Assembly (NCBI GenBank): GCA_015143295.1
Contig: JABCRI010000934.1
Coordinates: 1-64,000 of the forward strand
Direction of reading: 5' to 3'
Length of the DNA: 64,000 nt
DNA from: Tetracentron sinense
Taxonomy: Eukaryota > Streptophyta > Magnoliopsida > Trochodendrales > Trochodendraceae
The position numbers and the translations under genes were made by a program. Shown in pieces: positions 1 through 64,000 of the stretch (position 1 is the stretch's first letter; each line of letters starts with the position of its first letter). The notes beneath the pieces were generated by a model. It saw nothing but the letters and a program-made list of their open reading frames with translations. It was not told where the DNA came from and did no database searches.

Positions 1-1288
1 TTAATAATTTAATTTATAGTAGATTGCAGTATCTGCATTTTAGTTCTTTTTTTTTGTTTCGTCTTCTAGATAAATAATTATGACTAAATAGTAATGACAT
101 TATTTGGCAACCTGCAACTTTCTATGGTGGTTACGGCTCTTATTTTTTCGAATCTAAACTTAAAATTTCTAGAAACAACAATGTCCGCATCCTTTTATTT
201 AAAATGTAAAACTAAATTTGGCCTTTATACATCATTCCTTCCTGAGATATATAAATTAATCCCAGAAATAACTTACTTCCAAAGTGTCTGACAGCATTCA
301 CTAATTTCAATTAAATAAAAAAAATTAAAAATACCACTAAAACATGAATCCATTAATTTGTAATATAATTCTAAATCATGAGAAGAAGTTTTCATATTTC
401 TTCTTCCCTTCCGAGATACCCTTACCTAACCTTAAAATATTGACATGAAGGTCTAAAGCTATACCAATAGAAAAAGCTATCTCTTTCTTAGAGTCATTTT
501 CCATACAAAAAAAGCATGCATATAAATACATTAAAATGCTATAAATGAACTTTATGATTCAGCAAGTATGATGGCTCGCAAGGGATCTTTTCTCTGATGG
601 CTTTAGGATTCTTATCACCTACTGAGTCCCATCATGGTTACTCATCATTTTCAGGGGCTCTCACCATGGGATCATATACCGCCTTAATTCATTCCACCAA
701 ATAACTAGCGATTTACAACTAACAATCATATACACACATTTTCATCTATGTCACAATCTCATGTTCTAGATTTTCTACATTATTTATGCAATAAACCATA
801 AACATTAATGCATGTTAATATAATTCCGAAAATCTCAAATACCATGTCATCATCTAATTATAATTTTTTGGAACCTATCAGCTATTATAACCTTTATTGA
901 TTTTTTGTTTACTACAAATTAATTTTAGCAAACAGAATGCAAAAACCTACCTGGATTTTTTCTCGCTTATTTGCTTTTCTCTCAACATTATATCACACAT
1001 TTTTTCATCTATGCACAAACCTCGGGCTTCGATGGCTATGCTTCTCTATCGTATTTCTCATTTCTTTCTCCTTTGCCTGCGATCTCTCTCTCTCTTTCCG
1101 TCTCTTGTATTTAGTTCTTTAAATTTAAAGAGATTTTAAAAGAGATCTAATCTAAACTAACGTCGTATCTAAAATTATCTCTATCTCCTTAATTTAAATT
1201 TAAAACAACTGGTGGGCGTTTTGGCCCATGGTTTTCCACCTTAGACCCATATATAGCTATAATATATATCATATTGTTCAGGATATCA
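1..1288 (-). mobile_element. Array LTR copy 1 (partial, cut by window edge)
   Basis: It aligns with the other array LTRs from about base 75 of their length to the closing GGATAT..CA at 1281-1288. Small indels relative to copies 5-10 are frequent. Confidence 0.8.
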
Positions 1289-1708
1289 AACTATCCCCTT
1301 GAATATTTCGTCCTCTGAAATTAAGACATACCCATCCTATCAATCCATAAAACCTCGTATTGTCTGTTTCTATTTGTCCTCAGGGAAACATTTCTAATAA
1401 GATTTCTTAAATTGATATCTTTATCTATGCATTTGTAAACTAGTTTCATCAAGATTCTGTGTATATGGAAAAAAAAATCATAATTTACCAATATAACACA
1501 TCATTTGAGTAATTACACATTATTCAAATTCATTATTGGAACCACTTTTGTGGCCATTAATGCCTTAATTACTGTCTTTCCGATGGTCCTATGTCCATTA
1601 TAAAAAAATAGATAATCACATTTTTTTTTTTTTTTGGATCAGTCATGACTCCTCCCACAGTTGTTTTGAAACCCCTAGCCTTTACTAACTGATGCTCTAA
1701 TAACATTT
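1289..1708 (-). mobile_element. Array internal spacer 1
   Basis: Non-coding interior between LTR copies 1 and 2. The polypurine-side sequence lies near 1295-1325 and a diverged tRNA-Met primer site near 1690-1705. Confidence 0.75.
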
Positions 1709-3106
1709 TGTCACGCCCTGATTTCTAAAAACCACAACTCATCCCTACTATTTCCAGCCTTACATCTAGAATTTGTGGGAAGATTATTAATATTTAATTT
1801 ATAATTTAGTATTTCAGTATTTACTTTAGTTTTTTTTGGTTCCTTTTTCCTTATAATAATTAATAAATAAATAGTAATCAAAATATACTTTTGCCCTGAT
1901 AGTTTACGAGCATAGTTCTATAAGTACATATGACCTATATTAATTTTCGAATTTTTCCTGATAACAAAAAACTTCTATAAATACTTTTCCGAAACTAAAC
2001 TTAAAATTTTCAAGAAAACAACATGTCGCTTACTTTATGTTACCATTTTAAAACTAAATTGGTCCTCTATACCTATCATGTTTTCCTAAGATATATAATG
2101 TATTTCCAAAACTAAATTTACTTCCAATTTTTTCTTACTGATTCCTGATTTCACTTAAATAAAAAAAACATTAAAAACATCCACTAAAACATGACGCAGT
2201 TATTTTGTAATTAATTATAATCATGACTAGCCATCCTCATATTTTTCTCTGCACTTCCAATCCCTCCTTCTCTATACGAACATACTACATGAAGGTCTAA
2301 TGAACTGTGAAGCCCAATAGGAAAAATTTCATCTCTTCTTATTAGTAATTTATCCATTACAAAAAAAAAGGCAATATAAATACATTTAAAAATATATAAA
2401 TTAATCATATGATCATGCAAGTAGGATGGCTCGAGTTTTCGCCCCAGCTCCGGCCTTACTATCATCACCGATTTGCTACCAGTTTTGGCAAACGATTATC
2501 CCGCAAGGGATCTTCCCCAAGGGCTTTAGGCTTTTCCTCAAGTTCCATGATCCCTGGATTGCTCATCGTTTAGGGGCTGTTCACCATGGTATCGTAAACC
2601 GACCTTAAGCATCAATCATCATAACATGTTATTTCCAATAGAAAATCCTTGTTATCACAATTTTTCATCTCTACTCACAAATCTCATTGTGATAATTTCC
2701 TACTTATTGTGCAATAATTAAACCCAAAAATTATGCATGCTAATATAATTCATGAAATCTCAAATCCATGTCATAATCTATACTTAAATTTATTTTGTAA
2801 CAACATCATTATTCCTAAGCCTTTATTTTGATTTTTTTATACTGTCAAACATATTAACATTACAAAAAGAAGGCGAAAACCTACCTAGTTTTTTTCTCGA
2901 TTATATGACTTCGACCCAAAAACTTTCGACGTCGAACTTTTCACTCATTTTCTCGGGCTTGATCTATGCTATCCATAATGTCTTATTTCCCTTTCTTTCT
3001 CTTTTCTTCATCTCTCCTCTTTATCTAGTATCTTTTAAATTTAAAGAGTTTTTAAAGATTTAAAAGAGACTAATCATAAACTAACCTTACTAAACTAATC
3101 TCTATC

Positions 3107-6100
3107 TGTCACGACCAAGTCCCTAGGAGTTAGGATACTCTGGTACGTGAACTCATTACCAAACCATCCCATATAACCTGAAATCCTCTTTACAACGTTA
3201 CGACAGGTGATGGAGAAGCATATTCAAAATCTACATATGATAGCAGACTCATAACATGGGCGGAACACACTAAAATTTTCCTTCTCTATACATACTGATG
3301 TTCCAATTTTATAATACACAAACCGGAGCGTAAAGAGTGAACATCCCTCACTTCCCACAAAATTATATACAAGACACTCCCTCAGCGGTCACTCCAACAA
3401 TGAGGCCCACCTCTCAGTACTCTGATCTCCTGAAGCCTCGGTAGGAGTGGCCCTCTGAACCCGCTCCAAAGGACGCTCATCACAAATATCGAAGGGAACT
3501 CTTCGACATCCTATGTACGGCTGAGTATGGATACTCAGCGTATACAAACCACTACTATAGTAATGATCATAACAACGAATACAATATCATATCACAGATT
3601 TAATCATCTCCATCATTCCTGAAATCAGAGGGAGGAAAACAACCATATCATGTGCATATATCCGGAAAATACTATCGGAAAACATCTTTTTACATCTTTT
3701 GTCTTTTGCATCTTCCTTATCCATCTTTTGTCCGAAAACCTCTGCCTGTCATTCTTTTATCATTTTTAACCTTTGCATCTACGGCATTATATACCTTGGC
3801 TTATATAGTTTAATTATCCTGTACGTTATTTAAATACTTGGTATTCATCATTTGCTACCTCCAGAGTCAGACAATAGCACCCTTACCACGTAAGCGGGGT
3901 GGCCTAAAGTTCTTCCTCACCCTTTGGCTACCTTCGCGGTGACAACCCTATCCATCTCCCTTCGGGCGCCTGCTATCATCGAGTCCAATGCCAGTATCCC
4001 TTTCCCTTTCAGGCGGCTTGCTATCGTCACAGCCCTCGGCTTTTTCCGATACGTTTTATCTCCTTTTTTTCTTGTAATCGATCTTGTGCTTCTTGTCTTT
4101 CTATATACATCTTTACGTCTTGTACTTCCGTATGTATCTTGTGCGTTCTTACATACTTTTTGTAACATCTTTTACTTCTTGTACTTCTTCTATAGTAGCT
4201 TCTTTGGTTCTTTGTACTGTTCATTTGGTTCCTTTGCATTTATACTTTTCTTGTGGTTCATTTGCATCTTATACTCTTCTTCTGCTTATTCTGTATTACA
4301 TCTTATATACTTGTTCTTTCTTCTTTTGATACCCATCATAAGAAAAACTCATCATGCATAGCATATGTGTCCGTGTAGCAATGTATATAAATAGTAGACA
4401 TTTAAAGGAAACACTTTGCATATTATCATATTGCCTATGCTTAACATAATTCCCCTCATCACAATCTCACTATACACATACATACATCTCCCAACTCACT
4501 TGAAATTCGGTTTTTTTCTACTTGTTTTTCCCAAACTTGATGGCTTTTACGTGCTCTTTCATCTTTGGATACTAACCTAAAAAACATCTCAATAAATACC
4601 ATCGTTTATTTGTTGGTTGAAAGTACATCGCATCATCCCTTTTAACGCACATCATCATTCATAGGAGTTTTCTCGATATAACACTGGTATCCATGATAAT
4701 CAATGGCTAGGAAGTTTGAGTTACACCATGTATAAGGCGATCTATGTCTATATTTGCAAGACAATCATATTTATCAATAATGGTTTATGAAATTAGAGCC
4801 TAGTAGAGTGTATCTACCTATGATATAAAATCCCTGTTGATCCAATCTTACAACAAACAAAAAACAAGAAGAAGCTTGAGGAAGGTTTTAAAGTGATCCC
4901 AAACTTGTGGACTTGATCCACTCAAGTCTCCAATGGCCGTGAGCCGAGATCCCAAGCTTGAGGTCAGCTTTGAAAGAGGGATTCAAGCGCCACCTTTTAT
5001 CTCACAAGAAAGCCCCTTTTTGATTGTTCCCGTGGCTAGTTTCGTGAGAAAAGCCATCTTGCATGATCCTTTCTCCTCTTTTGGGTCTTTGGAAAGCGTG
5101 AAGGTGGAATTTTGGGGTTGTCCTTATCTTGAGAGAACCCCTCTTTTTGGCAACCTAAGTTTCTTTCATTTTCTCTCAAAAAGTCCCGTCTGCGAGGTGT
5201 TAGAACCTGGTCCCCGAAAATGTGGTAGCTATATGGTGTTATGTTGAGGAAAACCCAAAAAATTATTTCTGGCGATCTCGCTCGAGCGGGTGTGCTTCCA
5301 TCGTCGCTCAGAGCGTGGTTGCTCCCGGGACTCAGAAATTCGTTTTGGTCTATCTCGCATCGAGCGGGGTTGATCTCCCATGAGCGAGCTTTGTCTGCAA
5401 AGTTATCTTTTGATTCTATTTTGTGCCATAAATGTGCTGACTCAGTGGTTCCGATTTTGACGATTTCAACTTGCGTTGGATCCGCTTTCGAAGGAAACAA
5501 CTTTTATATGTATTTATACAACTTCTATTTGAGTTTTACTCTTCCAAAATGGCTCGACATTCGACTGATCTCAAATTGGTTTCGCCATTCCATATTTGTC
5601 AACAGTCCCTAACTTGGAAATCGACTTCTGACTCAACCCCTGCTCAAATCAGGGAAGTGTATCAACATGAAGCTCTTGAAAGAGGGTTTCCACTGTACCT
5701 CTTCTAAAAATCAACGAATCACTCGATTCTCGACATCAGTTATCACACTATGCTCTTGAAGTTGAGGGAAATGCAAACAGGCCTCTTCAATACCTAGAAC
5801 ACTGTGAGTGCTTTCACACTCCTTTTCCCCTTCGTTCCAAAACCTACTTCACACCTCCATAACTCGTTTTCCCCTACGGTTTTTAACCCACCTCAGTGAT
5901 CGTTAAATTCCATCGACATGCTAAGTTCCTGTCCCCTCTTTATGCCTTGCGCACTAGCACTATCACTGACTATTCACTTATAATCATTAAACACTTAGGG
6001 TTTTATACCGCCTTTCTTTTACCAACTTAATAGTATATTATACTCCTTTGATACATCAAACATGGCCTAAACCTCACTTGGACTCACCATAATACCAACA

Positions 6101-6182
6101 CCAAGAGAGGCCTTATTACTTTACACACATCTGTAAGTTCACTATTCACATGAACAGTGAACCAATTACGAGGCCTCCTACA
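3107..6182 (-). mobile_element. Solo LTR S1 (TGTAG..GTGACA clan, Ty3-like)
   Basis: The 3076-bp insert opens TGTCACGACC and closes CCTCCTACA on the plus strand, and is flanked by the perfect 5-bp duplication CTATC at 3102-3106 and 6183-6187. No primer site, polypurine tract or coding domain is present, so it is a solo LTR. Its right end read on the minus strand (GTTCACTGTTCATGTGAATA) matches the start of LTR F at 50886. Open frames inside it show no recognisable domain. Family membership is inferred from termini and shared modules only. Confidence 0.8.
5225..5389 (-). promoter_or_regulatory. Putative S1 promoter: palindrome cluster plus weak TATA
   Basis: Four near-palindromic motifs of the CTCGCTCGAGCGGG type lie at about 5275-5292, 5303-5318, 5352-5369 and 5374-5389. 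In minus-strand reading they are upstream of a weak TATA-like CATATAGC at about 5228-5235. The layout is the same as in F, C, S3 and S4, although the motif sequence differs. The TATA call is weak. Confidence 0.5.
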
Positions 6183-6331
6183 CTATCTCTACTTTAAATT
6201 TCAAACAAACGTGTTGGGCTTTTGCCATGGTTTCCACTCTTAGACCCATACTATAGACATATATATATATAAACTAATAATGCACTATATAATTTTTTAA
6301 TTTTTAATTTTTTTTTTGTTCTAGATATACA

Positions 6332-6430
6332 AACTATCCCTTCAAATAATTTCGATTCATGACTTAGACATACCCTCTTTATCAAATCCATAAACCCGTA
6401 CCGTCTCTTTCTAATTGTCTAAAAAACAAG

Positions 6431-6462
<32 letters not shown>

Positions 6463-6796
6463 GGGAAATACATTGTATAAAGATTTCTAATTGATCTCAT
6501 TTATCTATGAATTATGTGTCGTAATTTGTCGATCAATTAATTTTACATGTAAAAAAATAATATAAGATACATAACACCACTAACACATCATTTGAGTAGT
6601 ACAAAGTACTCAAAATTCCTTATGTATACCACTTTTGGTTCATTAATCCTTAATTATGTCTTATAGATGGTTCGATACATTTAAAAAATATAGGTATCAA
6701 TTTTTTTTTTTTTTTTTATTTTTTGTGATCATTCCATTCTAACTCACACATTTGTTTTTAACTCCTAGATTTACTATTGATCCGCTGAACCATATT
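6332..6796 (-). mobile_element. Array internal spacer 2
   Basis: Non-coding interior with polypurine-side sequence near 6335-6370, an A/T-rich middle and a diverged primer-site region near 6780-6796. No gene is seen. Confidence 0.7.
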
Positions 6797-8440
6797 CGTC
6801 CGCCCTCGATTTTTAAAACCTTCACAACTCAGGGCCCCATATCTAAGGTCCGTCCCTCTCTAGGAATTCGGGGGGTAGAGGATTATTAATATTTACAATT
6901 TATTATTTGTATCTTCAATATATTAATGTAATTTGTTTTTTTATTGGCTTCGTTCTTTACAATAACAGAGTTTTTGAACTAAAAGTAAACGAAATTATTA
7001 TGGCATAAAATCTTTACAAGCCATCTTCACAAGTCTATGCCACGTATAGAGTGTCAAGAATTTTCTGATAATCTGAAATGTATTTTGTACATATTTTTCT
7101 GAAACTACACTTAAATTCTCAAACAAAACAACATGTCCGCATTACTTTATTTTAAAATATTAAAAAAAAATTGGTCCTATATCCTATCATGTTTCTCCTA
7201 AGATCTATATACATGAATTCTAGACATATAAAATTTACTCCAAAGTTCGACCATCCTTCACTACATTTCAATTTAAATCAAACAAAGAACATGAATATAT
7301 CACCTAAAACCATTGATCCTTTAAATTTTGTAATTATCTAAATCAGGAGAGAAGTCTTCATATTTCGTCTTTACTTTCCAAGCATCCCTTACTCTATACC
7401 TTAAAATATTGACAATAAGGTTAATGACTATTGAAGCCCACTGAGCAACTAAATCCACTCTCTTTCTTATAATAATTTACAATTAAAAAAACATGTAATA
7501 AATACTGGAAAAATGATACTTAACTAGATTCATCAATATGATAGCTCGATTTTCGCACCACCTCGCCTTACTATATCATCGAGTGTACAGTCGGTCAAAA
7601 CTGACTATCCCAAGCAAGTATCTTCCTCGCTGCTTTAGGGCCTTTCACCGGGATCCCCGTCGATGCTTACTCTCCTTTTAGGGGCTCTCACCTACGGTAT
7701 CATATAACTGTGCCTTAAGTGCATCCTTGGCCTGTCCCTAAGTATGCTTTTATACAAAAACCGTAACAATCTTCATTGTATCACATAGTTTCATCTTCAC
7801 AAATCTCATGTTATACTTTCTACATTATTTGTACTAATAATAAACAAATAAAATTAATGCATGCTAATATAATCTTGAAAATTTTCAAATAAATGTGTCA
7901 TCATCTATTAGAATTTTTTTAACTATCATCATTATCAATATTGATTTTGATTTTTTTTTACTACAATTAATTTTAACAAAAAGAATGGCAAAAACCTACC
8001 TGAATTTTTTTCTCGATTAATTATTTCCTCCCAAAAACTTTCGACTCGAACTTTTCAACTCATTTTCTCTCGAGCTTAATCTGATGCTTCTGCATAATTC
8101 TTATTTCTCATTTTCTTATCTTTTTTCCTGTGATTCTCTCTCTTTCTCCTCTTTATATTTAATTCCTTTAAAATTTAAAGAGGATTTTAAAGATTTCAAA
8201 GAGATCTAATCTAAACTAACCTTATTTTTTAAGCTAATCTCTATCTCCTAATTTTAAATTTAGAACAAATGGTGGCACGTTTGGTGGCCCATGTGAGTGT
8301 TTTCCACTTTAGACCAACACATACAAACATATATATATATATATATTATATATATATATATAATATATATATATCTAATATATATATATATATACTATAT
8401 ATATATGAATATATAGTTTGTTTGTTTTAGGATTATTTAC
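6797..8440 (-). mobile_element. Array LTR copy 3
   Basis: It starts at a diverged TGTCACGCCC near 6797 and ends near 8440. At about 1.64 kb it is among the longer copies, partly because of the TA tract at 8328-8404. It is rich in small indels relative to copies 5-10. Confidence 0.75.
8328..8404. repeat. (TA)n tract in LTR copy 3
   Basis: An interrupted TA microsatellite of about 75 bp lies close to the GGATATTACA end of the LTR, i.e. at the start of U3 in minus-strand reading. The same position carries TA runs of different length in copies 5, 6, 7, 8, 9 and 10. Confidence 0.9.
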
Positions 8441-8872
8441 GCGTATTACCCTCACCTTAAAAATAATTTCGTCATCGAAATTAAGGACATACCCATCTGC
8501 GTATCAATAAACCTCGTATTGTCTGGTTTCTAATTGACTTCAGGGAAATACATTTCATATAGATTTCTTGAATTGATCTCATTTGATCTATGAAGTATTG
8601 TGCTACTAGGTGCCCTCAATGTAATGTTTATATGTAAAAAAAAAAAAAATAGTACCATAAACAACATCATTTGAGTAATTACAATTATTCAAAATTCATT
8701 ATTGGATACCCATTTTGTGCCACTAATACCTTAATTATGTCTTATATTTTGGTCCTAAGTACATTATAAAAAATATAGGTAATCAATTTTGGTGTTTTTG
8801 AGATCATTCATGACTACGCCAATTTGTTTTTGGAAACCACTAGGATTTACTAACTGATGCTCTGATACCATT
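8441..8872 (-). mobile_element. Array internal spacer 3
   Basis: Interior of about 430 bp. The tRNA-Met primer site reads in reverse as GCTCTGATACCA at 8859-8870, directly beside the LTR start at 8873, as expected for minus-strand orientation. Confidence 0.8.
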
Positions 8873-10427
8873 TGTCACGCTGCCGATTTCTAAAAGCTCA
8901 CAACTCAGCCCATTATACTATGGTCTGGCCTGAGATCTAGAATTTCGGGGGTGAAGATTATTAATAATTTAATCGCTTATAATTAGTATTGAATTATATT
9001 AATTTAGTTTTTTTTTATTAGTTCGTTTTCCATATACAAGAATTAATTACGAAAATAAATAGTAACGAAATTATTATGGCCTAAAATTTTACAGGGACAT
9101 ACTTCTATAAGTCCTATGAACTACGTATAAAATTTCCGAATTTCTAATACTGGTAAAATATTCTGTAATATTTTTTTCTGAAACTAACTGTAAATTTCCA
9201 AAAAACAAACACATGTCGCATTACTTTTATTTAAAATATTTAAAACTAAAATTTGGTCTCTATACCTATCATGTCTTTCCTAAGATATAAATGGAATTCC
9301 AGAAAATAAATTTACTTCAAGTTTCGTACATCATTCACTAATTTCAATTAAATTAAAAAAAACATTAAAAGTATCCACTAAAACATGATCCATAATTTTA
9401 TAATTAATTCTAAATCATGAGAGAAGTCTCATATTTTTTCTTCACTTCAAGCATCCATTACTCTATACCAGAAAATATTGACATAAATGTCTAATAAGCT
9501 ATGAAGCCCAATGAAAAATCTATTCTCTTTCTTATAATTAATTTATAATAAAAAAAACATTGCAATGTAAATACATTGAAAAATATATAAATTAAATTAT
9601 GATTCATGCAAGTATGTTGGCTCGATTTTCGCACCAGCTCGCCCTTAGTATCATCACAATTTTATACTAGTTCAGTCAAACGGATTATCAAAGCAAGGGT
9701 TTCTTCCCCGAGGCTTTAGAACCTTCACTCAGGATCCACGATCCTGGATTGCTTATCATTTTAGGGGCTTTTTCACCCACGGCATCATAAAATATCCTTA
9801 ATGCATCAAGTCATGCATAACCTGCTATTTACAACATAACAATCATTGTATCACATATTTTTCATCTACTTACAAATCTCTCTGTTATAGATTTCTACAT
9901 TATTTCTGCAATAATAACAAATAAAAATTAATGCATGCTAATATAATTCTGAAAATCTAAAATAGCATGTTATCATCTAATTAGAATTTTTTGTAACAAT
10001 CATCATTATCAAACATTTATTTGATTTTTTTTACTACAAATTAATTATAACAAAAAAGAATAGCAAAAACCTATCAGGAGTTTTTCTCGATTATTGATTT
10101 CCTCCAAAACTTTCAAACTCAAACTTTTCACTCATTTTCTCGGGCTTTTTATGCTTCTCCATAATTCTAATTTCTTATTTCTTTCTCTTTTTCCTGTGAT
10201 CTCCTCTCTCTTTCTCCATCTTGTATTTACTTCTTTTAAAATTTAAAGAGATTTTAAAAGAGTTGTAATCTAAACTAACTTATCTAAACTAATCTCTATC
10301 TCTTAATTTAAATTTAAAACAAATGGTGCTTTTGGCCCATGTGTTTTTTCACCGTAGACCCATAAATATATCTATATATATATATATTATAAATTTTTTT
10401 TTTTTTTTAAATTCTGGCCTAATTACA
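8873..10427 (-). mobile_element. Array LTR copy 4
   Basis: This is a copy of about 1555 bp from TGTCACGC at 8873 to AATTACA at 10421-10427. It contains the CT-rich leader block and AAATTTAAAGAG motif seen in every copy. Confidence 0.8.
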
Positions 10428-10866
10428 AACTACCCACCTTAAATAATTTCGTTCATGAATTAAGACATACCCATCTGTACCAACTCCATAACTCCTCGTA
10501 TCGTCTCGTTTCTAATTGTATCAGGGAAGTAAAACAAAAAAAACAATTTTTTCATATAAGATTTCTTAAATTGATCTTATTTATCTATGAATTACGTGTA
10601 CTAGTGTCATCAATGTAATAATTATATGTAAAAAATAAAATAATAAGTATCACATAACACATCATTTGAGTAATTACAAATTATTCAAAAATTCATTATT
10701 GGATACCACTTTTGAGCCATTAATGCCTTAATTATGTCTTATAAATGGTCCTTAGTACATTATAGAAAAAATCGGTAATCAAAATTTTTTTTTTGGATCA
10801 TTCATGACTACTCACACATTTTTTTTAAACCCTTAGGATTTATTAACTGATGCTCTGATACCATTT
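10428..10866 (-). mobile_element. Array internal spacer 4
   Basis: Interior of about 440 bp. It opens with the CCCACCTTAAATAATTTCG block (reverse of the polypurine-tract side) and carries the primer site in reverse at 10852-10863. Confidence 0.82.
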
Positions 10867-12349
10867 TGTCAAACCCCGATTTCTAAAAACTCACAACTTA
10901 GCCCATTATCTATGGTCCGACCTGAGATCTAGAATTTGGGGATGAAGATTATTAATAATTTAATTTATAATTAGTATTTTAATTATATTAATTTTGTTAT
11001 TTTTTTGGTTCATTTTTTATATAAATAATTATGATATAAATAGTAAACGAAATTATTTTGGCCTGAAATTTTACAGAGACATACTTCCATAAGTCTATGA
11101 ACTACGTATAAATTTTTAGAGTTTTCTGATAATGGAAAAATATTATGTATTTTTCTGAAATTAAACTTAAAATTTCTAGAAAACAACAATGTCGCATTAC
11201 TTTTATTTAAAATATTTAAAACTAAAATTTGGTCTTTCTACCGATCATTTCTTCCTAAGATATAGAAATTAATTCCAGAAAATAAATTTACATCATTCAC
11301 TAATTTCAATGAAATTAAAAAAAAGCATTAAAAATATCCACTAAAACATGATCCATTAATTTTGTAATTAATTCTAAATCATGAGAGAAATCTTCGTATT
11401 AATTCTTTACTTCTGAGGATCCATGACTCTATACCTGAAAATATTGACATGAAGGTCTAATGAGCTATGAAGCCCAATAGAAAAATTCCACTCTCTTTCT
11501 TATAAATAATTTACAATAAGAACAAACATGCAATATAAATACATTGAAAAATATATAAATTAACATTATAATTCCTGCAAGTATGATGGCTCGATTTTCG
11601 CACCAGCTCGGCCTTACTATCATCACCAATTTTAGTACCAGTTCGGTCAAACTGAATATCCCAAGCAAGGGATCTTCCTCGACTACTTTAGAGCCTTTCA
11701 CCTAAGGATCCACGATCGTGGCTTAATCACCATTTTAAGGGCTCTCACCTCCGGTGTCATATAACCGTCCTTAATGCATCAATCATGCATAAGATGCTAT
11801 TTATAACATAACAAGCATTGTATCACATATTTTTCATATATTCACAAATCTCATCTCTTAGATTTCTACATTATTTGTGCAATAATAAGCAAATAAAAAT
11901 GCAAGCATGCTAATATAATTATGAAAATCTCAAATAACATGTCATCATCTAATTAAAATTTTGTAATAATACCAACATTATCAAAAATTTATTTGATTTT
12001 TTTTTTACTAGAAATTAATTTTAACAAAAAGAATGGCAAAAACCTACCTGGATTTGTTTCTCGATTATTGATTTCCTCTCAAAAACTTTCGATTCGAACT
12101 TTTCATTCGTTTTCTCGGGCATATTTATGTTTTTCCATAATTCTTATTTCTCATTTCTTTCTCATTTTCATTTGATCTCTCTCTCTCTTTCTCTCTCTTG
12201 TATTTAGTTCTTTTAAAATTTAAAATGATTTTAAATATTTTAAAAGAGATCTAATCTAAACTAACCTTATCTAAACTAATCTCTATCTCCTTAATTTAAA
12301 TTTAAAACAAATGGTGGGCTTTTCGCCCATGGGGTTTCCACCTTAGACC

Positions 12350-12385
<36 letters not shown>

Positions 12386-12398
12386 TCAGGACATTACA
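10867..12398 (-). mobile_element. Array LTR copy 5
   Basis: LTR copy of about 1532 bp ending CATTACA at 12392-12398, with a TA run near 12353-12381. Short open frames inside are chance frames in the repeat. Confidence 0.85.
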
Positions 12399-12833
12399 AA
12401 CTATCACCTTAAAATAATTTCGTCCTCAAAATTAAGACATACCCATCTGTATCAAATCCATAAACCTCGTATCGTCTAGTTTCTAACTGTCTCAGGGAAA
12501 TACATTTCATATAAGATTGTTTAAATTGATCTCATTTATCTATGAATTATGAATACTAGTGTCATCAATGTAATGTTTATATGTAAAAATAAAATAAAAT
12601 AATAAGTACCACATAACACATCATTTGAGTAATTACAAATTATTCAAAAATTCATTACTGGATACCACTTTTGTGCCAACAATGCCTTAATTATGTCTTA
12701 TAGATGGTCCTAAGTACGTTCTAAAAAATATAGGTAATCAAATTTTTTTTTGTTTTTTTGGGATCATTCATGACTACTCACACATTTTTTTTTAAACCCC
12801 TAGGATTTACTAACTGATGCTCTAATACCATTT
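12399..12833 (-). mobile_element. Array internal spacer 5
   Basis: Interior of about 435 bp with the same block order as the other spacers. A near-match to the primer site lies at 12819-12830. Confidence 0.8.
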
Positions 12834-14325
12834 TGTCATGCCCCGATTTCTAAAAAGTCACAACTCAGCCCATTATCTATGGTCCGGCTTGAGATCTAGA
12901 ATTGGGCCTGAAGATTATTAATAATTTAATTTATCAGTAGTATTTCAAGTATATTAATTTAGTTTTTCTTTGTTTGTTTTTCGTATAAATAATCATTCAA
13001 TAAATAGTAAACGAAATTATTTTGGCCTGAAATTTTATAGAGATATACTTCTATAAGTCTATGAACTACGTATAAAATTTCAGAATTTTCTGATAATGAA
13101 AAAATATTCTGTATATATTTTTCCGAAACTAAGCTTAAAAGTTCATGAAAACAACAATGTCGCATTACTTTTATTTAAAATATTTAAAACTAAATTTGGT
13201 CTCTATACCTATCATGTCTTCCTAAGATATATAAATGAATTCCAGAAAATAAATTTACTTCCAAAGTTCTTACATCATTCACTAATTTTAATTAAATAAA
13301 AAAAAACATTAAAAATATCCACTAAAACATGATCCATTAAATTTGTAATTAATTCTAAATCATGAGAGAAGTCTTCATATTTTTTCTTCACTTCCGAGCA
13401 TCCATTACTCTATACCTGAAAATATTGACATGAAGGTCTAATGAGGTATGAAACCCAATAGAAAAAATGTACTCTCTTTTTTATAATTAATTTACAATAA
13501 AAAAAAAGCATGTAATATAAATACATTGAAAAATATATAAATTAACATTATGATTCATGCAAGTATGATGGCTCAATTTTTGCACCAACTCGGCCATCCC
13601 CAATTTTAGTAACAGTTCGGTCAAATTGACTATCCCAAGCAAGTGATCTTCCTCAAGGGCTTTAGGGTCGTTCACCCAAAGGATCCACAATCCTAGCTTA
13701 CTCATCATTTTAGGGGCTCTCACTTACGACATCGTATAACCGTCCTTAATGCATCAATCATGCATAACATGCTATTTACAACATAACAATCATTGTATCA
13801 CATATTTTTCATCTATTCACAAATCTCATGTTATAAATTTCGACATTATTTGTGCAATAATAAACAAATAAAAATTTATGCATGCCAATATAATTCTGAA
13901 ATTCTCAAATAACATGTCATCATTTAATTAGAATTTTTTGTTATAATATCATCATTATCAAACATTTTTTTGATTTTTTTTACTACAAATTAATTTTAAC
14001 AAAAATAATGGCAAAAACCTACCTGGATTTTTTTCTCGATTATTGATTTCCTCCCAAAAACTTTCGATTCGAACTTTTCATTCGTTTCCTCGGACTTGAT
14101 CTATGCTTATTCATAATTCTTATTTCTCATTTCTTTCTCTTTTTCCTACGATCTCTCTCTTTTTCTCTCTCTTTTATTTAGTTCTTTTAAAATTTAAAGA
14201 GATTTTAAAGATTTTAAAAGAGATCTAATCTAAACTAGCCTTATCTAAACTAATATCTATCTCCTTAATTTAAATTTTTAAAAACAAATGGTTGGCTTTC
14301 GGCCCTAGGGTTTTCCACCTTAGAC

Positions 14326-14367
<42 letters not shown>

Positions 14368-14381
14368 CTCAGGATATTACA
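12834..14381 (-). mobile_element. Array LTR copy 6
   Basis: LTR copy of about 1548 bp ending GGATATTACA at 14372-14381. A pure TA run lies near 14332-14365. Confidence 0.85.
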
Positions 14382-14811
14382 AACTACCCACCTTAAAATA
14401 ATTTCGTTAATGAAATTAAGACATACCCATCTGTATCAAATGCATAAATCTCGTATCGTCTGGTTTCTAATTGTCACAGGGAAATACATTTCATATAAGA
14501 TTTCTTAAATTGATCTCATTTATCTATGAATTATGTATACTAGTGTCATCAATGTAATGTTTATATGTAAAAAAATAATAATAAGTACCACATACCACAT
14601 CATTTGAGTAATTACAAATTATTCAAAAATTCATTATTGGATACCACTTTTGAGCCATTAATGCCTTAATTATGTCTTATATATGGTCCTAAGTACATTA
14701 TAAAAAAAATAGGTAATAATTTTTTTTTTTGTTTTTTTTGGATCATTCATGACTACTCACACATTTTTTTTAAACACCTAGGATTTACTAAATGATGCTC
14801 TGATACCATTT
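14382..14811 (-). mobile_element. Array internal spacer 6
   Basis: Interior of about 430 bp with the reverse primer site GCTCTGATACCA at 14797-14808. No coding sequence. Confidence 0.83.
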
Positions 14812-16216
14812 TGTCACGCCCCGATTTCTAATAACTCACAACTCAGCCCATTATCTATGGTCCAGCCTGAGATCTAGAATTTGGGGGTGAAGGTTATTAA
14901 TAATTTAATTTATAATTAGTATTTCAAGTTTATTAATTCAGTTTTTTTTTGTTCGTTTTTCATATAAATAATTATGAAATAAATAGTAAATGAAGTTATT
15001 TTGCCCTGAAATTTTATAGAGACATACGTCTATAAGTCTATGAACTACGTATAAAATTTCAGATAATGAAAAAATATTATGTATTTTTCTGAAACTAAAC
15101 TTAAAATTTCTAGAAAACAAAAATGTCGCATTACTTTTATTTAAAATTTTTAAAACTAAAATTTGGTCTCTATACCTATCATGTCTTCCTAAGATATATA
15201 ACTTAATTCCAGAAAATAAATTTACTTCCAAAGTTCTTACATCATTCACTAATTTCAATTAAAGTAAAAGAAAAACATTAAAAATATCCACTAAAACATG
15301 ATCCATTAATTTTGTAATTAGTTCTAAATCATGAGAAAAGTCTTCATATTTCTTCTTCAGTTCCGAGCATCCATTACTCTATACCTGAAAATATTGACAT
15401 GAAGGTCTAATGAGTTATAAAGCCCAATAGAAAAAATCCACTCTCTTATAATTAATTTACAATAAAAAAACATGGAATATAAATACATTGAAAAATATAT
15501 AAATTAACATTATGATTCAAGCAAGTATGATGACTCGATTTTCGCACCAGCTCGGCCTCACTATCATCACTGATTTTAGTACCAGTTCGGTCAAACTGAC
15601 TATCCCAAGCAAGGGATCTTCCTCGACGGCTTTAGGGCCTTTCACCTTTGGATCCACGATCGTGGCTTACTCATCATTTTAGGGGCTCTCACCAACGGCA
15701 TCATATAACCGTTCTTAATGAATCAATCATGCATAACATGCTATTTACAACATAAAAATCATTGTATCACATATTTTTCATATATTCTCAAATTTCATGT
15801 TATAGATTTCTACATTATTTGTGCAATAATAAACAAATAAAAATTAATGCATGCTAATATAATTATGAAAATCTCAAATAACATGTCATCATCTAATTAG
15901 TTTTTTTTGTAACAATATCATCATTATCAAACATTTGATTGATATTTTTTTACTACAAATTAATTTTAACAAAAATAAAGTCAAAAACCTACCTGGATTT
16001 TTTTCTCGATTACTGATTTCCTCCCAAAAACTTTCAATTCGAACTTTGCATTCGTTTTCTCAGACTTGATCTATGCTTCTCCATAATTCTTATTTCTCAT
16101 TTCTTTTGGCCCATGGGTTTTCCTCCTTAGACCCATATATATATATATATATATTTTTTTTTTTTTATTTTTTTTATTTTTTTTAATTATTATTTTTTTT
16201 TGTTCAAGATATTACA
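14812..16216 (-). mobile_element. Array LTR copy 7
   Basis: LTR copy from TGTCACGCCCCG to GATATTACA. At about 1.40 kb it is shorter than its neighbours. A short TA run lies near 16137-16153, followed by a T-rich stretch. Confidence 0.83.
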
Positions 16217-16641
16217 AACTATCCACCTTAAAATAATTTCGTCCTTGAAATTAAGACATATCCATCTGTATCAAATCCATAAACCTCGTATCGTCTGGTT
16301 TCTAATTGTCTCAGGAAAATACATTTCTTATAAGATTTCTTAAATTGATCTCATTTATCTATGAATTATGGATACTAGTGTCATCAATGTAATGTTTATA
16401 TGTAAAAAAAAAAAAATAAGTACCACATAACACATTATTTGAGTAATTACAAATTATTCAAAAATTCATTATTAGATACCACTTTTGTGCCATTAATGCT
16501 TTAATAATGTCATATAGATGGTCCTAAGTACATTATAAAAAATATAGGTAATCAAATTTTTTTTTTGTTTTTTTTGGATCATTCATGATTACTCACACAT
16601 TTTTTTTAAACTCCTAGGTTTACTATGCTCTGATACCATTT
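16217..16641 (-). mobile_element. Array internal spacer 7
   Basis: Interior of about 425 bp with the reverse primer site GCTCTGATACCA at 16627-16638. Confidence 0.83.
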
Positions 16642-18381
16642 TGTCACACCCCGATTTCTAAAAGCGCACAACTCAACCCATTATCTATGGTCTGTCCTGA
16701 GATCAAGAATTTGGGCTTGAAGATTATTAATAATTAAATTTATAATTAGTATTTCAAGTATATTAATTTAGTTTTTTTTTTTTGTTTTTCGTATAAATAA
16801 TTATGAAATAAATAGTAAACTAAATTATTTTGGCCTGAAATTTTACAGAGACTGTGACACCCCGAACCCGCGCCTACTGGAGTAGTGTCCCGAGACGCGT
16901 GCCCGATCGTTCATACCAGCTTAGCAGAAGACTTTACCGCACAAATGCGAAAAAATTTAAACTTTACTCACATGGAGCAACATAAACTCTGGTCATCACA
17001 ATAGCCATCAACCACAAAACAAATACCTGTATATTATTTACCATTGTGTCTGTTTTACAAAACGGAGGCGCCACTAATGCGCTGGGACAAGTCTCTATCT
17101 AAAGACAAAAGTACAAGGTGTAGGATCCACACCCACTACTCGTCTGCTCCAGTATCTGTTGACATGAAACGTCAGTGAGCTATGAAGCCCAGTAAAAAAA
17201 AACCACAATCCATCTATACTATCTTCCACATTATAGCAAAACATCAATAAACACATAATATACATATGCCGGTTCATGATACAATTTAGTAATATATCTA
17301 AGTTATATTGTGACCCTCTGTCACACAGGGCCATCGCACCCAACACGAGATTCCCAATCTCGAATATCTTTCCCAATTATGGAGTTCGTTATGTAACATG
17401 TATTTCTTTTACCAAGTTATTTGTTTCGATCATCAACCATGTTTTACTCCGAGTCCTAAAACTCTGTTAACCGGTCTTTAGCCCATACATGTTCATCATA
17501 GAGTGGTCTCCATACCCTATTTGAGCTTGATCATTCCAAGCTCAACACAATTCCGGCATTACCCGGTCACATCATAACTTGAGTCATCCAGACTCTTGAA
17601 TACTGTTCCGGTATTTACCTGAACATGACCAACCATTGGGTGTCCCAACCCACACAAACCAGAATCCTGAAGATTCTACACAACTAGGGTAATCATCCTC
17701 CAAGGACTTACCACATATACTCTGACTGACAGCACCTACTGTGTATACACACCGCCATCTCACTAGTTATCAGTCACGAAGGAACCCCGGCCAACTTGTC
17801 TACCGTCATCTTTTGGCTATTCACTGGAGGCACCCCGGGCCTTACTAGACACCGTCTCTCCATGACGTACCACCTAGAAGGAACCCGATAGGCATAGTGC
17901 CGCCTCTTCGGACCCAACCATAGAGGAACCCCGATCAATACACTATATAATGCTCAGTCACTTTAGACATCTTTTAGGACTCCGACATCTCCCAGTTCAA
18001 CCAATTGTGACAACGCTTGAGCATGCCGGCTCAACTAACTACGAATCCGAAGATTCTAGACTATACACAATCACTACTCTGGATCTAGTCAAAGAGGATC
18101 TATGGATAGTAATCCACTCACTCCGGACTATCAGTCACGGTGGTCTACGCACTACGATTCCGACTATTCCAGTATCAAAATAATCATCCCATCATATACA
18201 CATGCCATGTCAAGTCAACAAATCGCTTAGCGATTGGTCACCCAATCGATCGTTGAACCTAAATTCTGAGTTATTCAACCCGAAACCGAGGGCTACGCCC
18301 CTCTGTTCAGTTCCTATGCCTCCCCATACAAGTACATACAACCCATTTTAACACACCATGACACGCATAATGTTGAATAAA

Positions 18382-19100
18382 GATCTAAGATCGGGAAGGA
18401 GCTCTGTAATTATCAAACTATACTATTGTTCCTAAAACGACAGACTAGGTTTTATTTAGAAATTCATATTGTCAAATCCAACCATCAGATCTCATTGCAA
18501 TTTTGATATGATTGACAAAGTAGGAAGGTCGCAATATGGAAAAATATGAGCATGATCTGAGATAAGGAAGGTTCCCTGTAATGATCAAAACCGTACTGTT
18601 AGCCTTAAAAACAGCAGACTAGGTTTTCCTTTAGAAATTTATATCATCCTATCTAAACATCAGATCGCAGTGAAATTTTGATATGATTTACAGATTAGGA
18701 AGATAAATATGTGGTAAAATGTATAGCATGATCTGAGATCAGGAGAGTTCCCTATAATTAGGAAAACCGTACTATTAGCCTTAAAAACAGCAGACTAGGT
18801 TTTCCTTTAGAAATTCATATCATCCAATCCAACCATTAGATTGTAGTGAAATTTTGATATGATTTACAGATTAGGAAGATAAATTTAGAGTAAAAATTTG
18901 AGCATGATCAGAGCTCAGAAAGGTTCCCTATAATTAGGAAAACTGTACTGTTAGCCTTAAAAACAACAGACTAGGTTTTCCTTTAGAAATTCATATCATC
19001 CTATCCAACCACCAGATCTAGTGAAATTTTGATATGATTTACAGATTAGAAAGATAAATTTAGAGTAAAAATTTGAGCATGATCAGAGCTCAGAAAGGGT
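18382..19100 (-). repeat. Four 175-bp tandem repeats inside solo LTR S2
   Basis: Units start at GATCTAAGATC 18382, GATCTGAGAT 18554, GATCTGAGATC 18730 and GATCAGAGCTC 18906, with a partial fifth at 19081. The period is 172-176 bp. Each unit contains CAGCAGACTAGG or a close form, and TTTTGATATGATT. They lie downstream of the TATA box in minus-strand reading, so in the transcribed leader. Confidence 0.9.
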
Positions 19101-19389
19101 CTGATATAAATAGCACAATTCGTATAATTTATCTAGTGGAATGAAAAATAGATAAGAAAGAGTTTTTATTACCTCTGGTACACGTGTTTCAAAGCTCCGA
19201 GAGATGATATAGACGCCGCCAATGTGCTCAACACGTCCAAAAATGTCAGGATATGCCTCTTTATCTCTCTCTCTAGACTTTCTCTCTTTAGAAAATTTCC
19301 TTTCTCTTTAGAATGTTTCTCTCTTGAAAATTTGGCAGGGCTTCGCCTCTCTCTCACTAGGATGAGAGAAATGGCTGGGGGGTGGTCTA

Positions 19390-19490
19390 CTATTTATAGA
19401 CTAGCCTAACCCACACATGCGTGCCAAGTGTCGCTTGGAAGGTGCCACGTGTTGGCCTGAGCCAAGACACGTGTCGCGGTTTGCGAATCG
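19390..19490 (-). promoter_or_regulatory. Putative S2 promoter: TATA box and upstream inverted repeats
   Basis: CTATAAATAG reads on the minus strand at 19390-19399. Directly upstream lie the inverted repeats CCAAGTGTCGCTTGG (19424-19438), GCCACGTGTTGGC (19444-19456) and the perfect palindrome GACACGTGTC (19467-19476). The two around CACGTG resemble the plant G-box core. Function is inferred from position. Confidence 0.55.
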
Positions 19491-21346
19491 CGACCGGTTT
19501 CCGGTAATATCGCCGAAAGTCATTCCGAAACCATACCATATGATTTTTGATTTTGACAAAACTTCAGGTGATCGATCTTGGGGTAGTCTGACACATGCTG
19601 TAAAAATTTTGGGGAAATCCGATGAGTTTCGACTGGCAAAAAGTGCGACCGGAAGAATTCGTAAAACCCACAAATTTTCTAATTTCGGATACAAAACACA
19701 CTGGGGTTTCGCCATATGAGATAATAAACTGCCGAAATAACAGACGGTCGTCCCCATGGCCTTCCAGCATGTAGTGGAACAATCCGCACAGATTTCGATT
19801 AGAAAGTCCGCTAAATATAGAGCCCCAATCGAAATTCGATACACTACGAATTCCCTGATTTTCTTGATGTTTCCACACACAGGACCTTCGCGGTTTCGTG
19901 AATTGATGTGCAACTGAATCGGAATGATAGGTGGATGTCCGGATAGCCGACCAGCACATTATGTGGGCAGATCGAATAAATACACTAATTTCGTAGTAGT
20001 GCAACCCAATTCCGAGTAATACATACTTTACACAAATTTATCAAACACACAACTAATTAACCTCAATTAAGGACCGATAATCCAAAATTTTATTATATTA
20101 AAATTCTGGGTCACTACAGAGACATACTTCTATAAGTCTATGAACTTCGTAAAAGATATCAGAATTTTCTGATCATGAAAAAATATTTTGTAAATATTTT
20201 TCCGAAACTAAACTTAAAATTTCAAGAAAACAACAATGTCGCATTGCTTTTATTTAAAATATTTAAAACTAAAATTTGGTCCCTATACCTATCATGTCTT
20301 CCTAAGATATATAAATGAATTCTGGAAAATAAATTTACTTCCAAAGTTCTTACATCATTCACTAATTTCAATTAAATAAAAAAAAACATTAAAAATATCC
20401 ATTAAAACATGATCCATTAATTTTGTAATTAATTCCGAATCATGAGAAAAGTCTTCATATTTATTCTTCACTTCTGAGAATCCATTACTCTATACCTGAA
20501 GATATTGACATGAAGGTCTAATGAGCTATGAAGCCCAATAGAAAAAATTCACACTCTTTCTTATAATTAATTTATATAAAAAAAAAGCATGCAATATAAA
20601 TACATTGAAAAATATATAAATTAACAATATAATTCATGCAAGTATGATGGCACGATTTTTGCACCAACTCGGCCTTACTATCATCACCCATTTTAGTACC
20701 ATTTCGATTAAATTGACTATCACAAGAAATGGATCTTCCTCGAGGGCTTTATGGCCTTTCATCCAATGATCCACAATCCTAGCTTACTCATCATTTAGGG
20801 GCTCTCACCGACGACATCATATAACCGTCCTTAATGCATCAATCATGCATAACATGCTATTTACAACATAATAATCATTGTATCACATATTTTTTTATCT
20901 ATTCACAAATCTCATATGATAGATTTTTACATTATTTGTGTAATAATAAACAAATAAAAATTAATGCATGCTATTATAATTCTGAAAATCAAACATTTAT
21001 GTGATTTTTTTTTCTACAAATTAATTATAACAAAAAGAATGGCAAAAACCTACCTAGATTTTTTTCTTGATTATTAATTTCCTCCCAAAAATTTTCGATT
21101 CAAACTTTTCACTTGTTTTCTCGGGTTTGATCTATGCTTCTCCATAATTCTTATTTCTCATTTCTTTCTCTTTTTCCTGTAATCTCTCTCTCTCTTATAT
21201 TTAGTTCTTTTAAAATTTAAAGAGATTTTAAAGATTTTAAAAGAGATCTAATCTAAACTAACTTTATCTAAGCTAATCTCTATCTCATTATTTTAAATTT
21301 AAAACAAATGGTGGGCTTTTGGCCCATGGGTTTTCCACCTTAAACC

Positions 21347-21390
<44 letters not shown>

Positions 21391-21406
21391 AGTTCAGGAT
21401 ATTACA

Positions 21407-21837
21407 AACTGCCCACCTTAAAATAATTTCGTGCTCGAAATTAAGACATACCCATCTGTATCAAATTCATAAACCACGTATCGTCTGGTTTCTAATTGTC
21501 TCAGGGAAATACATTTCATATAAGATTTCTTAAATTGATCTCATTTATCTATAAATTATGTATACTAGTGTCATCAATGTAATGTTTATATGTAAGAAAA
21601 AAATAATAAGTACCACATAACACATCATTTAAGTAATTACAAATTATTCAAAAATTCATTATTGGATACTACTTTTGTGCCATTAATGCCTTAATTATGT
21701 TTTGTAGATGGTCCTAAGTACATTATAAAAAAAATAGGTAATCAATTTTGTTTTTTGTTTTTTTGGTATCATTCACGACTACATACACATTTGTTTTTAA
21801 GCCCCTAGGATTTACTAACAGATGTCTGATACCATTT
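21407..21837 (-). mobile_element. Array internal spacer 8
   Basis: Interior of about 430 bp. The polypurine side is at 21407-21445 and a near-match to the primer site lies at 21824-21834. Confidence 0.82.
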
Positions 21838-23347
21838 TGTCACGCCCCGATTTCTAAAAACTCACAACTTAGCCCATTATCTATGGCCCGACTTGAGATC
21901 TAGAATTTGGGGGGGAGGACTATTAATAATTTAATTTATAATTAGTATTTCAAGTATATTAATTTAGTTTTTTTTTTGGTTCGTTTTGCATATAAATGAT
22001 TATGAAATAAATAGTAAATGAAATTATTTTGGCCTGAAATTTTACAGAGACATACTTCTAAAAGTTTATGAACTACGTATAAAATTTCAAAATTTTATGA
22101 TAATGGAAAAATATTCTATAAATATTTTTCTGAAACTAAACTCAAAATTTCAAGAAAACAACAATGTCGCATTACTTTTATTTAAAATATTTAAAACTAA
22201 AATTTGGTCTCTATACCTGCCTGTCATGTTTTCCTAAGATATATAAATGAATTTCAGAAAATAAATTTACTTCCAAAGTTCATACATTATTCACTAATTT
22301 CAATTAAATAAAAAAAAACATTAAAAATAACTACTAAAACATGATCCATTAATTTTGGAATTAATTCTAAATCATGAGAGAAGTCTTCATATTTCTTCTT
22401 CACTTCCAGGCATCCAGTACTCTATACCTTAAAATATTGACATGAAGCTCTAATGAGCTATGAAGCCCAATAGAAAAAATCAACTCTCTTTTTTATAAAT
22501 AATTTACAATAAAAAAAAGCATGCAATAGAAATACATTGAAAAATATATAAATTAACATTACAATTAATGAAAGTATGATGGGTCGATTTTCGCACCTGC
22601 TCGACATTACTATCATCACTGATTTTAGTACCAGTTCGGTCAAACTAACTATCCCAAGCAAGGGATCTTCCTTGACGGCTTTAGGGCCTTTCACTCAAGG
22701 AACCACGATCCTAACTTACTCATCATTTTAGGGGCTCTTACCTACTGCATCATATAACCGTCTTTAATGCATCAATCATGCATAACATGCTATTTACAAC
22801 ATAACAATCATTGTATCACATATTTTTCATCTATTCACAAATCTCATATTATAGATTTCTACATTATTTGTGCAATAATAAACAAATAAAAATTAATGCA
22901 TGCTAATATAATTTTGAAAATCTCAAATAACATGTCATCATCTAATTAAAATTTTTTGTAACAATATTATCATTATCAAATATTTATTTGATTTTTTTTA
23001 CTACAAATTAATTATAACAAAAAGAATTGCAAAAACCTACCTGAATTTTTTTCTCGATTATTGATTTCCTCCCAAAAACTTTCGATTTGAACTTTTTACT
23101 CGTTTTTTCGGGCTTGATCTATGTTTCTCCATAATTCTTATTTTTCATTTCTTTCTCTTTTTCTTGCGATCTCTCTCTCTCTTTCTTTCTCTTGTATTTA
23201 GTTCTTTTAAAATTTAAAGAGATTTTAAAAGAGATCTAATCTAAACTAACCTTATCTAAGCTAATCTCTATTTCCTTAATTTGAATTTAAAACAAATGGT
23301 GGGCTTTTGACCCATGGTTTTTCCACCTTAGACCCATACATACACAC

Positions 23348-23425
<78 letters not shown>

Positions 23426-23439
23426 TTAAGAATATTACA
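21838..23439 (-). mobile_element. Array LTR copy 9
   Basis: LTR copy of about 1602 bp from TGTCACGCCCCG to AATATTACA. It is long mainly because of the TA run at 23341-23421. Confidence 0.85.
23341..23421. repeat. (TA)n tract in LTR copy 9
   Basis: About 80 bp of nearly pure TA, the longest microsatellite in the array, at the same place as the other TA runs near the U3 start. Confidence 0.92.
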
Positions 23440-23858
23440 AACTACCAACCTTAAAATAATTTTTTCCTCGAAATTAAGACATACCCATCTGTATCAAATC
23501 CATATACCTCGTATTGTCTGATTTCTAATTGTCTCAGGGAAATACATTTCATATAAGATTTCTTGAATTGATCTTATTTATCTATGAATTATTTATACTA
23601 GTGTCATCAATGTAATGTTTTTATGTAAAAAAAAATAATAAGCTCCACATAACACATCATTTGAGTAATTACAAATTATTCAAAAATTCATTATTGGATA
23701 CTACTTTTGTGCCACTAATGCCTTAATTATCTCTTATAGATGGTCCTAAGTACATTATAAAAATATAGGTAATCAAATTTTTTATTTTTATTTTTTTTCG
23801 ATCATTCTGAGTACTCACATATTGTTTTTAAACCCCTACGATTTACTAACTGATGCTC
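23440..23858 (-). mobile_element. Array internal spacer 9
   Basis: This is the last spacer of the array, about 420 bp with the usual block order. Its right edge next to LTR copy 10 is less well defined than in spacers 3-8. Confidence 0.75.
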
Positions 23859-25303
23859 TCACGCCCTGATTTCTAAAAACTCACAACTCAGCCCATTATC
23901 TATGGTCTGACCTGAGATGTAGAATTTGGGGGTGAAGATTATTAATAATTGAATTTATAATTAGTATTTCAAGTATATTAATTTAGTTTTGTTTTTGTTT
24001 GTTTTTCGTATAAATAATTATAAAATAAATAGTAAACGAAATTATTTTGGCCTGAAATTTTACAGAGACATACTTCTACAAGTCTATGAACTACGTATAA
24101 AATTTAAGAATTTTCTGATAATGAAAAAATATTTAGTAAATATTTTTCCGAAACTAAAATTAAAATTTCAAGAAAACAACAATGTCGCATTACTTTTATT
24201 TAAAATATTTAAAACTAAAATTTGGCCTCTATACCGATCATGTCTTCCTAAGATATATAAACGAATTCCAGAAAATAAATTTACTTCCAAAGTTCTTACA
24301 TCATTTACTAATTTCAATTAAATAAAAAAAAACATGAAAAATATCCACCAAAACATGATCCATTAATTTTGTAATTAATTCTAAATCATGGGAGAAGTCT
24401 TCATATTTCTTCTTCACTTCCAAGCATCCATTATTTTATACCTGAAAATATTGACATGAAGGTCTAATGAGCTATGAAGCCCAATAGAAAAAATCTACTC
24501 CCTTTTTTATAATTTATTTACAATAAAAAAAGCATGCAATATAAATACAGTGAAAAATATATAAATTAACATTATGATTCATGCAAGTATGATGACTCGA
24601 TTTTTGCACCAACTCGACCTTACTATCATCACCGATTTTAGTACCAGTTCGGTCAAACTTACTATCCCAAGCAAGGGATCTTCCTCGAGGGCTTTAAGGC
24701 CTTTCACCCAAGGATCCACAATCCTAGCTTACTCATCATTTTAGGGGCTCTCACCTAATGCATCATATAACCGTCCTTAATGCATCAATCATGTATAACA
24801 TGCTATTTACAACATAACAATTATTGTATCAGATATTTTTCATCTATTCAGAAATCTAATGTTATAGATTTCAACATTATTTGTGCAATAATAAACAAAT
24901 AAAAATTAATGCATGCTGATATAATTCTGAAAATCAAACATTTATTTGATTTTTTTACTACAAATTAATTATAACAAAAAGAATGGCAAAAAAATGCTTG
25001 GATTTTTTTGTCGATTATTGATTTCCTCCCAAAAACTTTTGATTCGAACTTTTCACTTGTTTTTTCAGCCTTGATCTATGCTTCTCCATAATTCTTGTTT
25101 CTCATTTCTTTCTCTATTTCCTGCAATCTCTCTCTCTCTTTCTCTCTCTTGTATTTAGTTTTTTTTAAATTTAAAGAGATTTAAAGATTTTAAAAGAGAT
25201 CTAATCTAAACTAACCTTATCTAAACTAATCTCTATCTCCTTAATTTAAAATTAAAAGAAATGGTAGGCTTTTGGCCCATGGGTTTTCGACCTTAGACCC
25301 TTA

Positions 25304-25334
<31 letters not shown>

Positions 25335-25350
25335 TGTTCAGGATATTACA
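23859..25350 (-). mobile_element. Array LTR copy 10, terminal copy
   Basis: It runs to GGATATTACA at 25341-25350. What follows is not a spacer but unrelated sequence (TGCAGACTTGG), so this is the outer LTR of the array and 25350/25351 is its insertion junction. Confidence 0.85.
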
Positions 25351-25617
25351 TGCAGACTTGGCCATTTTCCCTTGTTTTTTCCATTTTTCACAGCTTGAGT
25401 GCTTTCACTCTTCCCTTAACTCACTTAGAGTGTTTCTCCACTCATTTACCTTGACTTTAACACCCACACAATACCTACAGTTTGATTTCAAAATCTTTCA
25501 TTCATTCATTGCATACAAAAATACATAGAAGACCATTTTTGGCCTAAAATCACTATTCACAAACACTATTCACCAGCACTATTCACCAACTATGAACTTG
25601 AGTTCCGGGGTTCTACA
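25351..25617 (-). mobile_element. Partial LTR of the TGTAGAACCCCG family (host of the array)
   Basis: The right end reads TGTAGAACCCCGGAAC on the minus strand, nearly the same as the start of LTR F at 50886. It carries three copies of a short ACTATTCAC motif, and F and S1 have related bases at the same place. It is bounded on the left by the array and on the right by gag sequence of copia element A, so it probably inserted in A before the array inserted in it. The other part should lie left of the window. Confidence 0.65.
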
Positions 25618-27050
25618 TCCACACACCCCCACCAAACTTGTTGATGGTGTGAAAATACTCATAGTATATGCTGAATGGTTGGAGGCCGATACAAAACGTA
25701 TGCAACTCAATGCCAAAGCAATGAGTATATTGTGCATTGAGTCCACAAGAATTCAATAGAATATCGGCTTGTGATTCCGTCAAGGAAATTTGGGATAAAC
25801 TCCAAATTACTTATGAAGGGACTAACCAAGTGAAAGAAGAGAAAATAAGTATGTTAGTTCATAAGTATGAATTGTTCAAAATGGAAAAAGATGAATCAAT
25901 TACTGAGATGTTTACTAGATTTACTAGCATCATAATTGACTAAAATATCTTGGTAAAGTCTATTTAAATGCAGAAAATGTAAGGAAGATTTTTCATTCAC
26001 TTCCAAAAAGTTGGGCTCCAAAGGTGATGGCAATCCAATAAGCTAAGGACCTCACAAGCTACCTATGGATGAGCTTCTAGGACCCCTTATGACATATGAG
26101 GTCATTATGAAGGATCAAGATGAAGAGCCCAAATCAAAGAAGGGATTTGCCTTGAAATCCACACAAGATAGTGAGGAGAATGATAGTGAAGATGATGAGG
26201 AGATGATTCTCATTGCAAGACAATTCAAGAAATTCTTGAAGCATAAGAAGAATTTCAAAAAGAGGTCATTTAGAAAGGAATTCACCAAAGAAATGGTCAA
26301 GGGTGAATCAAATAAGAAAGAGTCCCTCACATGCTTCGAATGCAAGAAGTCCGAACATATCAAATCCGAGTGTCCTCAATTCAAGAAGAGCAAAAGATTA
26401 AAGAAAAAGGCTATGAAAGCAACATGTGATGACTTCAATGAAAGTGAATCGGATGCTAGCTCAAGTGATGAGGAAGTACCCAATTTTTGTCTCATGACAC
26501 ATTAGGATGAGGTAAATTCTACTTGTGAGGAATCTCTTTCACTTGATGAACTTAGAGAAGACTTTGATGAATTATATAGTGAATCTAGAAAAATGGCTTC
26601 TAAGAATTCTAAGCTTAAGAAAGCAAATTCTTCTCTCTCAAATGAAAATGAAATTTTACAAAAAGAAAATGAGCATTTGAAAAAGAAGACAGAAGAACTT
26701 GCTTCTAGGCCACAAGTCCCAACCAAGAAGTGTAAGGATTTAAAAACTAAAGTTGAGGACTTGACTAGCATTGTAACCAAGTTCACAAATGGTCGAAAGA
26801 ACTTGCATATGTTACTAGGACAACAAAGATGTGTGTTTGACAAAACGGGAATTGGATACAATCTCCCAATTAAACAAAAGAATTTCCAAAACTTTTTTTA
26901 TTAAACCTCACCTACTAGCACCTCTTATTCATATGATGGAAAGAAGAGAGTGAGGAGAGTTTGGGTTCCTAAAGGAACAAGCATTCCCAAGGCTAACCAA
27001 GTTGGACCCAAAAAGATTTGGATACCAAAGAGAGTTACTTGAGCTTGTGT
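25618..27050 (+). pseudogene. Element A gag region
   Basis: This is the nucleocapsid-precursor remnant of a Ty1/copia element. A UBN2-type gag segment lies around 25737-25943. A zinc knuckle of the form C-x2-C-x4-H-x4-C (CFECKKSEHIKSEC) is encoded near 26331-26372, and an acidic serine-rich stretch follows. Around 26593-26790 a Lys/Glu/Asn-rich segment is likely to form a coiled coil. The same order is seen in element C. Broken. Confidence 0.8.
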
Positions 27051-27503
27051 TGTAGGTATGCATGAAGTCAAGTTCCTCCAAAATCATTTGGTTCTTCGAT
27101 GCGGTTGCTCAAGGCACATGACGGGAAACAAAAGGCTATTTATATCCCTTTCTCCTAAAGATGGAGGACATGTGACTTCAGAGACAACTCAAAAGGGAAG
27201 ATCATCAGCATAGGTAATGTTGGTAAATGTAATTTTACTTTTTTGAAAATTTTCTTTTAGTTGAAGGTTTAAATCATAATTTGATTAGTATTAGTCAATT
27301 GTGTGATAAATGCCTTAATGTCTCTTTCAAATCAAACATGTGTATGATTAATGATAGTGATAATATTAATACCTTGTTTGTTGCATATATGAATGAAAAT
27401 GTATATACAATTGAATTCAATGAAATTACTTCTCAAAACTTGATATGTTTTTCGGTTTTAAATGAAGCCAAGGTTATGACATAGGAGACTAGGACATGCT
27501 AGT
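27051..27503 (+). pseudogene. Element A protease and GAG-pre-integrase region
   Basis: A protease-like CSRHMTGNK word lies near 27100-27130. It is followed by a GAG-pre-integrase segment (NLISISQLCDKCLNVSF-type, near 27270-27330) and the start of the HASM zinc-binding stretch of integrase near 27490. The element C counterpart is at 37930-38420. Broken. Confidence 0.7.
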
Positions 27504-28550
27504 ATGAACTTACTTTCTAAATTATCTAAAAATGAATTAGTTATAGGATTTCCAAAAACTAAGTTTATAAAAGATAAAGTATATGATGCATGTCAATTAG
27601 GCAAACAAATCAAACCATCTTTTAAGAAAAATAAAGAAATCTCAATTTCTAGACCATTAGAACTTCTACACTTAGATTTGTTTGGACCGAATAATGTTGC
27701 TAGCCTAAAAGGTAAACTGTATGCATTTGTTATTGTTGATAACTATTCTAGATTCACTTGGGTTTTAATCTTATCACATAAAAGTGAAGCACACACATTG
27801 TTTGCTAAATTTTGTAAGAGGGTGCAAACAAAATGAAAAAAAGTTATTCAATTAACAACATAAGAAGTGATAGGGGAGGAGAATTTAAGAATAAAGGAAT
27901 AGATGAATTTTATGAGGAGAATAGATTTGGACATAACTTCTCCTCTCCTAGAACCCCTCAATAAAATGGTTTAGTAGAAAGTAAGAATAGGCCAATACAA
28001 GAAATGACTAGTACAATGCTAAATAAACATAACTTATCTAATTATTTTTGGGTGGAAGCCATAAATACTTCAAGTTATGTAATCAATAGAGTTGTAGTAA
28101 GAAACAAGTTGAATAAAACACCATATGAACTTTGGAAAGGAAGAACACCTAACATAGGTTACTTTAAAATATTTGGATGTAAATGTTTTATACTAAATGA
28201 AAAATATCATTCAAAGAAATTTGATAGTAAATCTCATGAAGGAATCTTCCTAGGATATTCAACTAATAGCAAAACATATAGAGTATTTAACAAAAAGACT
28301 TTAGTTGTTGAAGAATCTATCCATATTGTATTTGATGAAGCAAATATTTTTTATAATGAAAAAAATGATGAAGGTGAGATAGAAAACAAGATAAAGAAAC
28401 TTTCAAAAAATATTTTAATCATTGAAATCAATAAGAAAGAAAATATAATAAAGATAAAGAAGATTCTAATAAGAATAAGCTCATTGATAATGAGGAAGAA
28501 CTTGAAAAAGAATATCAACTACCTAAACCTTGGAAAATGGTAAAGGATCA
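27504..28550 (+). pseudogene. Element A integrase region
   Basis: The integrase core is recognised from LELLHLDLFGP and FVIVDNYSRFTWV (27660-27770), and from the later YVINRVVVRNKLNKTPYELW and IFGCKCFILN words (28070-28200). The C-terminal GIFLGYSTNSKTYRVFN word of copia integrases is near 28240-28290. Broken. Confidence 0.82.
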
Positions 28551-28778
28551 CTCCAAAGAGCAAATTCTTGGTGATATGGAAAAAGAAGTAAGAACAAGAA
28601 GAAACATTTGTAATAACTTGACATTCTTATCTCAAATAGAACCAATAAATGCTAATAAAGCAATTGAAGATGAATCTTGGCTAATGGCTATGTAAGAAGA
28701 ACTAAACCAATTTGAAAGAAACAATGTATGAGATTTAGTACCTAGACCTAAAGATAAATCCACTATAGGTACAAAATG
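28551..28778 (+). pseudogene. Element A reverse transcriptase, left part
   Basis: It encodes the linker and beginning of copia reverse transcriptase, with words matching the RTRRNICNNLxFLS segment of element C. It ends at the solo LTR B insertion, whose target duplication AAATG is at 28774-28778. Confidence 0.75.
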
Positions 28779-29929
28779 TGTGACACCCCGAATCCGTGCC
28801 TAAGGAATCATGTTCCAAGACACGTGTCCGTTTGTCATTACCACGCAAGCGGAAGACTTTACCTGCGAAAATGCGAGAATGTTCAAACTTTTATTCAAGA
28901 TCTTATATAAGCAATAATAATTAGTCATCACAATAACCTATCATAAACAAATGCGCTACCTCACTTGCTATGGTAGCTTTTACATTTGGCGTCACTAATG
29001 TGCCAATACACTTTACAGAATCTATCACGTGTAGCTCCTTGCCAATCGGCAACCGCTTCTAAATCTGAAGACATAAAATGAGAGGTGAGCTATAGAGCCC
29101 AACAAAAATCCACAGTCCATCTAGACTATTTTTCACATAGTAACAATCATCAATAACGATATAGTATTTCAGTTCAATTCTTCTATTATAATAATATATA
29201 ATATCGTAATTCATGACCCGAGGTCACCCATGGCTATTTCACCCTATTTTGAGGTTCCCAAACTCTAATTGTCAAGTTCACTCGATCATCGTCCACAACA
29301 CCAGGTTATCGTTCCAGATAACAGCTCACGTTATATTATTGAGTTCATAGACTCATTATCCAATTCAGAATCCATTAACATCGAAAAATCTTGTTACCAT
29401 TAGAAAACCCTATTACCATGGAGTCCCATACCACCATGATAATTATTGAGATCAACCGGATTATACCTAATGAAATCCAACTACGAGTCCTTAGACTCAA
29501 TAAAACCTTGAGTCCCTAGACTCAACACACAATCCAGAACTTGTTCCATCTCAAGACATATTTAAGTACAGTGATCTCCATTCCTCAATCTGTCTTGGGT
29601 CATCTTTTGAATTTACGGGACCTTTCACCTCAAAATATCTTGTCTTTCGGGCTCAACCTATTTTTGGGTTATCCTTGAATTCACAAGATCTTTCACCTCA
29701 AGCTATCTTGTTACCCTCAGACTCACCCTATCATGGGTCATTCTCTGCTAAATCCACAAGGCATTTCACCTCAAGGTATTGTTGTAACATAATCCGGGCC
29801 TTCACCCGCTAGTATCAACACAAATCATCTGATCTCAACCAATGTGGGGAACATGTCCTAATGACATCCACTATTAAATAATGCAACCATCTGATCTGAG
29901 TCAATGTGGGGAATCTATTCTCACGGCGT

Positions 29930-30725
29930 ATCCATCAGGGAATAATACATACCCACCTAATCTCAGTCACTATGCCACGATATATCTATCAGGAATACCT
30001 TAACTCAGTCACTGTGGCACGACATATCAATCAGGGAACAATACACACCTACCTGGTCTCAGTCACTTTGTCACGACATGTCTATCAGGAATACTTGATC
30101 TTAGTCACTGTAGCATGACATATTTATCAGGTAACACTACACACGTACCTGATCTCAGTCATTGTGTCACGATATATCTATCAGGAATACATGATCTCAA
30201 TCACTGTGGCACGCCATATCTATTAGGGAACAATACACACTTACCTGATCTCAGTCACTGTGTCACGACACATCTATCAGAAATATCTGATCTCAGTCAT
30301 TGTGGCATGACATATCTATCAGGGAACAATACACACCTATTTGATCCCAGTCACTGTGTCACAACATATCTATCAGGAATACCTGATCTCAGTCATTGTG
30401 GCACGAAATATCTATCAGGGAACAATACACACCTACTTGATCTCAGTCACTGTGTCACGACGTATCTTTCAGGAATACCTGATCTCAGTCATTGTGGCAT
30501 GACATATCTATCAGGGAACAATACACACCTACCTGATCTCAGTCATTGTGTCATGACATATCTATCAGGAATACCTGATCTCAGTTATTGTGGCACGACA
30601 TATCTATCAGGTAACAATACACACCTACCTGATCTTAGTCACCGTGTCACAACATATATATCAGGAATACCTGATCTCAATCATTGTGGCATGATATATC
30701 TATCAAGTAACACTACTCACCGCTT
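29930..30725. repeat. 96-bp minisatellite in LTR B with alternating 54- and 42-bp subunits
   Basis: About eight copies of a composite unit are present. Each has a long subunit (TATCTATCAGGGAACAATAC... about 54 bp) and a short one (TATCTATCAGGAATACCTGA... about 42 bp) that appears to lack 12 bp of the long one. Because 96 is divisible by three, one plus-strand frame stays open for 205 codons (30115-30732) and encodes a repeat of YLSGNNTH and DLSHCV words. I regard this frame as a by-product, not a gene. Confidence 0.92.
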
Positions 30726-31050
30726 CCCCTGACCTAGACAAAGAGGGTTTATGAATAACATTCCACCCACTCCTGACTATCAGTCATAGAGGACTAAACC
30801 ACACCACCATCAATTGCCATCACAACCTCTATTGGGTGCGTACCTGCCCATATAGGTCATTGCCCCCTCAAGGTAACATCTTTGAGTTCATAAACTCAAT
30901 ATCACCCCGGGTCCATAAACTCAATACAACCTTGGGTCTATAGACCCGATGCCATCCTAACTCTCCCGACTATCAGTGACGGAGGAATTTTGGCTTTTAA
31001 TAGATACCGTCTCTCCAGACCTAGTCAAGGAAGGACTGCACATAGGATTT

Positions 31051-32441
31051 TGATGCCCAGATAATGGACCCTAGAGGGGGGGGGGGTGAATAGGGTTTAT
31101 GGAAAATTAAAAATTTTACTCTAAGTGATATTTACGGAAATTAAAAATTATCACAACAACTACCAACTAAAATCAGAGATAATAAAATGAAGAGAAAGGT
31201 AAAGATACCAGACACCAGGTATGTTATCGGGGTTCAGAAACCTGCCTACGTCCCTGCCTTTAAGCTTTCCTGCTTCAAGGATTTTCACACGATTCACTAA
31301 TCGTACTCTTTTTTTCCGACGAGAGCGAGCCTTACAATCATTTTCCAGGCTTAGGAGGAACCTTTAACAATCTTTTTTCAGGATAAGGAATAAACTCTTC
31401 AAGAGACTCTCTATTGGATACAAAGAAGACTCTCTTCTTAACAGGGTACAAGAATCCCTGATTCTTGACTTTCTATAAATACAGAAGTTGGTGGATATTA
31501 AATCTGAATTGAAAGCTCTGAAATTGAGTTAGATAAGAATTGAATGCAAAGCTTACAATCTCTCAAGATTGATTGGAATTGAATGCTCAAGGAGAGAGGG
31601 ATTTGGATTCTACGTATTCAATGGAAAAATAGAGTATTGATTGCTGAGAGTTAGTGGGTGATGAATGAGCAATAGAACAGTGATTGGAATTCTTAGAATT
31701 ATTACTTTTTATCATAAATCAACTCTATTTATAGTTGGGTAACCAATATGTCCGTTTGGAGTAGCATTGAATGCGAACTAGCCGTTGAAGATTTTTCCTG
31801 TAGGCACACGTCGAAGAGTGAGGGAGATTTGGGCTTGAGTTGTCGCCGAGTGGAGATAGAAGCTATTGCTTCAATTTCCTGTCACCCACTCGTCAACGAG
31901 TTCCTTGTACTCGTCGACGAGTTCACTGAATTTTTTCAATAAACTCATCGTAATGAAACCAAAAAGATGGGAAACATGCTAGGACTCTTAGGCAATTAAA
32001 TTATTAATATTTTAATCATTTTTAGGGCCTTAAAATGATGTCCATATTATACTAGGTCACCTAGGGTCTATCTAGGTAATCTTTGGGCAATTCTTTTCCA
32101 ATGTCTTGAGGACTATTACAAGGTCCTAGACATTTTTTCTTAACCACTAGTCTTCATGAAAGATGATCTTCAATCTTGATTTGAGAAGCTTCTACTTTTG
32201 ATGGATCTCCATGAGTTGACTCTGAGCTTTTAGTGCTTCTTAGAAGAACTAGCATTTGAACTTTTGACCTTGATGACTTGAGCTCTTTTATCCTTTAATA
32301 TCTTGAAGTTTGATCTTTATTAACCTCTTCACTGAAATTTTACACACTCAATGGAAATATTAGTATATCAAGAGTTATTTCATTATTTTGTTATCATCGA
32401 AACAGTTTAGGTTACTAAGAGTTGTAACCTTGAGGCTAACA
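31051..32441 (-). mobile_element. Element C 3' LTR
   Basis: A 1391-bp LTR that opens TGATGCCCAGATAATGG and closes GAGGCTAACA in plus-strand reading. A run of ten G lies near 31077-31087. It is the partner of 40251-41636. Confidence 0.92.
31725..31922 (-). promoter_or_regulatory. TATA box and four palindromes in the C 3' LTR
   Basis: CTATAAATAG reads on the minus strand at 31725-31734. Upstream of it are four copies of a near-palindrome with consensus ACTCGTCGACGAGT, at about 31805-31820, 31837-31853, 31887-31901 and 31909-31922. The last is a perfect 14-bp palindrome. Palindrome-rich cis-regions are known from maize Sirevirus LTRs. Function here is inferred. Confidence 0.75.
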
Positions 32442-32460
32442 ATCTCCCCCTTTTTGATGA
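32442..32460 (-). other. Polypurine tract of element C
   Basis: Read on the minus strand, AAAAAGGGGGAGAT abuts the TGTTAGCC start of the 3' LTR. This is the classic plus-strand primer site of Sirevirus-type copia elements. A second purine run (AAGGGGGAGAAAATG in minus reading) lies near 32750-32765. Confidence 0.9.
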
Positions 32461-32895
32461 TGACATAATAATGTGAATGACTAGAGATGAGCTCCCTTCA
32501 TTGTTTGAAAATTTGAGGATAGCTCCCCCTCAACAAATGCATCAAGTATAAATGTAAGATTCTAGTCTAAATGGAACCAAGAGAAGTTCCATGATCGATA
32601 TTTCAATTTGAGTTTATTAACCACATATCTTATTTAAGTTGGAACCAAGAGAAGTTCCACAAAGAAAGTGTGAGAATTTTTTTAATTTTATTTGTGTTTG
32701 TGTTTAAAACCAAGAATTCATAAGCATACTCATTCACACACATTCACATTTTCTCCCCCTTGGCAACATCAAAAAAATAATAATAGAGGAAAATGAAAAA
32801 GATGTAAGTGTATATATATGAGTAAAAAGTGACATGAAAGTGCAGTCATTACATTATAAATAAAAAGCAAAAGAATTTTTTTTTAAAAGTTTCTA

Positions 32896-34852
32896 TCAAA
32901 GCTTCTGTCTCTTGGTAGGCCTGTCAGGCTTTGAAGTAGGCTGCTTTGGCTTGGAGGTCTTGGACAGGTCTTCAGAGGAAGACGAGATCACATCTGCTGC
33001 AGGTGGCACTGGAGGAGTGGTTTGAGGAGGTTGTTGTGGAGGAGCTTGAGAAGGAGGATGAGAGGGAACATATTCTTCAGTTGGAATAGGAACAAACTGA
33101 AGCTTGTGAGAGGTGGAGGAAGAGTCTAAGGCAATTTGATCCACCTTGGCTGCCATCACACCAACCACTGGAGCTTGATCATTTAAGAGGCTGGCCATTT
33201 GATGAACATATCTAGCTTGGACATTGACAGCATTTCCTATGCTTATCACATCTCCCAGAAGCTTCTCACTCTCAATGGAGGCATCCTCAGATTTCCTCTG
33301 CATCATGGTGATGATGGAGTCCACTCTATCCTTGATGACACTCCCTGCTATTTCAATCTCTGTCAATCTAGGCTCACTGTCCTTTACTTCAGACTGAACA
33401 AGCTCCATCTTTAATTCTAGAGAGGAAAGCCTCTCTTTAGTCTCTGACTGGAGTCTCTCAAATTGAGCTGCCTGAGAAGCCTAAAAACTCTCTAAAATCT
33501 CTCTCTGGAAGTTCTGGAACTGTATCATCCTCTGACTGATCTATATTTGAAAATGCTCGATACTGGAGGCCATAGAGGCAACCTGGGCAGTCAGTAGACT
33601 CATCTACTCAACTGAAGGTGCAGGCCTGGAGGGGGAACCAAAAGGGTGTCCAGGATCCTCAAAATGATCTGAACCCTGTCTATGTGAGGACTCAGGAACA
33701 TCAACATCGATTTGGATATCTCCCCAGTCAGGCTCAGCCTCAGCCTCAACAACTAACTCATCCTCTGGATCATGCTCTGGCTGATCTACAGTCTCTGTCT
33801 CAATTGCCTCTGTCAGCACTACTGGCTCAACAGGTGAGGAGGGTAGGATAGGAGCAGTAGGAGTGGAGTGAGATGGTTGAGGGACAGAAGGAGGGATAGA
33901 AATATCAGGAATATCAGCTAGAGTGGAGGTAGGAATAGTTTGGGATTTTGGGGCCCAAACATTGCTAGACTCTATGTATGAGTATCCCATCCTCATAATA
34001 GTAACCTTTGAGTAAACATCAGAATCGGAAATTGACTTTTTATCCTGATAGGAATCAAAAGGAATTTTAAAATGTCTAAATAATCTAGTGAGAGCAAGAC
34101 CATAGGGAAGTCTGCCAATGGCCTTTTGGCAGTGTCTTTCATCACATTAAAATGATGAAAGAGAGATTGATGTGCTGGGAGGTCAAATTGCACCAAATTA
34201 GAAAAACATCAAAAAAAGTGATGAAATCCCTGCCACCACCACGAGGAATAATATCATAAGTGATAATGTGGTGAGCAAAACGAGCATCAAGGGTAAGATC
34301 CTTGAGTTTAGGAGGAATGGGGTTAGTGATGTCTTTATTGACACACATCACTTTTAATACCTTAATGACATTGAATCTCTCATGGGAAACCCACTGATTT
34401 GTGGTGTATTCTTGAAATGTGCCGGTTGGCAATTTCAAGATTGATCAAGTTCTTCCATATTAAAGGTATGAGTTTTCCATGGGCATAGAATGGAATTTTT
34501 GGGCGGTTTTGTCAAAGGTGAGATTGGAAAAAAATTGTTTACATAAGTCAGGGTACATAGATTCACAGAGTCCAAGAAACCTATGCCATCTAAGAGTATG
34601 AAATTTGGAAACTATGAAATCAAGACCAATACCCTTAAGGAATTCGAAGTCAGGGACTTTACCATAGACCGGTTCTCGCTTGATGAAGTACCTCGTATAG
34701 TTTTCTTTGGCCGCTGGGGTCTTGAATAGTTTGAGAAGTTCTTCATGGGTAGGTGCTTGGCTTTGAGATGATTCACCTGCTTTCTTCTTTCCCTTCTTGG
34801 CAGCCGTAGCCTTCTTCTTTGGCAAATAGGGGTTTTTCACATGAGAAGCCAT
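32896..34852 (-). pseudogene. Extra ORF region of element C (plant transposon protein domain)
   Basis: It lies after RNase H and before the polypurine tract, where Sireviruses may carry an additional gene. The first part (34852 toward 34140) opens with a Lys-rich MASHVKNPYLPKKK and matches the putative plant transposon protein family, with words such as KVPDF, YPDLCKQFFSNL and KDLTLDARFAHHIITYDIIP. The latter part (33996 toward 32896) is Pro/Ser/Glu-rich, then probably coiled coil, ending in a basic tail rich in Lys and Pro. No signal peptide or clear membrane segment is seen. A homologue is at 48391-49772. Broken in a few places; its function is unknown to me. Confidence 0.75.
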
Positions 34853-34970
34853 GAGTGTTTGGGTAAAGATTTAAAGGATTGATAGATTTAAGGAAGAATA
34901 TTGGAATGAAGAAGATTGTGAGGGAAAAGATTTGAACAATGGAATAGTGAATCAAACAAAAATTAGGTTA

Positions 34971-35160
34971 AAATTTATAGTCTCGAGGTCACTCGTCGAC
35001 GAGCAGGTCTGACTCGTTGCCGAGTGGCTTCAGATCCTGAGAAAAAATCAACACACTCGTCATCGAGTAGCATTCACTCATCGTCGAGTGGAGCTTGAAA
35101 CAAAAGTAAAGAAACCTGTAACTCACTTGTCGCCGAGTGGAGAGGACTCATCGACGAGTC
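34971..35160 (-). promoter_or_regulatory. Internal promoter-like region before the extra ORF of C
   Basis: CTATAAATTT reads on the minus strand at 34971-34980, about 120 bp before the ATG at 34852. Upstream lie six copies of the palindrome also found in this element's LTRs: about 34990-35004, 35011-35027, 35054-35070, 35075-35091, 35124-35140 and 35145-35160. The match in motif and layout to the LTR promoter suggests a second, internal start for the extra gene. This is inference; I know of no test. Confidence 0.6.
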
Positions 35161-35350
35161 AAGGCAAAAATTTTGAAAAACTCAATTTTTATCAACTGGA
35201 ACTATTTCTTAAGCTTTTAATCCTTCCTATAAATGATTTTAAGAGATTTTAAGGTATTTAAACACACAAAGCGAGTTAAGACACAATACATCAATCAATA
35301 TATAGATTTAAAAAAAAAAAAAAAAATTTGTTCAATCTTAGGCAAAATCT

Positions 35351-36777
35351 TCATTTGATGTCATCAAAACTAGCCATGCCTAATTCCCTTCTTAAAGTGT
35401 TGAATCTTTCACAAAAGAGAGGTTTGGTAAATATGTCTGCAAGTTGGTTGTTAGTTTCAACAAATTCCAACATTACATCTCTATTTTGAACATGATCTCT
35501 TATGAAATGATATCTTATTGCAATATGTTTTCTTCTTGAATGTTGAATTGGATTCTTTGTCATTCATATTGCACTTGTATTATCACATTTAATTGGAATC
35601 TTATCATAAAATAATTTGAAATCTTCTAATTGTTGTTTCATGTATAATGTTTGAGCATAACTCTCAGCTGCTACATATTCAGCCTCAACTGTTGATAGAG
35701 CTACAGAGTTTTGTTTCTTACATGACTATGAAACTAAAAAGTGTTCTAAGAAATGACATGAGCTACTAGTGCTCTTCCGATCAAATTTGTAACCAGCAAA
35801 GTCTGCATCAGAATAGCTAACTAGTTCTAATGATATGTTCTTAGGATACCAAAGTCCTAGATCAGTTGTTCTAATTAGATATTTAAAGATTATTTTGATT
35901 GCAGTCATGTGTGATTCTTTAGGATTAGCTTGAAATCTAGCACATATACACACACTAAACATAATATCAGGCCTACTAGTAGTTAAATATAATAAACTAC
36001 CAATCATACCTCAATATTTTGTTTCTTCTACATTTAAGCCCGTTTCATCTTTATCCAGCTTTGTGGTTAGACTTATGGGAATATCAGCATTCTTTGAGTT
36101 GTCCATACCAAACTTCTTGAGCAGCTCTCTAGTGTACTTGGCCTGACTTATAAAAATCCCTTCCTTAGATTGCTTGATTTGAAGTTCAAGGAAGAAGGTT
36201 AATTCTCTCATCATGCTAATTTCAAATTCATCATGCATGGACTTAGCAAATTCTTGATAAAGAGTCTCATTAGTAGATCCAAATATGATATTATTAACAT
36301 AGATTTGAACTAAAAGCATATCATTATTTTTGGATTTAATAAACAATTAGTATGAATTTTACCTCTAATGAACTCTTTTTCAAGTAGGAAACCACTAAGT
36401 CTATCATACCAAGTTCTAGGAGCTTGCTTTAAACTATAAAGAGCTTTAGTGAGCTTAAATACATGATTAGGCATTTTGTGATTTTCAAAACAAGGAGGTT
36501 GTTCTATATAAACTTCTTCAAAAATAAATCCATTCAAGAAAACACTTTTAACATCCATTTGATAAGGTTTAAAATCCTTATAACAAATATCAGCAAGCAA
36601 CATCCTAATGGCTTCAAGTCCAGCAACAGAGGCAAATGTTTCATCAATCCTCTCTTCTTGGTTGTAACCTTGAGCTACTACTCTAGCTTTATTTTTAACA
36701 ATATTTCCTTTTTCATCATTTTTATTTCTGAAAACCCATTTGGTACCTATTATAGATTTGCTTTTGGGTCTAAGCAT
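35351..36777 (-). pseudogene. Element C reverse transcriptase and RNase H region
   Basis: Copia reverse transcriptase is recognised from IIGTKWVFRNKNDEKG, DFKPYQMDVKSVFLNG and LYSLKQAPRTWYDRL (36777 toward 36350). RNase H follows with SYSDADFAGYKFDRKSTSS near 35820-35760 and NNQLADIFTKPL near 35450-35410. Broken. Confidence 0.88.
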
Positions 36778-36879
36778 TAAATTCTACACTTGATTTCTTT
36801 CAAATTGATTTAATTCTTCTTGCATACCAATTCTCCAAGATTCATTATTAATTTCTTCAAGGGCATTCTTAGGTTCAAT

Positions 36880-37929
36880 TTAAGAAAGAAATGCAAGGTT
36901 ATTACATATGTTTCTTCTAGTTCTTACACCTTGATCTATATTACCAAGAATTTGTTCTTTAGAATGATCTTTAATTAATCTCCATGCCTTAGGTAGATGA
37001 ATTTCATTTTCTTCTTCATTTTTTTCTAAATTTGCATTTTCTAAGTTAATAGCATTATCTTGATTTGTATTTTCTTCTTTGTTGATTTCTAAGTTTGCTA
37101 TATCCTTAGATAGGTTATGTAATTTGTTAGTTTGATCTTCTTCCTCAAGACTTTTAGATTTAAAAGGATTAGATTCATCGAAAGTAACATGCATAGATTC
37201 TTTAACAATTAAAGAGGTTTTATTAAACACCCTATAAGCTTTGCTACTAGTAGAGTATCCAAGAAAAATTTCTTCACTAGATTTTGGTTCAAATTTCTTC
37301 AAGTTTGGTTTACTACTAAGAAGAAAACATTTGCAACCAAATACTTTGAAATAACCAATATTGGGTGATCTACCATGCTAAAGTTTATCAGGAGTTTTGC
37401 TTAACTTGTTTCTAATAACTACTCTATTAATCACATAACAAGAAGTGTTAATGGCTTTAGCCCAAAAATAGTTAGGCAAATTATGTTCATTTAACATGGT
37501 CCTACTAATTTCTTGTAATGATCTATTCTTTCTTTCAACTACTCCATTTTGTTGAGGAGTTCTAGGGGCAGAGAAGTTATGGTTAAAACCATTTTCTTCA
37601 CAAAAGGATTCAAGTTCTTTATTCTTAAATTCTCCACCTCTATCATTTCTTATAGAATTAATGGAGTAACATTTTTCATTTTGTACTATTTTACAGAATT
37701 TTTAAATAGAATATGCACTTCATTTTTATGAGATAGAAATAATATCCAAGTAAATCTAGAGTAGTCATCAACAATAACAAAAGCATAGAGTTTATCGGCT
37801 AAACTAGCAACATGATTAGGTTTAAACAAATCCATATGCAATAATTCTAAAAGTCTAGAAGTAGATATTTCTAGTTTCTTTTTTAAAGATGATTTGATTT
37901 GTTTACCTAGTTGATAAGCATCACAAACT
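36880..37929 (-). pseudogene. Element C integrase region
   Basis: The integrase core and C-terminal segment on the minus strand includes the FLGYSTSSKAYRVFN word near 37270-37225, followed by an Asn/Glu-rich linker to reverse transcriptase. It corresponds to 27504-28550 in element A. Broken. Confidence 0.8.
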
Positions 37930-38420
37930 TTATCTTTTAAAAACTTGGTTTTTTTGTAAGCCTTTAACTAGATCTTTTCTAGATAATTTTGATAGTAAAT
38001 CCATACTTGCATGGCTTAGCCTTCTATGCCATAACCAACTAGTTTCATTAATAATTGAAAAACACATAAGGTTTTGAGAGATAAGTTCATCAAAATCAAT
38101 AGTATAAACATTTTCATGTCTATGAGCTATGAATAGGGTAGTAATGTTGTCCTTATCCTTAATGATGCAAACATTTGATTTAAATGAAACATTTAGACAT
38201 TTGTCATACAATTGACTAATGCTAATTAGGTTATGTTTAAGACCTTCAACAAGTAAGACATTTTCAATAAACATGGTCGAGTTCTTACCAACATTACCTA
38301 TGCCGATGATCCTCCCTTTCACGTTGTCCCCGAAGGTCACATGTCCTTCATCATTTGGAGAGATTGAGATAAATAGATATTTGTTCCCCGACATGTGCCT
38401 TGAACATCCACTATCCAAGA
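37930..38420 (-). pseudogene. Element C protease and GAG-pre-integrase region
   Basis: The aspartic protease active-site word DSGCSRHMSG is near 38415-38385. It is followed by the GAG-pre-integrase segment with NLISISQLYDKCLNVSF and WHRRLSHASMDLL, which includes the zinc-binding His pair of integrase. Confidence 0.85.
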
Positions 38421-38629
38421 ATCATCTTGTCTTGGAGGAGTTAGATTTCAAACAAACTTCTAGACAAAGTTTAAGTAATTCCAACATATGTTCCTCCCGA
38501 AACCCACACAGTTTTGGATGGAACCAATCTTGATTTTTGAATAGTCTTGGGAGGGTGAGTTCCCTTTGGGATCCAAACCATGTGTGGTCCTTTGTGAATG
38601 ATTTTGGGAGTGTATGATCCTTTTGGGAC

Positions 38630-40200
38630 TCAAATCTTTTTAATTACTTTCTTTCCATTAAAAGTGAAAAATGCATTAGAAGGAGGGTTCAAAACATTTG
38701 TAGATTTTGAAAAGAAGTTTTGATAATCCTTTTGTTTTGAAAAATGGTTATATCCAAGACCGGCCTTTCGAAAGAAACATCTTTGTTGGCCCAAAAGTCT
38801 TTCAAGATTCTTTTCTCCCATAGATAAGGTGTGAGCAATTTTAGTCAAGTTAATGACTTTAGCTTTTAGATCTTCACACTCACAAGTTAATCTTTGGGGT
38901 GAATTTTGAAATTCTATTAAGTTTTCATTCAAAACATTGTTTTCTTTTTTCAAGAATGATCTTCTCATTATGTAAATCATTTTTCTCTTTTAGTAAAGAA
39001 TCATTTGAGTTTGAAAGAGAAGTATTATCCTTTTTAAGTTGTTTTTTTTTATCCTAATTTAAGAAATTCAATATAAAGTTCATCAAATGCTTCTCTAATT
39101 TCTTCATAAGATAGAGATTCACTAGGTGAAGAATTTACCTCCTCATCATCAAGAGCCATGAGGCACAGATTAGTAACTTCTTCCTCACTTGAGTTGTCAT
39201 CTAATCCACTTCCTTCAGAGTCATCCCAAGTAGCTTTCATTGCATTTTTCTTGAATCTTTGACCTTTCTTCAATTGAGGACACTCGGTCTTGATGTGTCC
39301 CGGTTTCTTACACTCGTAGCAAATGATTTGCTCTTTTTTGCTTGATTCTTCTTTAGCTATTTTCTTGGAGAATTCTCTTTTGTAGTGCCTCTTCTTGAAG
39401 TTCTTCTTGTGCTTTAAGAATTTCTTGAACTTCCTTACCATTAAAGCGATGTCATCATCTTTAACACTCTCTTCTTCCTCACTTTCTTGAGTGGTCTTCA
39501 AGGCAAGTCCCTTTTTTGCTTTAGGTTCATCTTCTTGATCATTCATTATGACCTCATGTGTCATGAGAGATCCAAGAAGCTCATCAATTAGAAGCTTGGT
39601 CAAGTCCTTAGCTTCTTGGATGGCGGTGACTTTGGGACCCAACTCTTTGGGAGTGAGCGAAGAACTTTTCTATATTTTCTACATTTGAGTATACCTTATC
39701 AAGATTTTAGTCCATTCAAAATATTGGTAAAACAAGTAAACATATCACCTATATATTCATCTTTTTTCATTTTGAAAAGTTTATATTTATGAACTAACAT
39801 GCTTATTTTTTCTTCCTTAACTTGATTTGTGCCTTCATATATGACTTGGAGTTTGTCCCATATTTTCTTGACTGAATCACATCCGGAGATTCTATTAAAC
39901 TCTTGTTAACATAAAGCACAATACAAATTGCTAACAGCTTTAGCATTTGTTTAGATGAGTTTAATATCAGCTTTATTCCATTCATCTTCAGTTTTAGGGA
40001 TTCTAATACCATCAACTACTTTATGAGGTAGATGAGGTCCTTTGACAATAACTTTCCAGCAGTTATAGTTAAGAGCTTGTAAATAAACCATCATCCTAGT
40101 TTTCCAGTAGTTATAGTCTTCTCCATTGAACAATAGAGGACGAGTGGTCGATTGGCCCTCTCCTAAGGAAGTAGTAAATATGTTTGCCATAAAGGATCTT
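38630..40200 (-). pseudogene. Element C gag region
   Basis: It starts MANIFTTSLGEGQSTTRPLL at 40190 on the minus strand and carries the copia gag words GEDYNYWKTRM and DEWNKADIKLI. A zinc knuckle C-x2-C-x4-H-x4-C (CYECKKPGHIKTEC) is near 39330-39285. An acidic stretch and a coiled-coil-like segment (38980 toward 38700) follow. Broken in several places. Confidence 0.87.
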
Positions 40201-40234
40201 TAACTCAAGATGGTTAGATCAAAAATAGAGCACA

Positions 40235-40248
40235 GAGCTCTGATACCA
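40235..40248 (-). other. Primer binding site of element C (tRNA-Met)
   Basis: TGGTATCAGAGCTC reads on the minus strand two bases inside the 5' LTR end. It is complementary to the 3' end of initiator tRNA-Met, the usual copia primer. Confidence 0.92.
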
Positions 40249-40250
40249 AT

Positions 40251-41636
40251 TGATGCCCAGATAATGGACCCTAGAGGGGGGGGGGGGTGAATAAGGTTTA
40301 TGGCAAATTAAAAATTTTACTCTAAGTGATATTTGTGGAAATTAAAAATTATCACAACAACTACCAACTAAAATCAGAGATAATAAGAGGAAGAGAAAGG
40401 TAAAGATACCAGACACTAGTTATGTTATCGAGGTTCAACAACCTACCTATGTCCCCGCCTTTAAGCTCTCCTGCTTCAAGGATTTTCACACGATTCACTA
40501 ATCGTACTCTTCTTTTCCGACAGAGAGCAAGCCTTACAATCATTTTTCAGGCTCAGGAGGAACCTTTAACAATCCTTTTACATGCTAAGGAATAACCTCT
40601 TCAAGAGACTCTCTCTTGGATACAAAGAAGACTCTCTTCTTAACAGGGTGCAAGAATCTCTGTTTCTTGACTTTCTATAAATACAGAAATTGATGGATAT
40701 TAAATCTGAATTGAAAGCTCCTAAATTAAGCTAAATAAAAATTGAATGCAAAGCTTACAATCTCTCAAGATTGATTGGAATTGAATGCTCAAGGAGAGAG
40801 GGATTTGGATTCTGCGTAGTTAATGGAAAAATAGAGTATTGATTGCTGAGAGTTAATGAGTGATGAATGAGCAATAGAACAGTGATTGAAATTTTTAGAA
40901 TTATTACTTTTTATCATAAATCAACTCTATTTATAGTTGGGCAATCAATATGGCCGTTTGGAGTAGCATTGAATGCGAACTAGCCGTTGAAAAATAGCCG
41001 TTGAAGATTTTTCCCGCAGACACTCATCGACGAGTGAGGGAGATATGGGCTTGAGTCATCGCCGAGTGGAGACAGAAGCTATTGCTTCAATTTCTTGTCA
41101 CCCACTCGTCGACGAGTTTACTGAATTTTTCCAGTAAACTCATCGTAATGAGACCAAGAAGATGGGAAACATGCTAGGACCCTTAGGCAATTACATTATC
41201 AATATTTTAATCATTTTTAGGGCCTTAGAATGATGTCCATATTATATTAGGTAACCTAGGGTCTATCTAGGTAATCTTCGAGCAATTCTTTTCCAATGTC
41301 TTGGGGACTATTACAAGGTCCTAGACACTTTTTCTTAGCCACTAGTTTTCATGAAAGATGATCTTCAATCTTGATTTGAGAAGCTTCTACTTTTGATGGA
41401 TCTCCATGAGTTGACTCTGAGTTTTTGGTGCTTCTTAGAAGAACTAGCATTTGAACTTTTGACTTTGATGACTTGAGCTCTTTTATCCTTTAATATCTTG
41501 AAGTTTGATCTTTAAGAATCTCTTCACTGAAATTTTACACACTCAATGGAAATATTAGTATATCAAGAGTCATTTCATTATTTTACTATCATCGAAACAA
41601 TTTAGGATACTAAGAGTTATAACCTTGAGGCTAACA
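40251..41636 (-). mobile_element. Element C 5' LTR
   Basis: A 1386-bp LTR pairing with 31051-32441, with the same termini. It carries a G run near 40275-40287 and a TATA box on the minus strand at 40927-40936. Confidence 0.92.
40927..41117 (-). promoter_or_regulatory. TATA box and three palindromes in the C 5' LTR
   Basis: CTATAAATAG (minus) lies at 40927-40936, and near-palindromes lie at about 41021-41036, 41053-41069 and 41102-41117. The partner LTR has four, so the copies differ by one palindrome unit. Confidence 0.75.
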
Positions 41637-41804
41637 GATTTAACCCAGGTTAGGTTTTCTAACTATAGGAAATCCCCAATTAATTCAAGCCTAGCTTTAT
41701 TAAATTGATTACGCTGGGCCTCGAGCCCGTGGACCAAGTCCAAGGGTATTTCGTTCTGGTGTGGAACATTACCGACCGATGAACCATTTCATCGCTTTAC
41801 ATGC

Positions 41805-42050
41805 ATTCAAAGATCATAACATCATACGGGTTGTTCTGATAGGGAACATATTCGAACTGATAGGTCCGTCACTCGCCCTACAACATTCAAACACCATCAC
41901 ATCATACAAGGTCATCCCCTTAGGGACATATCCGGGACGATGGGTCCATCCATCACCCTTACCAACTTCAAACACCATCACATCATACAAGATCGTCCCC
42001 TTAGGGACATATCCAGGATGATGGGTCCGTCCATCGCCTCTACCAAATTT
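41805..42050. repeat. 80-bp tandem repeats in LTR B
   Basis: Nearly three units contain ATCACATCATACAAG, CCCCTTAGGGACATATCC and a GATGGGTCC end. They begin shortly after the right edge of element C inside LTR B. Confidence 0.8.
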
Positions 42051-42304
42051 TAATAATTATTACCTTATGCACTCACATCATTCCAAGTCAATACATCGCG
42101 TATCAATCAGTCGCCGAGCTTAAATTTCAAGCTGATGAAGCACGAAACCGAGGGCTACACCCTTCTGCTTCATCCACATGCAATACTATTTCTTCCATAC
42201 ATAATCAACCGGGTCTCCGACCCTTTTATTCATACATCACACATTCACACAATTACAAAACAACAATCACATAAGGATCCCAAAACATTTTGACAACTTT
42301 CTAT

Positions 42305-42995
42305 ATTTTCCTATTTTAACCTATGTTAGGCTCAAAAGTAGGAAAAATTCAACATGAACCTCGAAGAGGGTTTTCATACATTTCCAACGGCTCAAGAATC
42401 GTTCAATTCTGATAAAGTGTGACAAAACTAAGGTTACCTAAAGTTGGTTGTTCCTGAGATGAATTACAGCAGACTAGCCTATGGTTTTTGGCCATTTACC
42501 TTAGTTAGACTCCCAATCAGGGACAATGTTCAACATTAACATCGAAGAAGGTTTTCATACATTTTCAATGGCTCAAGAATCATTCGATTCCGATAAAAGG
42601 TGACAAAAATAGGGCTCCCTAAAATTGGTTGTTCGTGGAACGAATTATAGCAGACCATCATATGGTTTTCGGCCATTTGACCTCACTTAAACTCAAAACC
42701 AGAAAAAATATTCAACATAAACCTCGAAAAGGGTTTCCATACCTTTCTAATAGCTTAAGAATCATTTGATTCCGATAAAGGATGACAAAATTAAGGCTCC
42801 CTAAAGTTGGATGTTCCTGGGACAAATTACAGCAGACCAACCTATGGTTTTCGATCATTTGAACTCACTTAGACTGAAAATCAGGAAAAATATTCAGCAT
42901 CAACCTCAAAGAGGGTTTTCATACCTTTTCAAAGGCTCAAGAATCGTTCAATTCTGATAAAGGGTGATAAAACTAGGACTCCCTCAAGTTGGCTA
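42305..42995 (-). repeat. About four 181-bp tandem repeats in LTR B
   Basis: The shared core AACCTCGAAGAGGGTTTTCA or a close form recurs near 42355, 42538, 42718 and 42899, a period of 181-183 bp. Each unit also has TTCNATTCNGATAAAG and CAGCAGACYA. They lie downstream of the B TATA box on the minus strand, as the 175-bp repeats do in S2. A single related unit occurs in S4 near 63445-63580. Confidence 0.88.
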
Positions 42996-43213
42996 TAAAT
43001 AACAGGGAAAATAAAGAAGATTTTTACCTCCCTACACAAACTTTGAGGCTTCGTAGGATGAAACGGACATTGCCACTGTGCTCAAAACGCCCAAAAACCC
43101 CAAGGTGGACCTTCTTTCTTCTCTACTTTCTCTCTCCTTTTTCTCTCTCTAAAACCAATTTCGGAAGAGCCTCTTTACTGAATGAAAATGAGAGAAAATG
43201 AGAGGGCTGGCCC

Positions 43214-43272
43214 CTCTATATACAGGCCAAGACCTCACCTACATGGCGAGGCCATGTGCTTAGCACATGGGC
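43214..43272 (-). promoter_or_regulatory. Putative B promoter: TATA-like box and inverted repeat
   Basis: CTGTATATAGAGG reads on the minus strand at about 43214-43226. Upstream is a perfect 8-bp inverted repeat CCATGTGC-TTA-GCACATGG at 43252-43270. Position relative to the TATA box matches the palindrome clusters of other LTRs here. Confidence 0.5.
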
Positions 43273-43910
43273 CCGATGACGTGGTCGTTGATCGGTTGAC
43301 TGGTTTGACTGGTATTCACTTTTTTGCATGTACACGGCCCCCCAAACCCTACTAAATGACGACTGATAGTGACGAAACTTTAGGTGACTAAACTTTGGAC
43401 AGTCCGACACCCGCTGTAGAAATTTTGGGAAAAAATGTTGAGTTTTGACTGTAAAAAATAAGTCCTGAAGAAAATTGTAAAACTCACAAATTTCCTGATT
43501 TTGGACACAAAACACGCTACAGTTTCTTCATTTGAGATGATGAACTGCTGAAACGATAGACAATCGACCACAGGGTCTACCGACATGCAGTGGTACGAGT
43601 TTCGCAAATTTCTATTTGAATACCTGTCAAATATTGAGTCTCAACTAAACTTCAAAAACCTGTCAAATTTTCTTACGTACAAGGCCCTCACGGTCTCGTG
43701 AATCGATGCACAACATGTGATCGTCCCAATAATCGACCGACACGCTGTGTATGATTTTCGTGGAAAAACATTGACGTTTTATCGATATAACCCAATCCCA
43801 AAAAAAACCCGCTTTCCATAAATTTATCAAATACTTAACTAATTAACCTCAGTTAAGGACCTATAAACCCATAATTTTATTATATTCAAATTTCAGGTTG
43901 TTACAAAATG

Positions 43911-44347
43911 AGTGTTTAGAAACAAAAATGATGAATCTGAGAACATTGTATAGAATAAAGTAAGATTGATAACCTAAGGTTGCAACCAAGAAGAAGACAT
44001 TCATTATGAAGAAACTTTTGCTCTGGTAGCTAGACTAGAAGCTATTAGAATGTTATTTGCTTTTGCTAGTTATAAAGATTTCAAATTATATCAAATGGAT
44101 GTCAAAAGTGTATTTCTAAATGGTTTCATATCGGAGAAAGTATATGTTGAACAACCTCTTTATTTTGAAAATCATAAATTTCTAAACCATGTTTTTAAAC
44201 TTACCAAAACATTATATGGTTTGAAAAAAGCACCTAGAGCATGATATGATAGATTGAGTGGTTTCCTTCTAGACAATGATTTCATTAGAGGAAAAATAGA
44301 TTCTACATTATTTATGAAATGCAAAAATGATGATATGCTTATTGTGC
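43911..44347 (+). pseudogene. Element A reverse transcriptase, right part
   Basis: It resumes with FRNKND-type sequence after the AAATG duplication, then encodes DFKLYQMDVKSVFLNGFISE and LTKTLYGLKKAPRA. Similarity stops near 44347, where unrelated sequence begins. Confidence 0.82.
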
Positions 44348-45384
44348 ATTTAAAGACGCCCGTCTGGCTTAACCATGGACAGGTCTAGGGTGTTACCCAT
44401 TCGGTAGTACACGCTGACTTTGAGTGAGGATCCCAATTGTGTCATAGAAGGTTTTATCACATGCCCCCTGGGAGAGGAGGTGTATGGGCCGTGAAGGCTA
44501 ACCATTTGACGGAACAATCTCTGAAGGACTTGTCATCTACCTGGACATATGTACAAACTGTGTAAGTGTACTGTGTATGCAAGATGCAAGGATGATGCAA
44601 GTAATGATGATGCATTTTTTTTATTTTTTTTATTTTGACAAGGTACACATGATCTGATAGGGTAGTTGAACAGAAGTCTGGTATACTTTATCCGGGTTAT
44701 TAGGAACCGGAGCCTATCAGGTCAAGACATGGGATAGGTCTAGTAGAGACTTACTTGCCTGGGATTTGAACCCCATATGCTATGTCGGGACGTGGGGTAA
44801 GATGTGTTTTATTACAAACACATGTTTAGCTCATCACATGCCTTTGAATGTGCTCGGGTAGTTAACCATAATTGGAGACAGGTATAGGGTGCAAGCAGGT
44901 TAGGGTTTAGAGTATCCATCCAGGTTGACTGCTTGTAGACTATACCATTAGCCTAGGCAATATGTATGTATGCTGGGTAATGCAAGTGTGTTCCTAGTGA
45001 GGTGGGGGGATCACTTACACCGTATATGCGACTCCCTTGAAAATGGACGATTGGTGTAAGCGGGAGCATTCAGAATCCTTCCTTGAGGGTAATCACCAGC
45101 AGGAGTAACTTCGCGGACCTCCAAGACTTTTAAGTCTCTGTCACTGAGGGTAATCATCCAACAACCGTAAGCGTAATAAGCCTGTCTAATGAGTTTGTGG
45201 TTGTTACACTATTATGCTATGTATGTCATGCATAGTATAAAATACATTCAAAAGGTATAAAGAATTAGTATTAGACTAAATTCTAAGGTATTTGAGCAAT
45301 TATTGATGTTAATTTAGCTTAGACTTAGGTTCCGGGTTAAACCTTGAGGCAAGATCTTTTCGTCCCCAGCAGAGTTGCCAAACT
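44348..45384 (-). mobile_element. Leader part of an Ogre/Tat-like element
   Basis: In minus-strand reading this DNA follows the LTR at 45385 and the primer-like site, so it would be the untranslated leader of an Ogre/Tat-type Ty3 element. It has no long open frame and no recognised domain. It holds a T-rich run near 44617-44636. The assignment rests on the primer-like sequence only. Confidence 0.45.
45362..45384 (-). other. Ogre/Tat-type primer site region
   Basis: On the minus strand the sequence reads TTTGGCAACTCTGCTGGGGA, very like the TGGCGACTC.GCTGGGGA primer region that follows the 5' LTR in Ogre/Tat elements. It lies just after a CGGTGCTCACA LTR end at 45385. Confidence 0.6.
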
Positions 45385-46010
45385 TGTGAGCACCGATTTT
45401 TTACTCATTGGTTTTGTGTTAAGAGTCACCACTTATTAATTCAGTAGGGATAAGTGCCCGGCTAATGGATAAGGTCTTGATCTACTTAGAGGTCTAGGTA
45501 AGAGGTTCGGTTAAGCCCGAAAAAATTGTTAGGCACCCTGACATTTCCATTTTACAATGGTTCCCTGCTTACTAGGTTTAAGCCATATTAATGCCAAGTT
45601 GTTTAGTTAAATGCTTTAGGTTTGGTTTATACTAATTCAAAAAGGGAAAAGCTGAGTTATGGTTGAACCCGGGTTGGATTACCTACGTATTCACATTGGA
45701 GTGAGATCAGACCGAACGTAGTTTTAGCACATGAGCCCGTGCCGAGCTTAGGGGTGTGTGCACAAATGGTCGCTAATGGGTTAGTCCGATGAACTAGAGT
45801 TAAGTTAACCGAGGTTGGTCAAGTGCGTGGTTCAAGCCTGGTAGGCTTAGGGTTAGTCCAGTAGACTAAGGTTTTGACCCGGTAGGCCGAGATTGGGCCC
45901 AGTATGCCGAGGGTAAGCCTGATAGGCTTGGGTTAGGCCTGGTAGGCCAAGGGTAAGCCCGTTAGGCATGGATTGGGCCCGATAGACCTAGACGTGAGCC
46001 CGGTTGACTT

Positions 46011-46945
46011 AAGATTGGGCCTGGTAGGCCAAAAGGGTTTAACCAGAGTTAAACAAGTCTAACCGTGATTAGGGTTGCTAACCATGATTGGGCAAGGTTC
46101 AAAGTCCAATTTTATGGTCCTTTAAAAGTTGATTGATGATTTTTAGGGATTTTTTCCAAAATTCTCCAAGGTTAAGTGGGATTAACTATGGTTAAGACAT
46201 GAGTTTAACCATGGTTTATCCGGTTAACCATGATTAGGCAATCTACCAAGTTGGATTTAGAATCATATTGTCTTTTTAGATTTTTCTGGAATTTTTGGGA
46301 TTTTTCAGGGTTTAAGTAGGCTTAACCATGGTTAAACCGAGTGTTAACCATGGTTAAACTCATTTACCGTGGTTAGGCATGTTTACACATTCAAAAGTTG
46401 ATATTTTCTGTCATTTCAGATTATTTTGGATTTTCTGTGATTTTTGGGAAATTTTCTAAGGTGGTTAGATCAGCTAACCACGGTTAATTCTTAATCAGGA
46501 TTGGGTTAACCTATGGTTAAGGTGTGTGGCAGTCTAGAATGGGCCCAGGGATGTTTGGGCAAATCCTAGGAGCTTCCCACCAGGCCTGGGTCTCTATAAG
46601 GCCCCGAAACACAGCAACAAGGGAATGACGGTAATCTGTTTACCATCATTCCAAACATTTCCCTGTTTGGAATGACGGTAGACAGTCTACCGCCACAAAA
46701 GATTCTTTTTTTAATCAAGGTTTAGGCCCTTATAACTCGGGTTAGGGGTGGACCCACAGGGGTGAAGAGCATACCTCTGGGAAGGCCCTGGGCCTGTTGT
46801 GGGCCCTGGGCCATGCTTGTGGTGGGCCCCACATAGGCCCAAAAGTTCCTGCACATAAAATGACAGAATGTCGGTAATGTGTTTACCGACATTCTGAAAG
46901 CTTCTAGATTTCAGCAAATTAACCATGATTAAGCTTAACCCATGG
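46011..46945. repeat. Recurrent TTAACCATGGTTAA-type palindromes
   Basis: Variants of the palindrome recur near 46060-46085, 46165-46185, 46204-46225, 46320-46370, 46465-46490 and 46915-46940. Forms such as TTAACCATGGTTAA (two close copies near 46325-46355) are nearly perfect. Others differ at one arm (TTAACCATGATTA). Confidence 0.75.
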
Positions 46946-47785
46946 ACCTAGAAAGACCAGGTTAGATCAAGGGAAGGTCTGGGGACCTATTTTGGACCCT
47001 GGAATGGATCAGGGCATGCTCAGGTGGGGGCCACAAGGGCTGCAACAGTAACCACTAGGAATGGCGGTACCGAGTTTACCGCCATTCCTAGGTTTTTCCC
47101 AAAAAATGCAAATGCCCTACGGGGCTGCTACTGTGAGGGTTCCAGGGGTTCCCTCATGACTTGAGGGACCCCTAGAAGCTCTGAGGCGACCTGAAGTGCT
47201 GGTTTTTCCTTAATGGGTTCTGCACACCTATGAAGAAGATGCGAGAGCCCCCTGTCATGGGTTTTCTGTAAAAATAAAGGATGATAGTCCATTAGAAGGA
47301 CTAGGGTCTCACAATAGCATTAAGACAAGAACAAAAATGGGGTAGGGGGATGCCCTACCTTACTGCTGCTTCTCCTGCTATGGTGGTGGCGCTACTGATA
47401 GAGGTGGTGGAGCATGGTGGTGCTGTACAGGAAAAGGGGGAGAGCCGGGGAAGCTTCCAGAGGGCTCTAGAGGTTGCTAAGGAGGCGCTCAGGCTTGATG
47501 CAATGGCTTGGGCTTGGATTTTAACAAGGGGTTGAGGTGGCTTCTTTTCCAGTGGTTTGAAGGCCACAGGGGGTATCTCCTTTATAAGCTAGGGGTTGGG
47601 GTCACCTCTGATATTAGTACCAGGGTAGACGGAGGCTCAGAGGGGCGGAGAAGCCATCCCAGAAGCGTGCTTGAGCTCGTAGGGGTGTGGGTGTGCTTCT
47701 GGATTATGTTACAGGGAATGACGGTAATATATTTACTGTCATTCCCAAACCTATGCAAAAATTAAAGTCGGTAAATAAATTACCG
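46622..47785. repeat. Series of six inverted repeats with core AATGNCGGTA
   Basis: Hairpins lie at 46622-46652, about 46673-46695, 46864-46896, 47055-47091, 47714-47746 and 47769-47785. The 46864 one has a perfect 14-bp stem with TGTGT loop. The 47055 one has a perfect 15-bp stem with a 7-base loop. The variable stem base changes with its partner (TGTCGG pairs CCGACA, TGGCGG pairs CCGCCA). They occur in the Ogre/Tat-like LTR. Confidence 0.85.
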
Positions 47786-47839
47786 CCAAGGATGGGTTTT
47801 GCCCAGCAGGCCCCTGGCCTAGGTAGGTATGGGGAATTG

Positions 47840-48120
47840 GTTTGAATTTTGGGCCTGGGCTTGGGCCTAGGCCGAGGGTTTGGACCCTAGGGGGGTTTTG
47901 GACCTTAGGGAAGTTTTGGACCTTGGGGTTTAGGACTTAAGGGCTAGGACTTAGCCTAGGGCTAGGCTTTGGGTTAGGTCTTATGGTTAGGCTAGGGTTT
48001 ACCTAGGGTTAGGTCCTAGGTCTAGGCTAGGGTAACACCTAGGGTTAAGCTAGGGTTTTCTATGGTTAGGGCTTTAATTAGGATTTGTTCTAGGATTTAA
48101 GCTATGGTTAGGGGACTCGG
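47840..48120. repeat. Degenerate CTAGGG/TTAGGG-rich tract
   Basis: Irregular repetition of GGGCTAGG, CTAGGGTTAG and similar words is present without a fixed period or a TTTAGGG array. I see no gene. It probably belongs to the U3 side of the neighbouring LTR. Confidence 0.6.
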
Positions 48121-48127
48121 CTGGGGG

Positions 48128-48203
48128 GTAACCATAGTTAAGAATCCTTAACCATGGTTAGGATAGGGGTGTAAAAATTGGGTGCTTGTAGGACATATAA
48201 ATA
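48128..48203 (+). promoter_or_regulatory. Promoter-like region before the E extra ORF
   Basis: ATATAAATA at 48195-48203 is preceded by GTAACCATAGTTA (48128) and TTAACCATGGTTA (48148-48160). A CT-rich leader of about 190-250 bp follows, then ATG codons at 48391 and 48453. The layout copies the TATA plus palindromes before the homologous ORF in element C. It is unclear whether the palindromes belong to E or to the adjoining LTR. Confidence 0.5.
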
Positions 48204-48390
48204 AACCCCATGTTCTGAACACTTCGCATATTCCATTTTTCTCTCCTCTTCCTAAACTAGTCGATTCCTTTTGCTCCAAATAAACTTATTCTCCATCTTC
48301 CTCCATCCAAATCCTTTCAAATCTATTTTCCATCTATCCTAACCCCTCCAAACCCTACAATCCTTCTTTGCCCTAATCTCAATCACCCTC

Positions 48391-49772
48391 ATGAAAAAGA
48401 CCGAAACCCTAGTTCGGATCCCATCTCTGAGAAGCAAAAATCAGACAAAGGCATGGGTGTTGCTTCCTCCTCCTCTCCTCCCATCCGATCCAAGAAAGGT
48501 CCTTCAAAATGCAAAACACTCGAATTTAAAGAAAAACTCAAAGAAAATTTCAGAAAAAGGAAAGTGGTATATGGTAAGGTTCTAAACTTCGTCCTTTTTG
48601 ATTCTTGGAAACTTAGGATTAGCACTCTCTTTAGAGATTTGAAATGGACATCCTTCCTAGAGTCCAATGAACCTATGTACCCCGAGTTGGTAAAACTTTT
48701 CTACACTCATTTCAATACAACCAAGAAACCAAGATTGTCACCTTCTATCTTTGTGGGAAAGACATCTCATTTCATCGAGATAATTTAAAAGCCATTTTCA
48801 AAATTCCCCATGGAAATTTTCAGTCCTATACCAAAAAAAAAATGGACTACTCTTGATAGTTTTGAGGTGATTGATACCTTAAAGCTTATGTGTACAAACC
48901 AAGACACCACTCAAGCCTTTCAACCCAAGGTCAAGGACCTCACTCTAGAGGCTAGGATCATTCATCATATTCTTACTTATAACATTCTTCCTAGAGCCAG
49001 TGGTACCTCGGTGTTTTTGTCATGTGGTGAATCCTCACCACTAAGCATATTGACCTCCCTTACCCTATTATTCATACCATGAATGACAATGTAAAGAGGA
49101 ATACAAGGAACCTCCCCTATGGTCAAGCTCTCACCCATCTCTTCCGTTACTTCAAGATCCCCTTGGATTCCTTGCTTGATAAGGAAGAAGTCTCTCACTA
49201 TGACATCTACAGTAAGGCCACCATGTTCAGGATGTGATATCTGTGGTAAGAAGAGAGGGGTTGGATTCCTAAGTCCTTCATTGAGGCAACTCCCTCATCA
49301 GCTACAAATGCCTCCTCTTCTAGGAAGTAAGGCAGAGGTAATCCAGGGACTGGATCCTCCTTTGGCACTCCTTCTGGAACCCCTACTGAGACACCACTAG
49401 AATCTCAGAGACAGCAGCTCAGACCGAGGAGAGTGGACCATCTACTGAGCCATTGCCAACTCGGAGGCTATCTTTGATGATGATCTACTTGGCCTACTGA
49501 TAGGCAAGATAGACTCCCTCAGCTCGAGCATGGTGAGCTTCCATGCCAAGGTTGGATACTCTAGACACTAGAGTTGGAAATGTGTTGTGGATATGGATGT
49601 TTTAAAGAACATAATTGATGCCACCACAAATGCAGTAGAAAGGAAAGCAAATGATTCATTTGAGCAAGCACAAAGAATGAGTGATGAGATCTCCCTCATC
49701 AAGGGTAGAACAAATTTGATTGATAGCAAGCTCAATGTATTCGGACCTAGGCTCAGCCAGATGACAGCTTAA
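48391..49772 (+). pseudogene. Plant transposon protein region of element E
   Basis: A homologue of the extra ORF of element C. Shared words include KVLNF/KVPDF, MYPELVKLFYTHFN and KVKDLTLEARIIHHILTYNILP. The later part (49587-49772) is polar and probably coiled coil (AQRMSDEISLIKGRTNLIDSKL). It lies directly before polypurine runs and a 3' LTR, as in C. Broken in several places. It could be the downstream half of element A, which has the same strand and lineage. Confidence 0.75.
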
Positions 49773-49889
49773 CTGAATGGCCTAGTTTTTGATTTGAAGA
49801 GTGTCAAGTCCCGTATCGGACTTCTTTGATGACTACTTTGCAGAGTTTCATTTTGGGAGCAAAGAGTGACCCTTAGATAATCTCTTTTT

Positions 49890-50290
49890 GATGTTTCCAG
49901 GGGGAGAAAAAGTCCCGTATCGGACTTCTTTTTGTGTGCAAACATGTAATCTTTTTGTGAATTTTTGGATGGATATTTTGTTTTGTTATGTTTGGCATAT
50001 ACATCCAATGATGCATTTCCTATACACCGTGCCTTACAAAAATGAATAATTTACTATATTGGTATCAGGTGCTTATGAATGACATATTTAATTGGTATCA
50101 TGTGCTTATGAATGGTTTATCTAACTTTATGCAAAGGAATAGAATTTCTATCATGAATATGTTGAAATTCATTAATGCATATGTTTAGGGGGAGCTTACC
50201 TCAAAATTTCATTTGATTTATATATTGAGGAGGAGCTTGTTCCTATTTCATTCCATTATTATGTCATAATCAAAAAGGAAGAAATTATTA
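49890..50290 (+). other. Purine-rich runs and polypurine tract of element E
   Basis: AGGGGGAGAAAAAG is near 49899-49912, TTTAGGGGGAGC near 50187-50198 and AATCAAAAAGGAAGAAAT at about 50273-50290, just before the LTR. This resembles the second purine run and the polypurine tract of C in order. No gene here. Confidence 0.6.
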
Positions 50291-50885
50291 GCCCTACAGG
50301 TTACAACCATAGGGACCCTTAATGATTTTGATGATAACAAGAAATGACTATTGTGTTACTAATGCTTCTAATAAGTTTATGTGAAATTCAGATTACAAAG
50401 AACATTAGCATACTATCTAAGGCACAAAGCATGAAATTGAGACAAGGCATAGAAAGGATCCACATTCAAGCCAAAAAACAATCCATCCGAACAAGTTGAG
50501 GACCATACCAATCCTTGCAAAAAGACTAGACTCGGTGACATAAAGATGAAGACTCACTTGGAAGCAATCTTGGTCAATAAAGAAGATCACAAAGATGAAA
50601 CCAAAGAAGATGAACCAAGATCAAACTTGAAGAGCATTGAAGATTCTCACCTATGAAGGTTAAAGGTGTCTACATTTTTTTGTTGAGAGATCTTAGGACT
50701 TTTGTAAAAAGTTCTTAAAGTTGGAAGAATGAAAGCTCAAATACCTAGAATGACTTTAAAACCTTTAGAGCATTTATGCATATCATTATAAGGTCCTAAG
50801 ACATCATGTTTAATGAGTATAATCTTCATAAAAACAAATTAGTTGACCAGTTGGATTATTCATATCATCTAGGCTTGTATAGAAG
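50291..50885 (+). mobile_element. Partial 3' LTR of element E (Sirevirus-like)
   Basis: It opens TATTAGCC followed by GGTTACAACC, aligning with TGTTAGCC..GGTTACAAC at the start of the C LTR in minus reading. GATGATAACAA follows in both. It is cut by LTR F at 50886. Confidence 0.72.
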
Positions 50886-51750
50886 TGTAGAACCCCGAAA
50901 ACTTGGATTCACTGTTCATGTGAATAGTTCTTGTAAAAAGAGCCAAAAAGCCTTGATGTAATTATGATTTATTTTTTGAAATGAAAAGTAGTGTGATGGA
51001 TATTTTAAAACCTTAAAGGAAGTGTCATTTGGTGTTTATGGGTGTTGAAAAAAATAGGAAAAATGTCCTAAGTAGAATAGAATGTGAAAAATTAGCAAAA
51101 TAGGCAAAATCAGGTTCCACTCATCGACGAGCCCATCTCAGGAAAAACCACTTGTTGGCGAGTTCAATGGACAGTGTTGAAATAGAATGTCTTGAAGACA
51201 TTATCATCGACGAGTACTGTTTGGAGACCCAAACTCGTCGACAAGTACACCCACTCGTCGATGAGTCCAACACGCGAAAAATCGGGAATAGTTATGAATA
51301 ATAGGTATTTTCGATTTTTGGCAACCCTAACTCTATAAATACCCAATTTTCGTGGGATTAAGGGTTTTAACACCTTGAGAGACATTATTTGAGAGAAAAA
51401 GAGAGAGATCTAGGGTTCTAAAACAGGCTTTCCATTTGAGATCAAGGAGGAGCTCGATCCTTACTTCCAAGGCTTCCTTAAGCTTGGATCTTCTTCCTCA
51501 AGTGTGGATATTCACTCTCAAGCTTGAGTTCATGTCCAAGTCATCTTTCAAGCCAAGATTTGACCTTTGCAAGGTAAGTATACCTTATTAGTTGATTTAG
51601 TGATAACCTAGATCCTAAACCTAGATTTTAAAGCATGAATGTTGAGATTTGGGTATTAGCAACCCCTATTTTCTAAATTGATCATATTTCCCTAAAATGT
51701 ATTGACTATAGAGCATGTTAGTGATAATCTAGATCTTAAACCTAAAATGT
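50886..51750 (+). mobile_element. LTR F, TGTAGAACCCCG family, partial
   Basis: It opens TGTAGAACCCCGAAAACTTG, matching the end of 25351-25617 and, further in, that of S1. It carries a plus-strand palindrome cluster, TATA box and GA-rich leader. AAG|GTAAGTAT at 51571-51580 is a strong splice-donor match. The right edge is not defined; I could not find the matching end, so 51750 is approximate. Confidence 0.65.
51118..51341 (+). promoter_or_regulatory. F promoter: five palindromes and TATA box
   Basis: Near-palindromes of the ACTCGTCGACGAGT type lie at about 51118-51133, 51149-51165, 51203-51217, 51231-51248 and 51251-51268, followed by CTATAAATAC at 51333-51342. The motif is the one used by element C, not that of F's own relatives S1, S3 and S4. 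Confidence 0.7.
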
Positions 51751-51934
51751 ATTACTGAAAAGGGAGTTAAAGAACTTTTGGAGGTTCTCTGCAACATCTA
51801 GACGCTCTCCTTGCTTCACAATCATCTCTATGATTTCCCCTCTAAACTACTTAAAACTATTTTTTCATATCTCTATTTTGTTTTTGTTATTGATAAGGAC
51901 TCTATTAGTAAAGAGTTGGAATGACTCTAATAGA
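51751..51934. other. Unassigned sequence
   Basis: AT-rich sequence between LTR F and the CACTA terminus. I see no gene and no repeat I can name. Confidence 0.4.
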
Positions 51935-52030
51935 CACTACAAGAAATCTACTGACTAGTAATGGAATATTGGTGACGCAATAAGACGGAACGGTCCACCG
52001 TCACTAATGGACTGTCCCCATTAAGCATTT
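51935..52030. mobile_element. Terminus of a CACTA (En/Spm) DNA transposon
   Basis: CACTACAAGAAATCTACTG at 51935 is a typical CACTA terminal inverted repeat. Within the next 70 bp the inverted words GGTGACG and CCGTCACTAATG occur, as is usual for subterminal repeats of this superfamily. I did not find the matching TTTCTTGTAGTG end in the window, so this is a fragment. Confidence 0.6.
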
Positions 52031-52228
52031 CGAAAATATTGATTTTTTAACAAATTTAATATGTGCAAAGAACTGGTCCCTGAAGAGACTGTAAGAGCTT
52101 TCATTTCGTTGAATGCACGTCTCCTATGCATAAAGAGTCTCAACTAATAATCACATCAGTTTTTTTAGTGACAGATTCTGGTTTAATTACATAATTTTAA
52201 AAAAAAATTTATTAGTAAAAATTTAATA

Positions 52229-52255
52229 CGGGCAAAGCACGTGCTCTTTTACTAG
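52229..52255 (+). mobile_element. Possible Helitron 3' end
   Basis: The 10-bp palindrome AGCACGTGCT (52236-52245) lies seven bases before CTAG (52252-52255), which is followed by T. A hairpin a few bases before a CTRR end at an A/T site is the Helitron 3' signature. No 5' end was identified, so the call is tentative. Confidence 0.35.
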
Positions 52256-52650
52256 TATATATATATATATATAGTTTGCTATTCAATTGCTTTAATTGTT
52301 TAACATGTGCAGGAATTTAGTAAGTAAATCCAACATAGGATAATAAGCACCCATGATCGCCCAAATTTGGTGATTATAATTAGGGTTACAAAGGGCTAAA
52401 TTAAATGCCAAATCTAGAAAGCAAATAGAAAGGAATATATTATTTTAAAAGCAATAAATATAACTAACCCAATTCTATGATTGAGAGAAATGAGAGGAGA
52501 GAAGGGCCGCGTCCCTTATGGTGACCCATAAGCCACTACTTAGTACTAGCCTCATCACTAGATCTACCGTAAGAACCTCGGCTAAGTTTAACGAAACTTC
52601 TACTAAACGTCACTACTCCCACTCGGTCTATTTTTGACAAGTGTTCAGAT
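52256..52650. other. Intergenic sequence, no gene seen
   Basis: It starts with a short TA run. The remainder is AT-rich and without long open frames or recognised repeats. Confidence 0.5.
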
Positions 52651-52852
52651 GTTTTTTTCTTGGGGGGAACAGGGGTTATCCGGGCCTCCTGGAGCACCCC
52701 ACTAAGTCCCTTAGGCCGTGCAAATCACTTCATATTATACAACCAAAAAAGACGGGATAAATCCCAGAGGGTGGCCAACAAGGGAAGGGACTCGAACTCA
52801 AGACCTCCGCTTCCTAAGTAGTGGTCTTGGTCACTAGCCCAACCCCTCGTTG
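52651..52852 (-). mobile_element. tRNA-derived SINE
   Basis: In minus-strand reading, a box-A-like TGGGCTAGTGACCAAGACC (52822-52840) is followed at about 22 bp by a box-B-like GAGTTCGAGTCC (52788-52799). A non-tRNA body of about 110 bp ends in AGAAAAAAAC (52651-52660). This is the architecture of plant SINEs. I could not define the target duplication. Confidence 0.65.
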
Positions 52853-53249
52853 GGTTCTAGGGGTTGGGATCTAGGATACTCGCTCATCAACATGACTCTC
52901 ACTGGAGAGATGTCTAAATATTTTGTCAGAGATCTCTCCAAAACTTCTCCGAACTTTTGGATAGGGTATATAGGGTATAGAGGGGCCAAAGTCTAGAAAA
53001 AATAAATCTATGTCCGAGTGTTTTATCTCTAAAGTATAAATAAATGAAAATGGGATTAGCAAATAGACATGGGTGGTGTTTATCAAAACTCAAAAGGACC
53101 GAACCAGATTTGAAAAGGATCAATTGCGAGTGCATGATCAATGATACTTTTTGGATGTGGGTCTGGCATGGTAGAAAAATTAGGGTCATGTGGCTAAAAT
53201 ACAATATTGATGTAATGTTATTGCAGCCATATTTCTTTTAGGAAAAATG

Positions 53250-54005
53250 TGTTGCGCAAAAATTATTTAGGGTCCCTTCTTTTGCTAAGAATTACAAAGC
53301 TTGTCACTTTGGACTTTATATGGTGGTCATTAAGAAATTTGAGTCACTTTGTCAAGGTTTGTAACAACATTACTTCTCGGAAAATAGTTAACGGACCTAG
53401 GGTTTCCATTATGTAATTGATGACCGGTCCTCATTGGTTCATGCCCACTTTTAAACAAACGCCAACTGTGGTTGAGATTCACTCACCCTTAGGATTAGCA
53501 ATCTAACCTTGGTTTTTAGAAAAAAAGAACCAAAATCTTAACTTTAATTTTCTTAAGCTTAACCAGGGTTATAGGGGTGTTAAAAGGGACACGAGGATAT
53601 GGGGGTAAAATAAGTAGCGGACCCATGGGTCTGCTAATCATTGCTCTCACTTCTTCCTAATTCTTATCCGCATGAGATTTCAAGTCTTATCATTTTATAT
53701 AAGATTTGAAATTATTCATTTTGCTCATTCCAAGTCTTATGGGTAACCCAAGAGATATAAAAAAAGCATAATACATCTAATTCTCAAAAGAAAATACATA
53801 TTGTCAAACAACAAAACTTACAAAGAGCTAGACTTTAGTTATAAGTTTCAACCAAAGAACGGACCCTTAAAGAAATTGCCAAAAGCTAGCTAAAAAGGAA
53901 GCTACAAAAAGTAATTTAGTTTGAAACTGGGAGTAGGATACCTATTGCCAGTGTATTTTTGCCCATAACAATTGTTTTGTTTTATTATAAACGTGAATAT
54001 CTTGA
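53250..54005. other. Intergenic sequence, no gene seen
   Basis: Low-copy-looking DNA without a recognisable open frame or repeat. ATAAGACTTG and CAAGTCTTAT words recur near 53680-53745, which may be a remnant inverted repeat. Confidence 0.45.
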
Positions 54006-54009
54006 GCCT

Positions 54010-54150
54010 TAAAGACTCTTACTAGTCCCATGTGCTGCATAGGGAATAGCCCATACCCATACAACCGATATTGAGGGGAGCTCAGGAACTGACCTCGAGA
54101 CCTCCGCGTTTACGGTTTGTCCTTCGGACACTAGGCTACATACTTGAGGT
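54010..54150 (-). mobile_element. Degenerate SINE-like segment
   Basis: In minus-strand reading GTAGCCTAGTGTCCGAAGG (54121-54139) resembles box A, and GAGGTCAGTTCC (54085-54096) a weakened box B. CCGCGGAGGTCTxGAG-type wording is shared with the SINE at 52651-52852. Older or of another subfamily. Confidence 0.45.
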
Positions 54151-54240
54151 TCCATAATGGTTGTTTGGTAATGTCATTATCAACGTTTCATTTCTACATA
54201 CAAAACATTCTGTTGAGCATAGCCAGTTTCTAAAGATTTT

Positions 54241-54480
54241 AGGGTAAATTACAGTTACCTCCCCTAAGATTTGGTGAAATTGCAAAGACCTCCCCCTAGT
54301 TTCTAAAATTGCATTGCCCTCCTGTGTTTCAATTCTGAGTAACAGATATTGCCCCTTTTGTTAACTTGACGTTACTAAAGTCGATGAACTTTGATGATGT
54401 CATGCTTTAAATGTTTGTTGATGATGAAAAATGATAAGATGACACGTGGAGGTAATTTCCTAGTCAGAAGCCACGTGGAT
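54241..54480. mobile_element. GGGTAAATTACA-type dispersed repeat (possible MULE end)
   Basis: AGGGTAAATTACAGTTACC followed by CTCCCCTAAGATTTGG and later TGACACGTGGAGG resembles a common plant dispersed repeat often placed with Mutator-like elements. Placement is from memory of the motif, without alignment. Confidence 0.3.
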
Positions 54481-56193
54481 AAAGATTATGAAAATCTCAA
54501 AAGGTTCTATTACCTTAAAATATTTTTTACAAATTTTGATTCAACAGCTTATCAGATATTTGTTTACACAATTTTGTGGTTTATGTTAGACATGATGCCT
54601 AGAAAAGTCATTTACACTGTTAGATTCTTATTAATTTAATTAATAAAGACTTCTTCTTAATCTATTGTGTATTCATTATAGGTAATTGACCATGATCATG
54701 AGATGATCTATACGATATGAGATATTGATAAAGGTCCTTAAGATATATTGTAGGAAAGTTATGTGATTAGATTATCACAGGTAGATATAACTTTCTGGTT
54801 CCTTATACCTTATATAGTCACAACTGTGGGTGAAGCTGGGCACTTCACTTATATGGCTGCCAGAATGCTAAGATGTTCTCAATAGTTGAGATGTAATTCT
54901 ATCTCGAACTATTATAGTGAAGACTACATATCAGCATATGGGTCTTTAAATGTACACTGACTGATTGCATTCAATGAGAAACCTCTTGCATAAACATACT
55001 ATCAGATAGTTGGTCTCTCATTCATATTGAACAGTTTAAATGATCCTCAGATCTAATGAGTTCATCTATGACTGAGCAGTGATCTGACTGTTTTGATTCC
55101 ACCAATGTATTTTCTAACTTAGGGAATACAATACAGTGACAGTTGGATAGTCAGAAAGTTGTTCGAGTCATGATGAATTTCAAACAAGAAATCCATGCTC
55201 ATTAATTTGAGAGATTATCCAAGTTCCGAGTAAGACAATTGATTAAGTTCAAATCCTGCGCAGGTGATTTTGAAAACAAAATAAGTTTTGAAATATACTT
55301 TTATTAAAAGGTATTATGCTTATAAAATGATTTTCTCAAAATATTTTTCATGAGAAATTGTTTTTCATGGCTTAATCATAAGTCTTGGAAACTCGAATGA
55401 TTTGCAATGGGCTATGAGTTAGATAGTATGTCAATCTCGAAGAAGCAATAAGGATAATGTATTTGGAAGGATAAATCGAATTTAGAAGTTCATGTGGCAG
55501 GATCCATATTGGTTAAATGTTCATACACTGGGATTCAATTGTAACATGAATATCTCACGTCACTTGCAATTCCGATGTAATTCCCGTTTAGGGTCAATGA
55601 GATAACATTTGGTAAGCCAGGGTAAGAATGTCCCAGAGCAACATTGGAGGTTCTCACATAAGAAATAAAAGCTCAATAATTGATTAAAAGTTAATCAATT
55701 ATTTAAGTGATTGAAAGTTAATCATTTAATTAAATAGATTAAAAGTTAATCTATGGTTTATATTAATTGTTAATTTACATCTAGGGATTATTTTATTAAT
55801 TATTTAATTAAGAAAAAATTAAAGGGGAAATGGGTTTGACCCATATCCATAAACCCATTAAAATGAACCTTTAATATGGGCCAAAGCCCATTGGTTTAAA
55901 CCCTAGGGTGGGGCGCCCACTTGAGGAATCCTAATTGGATTAGGATTATGTGTTTTTTTTTTTTTTTTGGAAATTAGGATTATGTTAATTAAATAATTGT
56001 TGAAATATAATTTCTATAATTATGGAATTAAAATCCAATTGTTGGATTGCAATTAGGATTAAGATGGAATTGTAATTGGATTACAAAAAGGAGTTTTAAC
56101 TCCTCAAAACTCATGCCCCATAGCAGCTCACGCCCCCCCTTGGCATTGGTCTCCTAGTTTGACTAGGTTTCCTTCTCTTGTGTAGGACGTTGA

Positions 56194-58389
56194 TGTCGCG
56201 ACCCAAAACCCACCCTAGGAGTTAGAGTGAACTTTGGACGACTAATCATGGCTTACATGACTTGCTTGACAAACCAACCTGCAAAAACCCACAGAGCATA
56301 TACAATAGAGGATGACAGCGGAAACATAACTATAAAACACAGCGGAAGTCTAACAACCTCTAAGTATATATACATGGTCCAAGTTTAATACAAAGAAATC
56401 AAAACAAAGAAAGTGCGGACATACCCGCCAAAATACATGGATATAATCATTCATGCTCACCCACAGGTAATCCACTCAGAATCTAACACCACCCACTGAT
56501 AACCCTCTACGAGAGGTTCCTCCAAAGGCTCCTCGACGTACTCCTCCTCCACCCATGGACCAGGAGCACAAACATCAAATGGAGCAGCAGCTCCCTCAGA
56601 ACCTGCCGACATAAGAAGTACGGCTGAGCATGGAATACTCAGCGGGTACCAAGCACTAACCAACAGTCATAGCATACGTATAGCATACATAAAGCAGGAA
56701 ACAATTCACGCATATAAAGCAGGAATGATTCATATCATGGCAATAAAGTAAAGCAATATAATTCATCATGTTTGCAATCATAAAAGCCGGTAAAACCCTT
56801 GAAATCTTGTGCACTTGACTTGACTGAAATTACCATTTTTATGCTTGAAACCTTGTCTACCGTGTCATGCGTGTCATGCTTGTATCATGCGTGTATCATG
56901 CTTGCTTGTTCTGAAAAGTAATCTACTTGTGAGGGAAGGGAGACCCTTCTTCCTAGAATGCTCATGCTTGTCCTTCCACTTGTGAGATTCACTTGTGAGA
57001 TGTCCTTGTGAGATGCACTTGCGAGGGAAGGGAGACCCTTCTTATGATATGTATGCACTTGCGAGGGAAGGGAGACCCTTCTTATGAAAATGCATGATTG
57101 TCTTGTCCTTGCCAAAAGCGAAGTAAAACATATCGTAGGATATGCCCCACCTCTAAATCCCATTCTTGAAAACCTCGGTAAATCATGTCATGTATGCGTG
57201 CTCGTGAGGTCGTGTGCATACTTGCATTTGAAATTAAATATGGCATTGAGTAATTCATAACAGATAACAGCAATGATTTGAGCAATTTAGTATTCATATC
57301 ATTTAGGAAAAGCGAACAATCACACTATCATGACCCTAGCAATTTCCATAAACCTTAAACATGAAATTTATTAATTTATTATTCATCTCATTCACCTTGA
57401 CATTTCATCAAACATGGTGCATTCATTATTTATTAACCCTATAACATGCTTTTCTAGGTGGGTTATGCTCACATCATACGTGTTTGTTCATTATGGATAC
57501 AATGCCCTCCCCATTTCATTCTTCACATCATTTCACACGGCATCCAATCGCCAATTCCGTCTCCATTCACCATTCAGACCCGTCCATCTCATAGCACATG
57601 TGTAAATGAAAGAAAACAAAGAGAAATAAAGTAAAAGAAGGAACTATAATTAGGAGGGTAGCAAGAAGTACCGACCTTGAAGAAATGAGGAAGAAACCCC
57701 TTCCAAAAACGACCGTGAGGTGCTGCCCTAGCTTGGGGAACACTCTCCACGAGTGCTTGAACCGTGATCTTGGAGAAAAGCCGGACTTGAAGTGATCTAG
57801 GGTCTCAAAACCCTTTGATTTCTCTTCCAAAGACAAGCCCTAGGTTGGAATCGCTTTCTCCCCTTTCTCCTATTCTCTCAAACTCTCTAAGTGTCGAATG
57901 ATACCCTAAAGGCTCGGGCAAGACTCTTAAGGTAAGAGTAAACCGACCAAAAGACCATAATACCCTTACTGAAATTTCTGCAAAAACGCGAGTACCGAGC
58001 GATCAGTGTTTATGACCGATCGATCGGTTGCCTACCGAGCGATCGGTGTGTTGACCGAGCTCTCGACCAAAAATCAACTCTCTGGAAAATTTTCCCATAC
58101 AAAAATCTTGATCAGTCGATAGCTACCGATCGATCGGTTTTGGACCGATCGATCGCTCTATGGACCGAGCGATCGGTTGCCTGCAGGTTCAGACTGTTTT
58201 GGCCATATCTTTTGACTCGCTCGTCGGATTTTGACGATTCAACTTGCGTTGAGTTTGTACTTCGAAAAGGAACATTTCTGACGTTTCGGAATTTTCAATT
58301 TCTTCCTTATTTATTAATTGTACTACTTTAAAGGCAAAATGGCTATGAAAGTGTCATGCATTAAATGTGAAAAGGTCCGGGGCTCTACA
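56194..58389 (-). mobile_element. Solo LTR S3 (TGTAGAGCCCCGG..GTCGCGACA)
   Basis: A 2196-bp insert opening TGTCGCGACCCAAAACC and closing GGGGCTCTACA, with a perfect target duplication GTTGA (56189-56193, 58390-58394). It has no primer site or coding domain. Shared blocks with S1 and S4 include CTGAGCATGG..ACTCAGC near 56620 and GACGATTCAACTTGCGTTG near 58232-58250. An ACTTGCGAGGGAAGGGAGACC repeat recurs near 56930-57090. Confidence 0.85.
57994..58179 (-). promoter_or_regulatory. ACCGATCGATCGGT palindrome cluster of S3
   Basis: Seven or eight forms lie at about 57994-58008, 58015-58029, 58034-58048, 58053-58067, 58124-58138, 58144-58158 and 58164-58178. Two forms alternate, ACCGATCGATCGGT (perfect palindrome) and ACCGAGCGATCGGT. 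In minus reading the cluster is upstream of the GA-rich leader, as in S4. Open frames here (for example 58140-58331) are translations of the motif. Confidence 0.8.
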
Positions 58390-58574
58390 GTTGACTTATC
58401 CCTTTAATTAAGGAACCCTCTTATTAGAAGGACTCCTTAATTAGTAGGTATTCTATAATTAGAGTAGTTATAGATAAACTAGGATATTGTTTAATTAATA
58501 ATAAGAGTTATTATTGATAAACAATTCCTAAAAGATAAGATCAAGTTGGAGTAGGATTAGGATAGGATCCTAGT

Positions 58575-58583
58575 CTATAAATA
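58575..58583 (+). promoter_or_regulatory. TATA box of element D LTR
   Basis: CTATAAATA lies about 400 bp before the LTR 3' end. Unlike the other LTRs here, I see no palindrome cluster directly upstream. Confidence 0.75.
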
Positions 58584-58982
58584 CCCCAACACCCTAGACC
58601 ATTAAACACTTTTCTCCAGATTTTCGTGAGCTATATAGGTGGTGCAAATTGAGTTTTGCTTTTCTAGGGTTTTGAACCTTAGTACTTTTGGTGATAGAAG
58701 GTCTACACCATTACTCCATCTTCTTCCTCTTGCTTCTATAATTTCAAATGAGATTCTAAAGCTTCGTGGGGATAGTGAAGAACAAAGATCGAGCTTCTAG
58801 TATTTTTTCGGAGAAATCTCTACAAAGAGTTCTAACGGTTCGAGTGGATTAAGTTTCACCGGTAAAAAACATTCACCGAGGTGATATGACTAAAACTCTT
58901 AGATAATTTTGATGCTTTCTATGGTGTTAAGATCTAGGGGATCCAGTTTTCGTATAAATTTTTATCCGGATCCCCCTTCAAG

Positions 58983-58994
58983 TGGTATCAGAGC
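58983..58994 (+). other. Primer binding site of element D (tRNA-Met)
   Basis: TGGTATCAGAGC starts two bases after the LTR end CA at 58980. Confidence 0.92.
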
Positions 58995-60560
58995 TCATGG
59001 TTAGGAGCATTTTTTGTTTATTTTGATAAGATAATTAAATGGATGATTTAATTCATGAGATGAATTAATTTAGATCTATTTAATATTGCTCGTAGTTTTT
59101 ATTATTTTATTTGTTCATGAGATGAATAAATAAATATTTATTATATTTTTGAATGAGATTTGATAATTAAATGAAATTTAAAAACTAGTATTATATGTGA
59201 TATAATTAAATTCGAAATAAAGAGTTTATTTTGAAATTACTTTTAAATGATTTGATCATTTAATATATATTTATTAATTGTTTAAAATAATTAATAAATA
59301 ATTTTTCCCATAAATAGATTTTATTTGAAAAATTATAAAACCCTAATTAATGATGAGATCATATTTAGGATTTTCAATTCTCTTATTTTTTATTTTAATC
59401 CTGGATAATAGTAGAACCAATCTATATGAAAGGATCTTGCATTCGGGAAAGAAATAAAATTTTGTAGAGATTTTAAGAAACTTCTATCTTATATTTTAAA
59501 AATAATTTTATGAAAATTGTTTTATGAAAAATATAATTATTTTATTTTTTCCAGGGTTAGATCTATATAAGATATAGATTTTATCGAGCGATTTGATAAT
59601 TGTTATCAAATTTTAAATCCTTTTAAAATAAGAAAAAGTACTCCATCACCATGTAGCATCTATTTTATATGAGATTATAGTTATGGGTCATATTTTATAA
59701 TAAATTGTTTATCATTCATGCATTCATATTAGAGGATAATATGTAATAGGTTTTGGTAATCTGTTTAATGCATTGATGGCGATGCTGTTAAGGAGGATGC
59801 TGCGATGTGATCTCGATAGGATGATAAAGAAAGGGATCGCGAAGGAGTTTGGAAGCTGTCTTTATTCTTATCTCATTCTCTTGCATCCATGCATTTTAAT
59901 TTATTGACCTATAGCGATTAATCTCGTATAATATTGTTTTAATTATCATGAGATGATAGTTGTTTATTTTATCATGAGATGATATCTCTTTATATGTTTA
60001 AATTATTCTGTTGAAATAATTGCCCATGAATATATAATGTGTATATAAGACTGAGGACGAGTCTCTAAGTATTATGATCTTCTGCCATACACTATGTGAT
60101 CCTATAGTGGGGAGTGTGAGTAAGCTGACAAGCCAAAGCCGGACCCAATCCCTCTCACCTATGAGTGAATATGGTGAAAACTGAATAAGCAAATAGTGGG
60201 AGCAATAATACCAAAGCGTGAGCTTTCGCTAGGTGTTTATTAGGTTCATGGTAGGTGGGCACATGAATAAGAGATATTATACAATAACGCCAAAGCGTGA
60301 GTATAACATCCCTTATAGATCAGACAGTAGATCGAATACTCCAGAATTCGCAAGATGAGATCTGTGAAATTGGAGAAAATAGTTTCTATCTGCCTATTCA
60401 AGGCGATGTGATGATGTGCCCAAAGGTAGAATTACATAAGCCAGTGTCTAGGTTTTCGATGCCAATTGATTCTTCCCAAATTGGCTATACCATTAGAAAC
60501 AGACCCATAATCTAATAGGTATTAATGAATACAATAGATCTCTAATACTATCTATTTTGT
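58995..60560 (+). mobile_element. Leader of element D
   Basis: AT-rich, with recurring TTTAATNATTTAAT and CATGAGATGA words and no recognised domain. A direct repeat of CCAAAGCGTGAG lies at about 60212-60223 and 60290-60301. The open frame at 60297-60515 has no recognised domain. Confidence 0.65.
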
Positions 60561-61292
60561 CATTTGAACCCATTGACTGAAATTCTTCATGATGAAAAGT
60601 TAGTTGGAACTAACTATGTAGACCAGAAAAGAAAGATTAGAATTATATTTTCTGTGGATAACCTTGACCTATGTCTTAAGACACCTAAGCCCGAAATTCC
60701 TCCAGATGCTTCACCGGCCCAAAAGGCTGAGTTAGAGCAATGGGAGAGGTCCAATCAGATGACCATGTGTTATATACTGGCTTAGATGTCTAACATTTTG
60801 CAAAGTCAGCATGAACACATGGATAAGGCTTCTGACATTTTGCAAAACCTTCATGAGATGTTTGGTGAGCAAAATAGGTCAGCTCGACAAGTAAAGTTGA
60901 AATCCCTTGTTAACACCAAGATGGCTAAGGGAACTCCAGTCAGGGAGCACATCATAAAGATGATGGGCTTATTGAATGAACTGAAAATTCTTGGTGGGAG
61001 ATGGATGCCATCACTCAAGTTGACACTGTTCTGCAGTCACTCCATTCGTCCTTCAATTCGTTCGTGTTAAATTATAACATGAACAAGAGTGAAATGTCAC
61101 TTAGTAAGCTTATGAACTCACTTGTGGCTGCAGAAGATTTGATCAAAAAGTCAACTAAAGGTGAAACTTTAATTGTCGATAAACTTGATATTTCCAAGAA
61201 ATCTAAAAAGTTTAGAAAAGGGAATAAAGGCAAAGGAAAGTTTAAAGACAGGGTAAGGCAAGAGTTGCCAAAGGTTCTTCAGGAAAAGCTGG
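60561..61292 (+). pseudogene. Element D gag region, left part
   Basis: UBN2_2-type copia gag: LTEILHDEKLVGTNYVD, WERSNQMTMCYILA, EMFGEQNRSARQVKLKSLVN and LNYNMNKSEMSLSKLMNSL are typical words. It ends in a Lys/Gly-rich stretch and is cut by S4. Broken. Confidence 0.85.
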
Positions 61293-62983
61293 TGTAACGA
61301 CCCCAAAATCCCACAAGGCTAAAATAGGATTTTGGAATCGTCACATTACTAAACCTGCTTAAAGACCATGCATTCAAGGCTTACTACACGAGTATCCAAA
61401 AATGAGAGTAATAAAATTCCGATATATAAGCTATAACCAACCTGCACAAGTATACGGTCAACATATACAACTCACTATAAACCAAAAGGTATGAAATACA
61501 CAACTCTAAAAAAAGTCACTGAGCAACATCATCAGTCTAATACAAAACTCTCTCAACCAACGAAACATAAACTAAGAGGTGTAGCCACCCAAGACTCCGG
61601 CTCCTTCCTCGATGGGCTCACCTTCTCCTCCTTCCTCAATGTAAGTTTCTTCAACCCAAGGCTCCGCCGTGTACTCCTGCTCTAAACCTGCCAAGACAAA
61701 AGTCTGGCTGAGTACAAAAGTACTCGGTGTATATAAAATCCAACCAACAATAATAATACACCTGCATTTAGTTAGAAACATATCCAATAGCATGATAACA
61801 TAATCAGAGTACGGAAGAACGTGTGCGCATATACATCATATCATCACCTTGACTCGTGTACTTGTGAGAATCTTAGACATAGAAGACAATACACTTATGA
61901 ACTGCTTATGCTTATGAGACCACGTGCTTGTGAGATGCTTATGCTTATGCACTTATTCAGATCATACAATGATGTGACATGCCGTTCTTGGTGGATACGG
62001 ACCATGTCTAAGAATCAAATGGTTGACATGCCGTTCTTGGCGGATACGGACCAAGCCTAAGAATCAAATGTAATTGACATGTCGTTCTTGGCGGATACGG
62101 ACCATGCCATGCTTATGCTTATTCAGAATGTCATACGTATGCCATGCTCATGCTTGTGGTCCACATGTGTGACTTGTGAGACTCTTATCTTAACATACAC
62201 GTGCATATGTGCTTAAGTGTCGAAATTAACATTCGAGTTGGTAATTGCTTAGATTCCGATCTCCCACCATGGAAACTCCACTATACTGTCCCATACCAAA
62301 TAGTTAGAGAATTCCCGGTTTGAGAGATGTTCCTCTAAGTTCTTACCTTCCCGACTATCAATTTCCATGCAAGTAATTAGACATACTTAACAAACAATTC
62401 ACATATACATATCTTATCATAATTCATATCACAATTCATAATCAATTTACCACCATTTCATAAGAGTATAATAGCATTTATCCTTTCAAGCATTTTCACA
62501 AACACCTTGAGTACGCATAATGTGAATCCATTTCCCTTCTATATTTTCAAGCATTCATCAAATCATAATTCATCCATACAATCAATTCACTATTCACATC
62601 CACATATTAATCCCATCCTCCATACATTTCCCATCCTCCATATATTCTATCCACATCCAATCCACATTTCCATCAATAATTAGCTTACTTCATAGAAAAT
62701 TTGGGAAAAATGCATTTAATCTCTATTCTATCATTCCTATCATATTAATATTCACAAAACATTAAAATAGAGTTGATTAGGATAGTATATTGACCTTAGG
62801 AATCCTTCCCTTGGATTCAGAACGCTCCCAGAGTGATTTGGGGAAGCTTTCCAAGCTTGCGGTATCCAAGCTATCTCCTTCTTCCCCAAGAAAGCCCTCT
62901 CTCAAAACCTTAGGGTTTCTCTCCCTTTTTGCCAAATTAGGTTAGAAATAGGTAGAGTATTCTAATACCCCGAAATAGTATCC

Positions 62984-63225
62984 CTATTTATAGCCCCAAG
63001 GTCTGAGAACCAAAAGACCAAAAAGCCCTTACTAAAATTCTGCAAAAACACGAAGGACCGAGCGATCGGTGGTTATGACCGATCGATCGGTTCTCAACCG
63101 ATCGATCGGTGCTCTTGACCGGGCGATAGGTCAAAAAAGCACTCACTGGAAATTTTCCCCATATAAAATTTTGGACCAGTCGATAGATACCGATCGATCG
63201 CTACTTCTGACCGAGCGATCGGTGC
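62984..63225 (-). promoter_or_regulatory. S4 promoter: TATA box and ACCGATCGATCGGT cluster
   Basis: CTATAAATAG reads on the minus strand at 62984-62993. Upstream lie six or seven palindromes at about 63057-63072, 63078-63092, 63097-63112, 63118-63132, 63189-63204 and 63209-63224. Same motif and spacing as S3. Confidence 0.75.
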
Positions 63226-63444
63226 TCTGTAGATTTCTGACCCATCGTACCGTTTTGACCATAACTTTTGACTCGTTCGTCGGATTTCGACGATTCAACT
63301 TGCATTGGATTCATCTTTCAAAAACGAACATTTCTGGTATTTTAGAATTTCTAAATTCCTCTTTATTTATGGACCAAATTGTCCCCAAAGTTGACTGATC
63401 TGCAATTCCATCAGACAAAACCTCAGAAAACCCATTTTTGACTT

Positions 63445-63580
63445 GGCTTAGACTAAAAATGAGGAAAAACATTAAACATGAACCTCGAAGAGGGTTCTAA
63501 TACCTTTTTAATGGTTCAAGAATCACTCAATTCCAATAAACGGTGCCAAAACTAGAGCTTCCTAAAGTTTAAAGTGTGAT
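63445..63580 (-). repeat. Single 181-bp-type module in S4
   Basis: AACCTCGAAGAGGGTTCTAA, TTCAAGAATCACTCAATTCC and CTTCCTAAAGTT match the units tandemly repeated in LTR B (42305-42995). Here it is single and lies upstream of the TATA box. Confidence 0.7.
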
Positions 63581-63727
63581 ATGACATTTCTGAACTAGAA
63601 GTTTGATTAAATCTTAATCACACTACACCCATTAGAGATACAATACAATAAATATTAAAACATCACAAAGACTATAATACCCCTAATGCAATGCAATAAA
63701 AACATGAAAAAGATTCGGGTCTCTATA

Positions 63728-64000
63728 TCTGGCAAGGAAAATAAGGGCAATGGAAAGTGTTTCCACTGTGGTAAAATAGGCCATTGGAAGAGGAATTGCA
63801 GGACTTACCTCGCAACTCTTAAGAAGGGTGGCGCTAATACTCAAGGTATGAGATGCTTTGAAGTATTAATCACTGTTGAGTCTAGCTTTCTAGACGGTCC
63901 TCCTAACTCTTGGTGCGTGGATTCTGGATCCACTGTACACGTATGCAATTCTTTGCAGGGGTTCAAGGAAACCGGAAAGCCGACCAAACAAGAGCAGAAG
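63728..64000 (+). pseudogene. Element D gag zinc knuckle and protease start
   Basis: After S4, a C-x2-C-x4-H-x4-C knuckle (CFHCGKIGHWKRNC) is encoded near 63758-63800. The protease active site SWCVDSGSTVHVCN follows near 63911-63952. Continues past the window edge. Confidence 0.88.

Follow-up and report, generated by a model that had tools for sequence, protein, structure and literature searches.

Repeated palindromes termed RMs were described in Sireviruses by Bousios et al. 2010 (PMC2829016), where, in the text available, they cluster in the LTR shortly upstream of the TATA box and again before env, with a word that differs per element. In the same text, RMs are presented as Sirevirus-specific within Ty1/copia, gypsy elements lying outside that set, and a CGG-CCG core is reported for 12 of the 13 published RMs, the Tnd-1 word being devoid of it. 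In maize Sirevirus LTRs, palindrome clusters mark the regulatory region, and one word is also reported from maize Helitrons (available parts of PMC10760457 and PMC5311732); Bousios et al. 2016, as relayed there, dealt with copia elements and emphasized the small-RNA response. The VANC targets of VANDAL transposons are likewise dense, short non-coding motifs whose word differs between related families. Unlike the arrays described here, VANC motifs (e.g., YAGTATTAY) are non-palindromic, bound by an element-encoded protein, located in DNA transposons and not tied to a TATA box, according to the sections available of PMC5735166 and PMC10398659.

The window analyzed here, i.e., the whole 64,000-nucleotide stretch (1-64,000) of Tetracentron sinense contig JABCRI010000934.1, in whose numbering all coordinates are given, differs from the RMs of PMC2829016, as far as its available text goes: the layout is also found in chromoviruses, one word occurs in both groups, different words can stand between flanks that are almost the same, and the internal array is accompanied by a TATA box. 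Arrays in chromoviruses, word switching and cross-superfamily sharing were not found in the literature searched, and a text search for any of the six words identified here returned, among the matches listed, only CTCGCTCGAGCGAG, in papers whose titles look unrelated.

Palindromic arrays upstream of TATA boxes in the window

Copies of the best near-palindromic 14-mer were counted over the 300 bp preceding TATA and compared with 300 dinucleotide shuffles (repetition test), and box starts in F, S4, C and S3 were taken as matches to the word within 3 mismatches. TATA positions were picked by eye, the S4-homologous position being used for F because its TATA box is lost in the window copy. The earlier note had placed palindromes before the TATA boxes of S1, S2, B, C, F and S4, with S3 added, as a layout common to several unrelated families. 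Arrays were recovered in F (6 copies), S4 (6), both C LTRs (4 and 3) and S3 (3), none of these counts being reached in 300 shuffles (Table 1), while the S1 copy is decayed and S2 and B carry no arrays. The families concerned were less diverse than claimed: S1, F, S4 and S3 have LTR parts in common and belong to a single Ty3/gypsy chromovirus clan, C is a Ty1/copia Sirevirus, and S2 and B together make up one other clan by LTR comparison. The enrichment over shuffles that the note had proposed as a check was obtained for the chromovirus and Sirevirus clans, with none in S2 and a single palindrome in B.

Table 1. Features of the window; box positions are starts, and shuffle counts refer to the repetition test.
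Feature	Position	Strand	Details
S1 LTR	3107..6182	-	Matches S4 upstream of array, S3 downstream of array
S1 decayed TATA position	5228..5235	-	CCTATAAATACCCC in relatives
S1 box, CTCGCTCGAGCGAG type	5277..5290	-	Other boxes, decayed, extend to about 5390
S2 G-boxes CACGTG (two), outside array class	19446..19475	-	TATA 19393-19400
C element	31051..41636	-	LTRs (91% identity) at 31051-32441 and 40251-41636; insertion into B, GATTT repeat
C 3' LTR array, ACTCGTCGACGAGT type	31806..31922	-	31806, 31838, 31888, 31909; TATA 31728-31733; 0/300
C env-position ORF, first open stretch	34463..34852	-	ATG at 34852
C TATA box of proposed internal promoter	34974..34979	-	
C internal array upstream of env-position gene	34991..35159	-	Three box pairs 21 bp apart: 34991, 35012; 35055, 35076; 35125, 35146; 0/300
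C 5' LTR array	41022..41117	-	41022, 41054, 41104; TATA 40930-40935; 0/300
B single gapped palindrome CCATGTGCTAAGCACATGG	43252..43270	-	TATA-like 43217-43224; 1/300; no array
D, Sirevirus-like fragment, TTAACCATGGTTAA-type boxes	46182..48161	+	46182, 46205, 46224, 46322, 46344, 46363, 48128, 48148 among others
D TATA box	48196..48202	+	Upstream of open frame 48261-48785
S3 LTR, truncated (3' end not located)	50886..51934	+	43 genome matches; homology to S1
S3 array, five ACTCGTCGACGAGT-type boxes	51119..51266	+	51119, 51150, 51202, 51233, 51253
S3 TATA box	51336..51343	+	
F LTR, solo	56194..58389	-	GTTGA on flanks; 77% to S4 over 374 columns
F array, six ACCGATCGATCGGT-type boxes	57994..58177	-	57994, 58015, 58034, 58125, 58144, 58164; 0/300
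F module CAACGCAAGTTGAATCGTC (sense)	58233..58251	-	
S4 LTR, solo, 5' end (sense) decayed	61293..63727	-	Ends and near-repeat at borders; homology to F and S1
S4 TATA box, sense GGGGCTATAAATAGGG	62985..62992	-	
S4 array, six ACCGATCGATCGGT-type boxes	63057..63223	-	63057, 63078, 63097, 63118, 63189, 63210; 0/300
S4 copy (one change) of conserved 19-bp module CAACGCAAGTTGAATCGTC (sense)	63289..63307	-	Upstream of array

In the F/S4 and S3 families, a chromodomain comes after the end of a gypsy integrase. SH3_Tf2-1 scored well above the cut-off in two F-type loci (L013, L015) and two S3-type loci (L024, L043); Chromo reached 20.8-23.9 bits in L013, L015 and L024, just below the 25.1 cut-off, and was not found in L043 by the profile search, and rve was below the cut-off in L013 and L015. 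The S1 family is a probable member of this clan, its LTR being homologous to those of S4 and S3. In the window its copy retains one recognizable box, no better than shuffles (335/1000; 106/300 in the repetition test). The 13 other S1-family loci examined carried two to four CTCGCTCGAGCGAG-type boxes, with the full four, spaced 21/50/21, in L063, L067, L072 and L073. Among the 30 S3-family loci examined, 28 had four to six boxes and the remaining two had three. Module CAACGCAAGTTGAATCGTC had 17,721 exact copies in the genome, against 0 for the reversed control.

Sirevirus features of C included a PPT AGGGGGAG-AT-TG at the 3' LTR junction (two more PPT copies lying in the linker), a 5' LTR/PBS junction CA-ATTGG-TATCAGAGC, exact in sense, a poly-C signal in the form of a run of C close to the end of the LTR, and a palindromic RM cluster both upstream of TATA and upstream of the env position. 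Its polymerase is of Ty1/copia type (RVT_2, E 2.4e-38 and 1.1e-14), and the three open stretches at its env position gave no Pfam match at E 0.1. Array and TATA box precede the env-position gene in C, and D repeats this layout with another palindrome (five copies over the 300 bp preceding TATA; 0/300 shuffles) before an open frame with a weak, below-cut-off Pfam match to Transposase_32. The C word ACTCGTCGACGAGT lacks the CGG-CCG core, as does D, in which both differ from the RMs of the available text of PMC2829016; the centre TCGA of the Vitis and Tnd-1 words published there is common to four of the six words here.

S2 and B were rejected as members of the layout, as the upstream palindrome tests revealed no arrays. 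The longest exact palindrome of S2 was 10 bp (293/1000 shuffles), and no near-palindromic 14-mer was repeated; conservation was uninformative for S2 because its 40 listed matches were 95-100% identical.

Genome-wide words, their switching and their sharing

Six words, all perfectly symmetric except one that is almost so, occurred 30,033, 17,916, 7,435, 6,889, 2,111 and 529 times in the genome, with reversed patterns, used as controls, found 3, 3, 4, 1, 1 and 1 times, respectively; a chance origin was ruled out by these controls of 1 to 4 hits genome-wide. Confinement to these copies, which the earlier note had named as a refuting outcome, did not hold for the chromovirus and Sirevirus clans: the layout extends beyond the window, their words being present in thousands of genome copies, in which the word differs by family while symmetry and position persist. 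Its remark that most words hold CG was also borne out, for five of the six, TTAACCATGGTTAA being without any, which rules out explanations by CpG only. Palindromes at insertion targets, as in PMC6911290, were set aside too, those in its available text being short target sites and not repeated boxes.

Within the chromovirus clan, one word has been replaced entirely by another while the flanks kept about 90% identity: between S4 and locus L076, flanks were identical at 72/82 and 71/78 positions, and the word differed in both halves of the dyad. Array identities were computed on gap-free columns and run high for that reason, with a shuffled background computed alongside. Across superfamilies, the chromovirus S3 word ACTCGTCGACGAGT was identical to that of Sirevirus C, and the spacers were not shared. 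A search for array exchange between C and S3 in masked spacers yielded no convincing match, the best of many comparisons covering 13 bp (E 0.027), a result with which an old exchange is still compatible. The half-site chimera ACCGATCGATCGCA was rare: 1,319 copies were counted, where half-sites combining freely would give about 12,100 by a hand calculation; this rarity could stem from shared descent alone and was given little weight.

Conservation and spacing of the boxes

Box bases outside CpG were compared with flank segments under an identical matching rule, variability and compensation being computed from oriented family loci. Boxes were less variable than flanks in F (0.061 vs 0.264) and S3 (0.065 vs 0.176); conservation was weak in C and S1, where 16% and 35% of flank segments, respectively, were as low. 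The central T and A of the S3 box varied as little as the outer bases (0.04 and 0.07 vs 0.22 in the flank), and the CpGs of F boxes were well kept (0.049 vs 0.289 in flanks). CpG transitions accounted for 128 of the 211 changes in S3 boxes, most copies therefore looking methylated, as expected of methylated DNA. Strict symmetry is not required, because many F and S1 boxes were imperfect (49% changed at position 9, a central one, in F; 70% at position 2 in S1).

Each of eight arrays contained a 19-23 bp spacing, 14 of the 24 distinct spacings fell in this range, and TTAACCATGGTTAA sites were often 33 bp apart. Strict helical phasing was discarded, longer spacings showing weak phasing (jitter test, p 0.05, which took the L076 spacings as 21,20,21,21,19, where 21,20,21,20,20,51,21 were measured).

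Candidate roles of the arrays

Among the three roles proposed in the earlier note, dimer-bound operators fitted best, given an S3 centre as constrained as the arms, an array with TATA box at the proposed internal promoter and one exact word in two superfamilies. The sequence evidence makes it rather likely that the arrays are dyad operators through which homodimeric DNA-binding factors drive the LTR promoters as well as internal ones. Each array would be an upstream activating region in which a dyad-symmetric operator of 14-16 bp, particular to the family, is repeated 3-8 times; spacings are often 19-23 bp, and the start of the final box lies about 25-100 bp before TATA. A homodimeric sequence-specific factor, most likely a host protein, would bind each box, and several dimers would jointly activate the LTR promoter, the source of the full-length RNA; in Sireviruses they would also activate a second promoter, ahead of the env-position gene. 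The sequences themselves show the boxes, how symmetric and numerous they are and where they lie, as well as their conservation and the switching and sharing of words; from these we infer the protein, its dimerization and activation rather than repression. Symmetry would be kept because the factor is a dimer, and the word would presumably follow the factor, changing when a family changes factor or when the factor itself changes. Frequent word change is no obvious property of a fixed host factor, and in this respect speaks against operators.

Self-pairing would permit free choice of word with symmetry kept, if transcripts crossing U3, or single-stranded DNA, formed hairpins that feed small-RNA production and were kept or tolerated for a structural role. 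All five arrays tested folded better as RNA than shuffles (z -2.5 to -5.8), S2 not (z -1.2), and a small-RNA excess is reported on maize Sirevirus palindrome clusters in the available parts of PMC10760457 and PMC5311732. Good folding is nevertheless expected of any palindrome array, and selection for hairpins, as suggested earlier, was unsupported by compensatory changes: within families, double changes were not in excess and mostly non-compensatory (S3 pair 5-10, 6 seen vs 7.2 expected). With the would-be loop constrained in S3, and the exact word in two superfamilies and fixed place before TATA unexplained by self-pairing, hairpins are an unlikely basis for the arrays. An RNA role of another kind, in which two genomic RNAs would be helped to pair for packaging by self-complementary sequence in their 3' U3, has only a very slim chance of being correct. 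The U3 sits at the 3' end of retrotransposon RNA, and any palindrome would serve, leaving the word free to change; but arrays also precede an internal gene with its own TATA box (C, D), their position is tied to TATA, and a word common to two superfamilies would favour wrong pairing.

By analogy with VANC, a protein on a dense array might keep the promoter open, through anti-silencing or methylation sensing, word and protein coevolving. The parallel with VANC targets in dense non-coding motifs and in words changing between related families (available sections of PMC5735166 and PMC10398659), together with the CpGs of five words and their retention in F boxes, argues for such a role. It overlaps with operators, however, and appears improbable given the CpG-free TTAACCATGGTTAA, the apparent methylation of most S3 copies, whose box changes are mostly CpG transitions, and motifs not described as palindromic in those sections. 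Neutral growth of tandem repeats by slippage, with palindromes kept by chance or easy expansion, would agree with the short-period repeats common in these LTRs, and genome copy numbers reflect element amplification, not many origins. It is nonetheless very unlikely in view of the symmetry of the six words, the conservation of boxes above spacers in F and S3, and boxes that agree while the spacers between them differ.

Building on dyad operators, a broader and more tentative proposal is that promoters of large plant LTR retrotransposons may generally be built around such arrays, whatever the superfamily, with whole arrays switching between symmetric words. Unrelated superfamilies within one genome could then converge on the same word or exchange it, competing for the same homodimeric host regulators, and the word might act as an address setting which elements are co-active, also driving the internal Sirevirus promoter. 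A feature described as Sirevirus-specific is now extended to chromoviruses, and near-identical promoters with different operator words, as well as one word in two superfamilies, provide natural experiments. The activation of plant retrotransposons, and the reason for the rapid change of their promoters, become testable with a handful of 14-mers.

Repeated boxes upstream of TATA

Exact palindromes of at least 10 bp are common in the AT-rich window (330), so single palindromes mean little. For the 300 bp upstream of each TATA, copies of a single near-palindromic 14-mer were counted with up to 3 mismatches allowed, and each count was compared with 300 shuffles; TATA positions were picked by eye and, for F, which has lost its own TATA, the homologous position was taken. 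Six copies were counted in both F and S4, four and three in the LTRs of C, and three in S3 (0/300 shuffles in each case). Upstream of internal TATA boxes, C had six copies and D, a fragment of a second Sirevirus-like element, had five (0/300 each). The earlier note had described palindrome clusters just upstream of TATA, which was borne out for F, S4, C and S3 but not for the window copy of S1 (count of 1, matched by 106/300 shuffles), nor for S2 and B, where no repeated near-palindromic 14-mer was found within these 300 bp. LTRs were placed by self-comparison and reading of the sequence; an Rfam search of the window gave no match.

Positions of LTRs, elements and associated features in the window
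Feature	Position	Strand	Remark
~2-kb tandem units	141-25350		73-91% alike (self-comparison); broken by S1 and S2
S1 LTR	3107-6182	minus	within the ~2-kb tandem array
S2 LTR	16853-20118	minus	within the ~2-kb tandem array; 176-bp tandem repeats at 18434-19098
B	28779-31050 + 41637-43905	minus	split by C; 96-bp tandem repeats in LTR at 29922-30721
C	31051-41636	minus	GATTT on both flanks
D	46039-48161
S3	start 50886	plus	sole plus-strand member of the named LTRs
CACTACAAGAAA	51935-51946		interrupts or terminates S3; presumably resembles a CACTA DNA transposon end
F	56194-58389	minus
S4	about 61293-63727	minus
19-bp module	5459-5478 (S1); 58233-58251 (F); 63289-63307 (S4)		nearly unchanged among the three

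The S3 family carried four to six ACTCGTCGACGAGT-type boxes (copies of the palindromic word) in 28 loci and three in two others (30 of 43 matches cut out), spaced 31/52/31/20 in the window copy. Layout was 21/50/21 in the S1 family (14 loci taken from 40 matches, the window copy among them), with TATA 60 bp past the start of the last box at locus L072. Spacing was 21/50/32 at C-family locus L052 (12 of 40 matches cut out), and 21/19/71/21/19/21 among the seven boxes of F-family locus L005 (sample of 15 loci, nine distinct places). The internal array of C comprised six boxes as three pairs, 21 bp apart within a pair, followed by TATA 12 bp beyond the last box and, 127 bp after TATA, by the ATG opening the env-position ORF. 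D displayed the same array-TATA-frame plan: a pair of TTAACCATGGTTAA boxes at 20-bp spacing is followed by TATA, 48 bp after the last box start, and then by an open frame. A 2010 study (PMC2829016) observed motifs before env and stated that no internal promoter could be identified with certainty.

Distribution among clans and across the genome

The earlier note regarded the families as unrelated, which was too broad: S1 matched S4 on the upstream side of the array and S3 on its downstream side, and the F LTR matched that of S4, while S2 and B formed a separate clan. Two superfamilies have the layout, since gypsy integrase ends occurred as open frames just before 3' LTRs in F-type (L013, L015) and S3-type (L024, L043) loci, and C encoded a copia polymerase with Sirevirus junctions. 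A chromodomain followed the integrase end in L013, L015 and L024, with scores just under the cut-off, and was not seen in L043. A 182-bp tandem unit of the B LTR (42314-42990) was ~77% identical over 133 bp to the S4 LTR (63437-63569); this stretch is a module common to two otherwise separate LTR clans.

Exact copies in the 1.16-Gb genome (reversed-word controls in brackets) numbered 30,033 for ACCGATCGATCGGT (3), 17,916 for TTAACCATGGTTAA, the palindrome of D (3), 7,435 for ACAACGNGTACGTTGT (4), 6,889 for TGCGATCGATCGCA (1), 2,111 for ACTCGTCGACGAGT (1) and 529 for CTCGCTCGAGCGAG (1), counts that represent copies inherited with elements rather than independent events and that may not all lie in LTRs. 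TCGA was the centre of four of the six words; TTAACCATGGTTAA lacked CpG.

Switching of the word behind a common module

The 19-bp module CAACGCAAGTTGAATCGTC upstream of arrays, in which no symmetry was seen, had 17,721 exact genome copies (reversed control 0). Of the 22 module copies that come first on contig 1, all before the 18.5-Mb point, 14 had an exact box of known type within 450 bp (10 ACCG, three ACAACG, one TGCG). The ACCG box was absent at 12 of the 22, four of which were read: L076 carried eight TGCGATCGATCGCA-type boxes, then TATA; L077 and L079 carried ACAACGNGTACGTTGT-type boxes, with no TATA in the 400 bases read; L078 was of eroded S1 type. S4 and L076 were alike in the upstream stretch (72/82 identical) and in the TATA stretch (71/78), while the identity of their arrays was at the level of shuffled sequence (0.71 vs 0.73). 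Since both arrays contain the core CGATCGATCG, their alignment scored 8.0, slightly higher than any of 200 shuffles (top score 6.5).

Constraint on the boxes and a putative dimeric factor

Non-CpG box bases differed less than flank segments under the same matching rule in F (0.061 vs 0.264; 0.8% of segments equally low), S3 (0.065 vs 0.176; 5%), C (0.021 vs 0.058; 16%) and S1 (0.068 vs 0.092; 35%). CpG transitions made up 128 of the 211 S3 box changes. A putative sequence-specific factor binding DNA as a homodimer probably best joins the array facts, as the dyad symmetry has a constrained centre, boxes repeat at about two helical turns and keep a fixed place before TATA at internal promoters as well as in LTRs, and two superfamilies use the same word. 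Self-recognition of nucleic acid would also allow the word to switch with symmetry kept. RNA folding was stronger than in shuffles for all five arrays tested, as expected of palindromes. Within each family, paired positions carried roughly as many double changes as the single ones would predict, and these were rarely compensatory; pair 4-11 of F was an exception in number (six vs 0.8 expected), with none compensatory.

None of the passages seen in the listed open-licence papers on Sirevirus, chromovirus and Tekay palindromes and on the words themselves described arrays of this kind in chromoviruses. Under the homodimer reading, the dimeric factor would be a host protein, and a change of factor would switch the word while keeping its symmetry.
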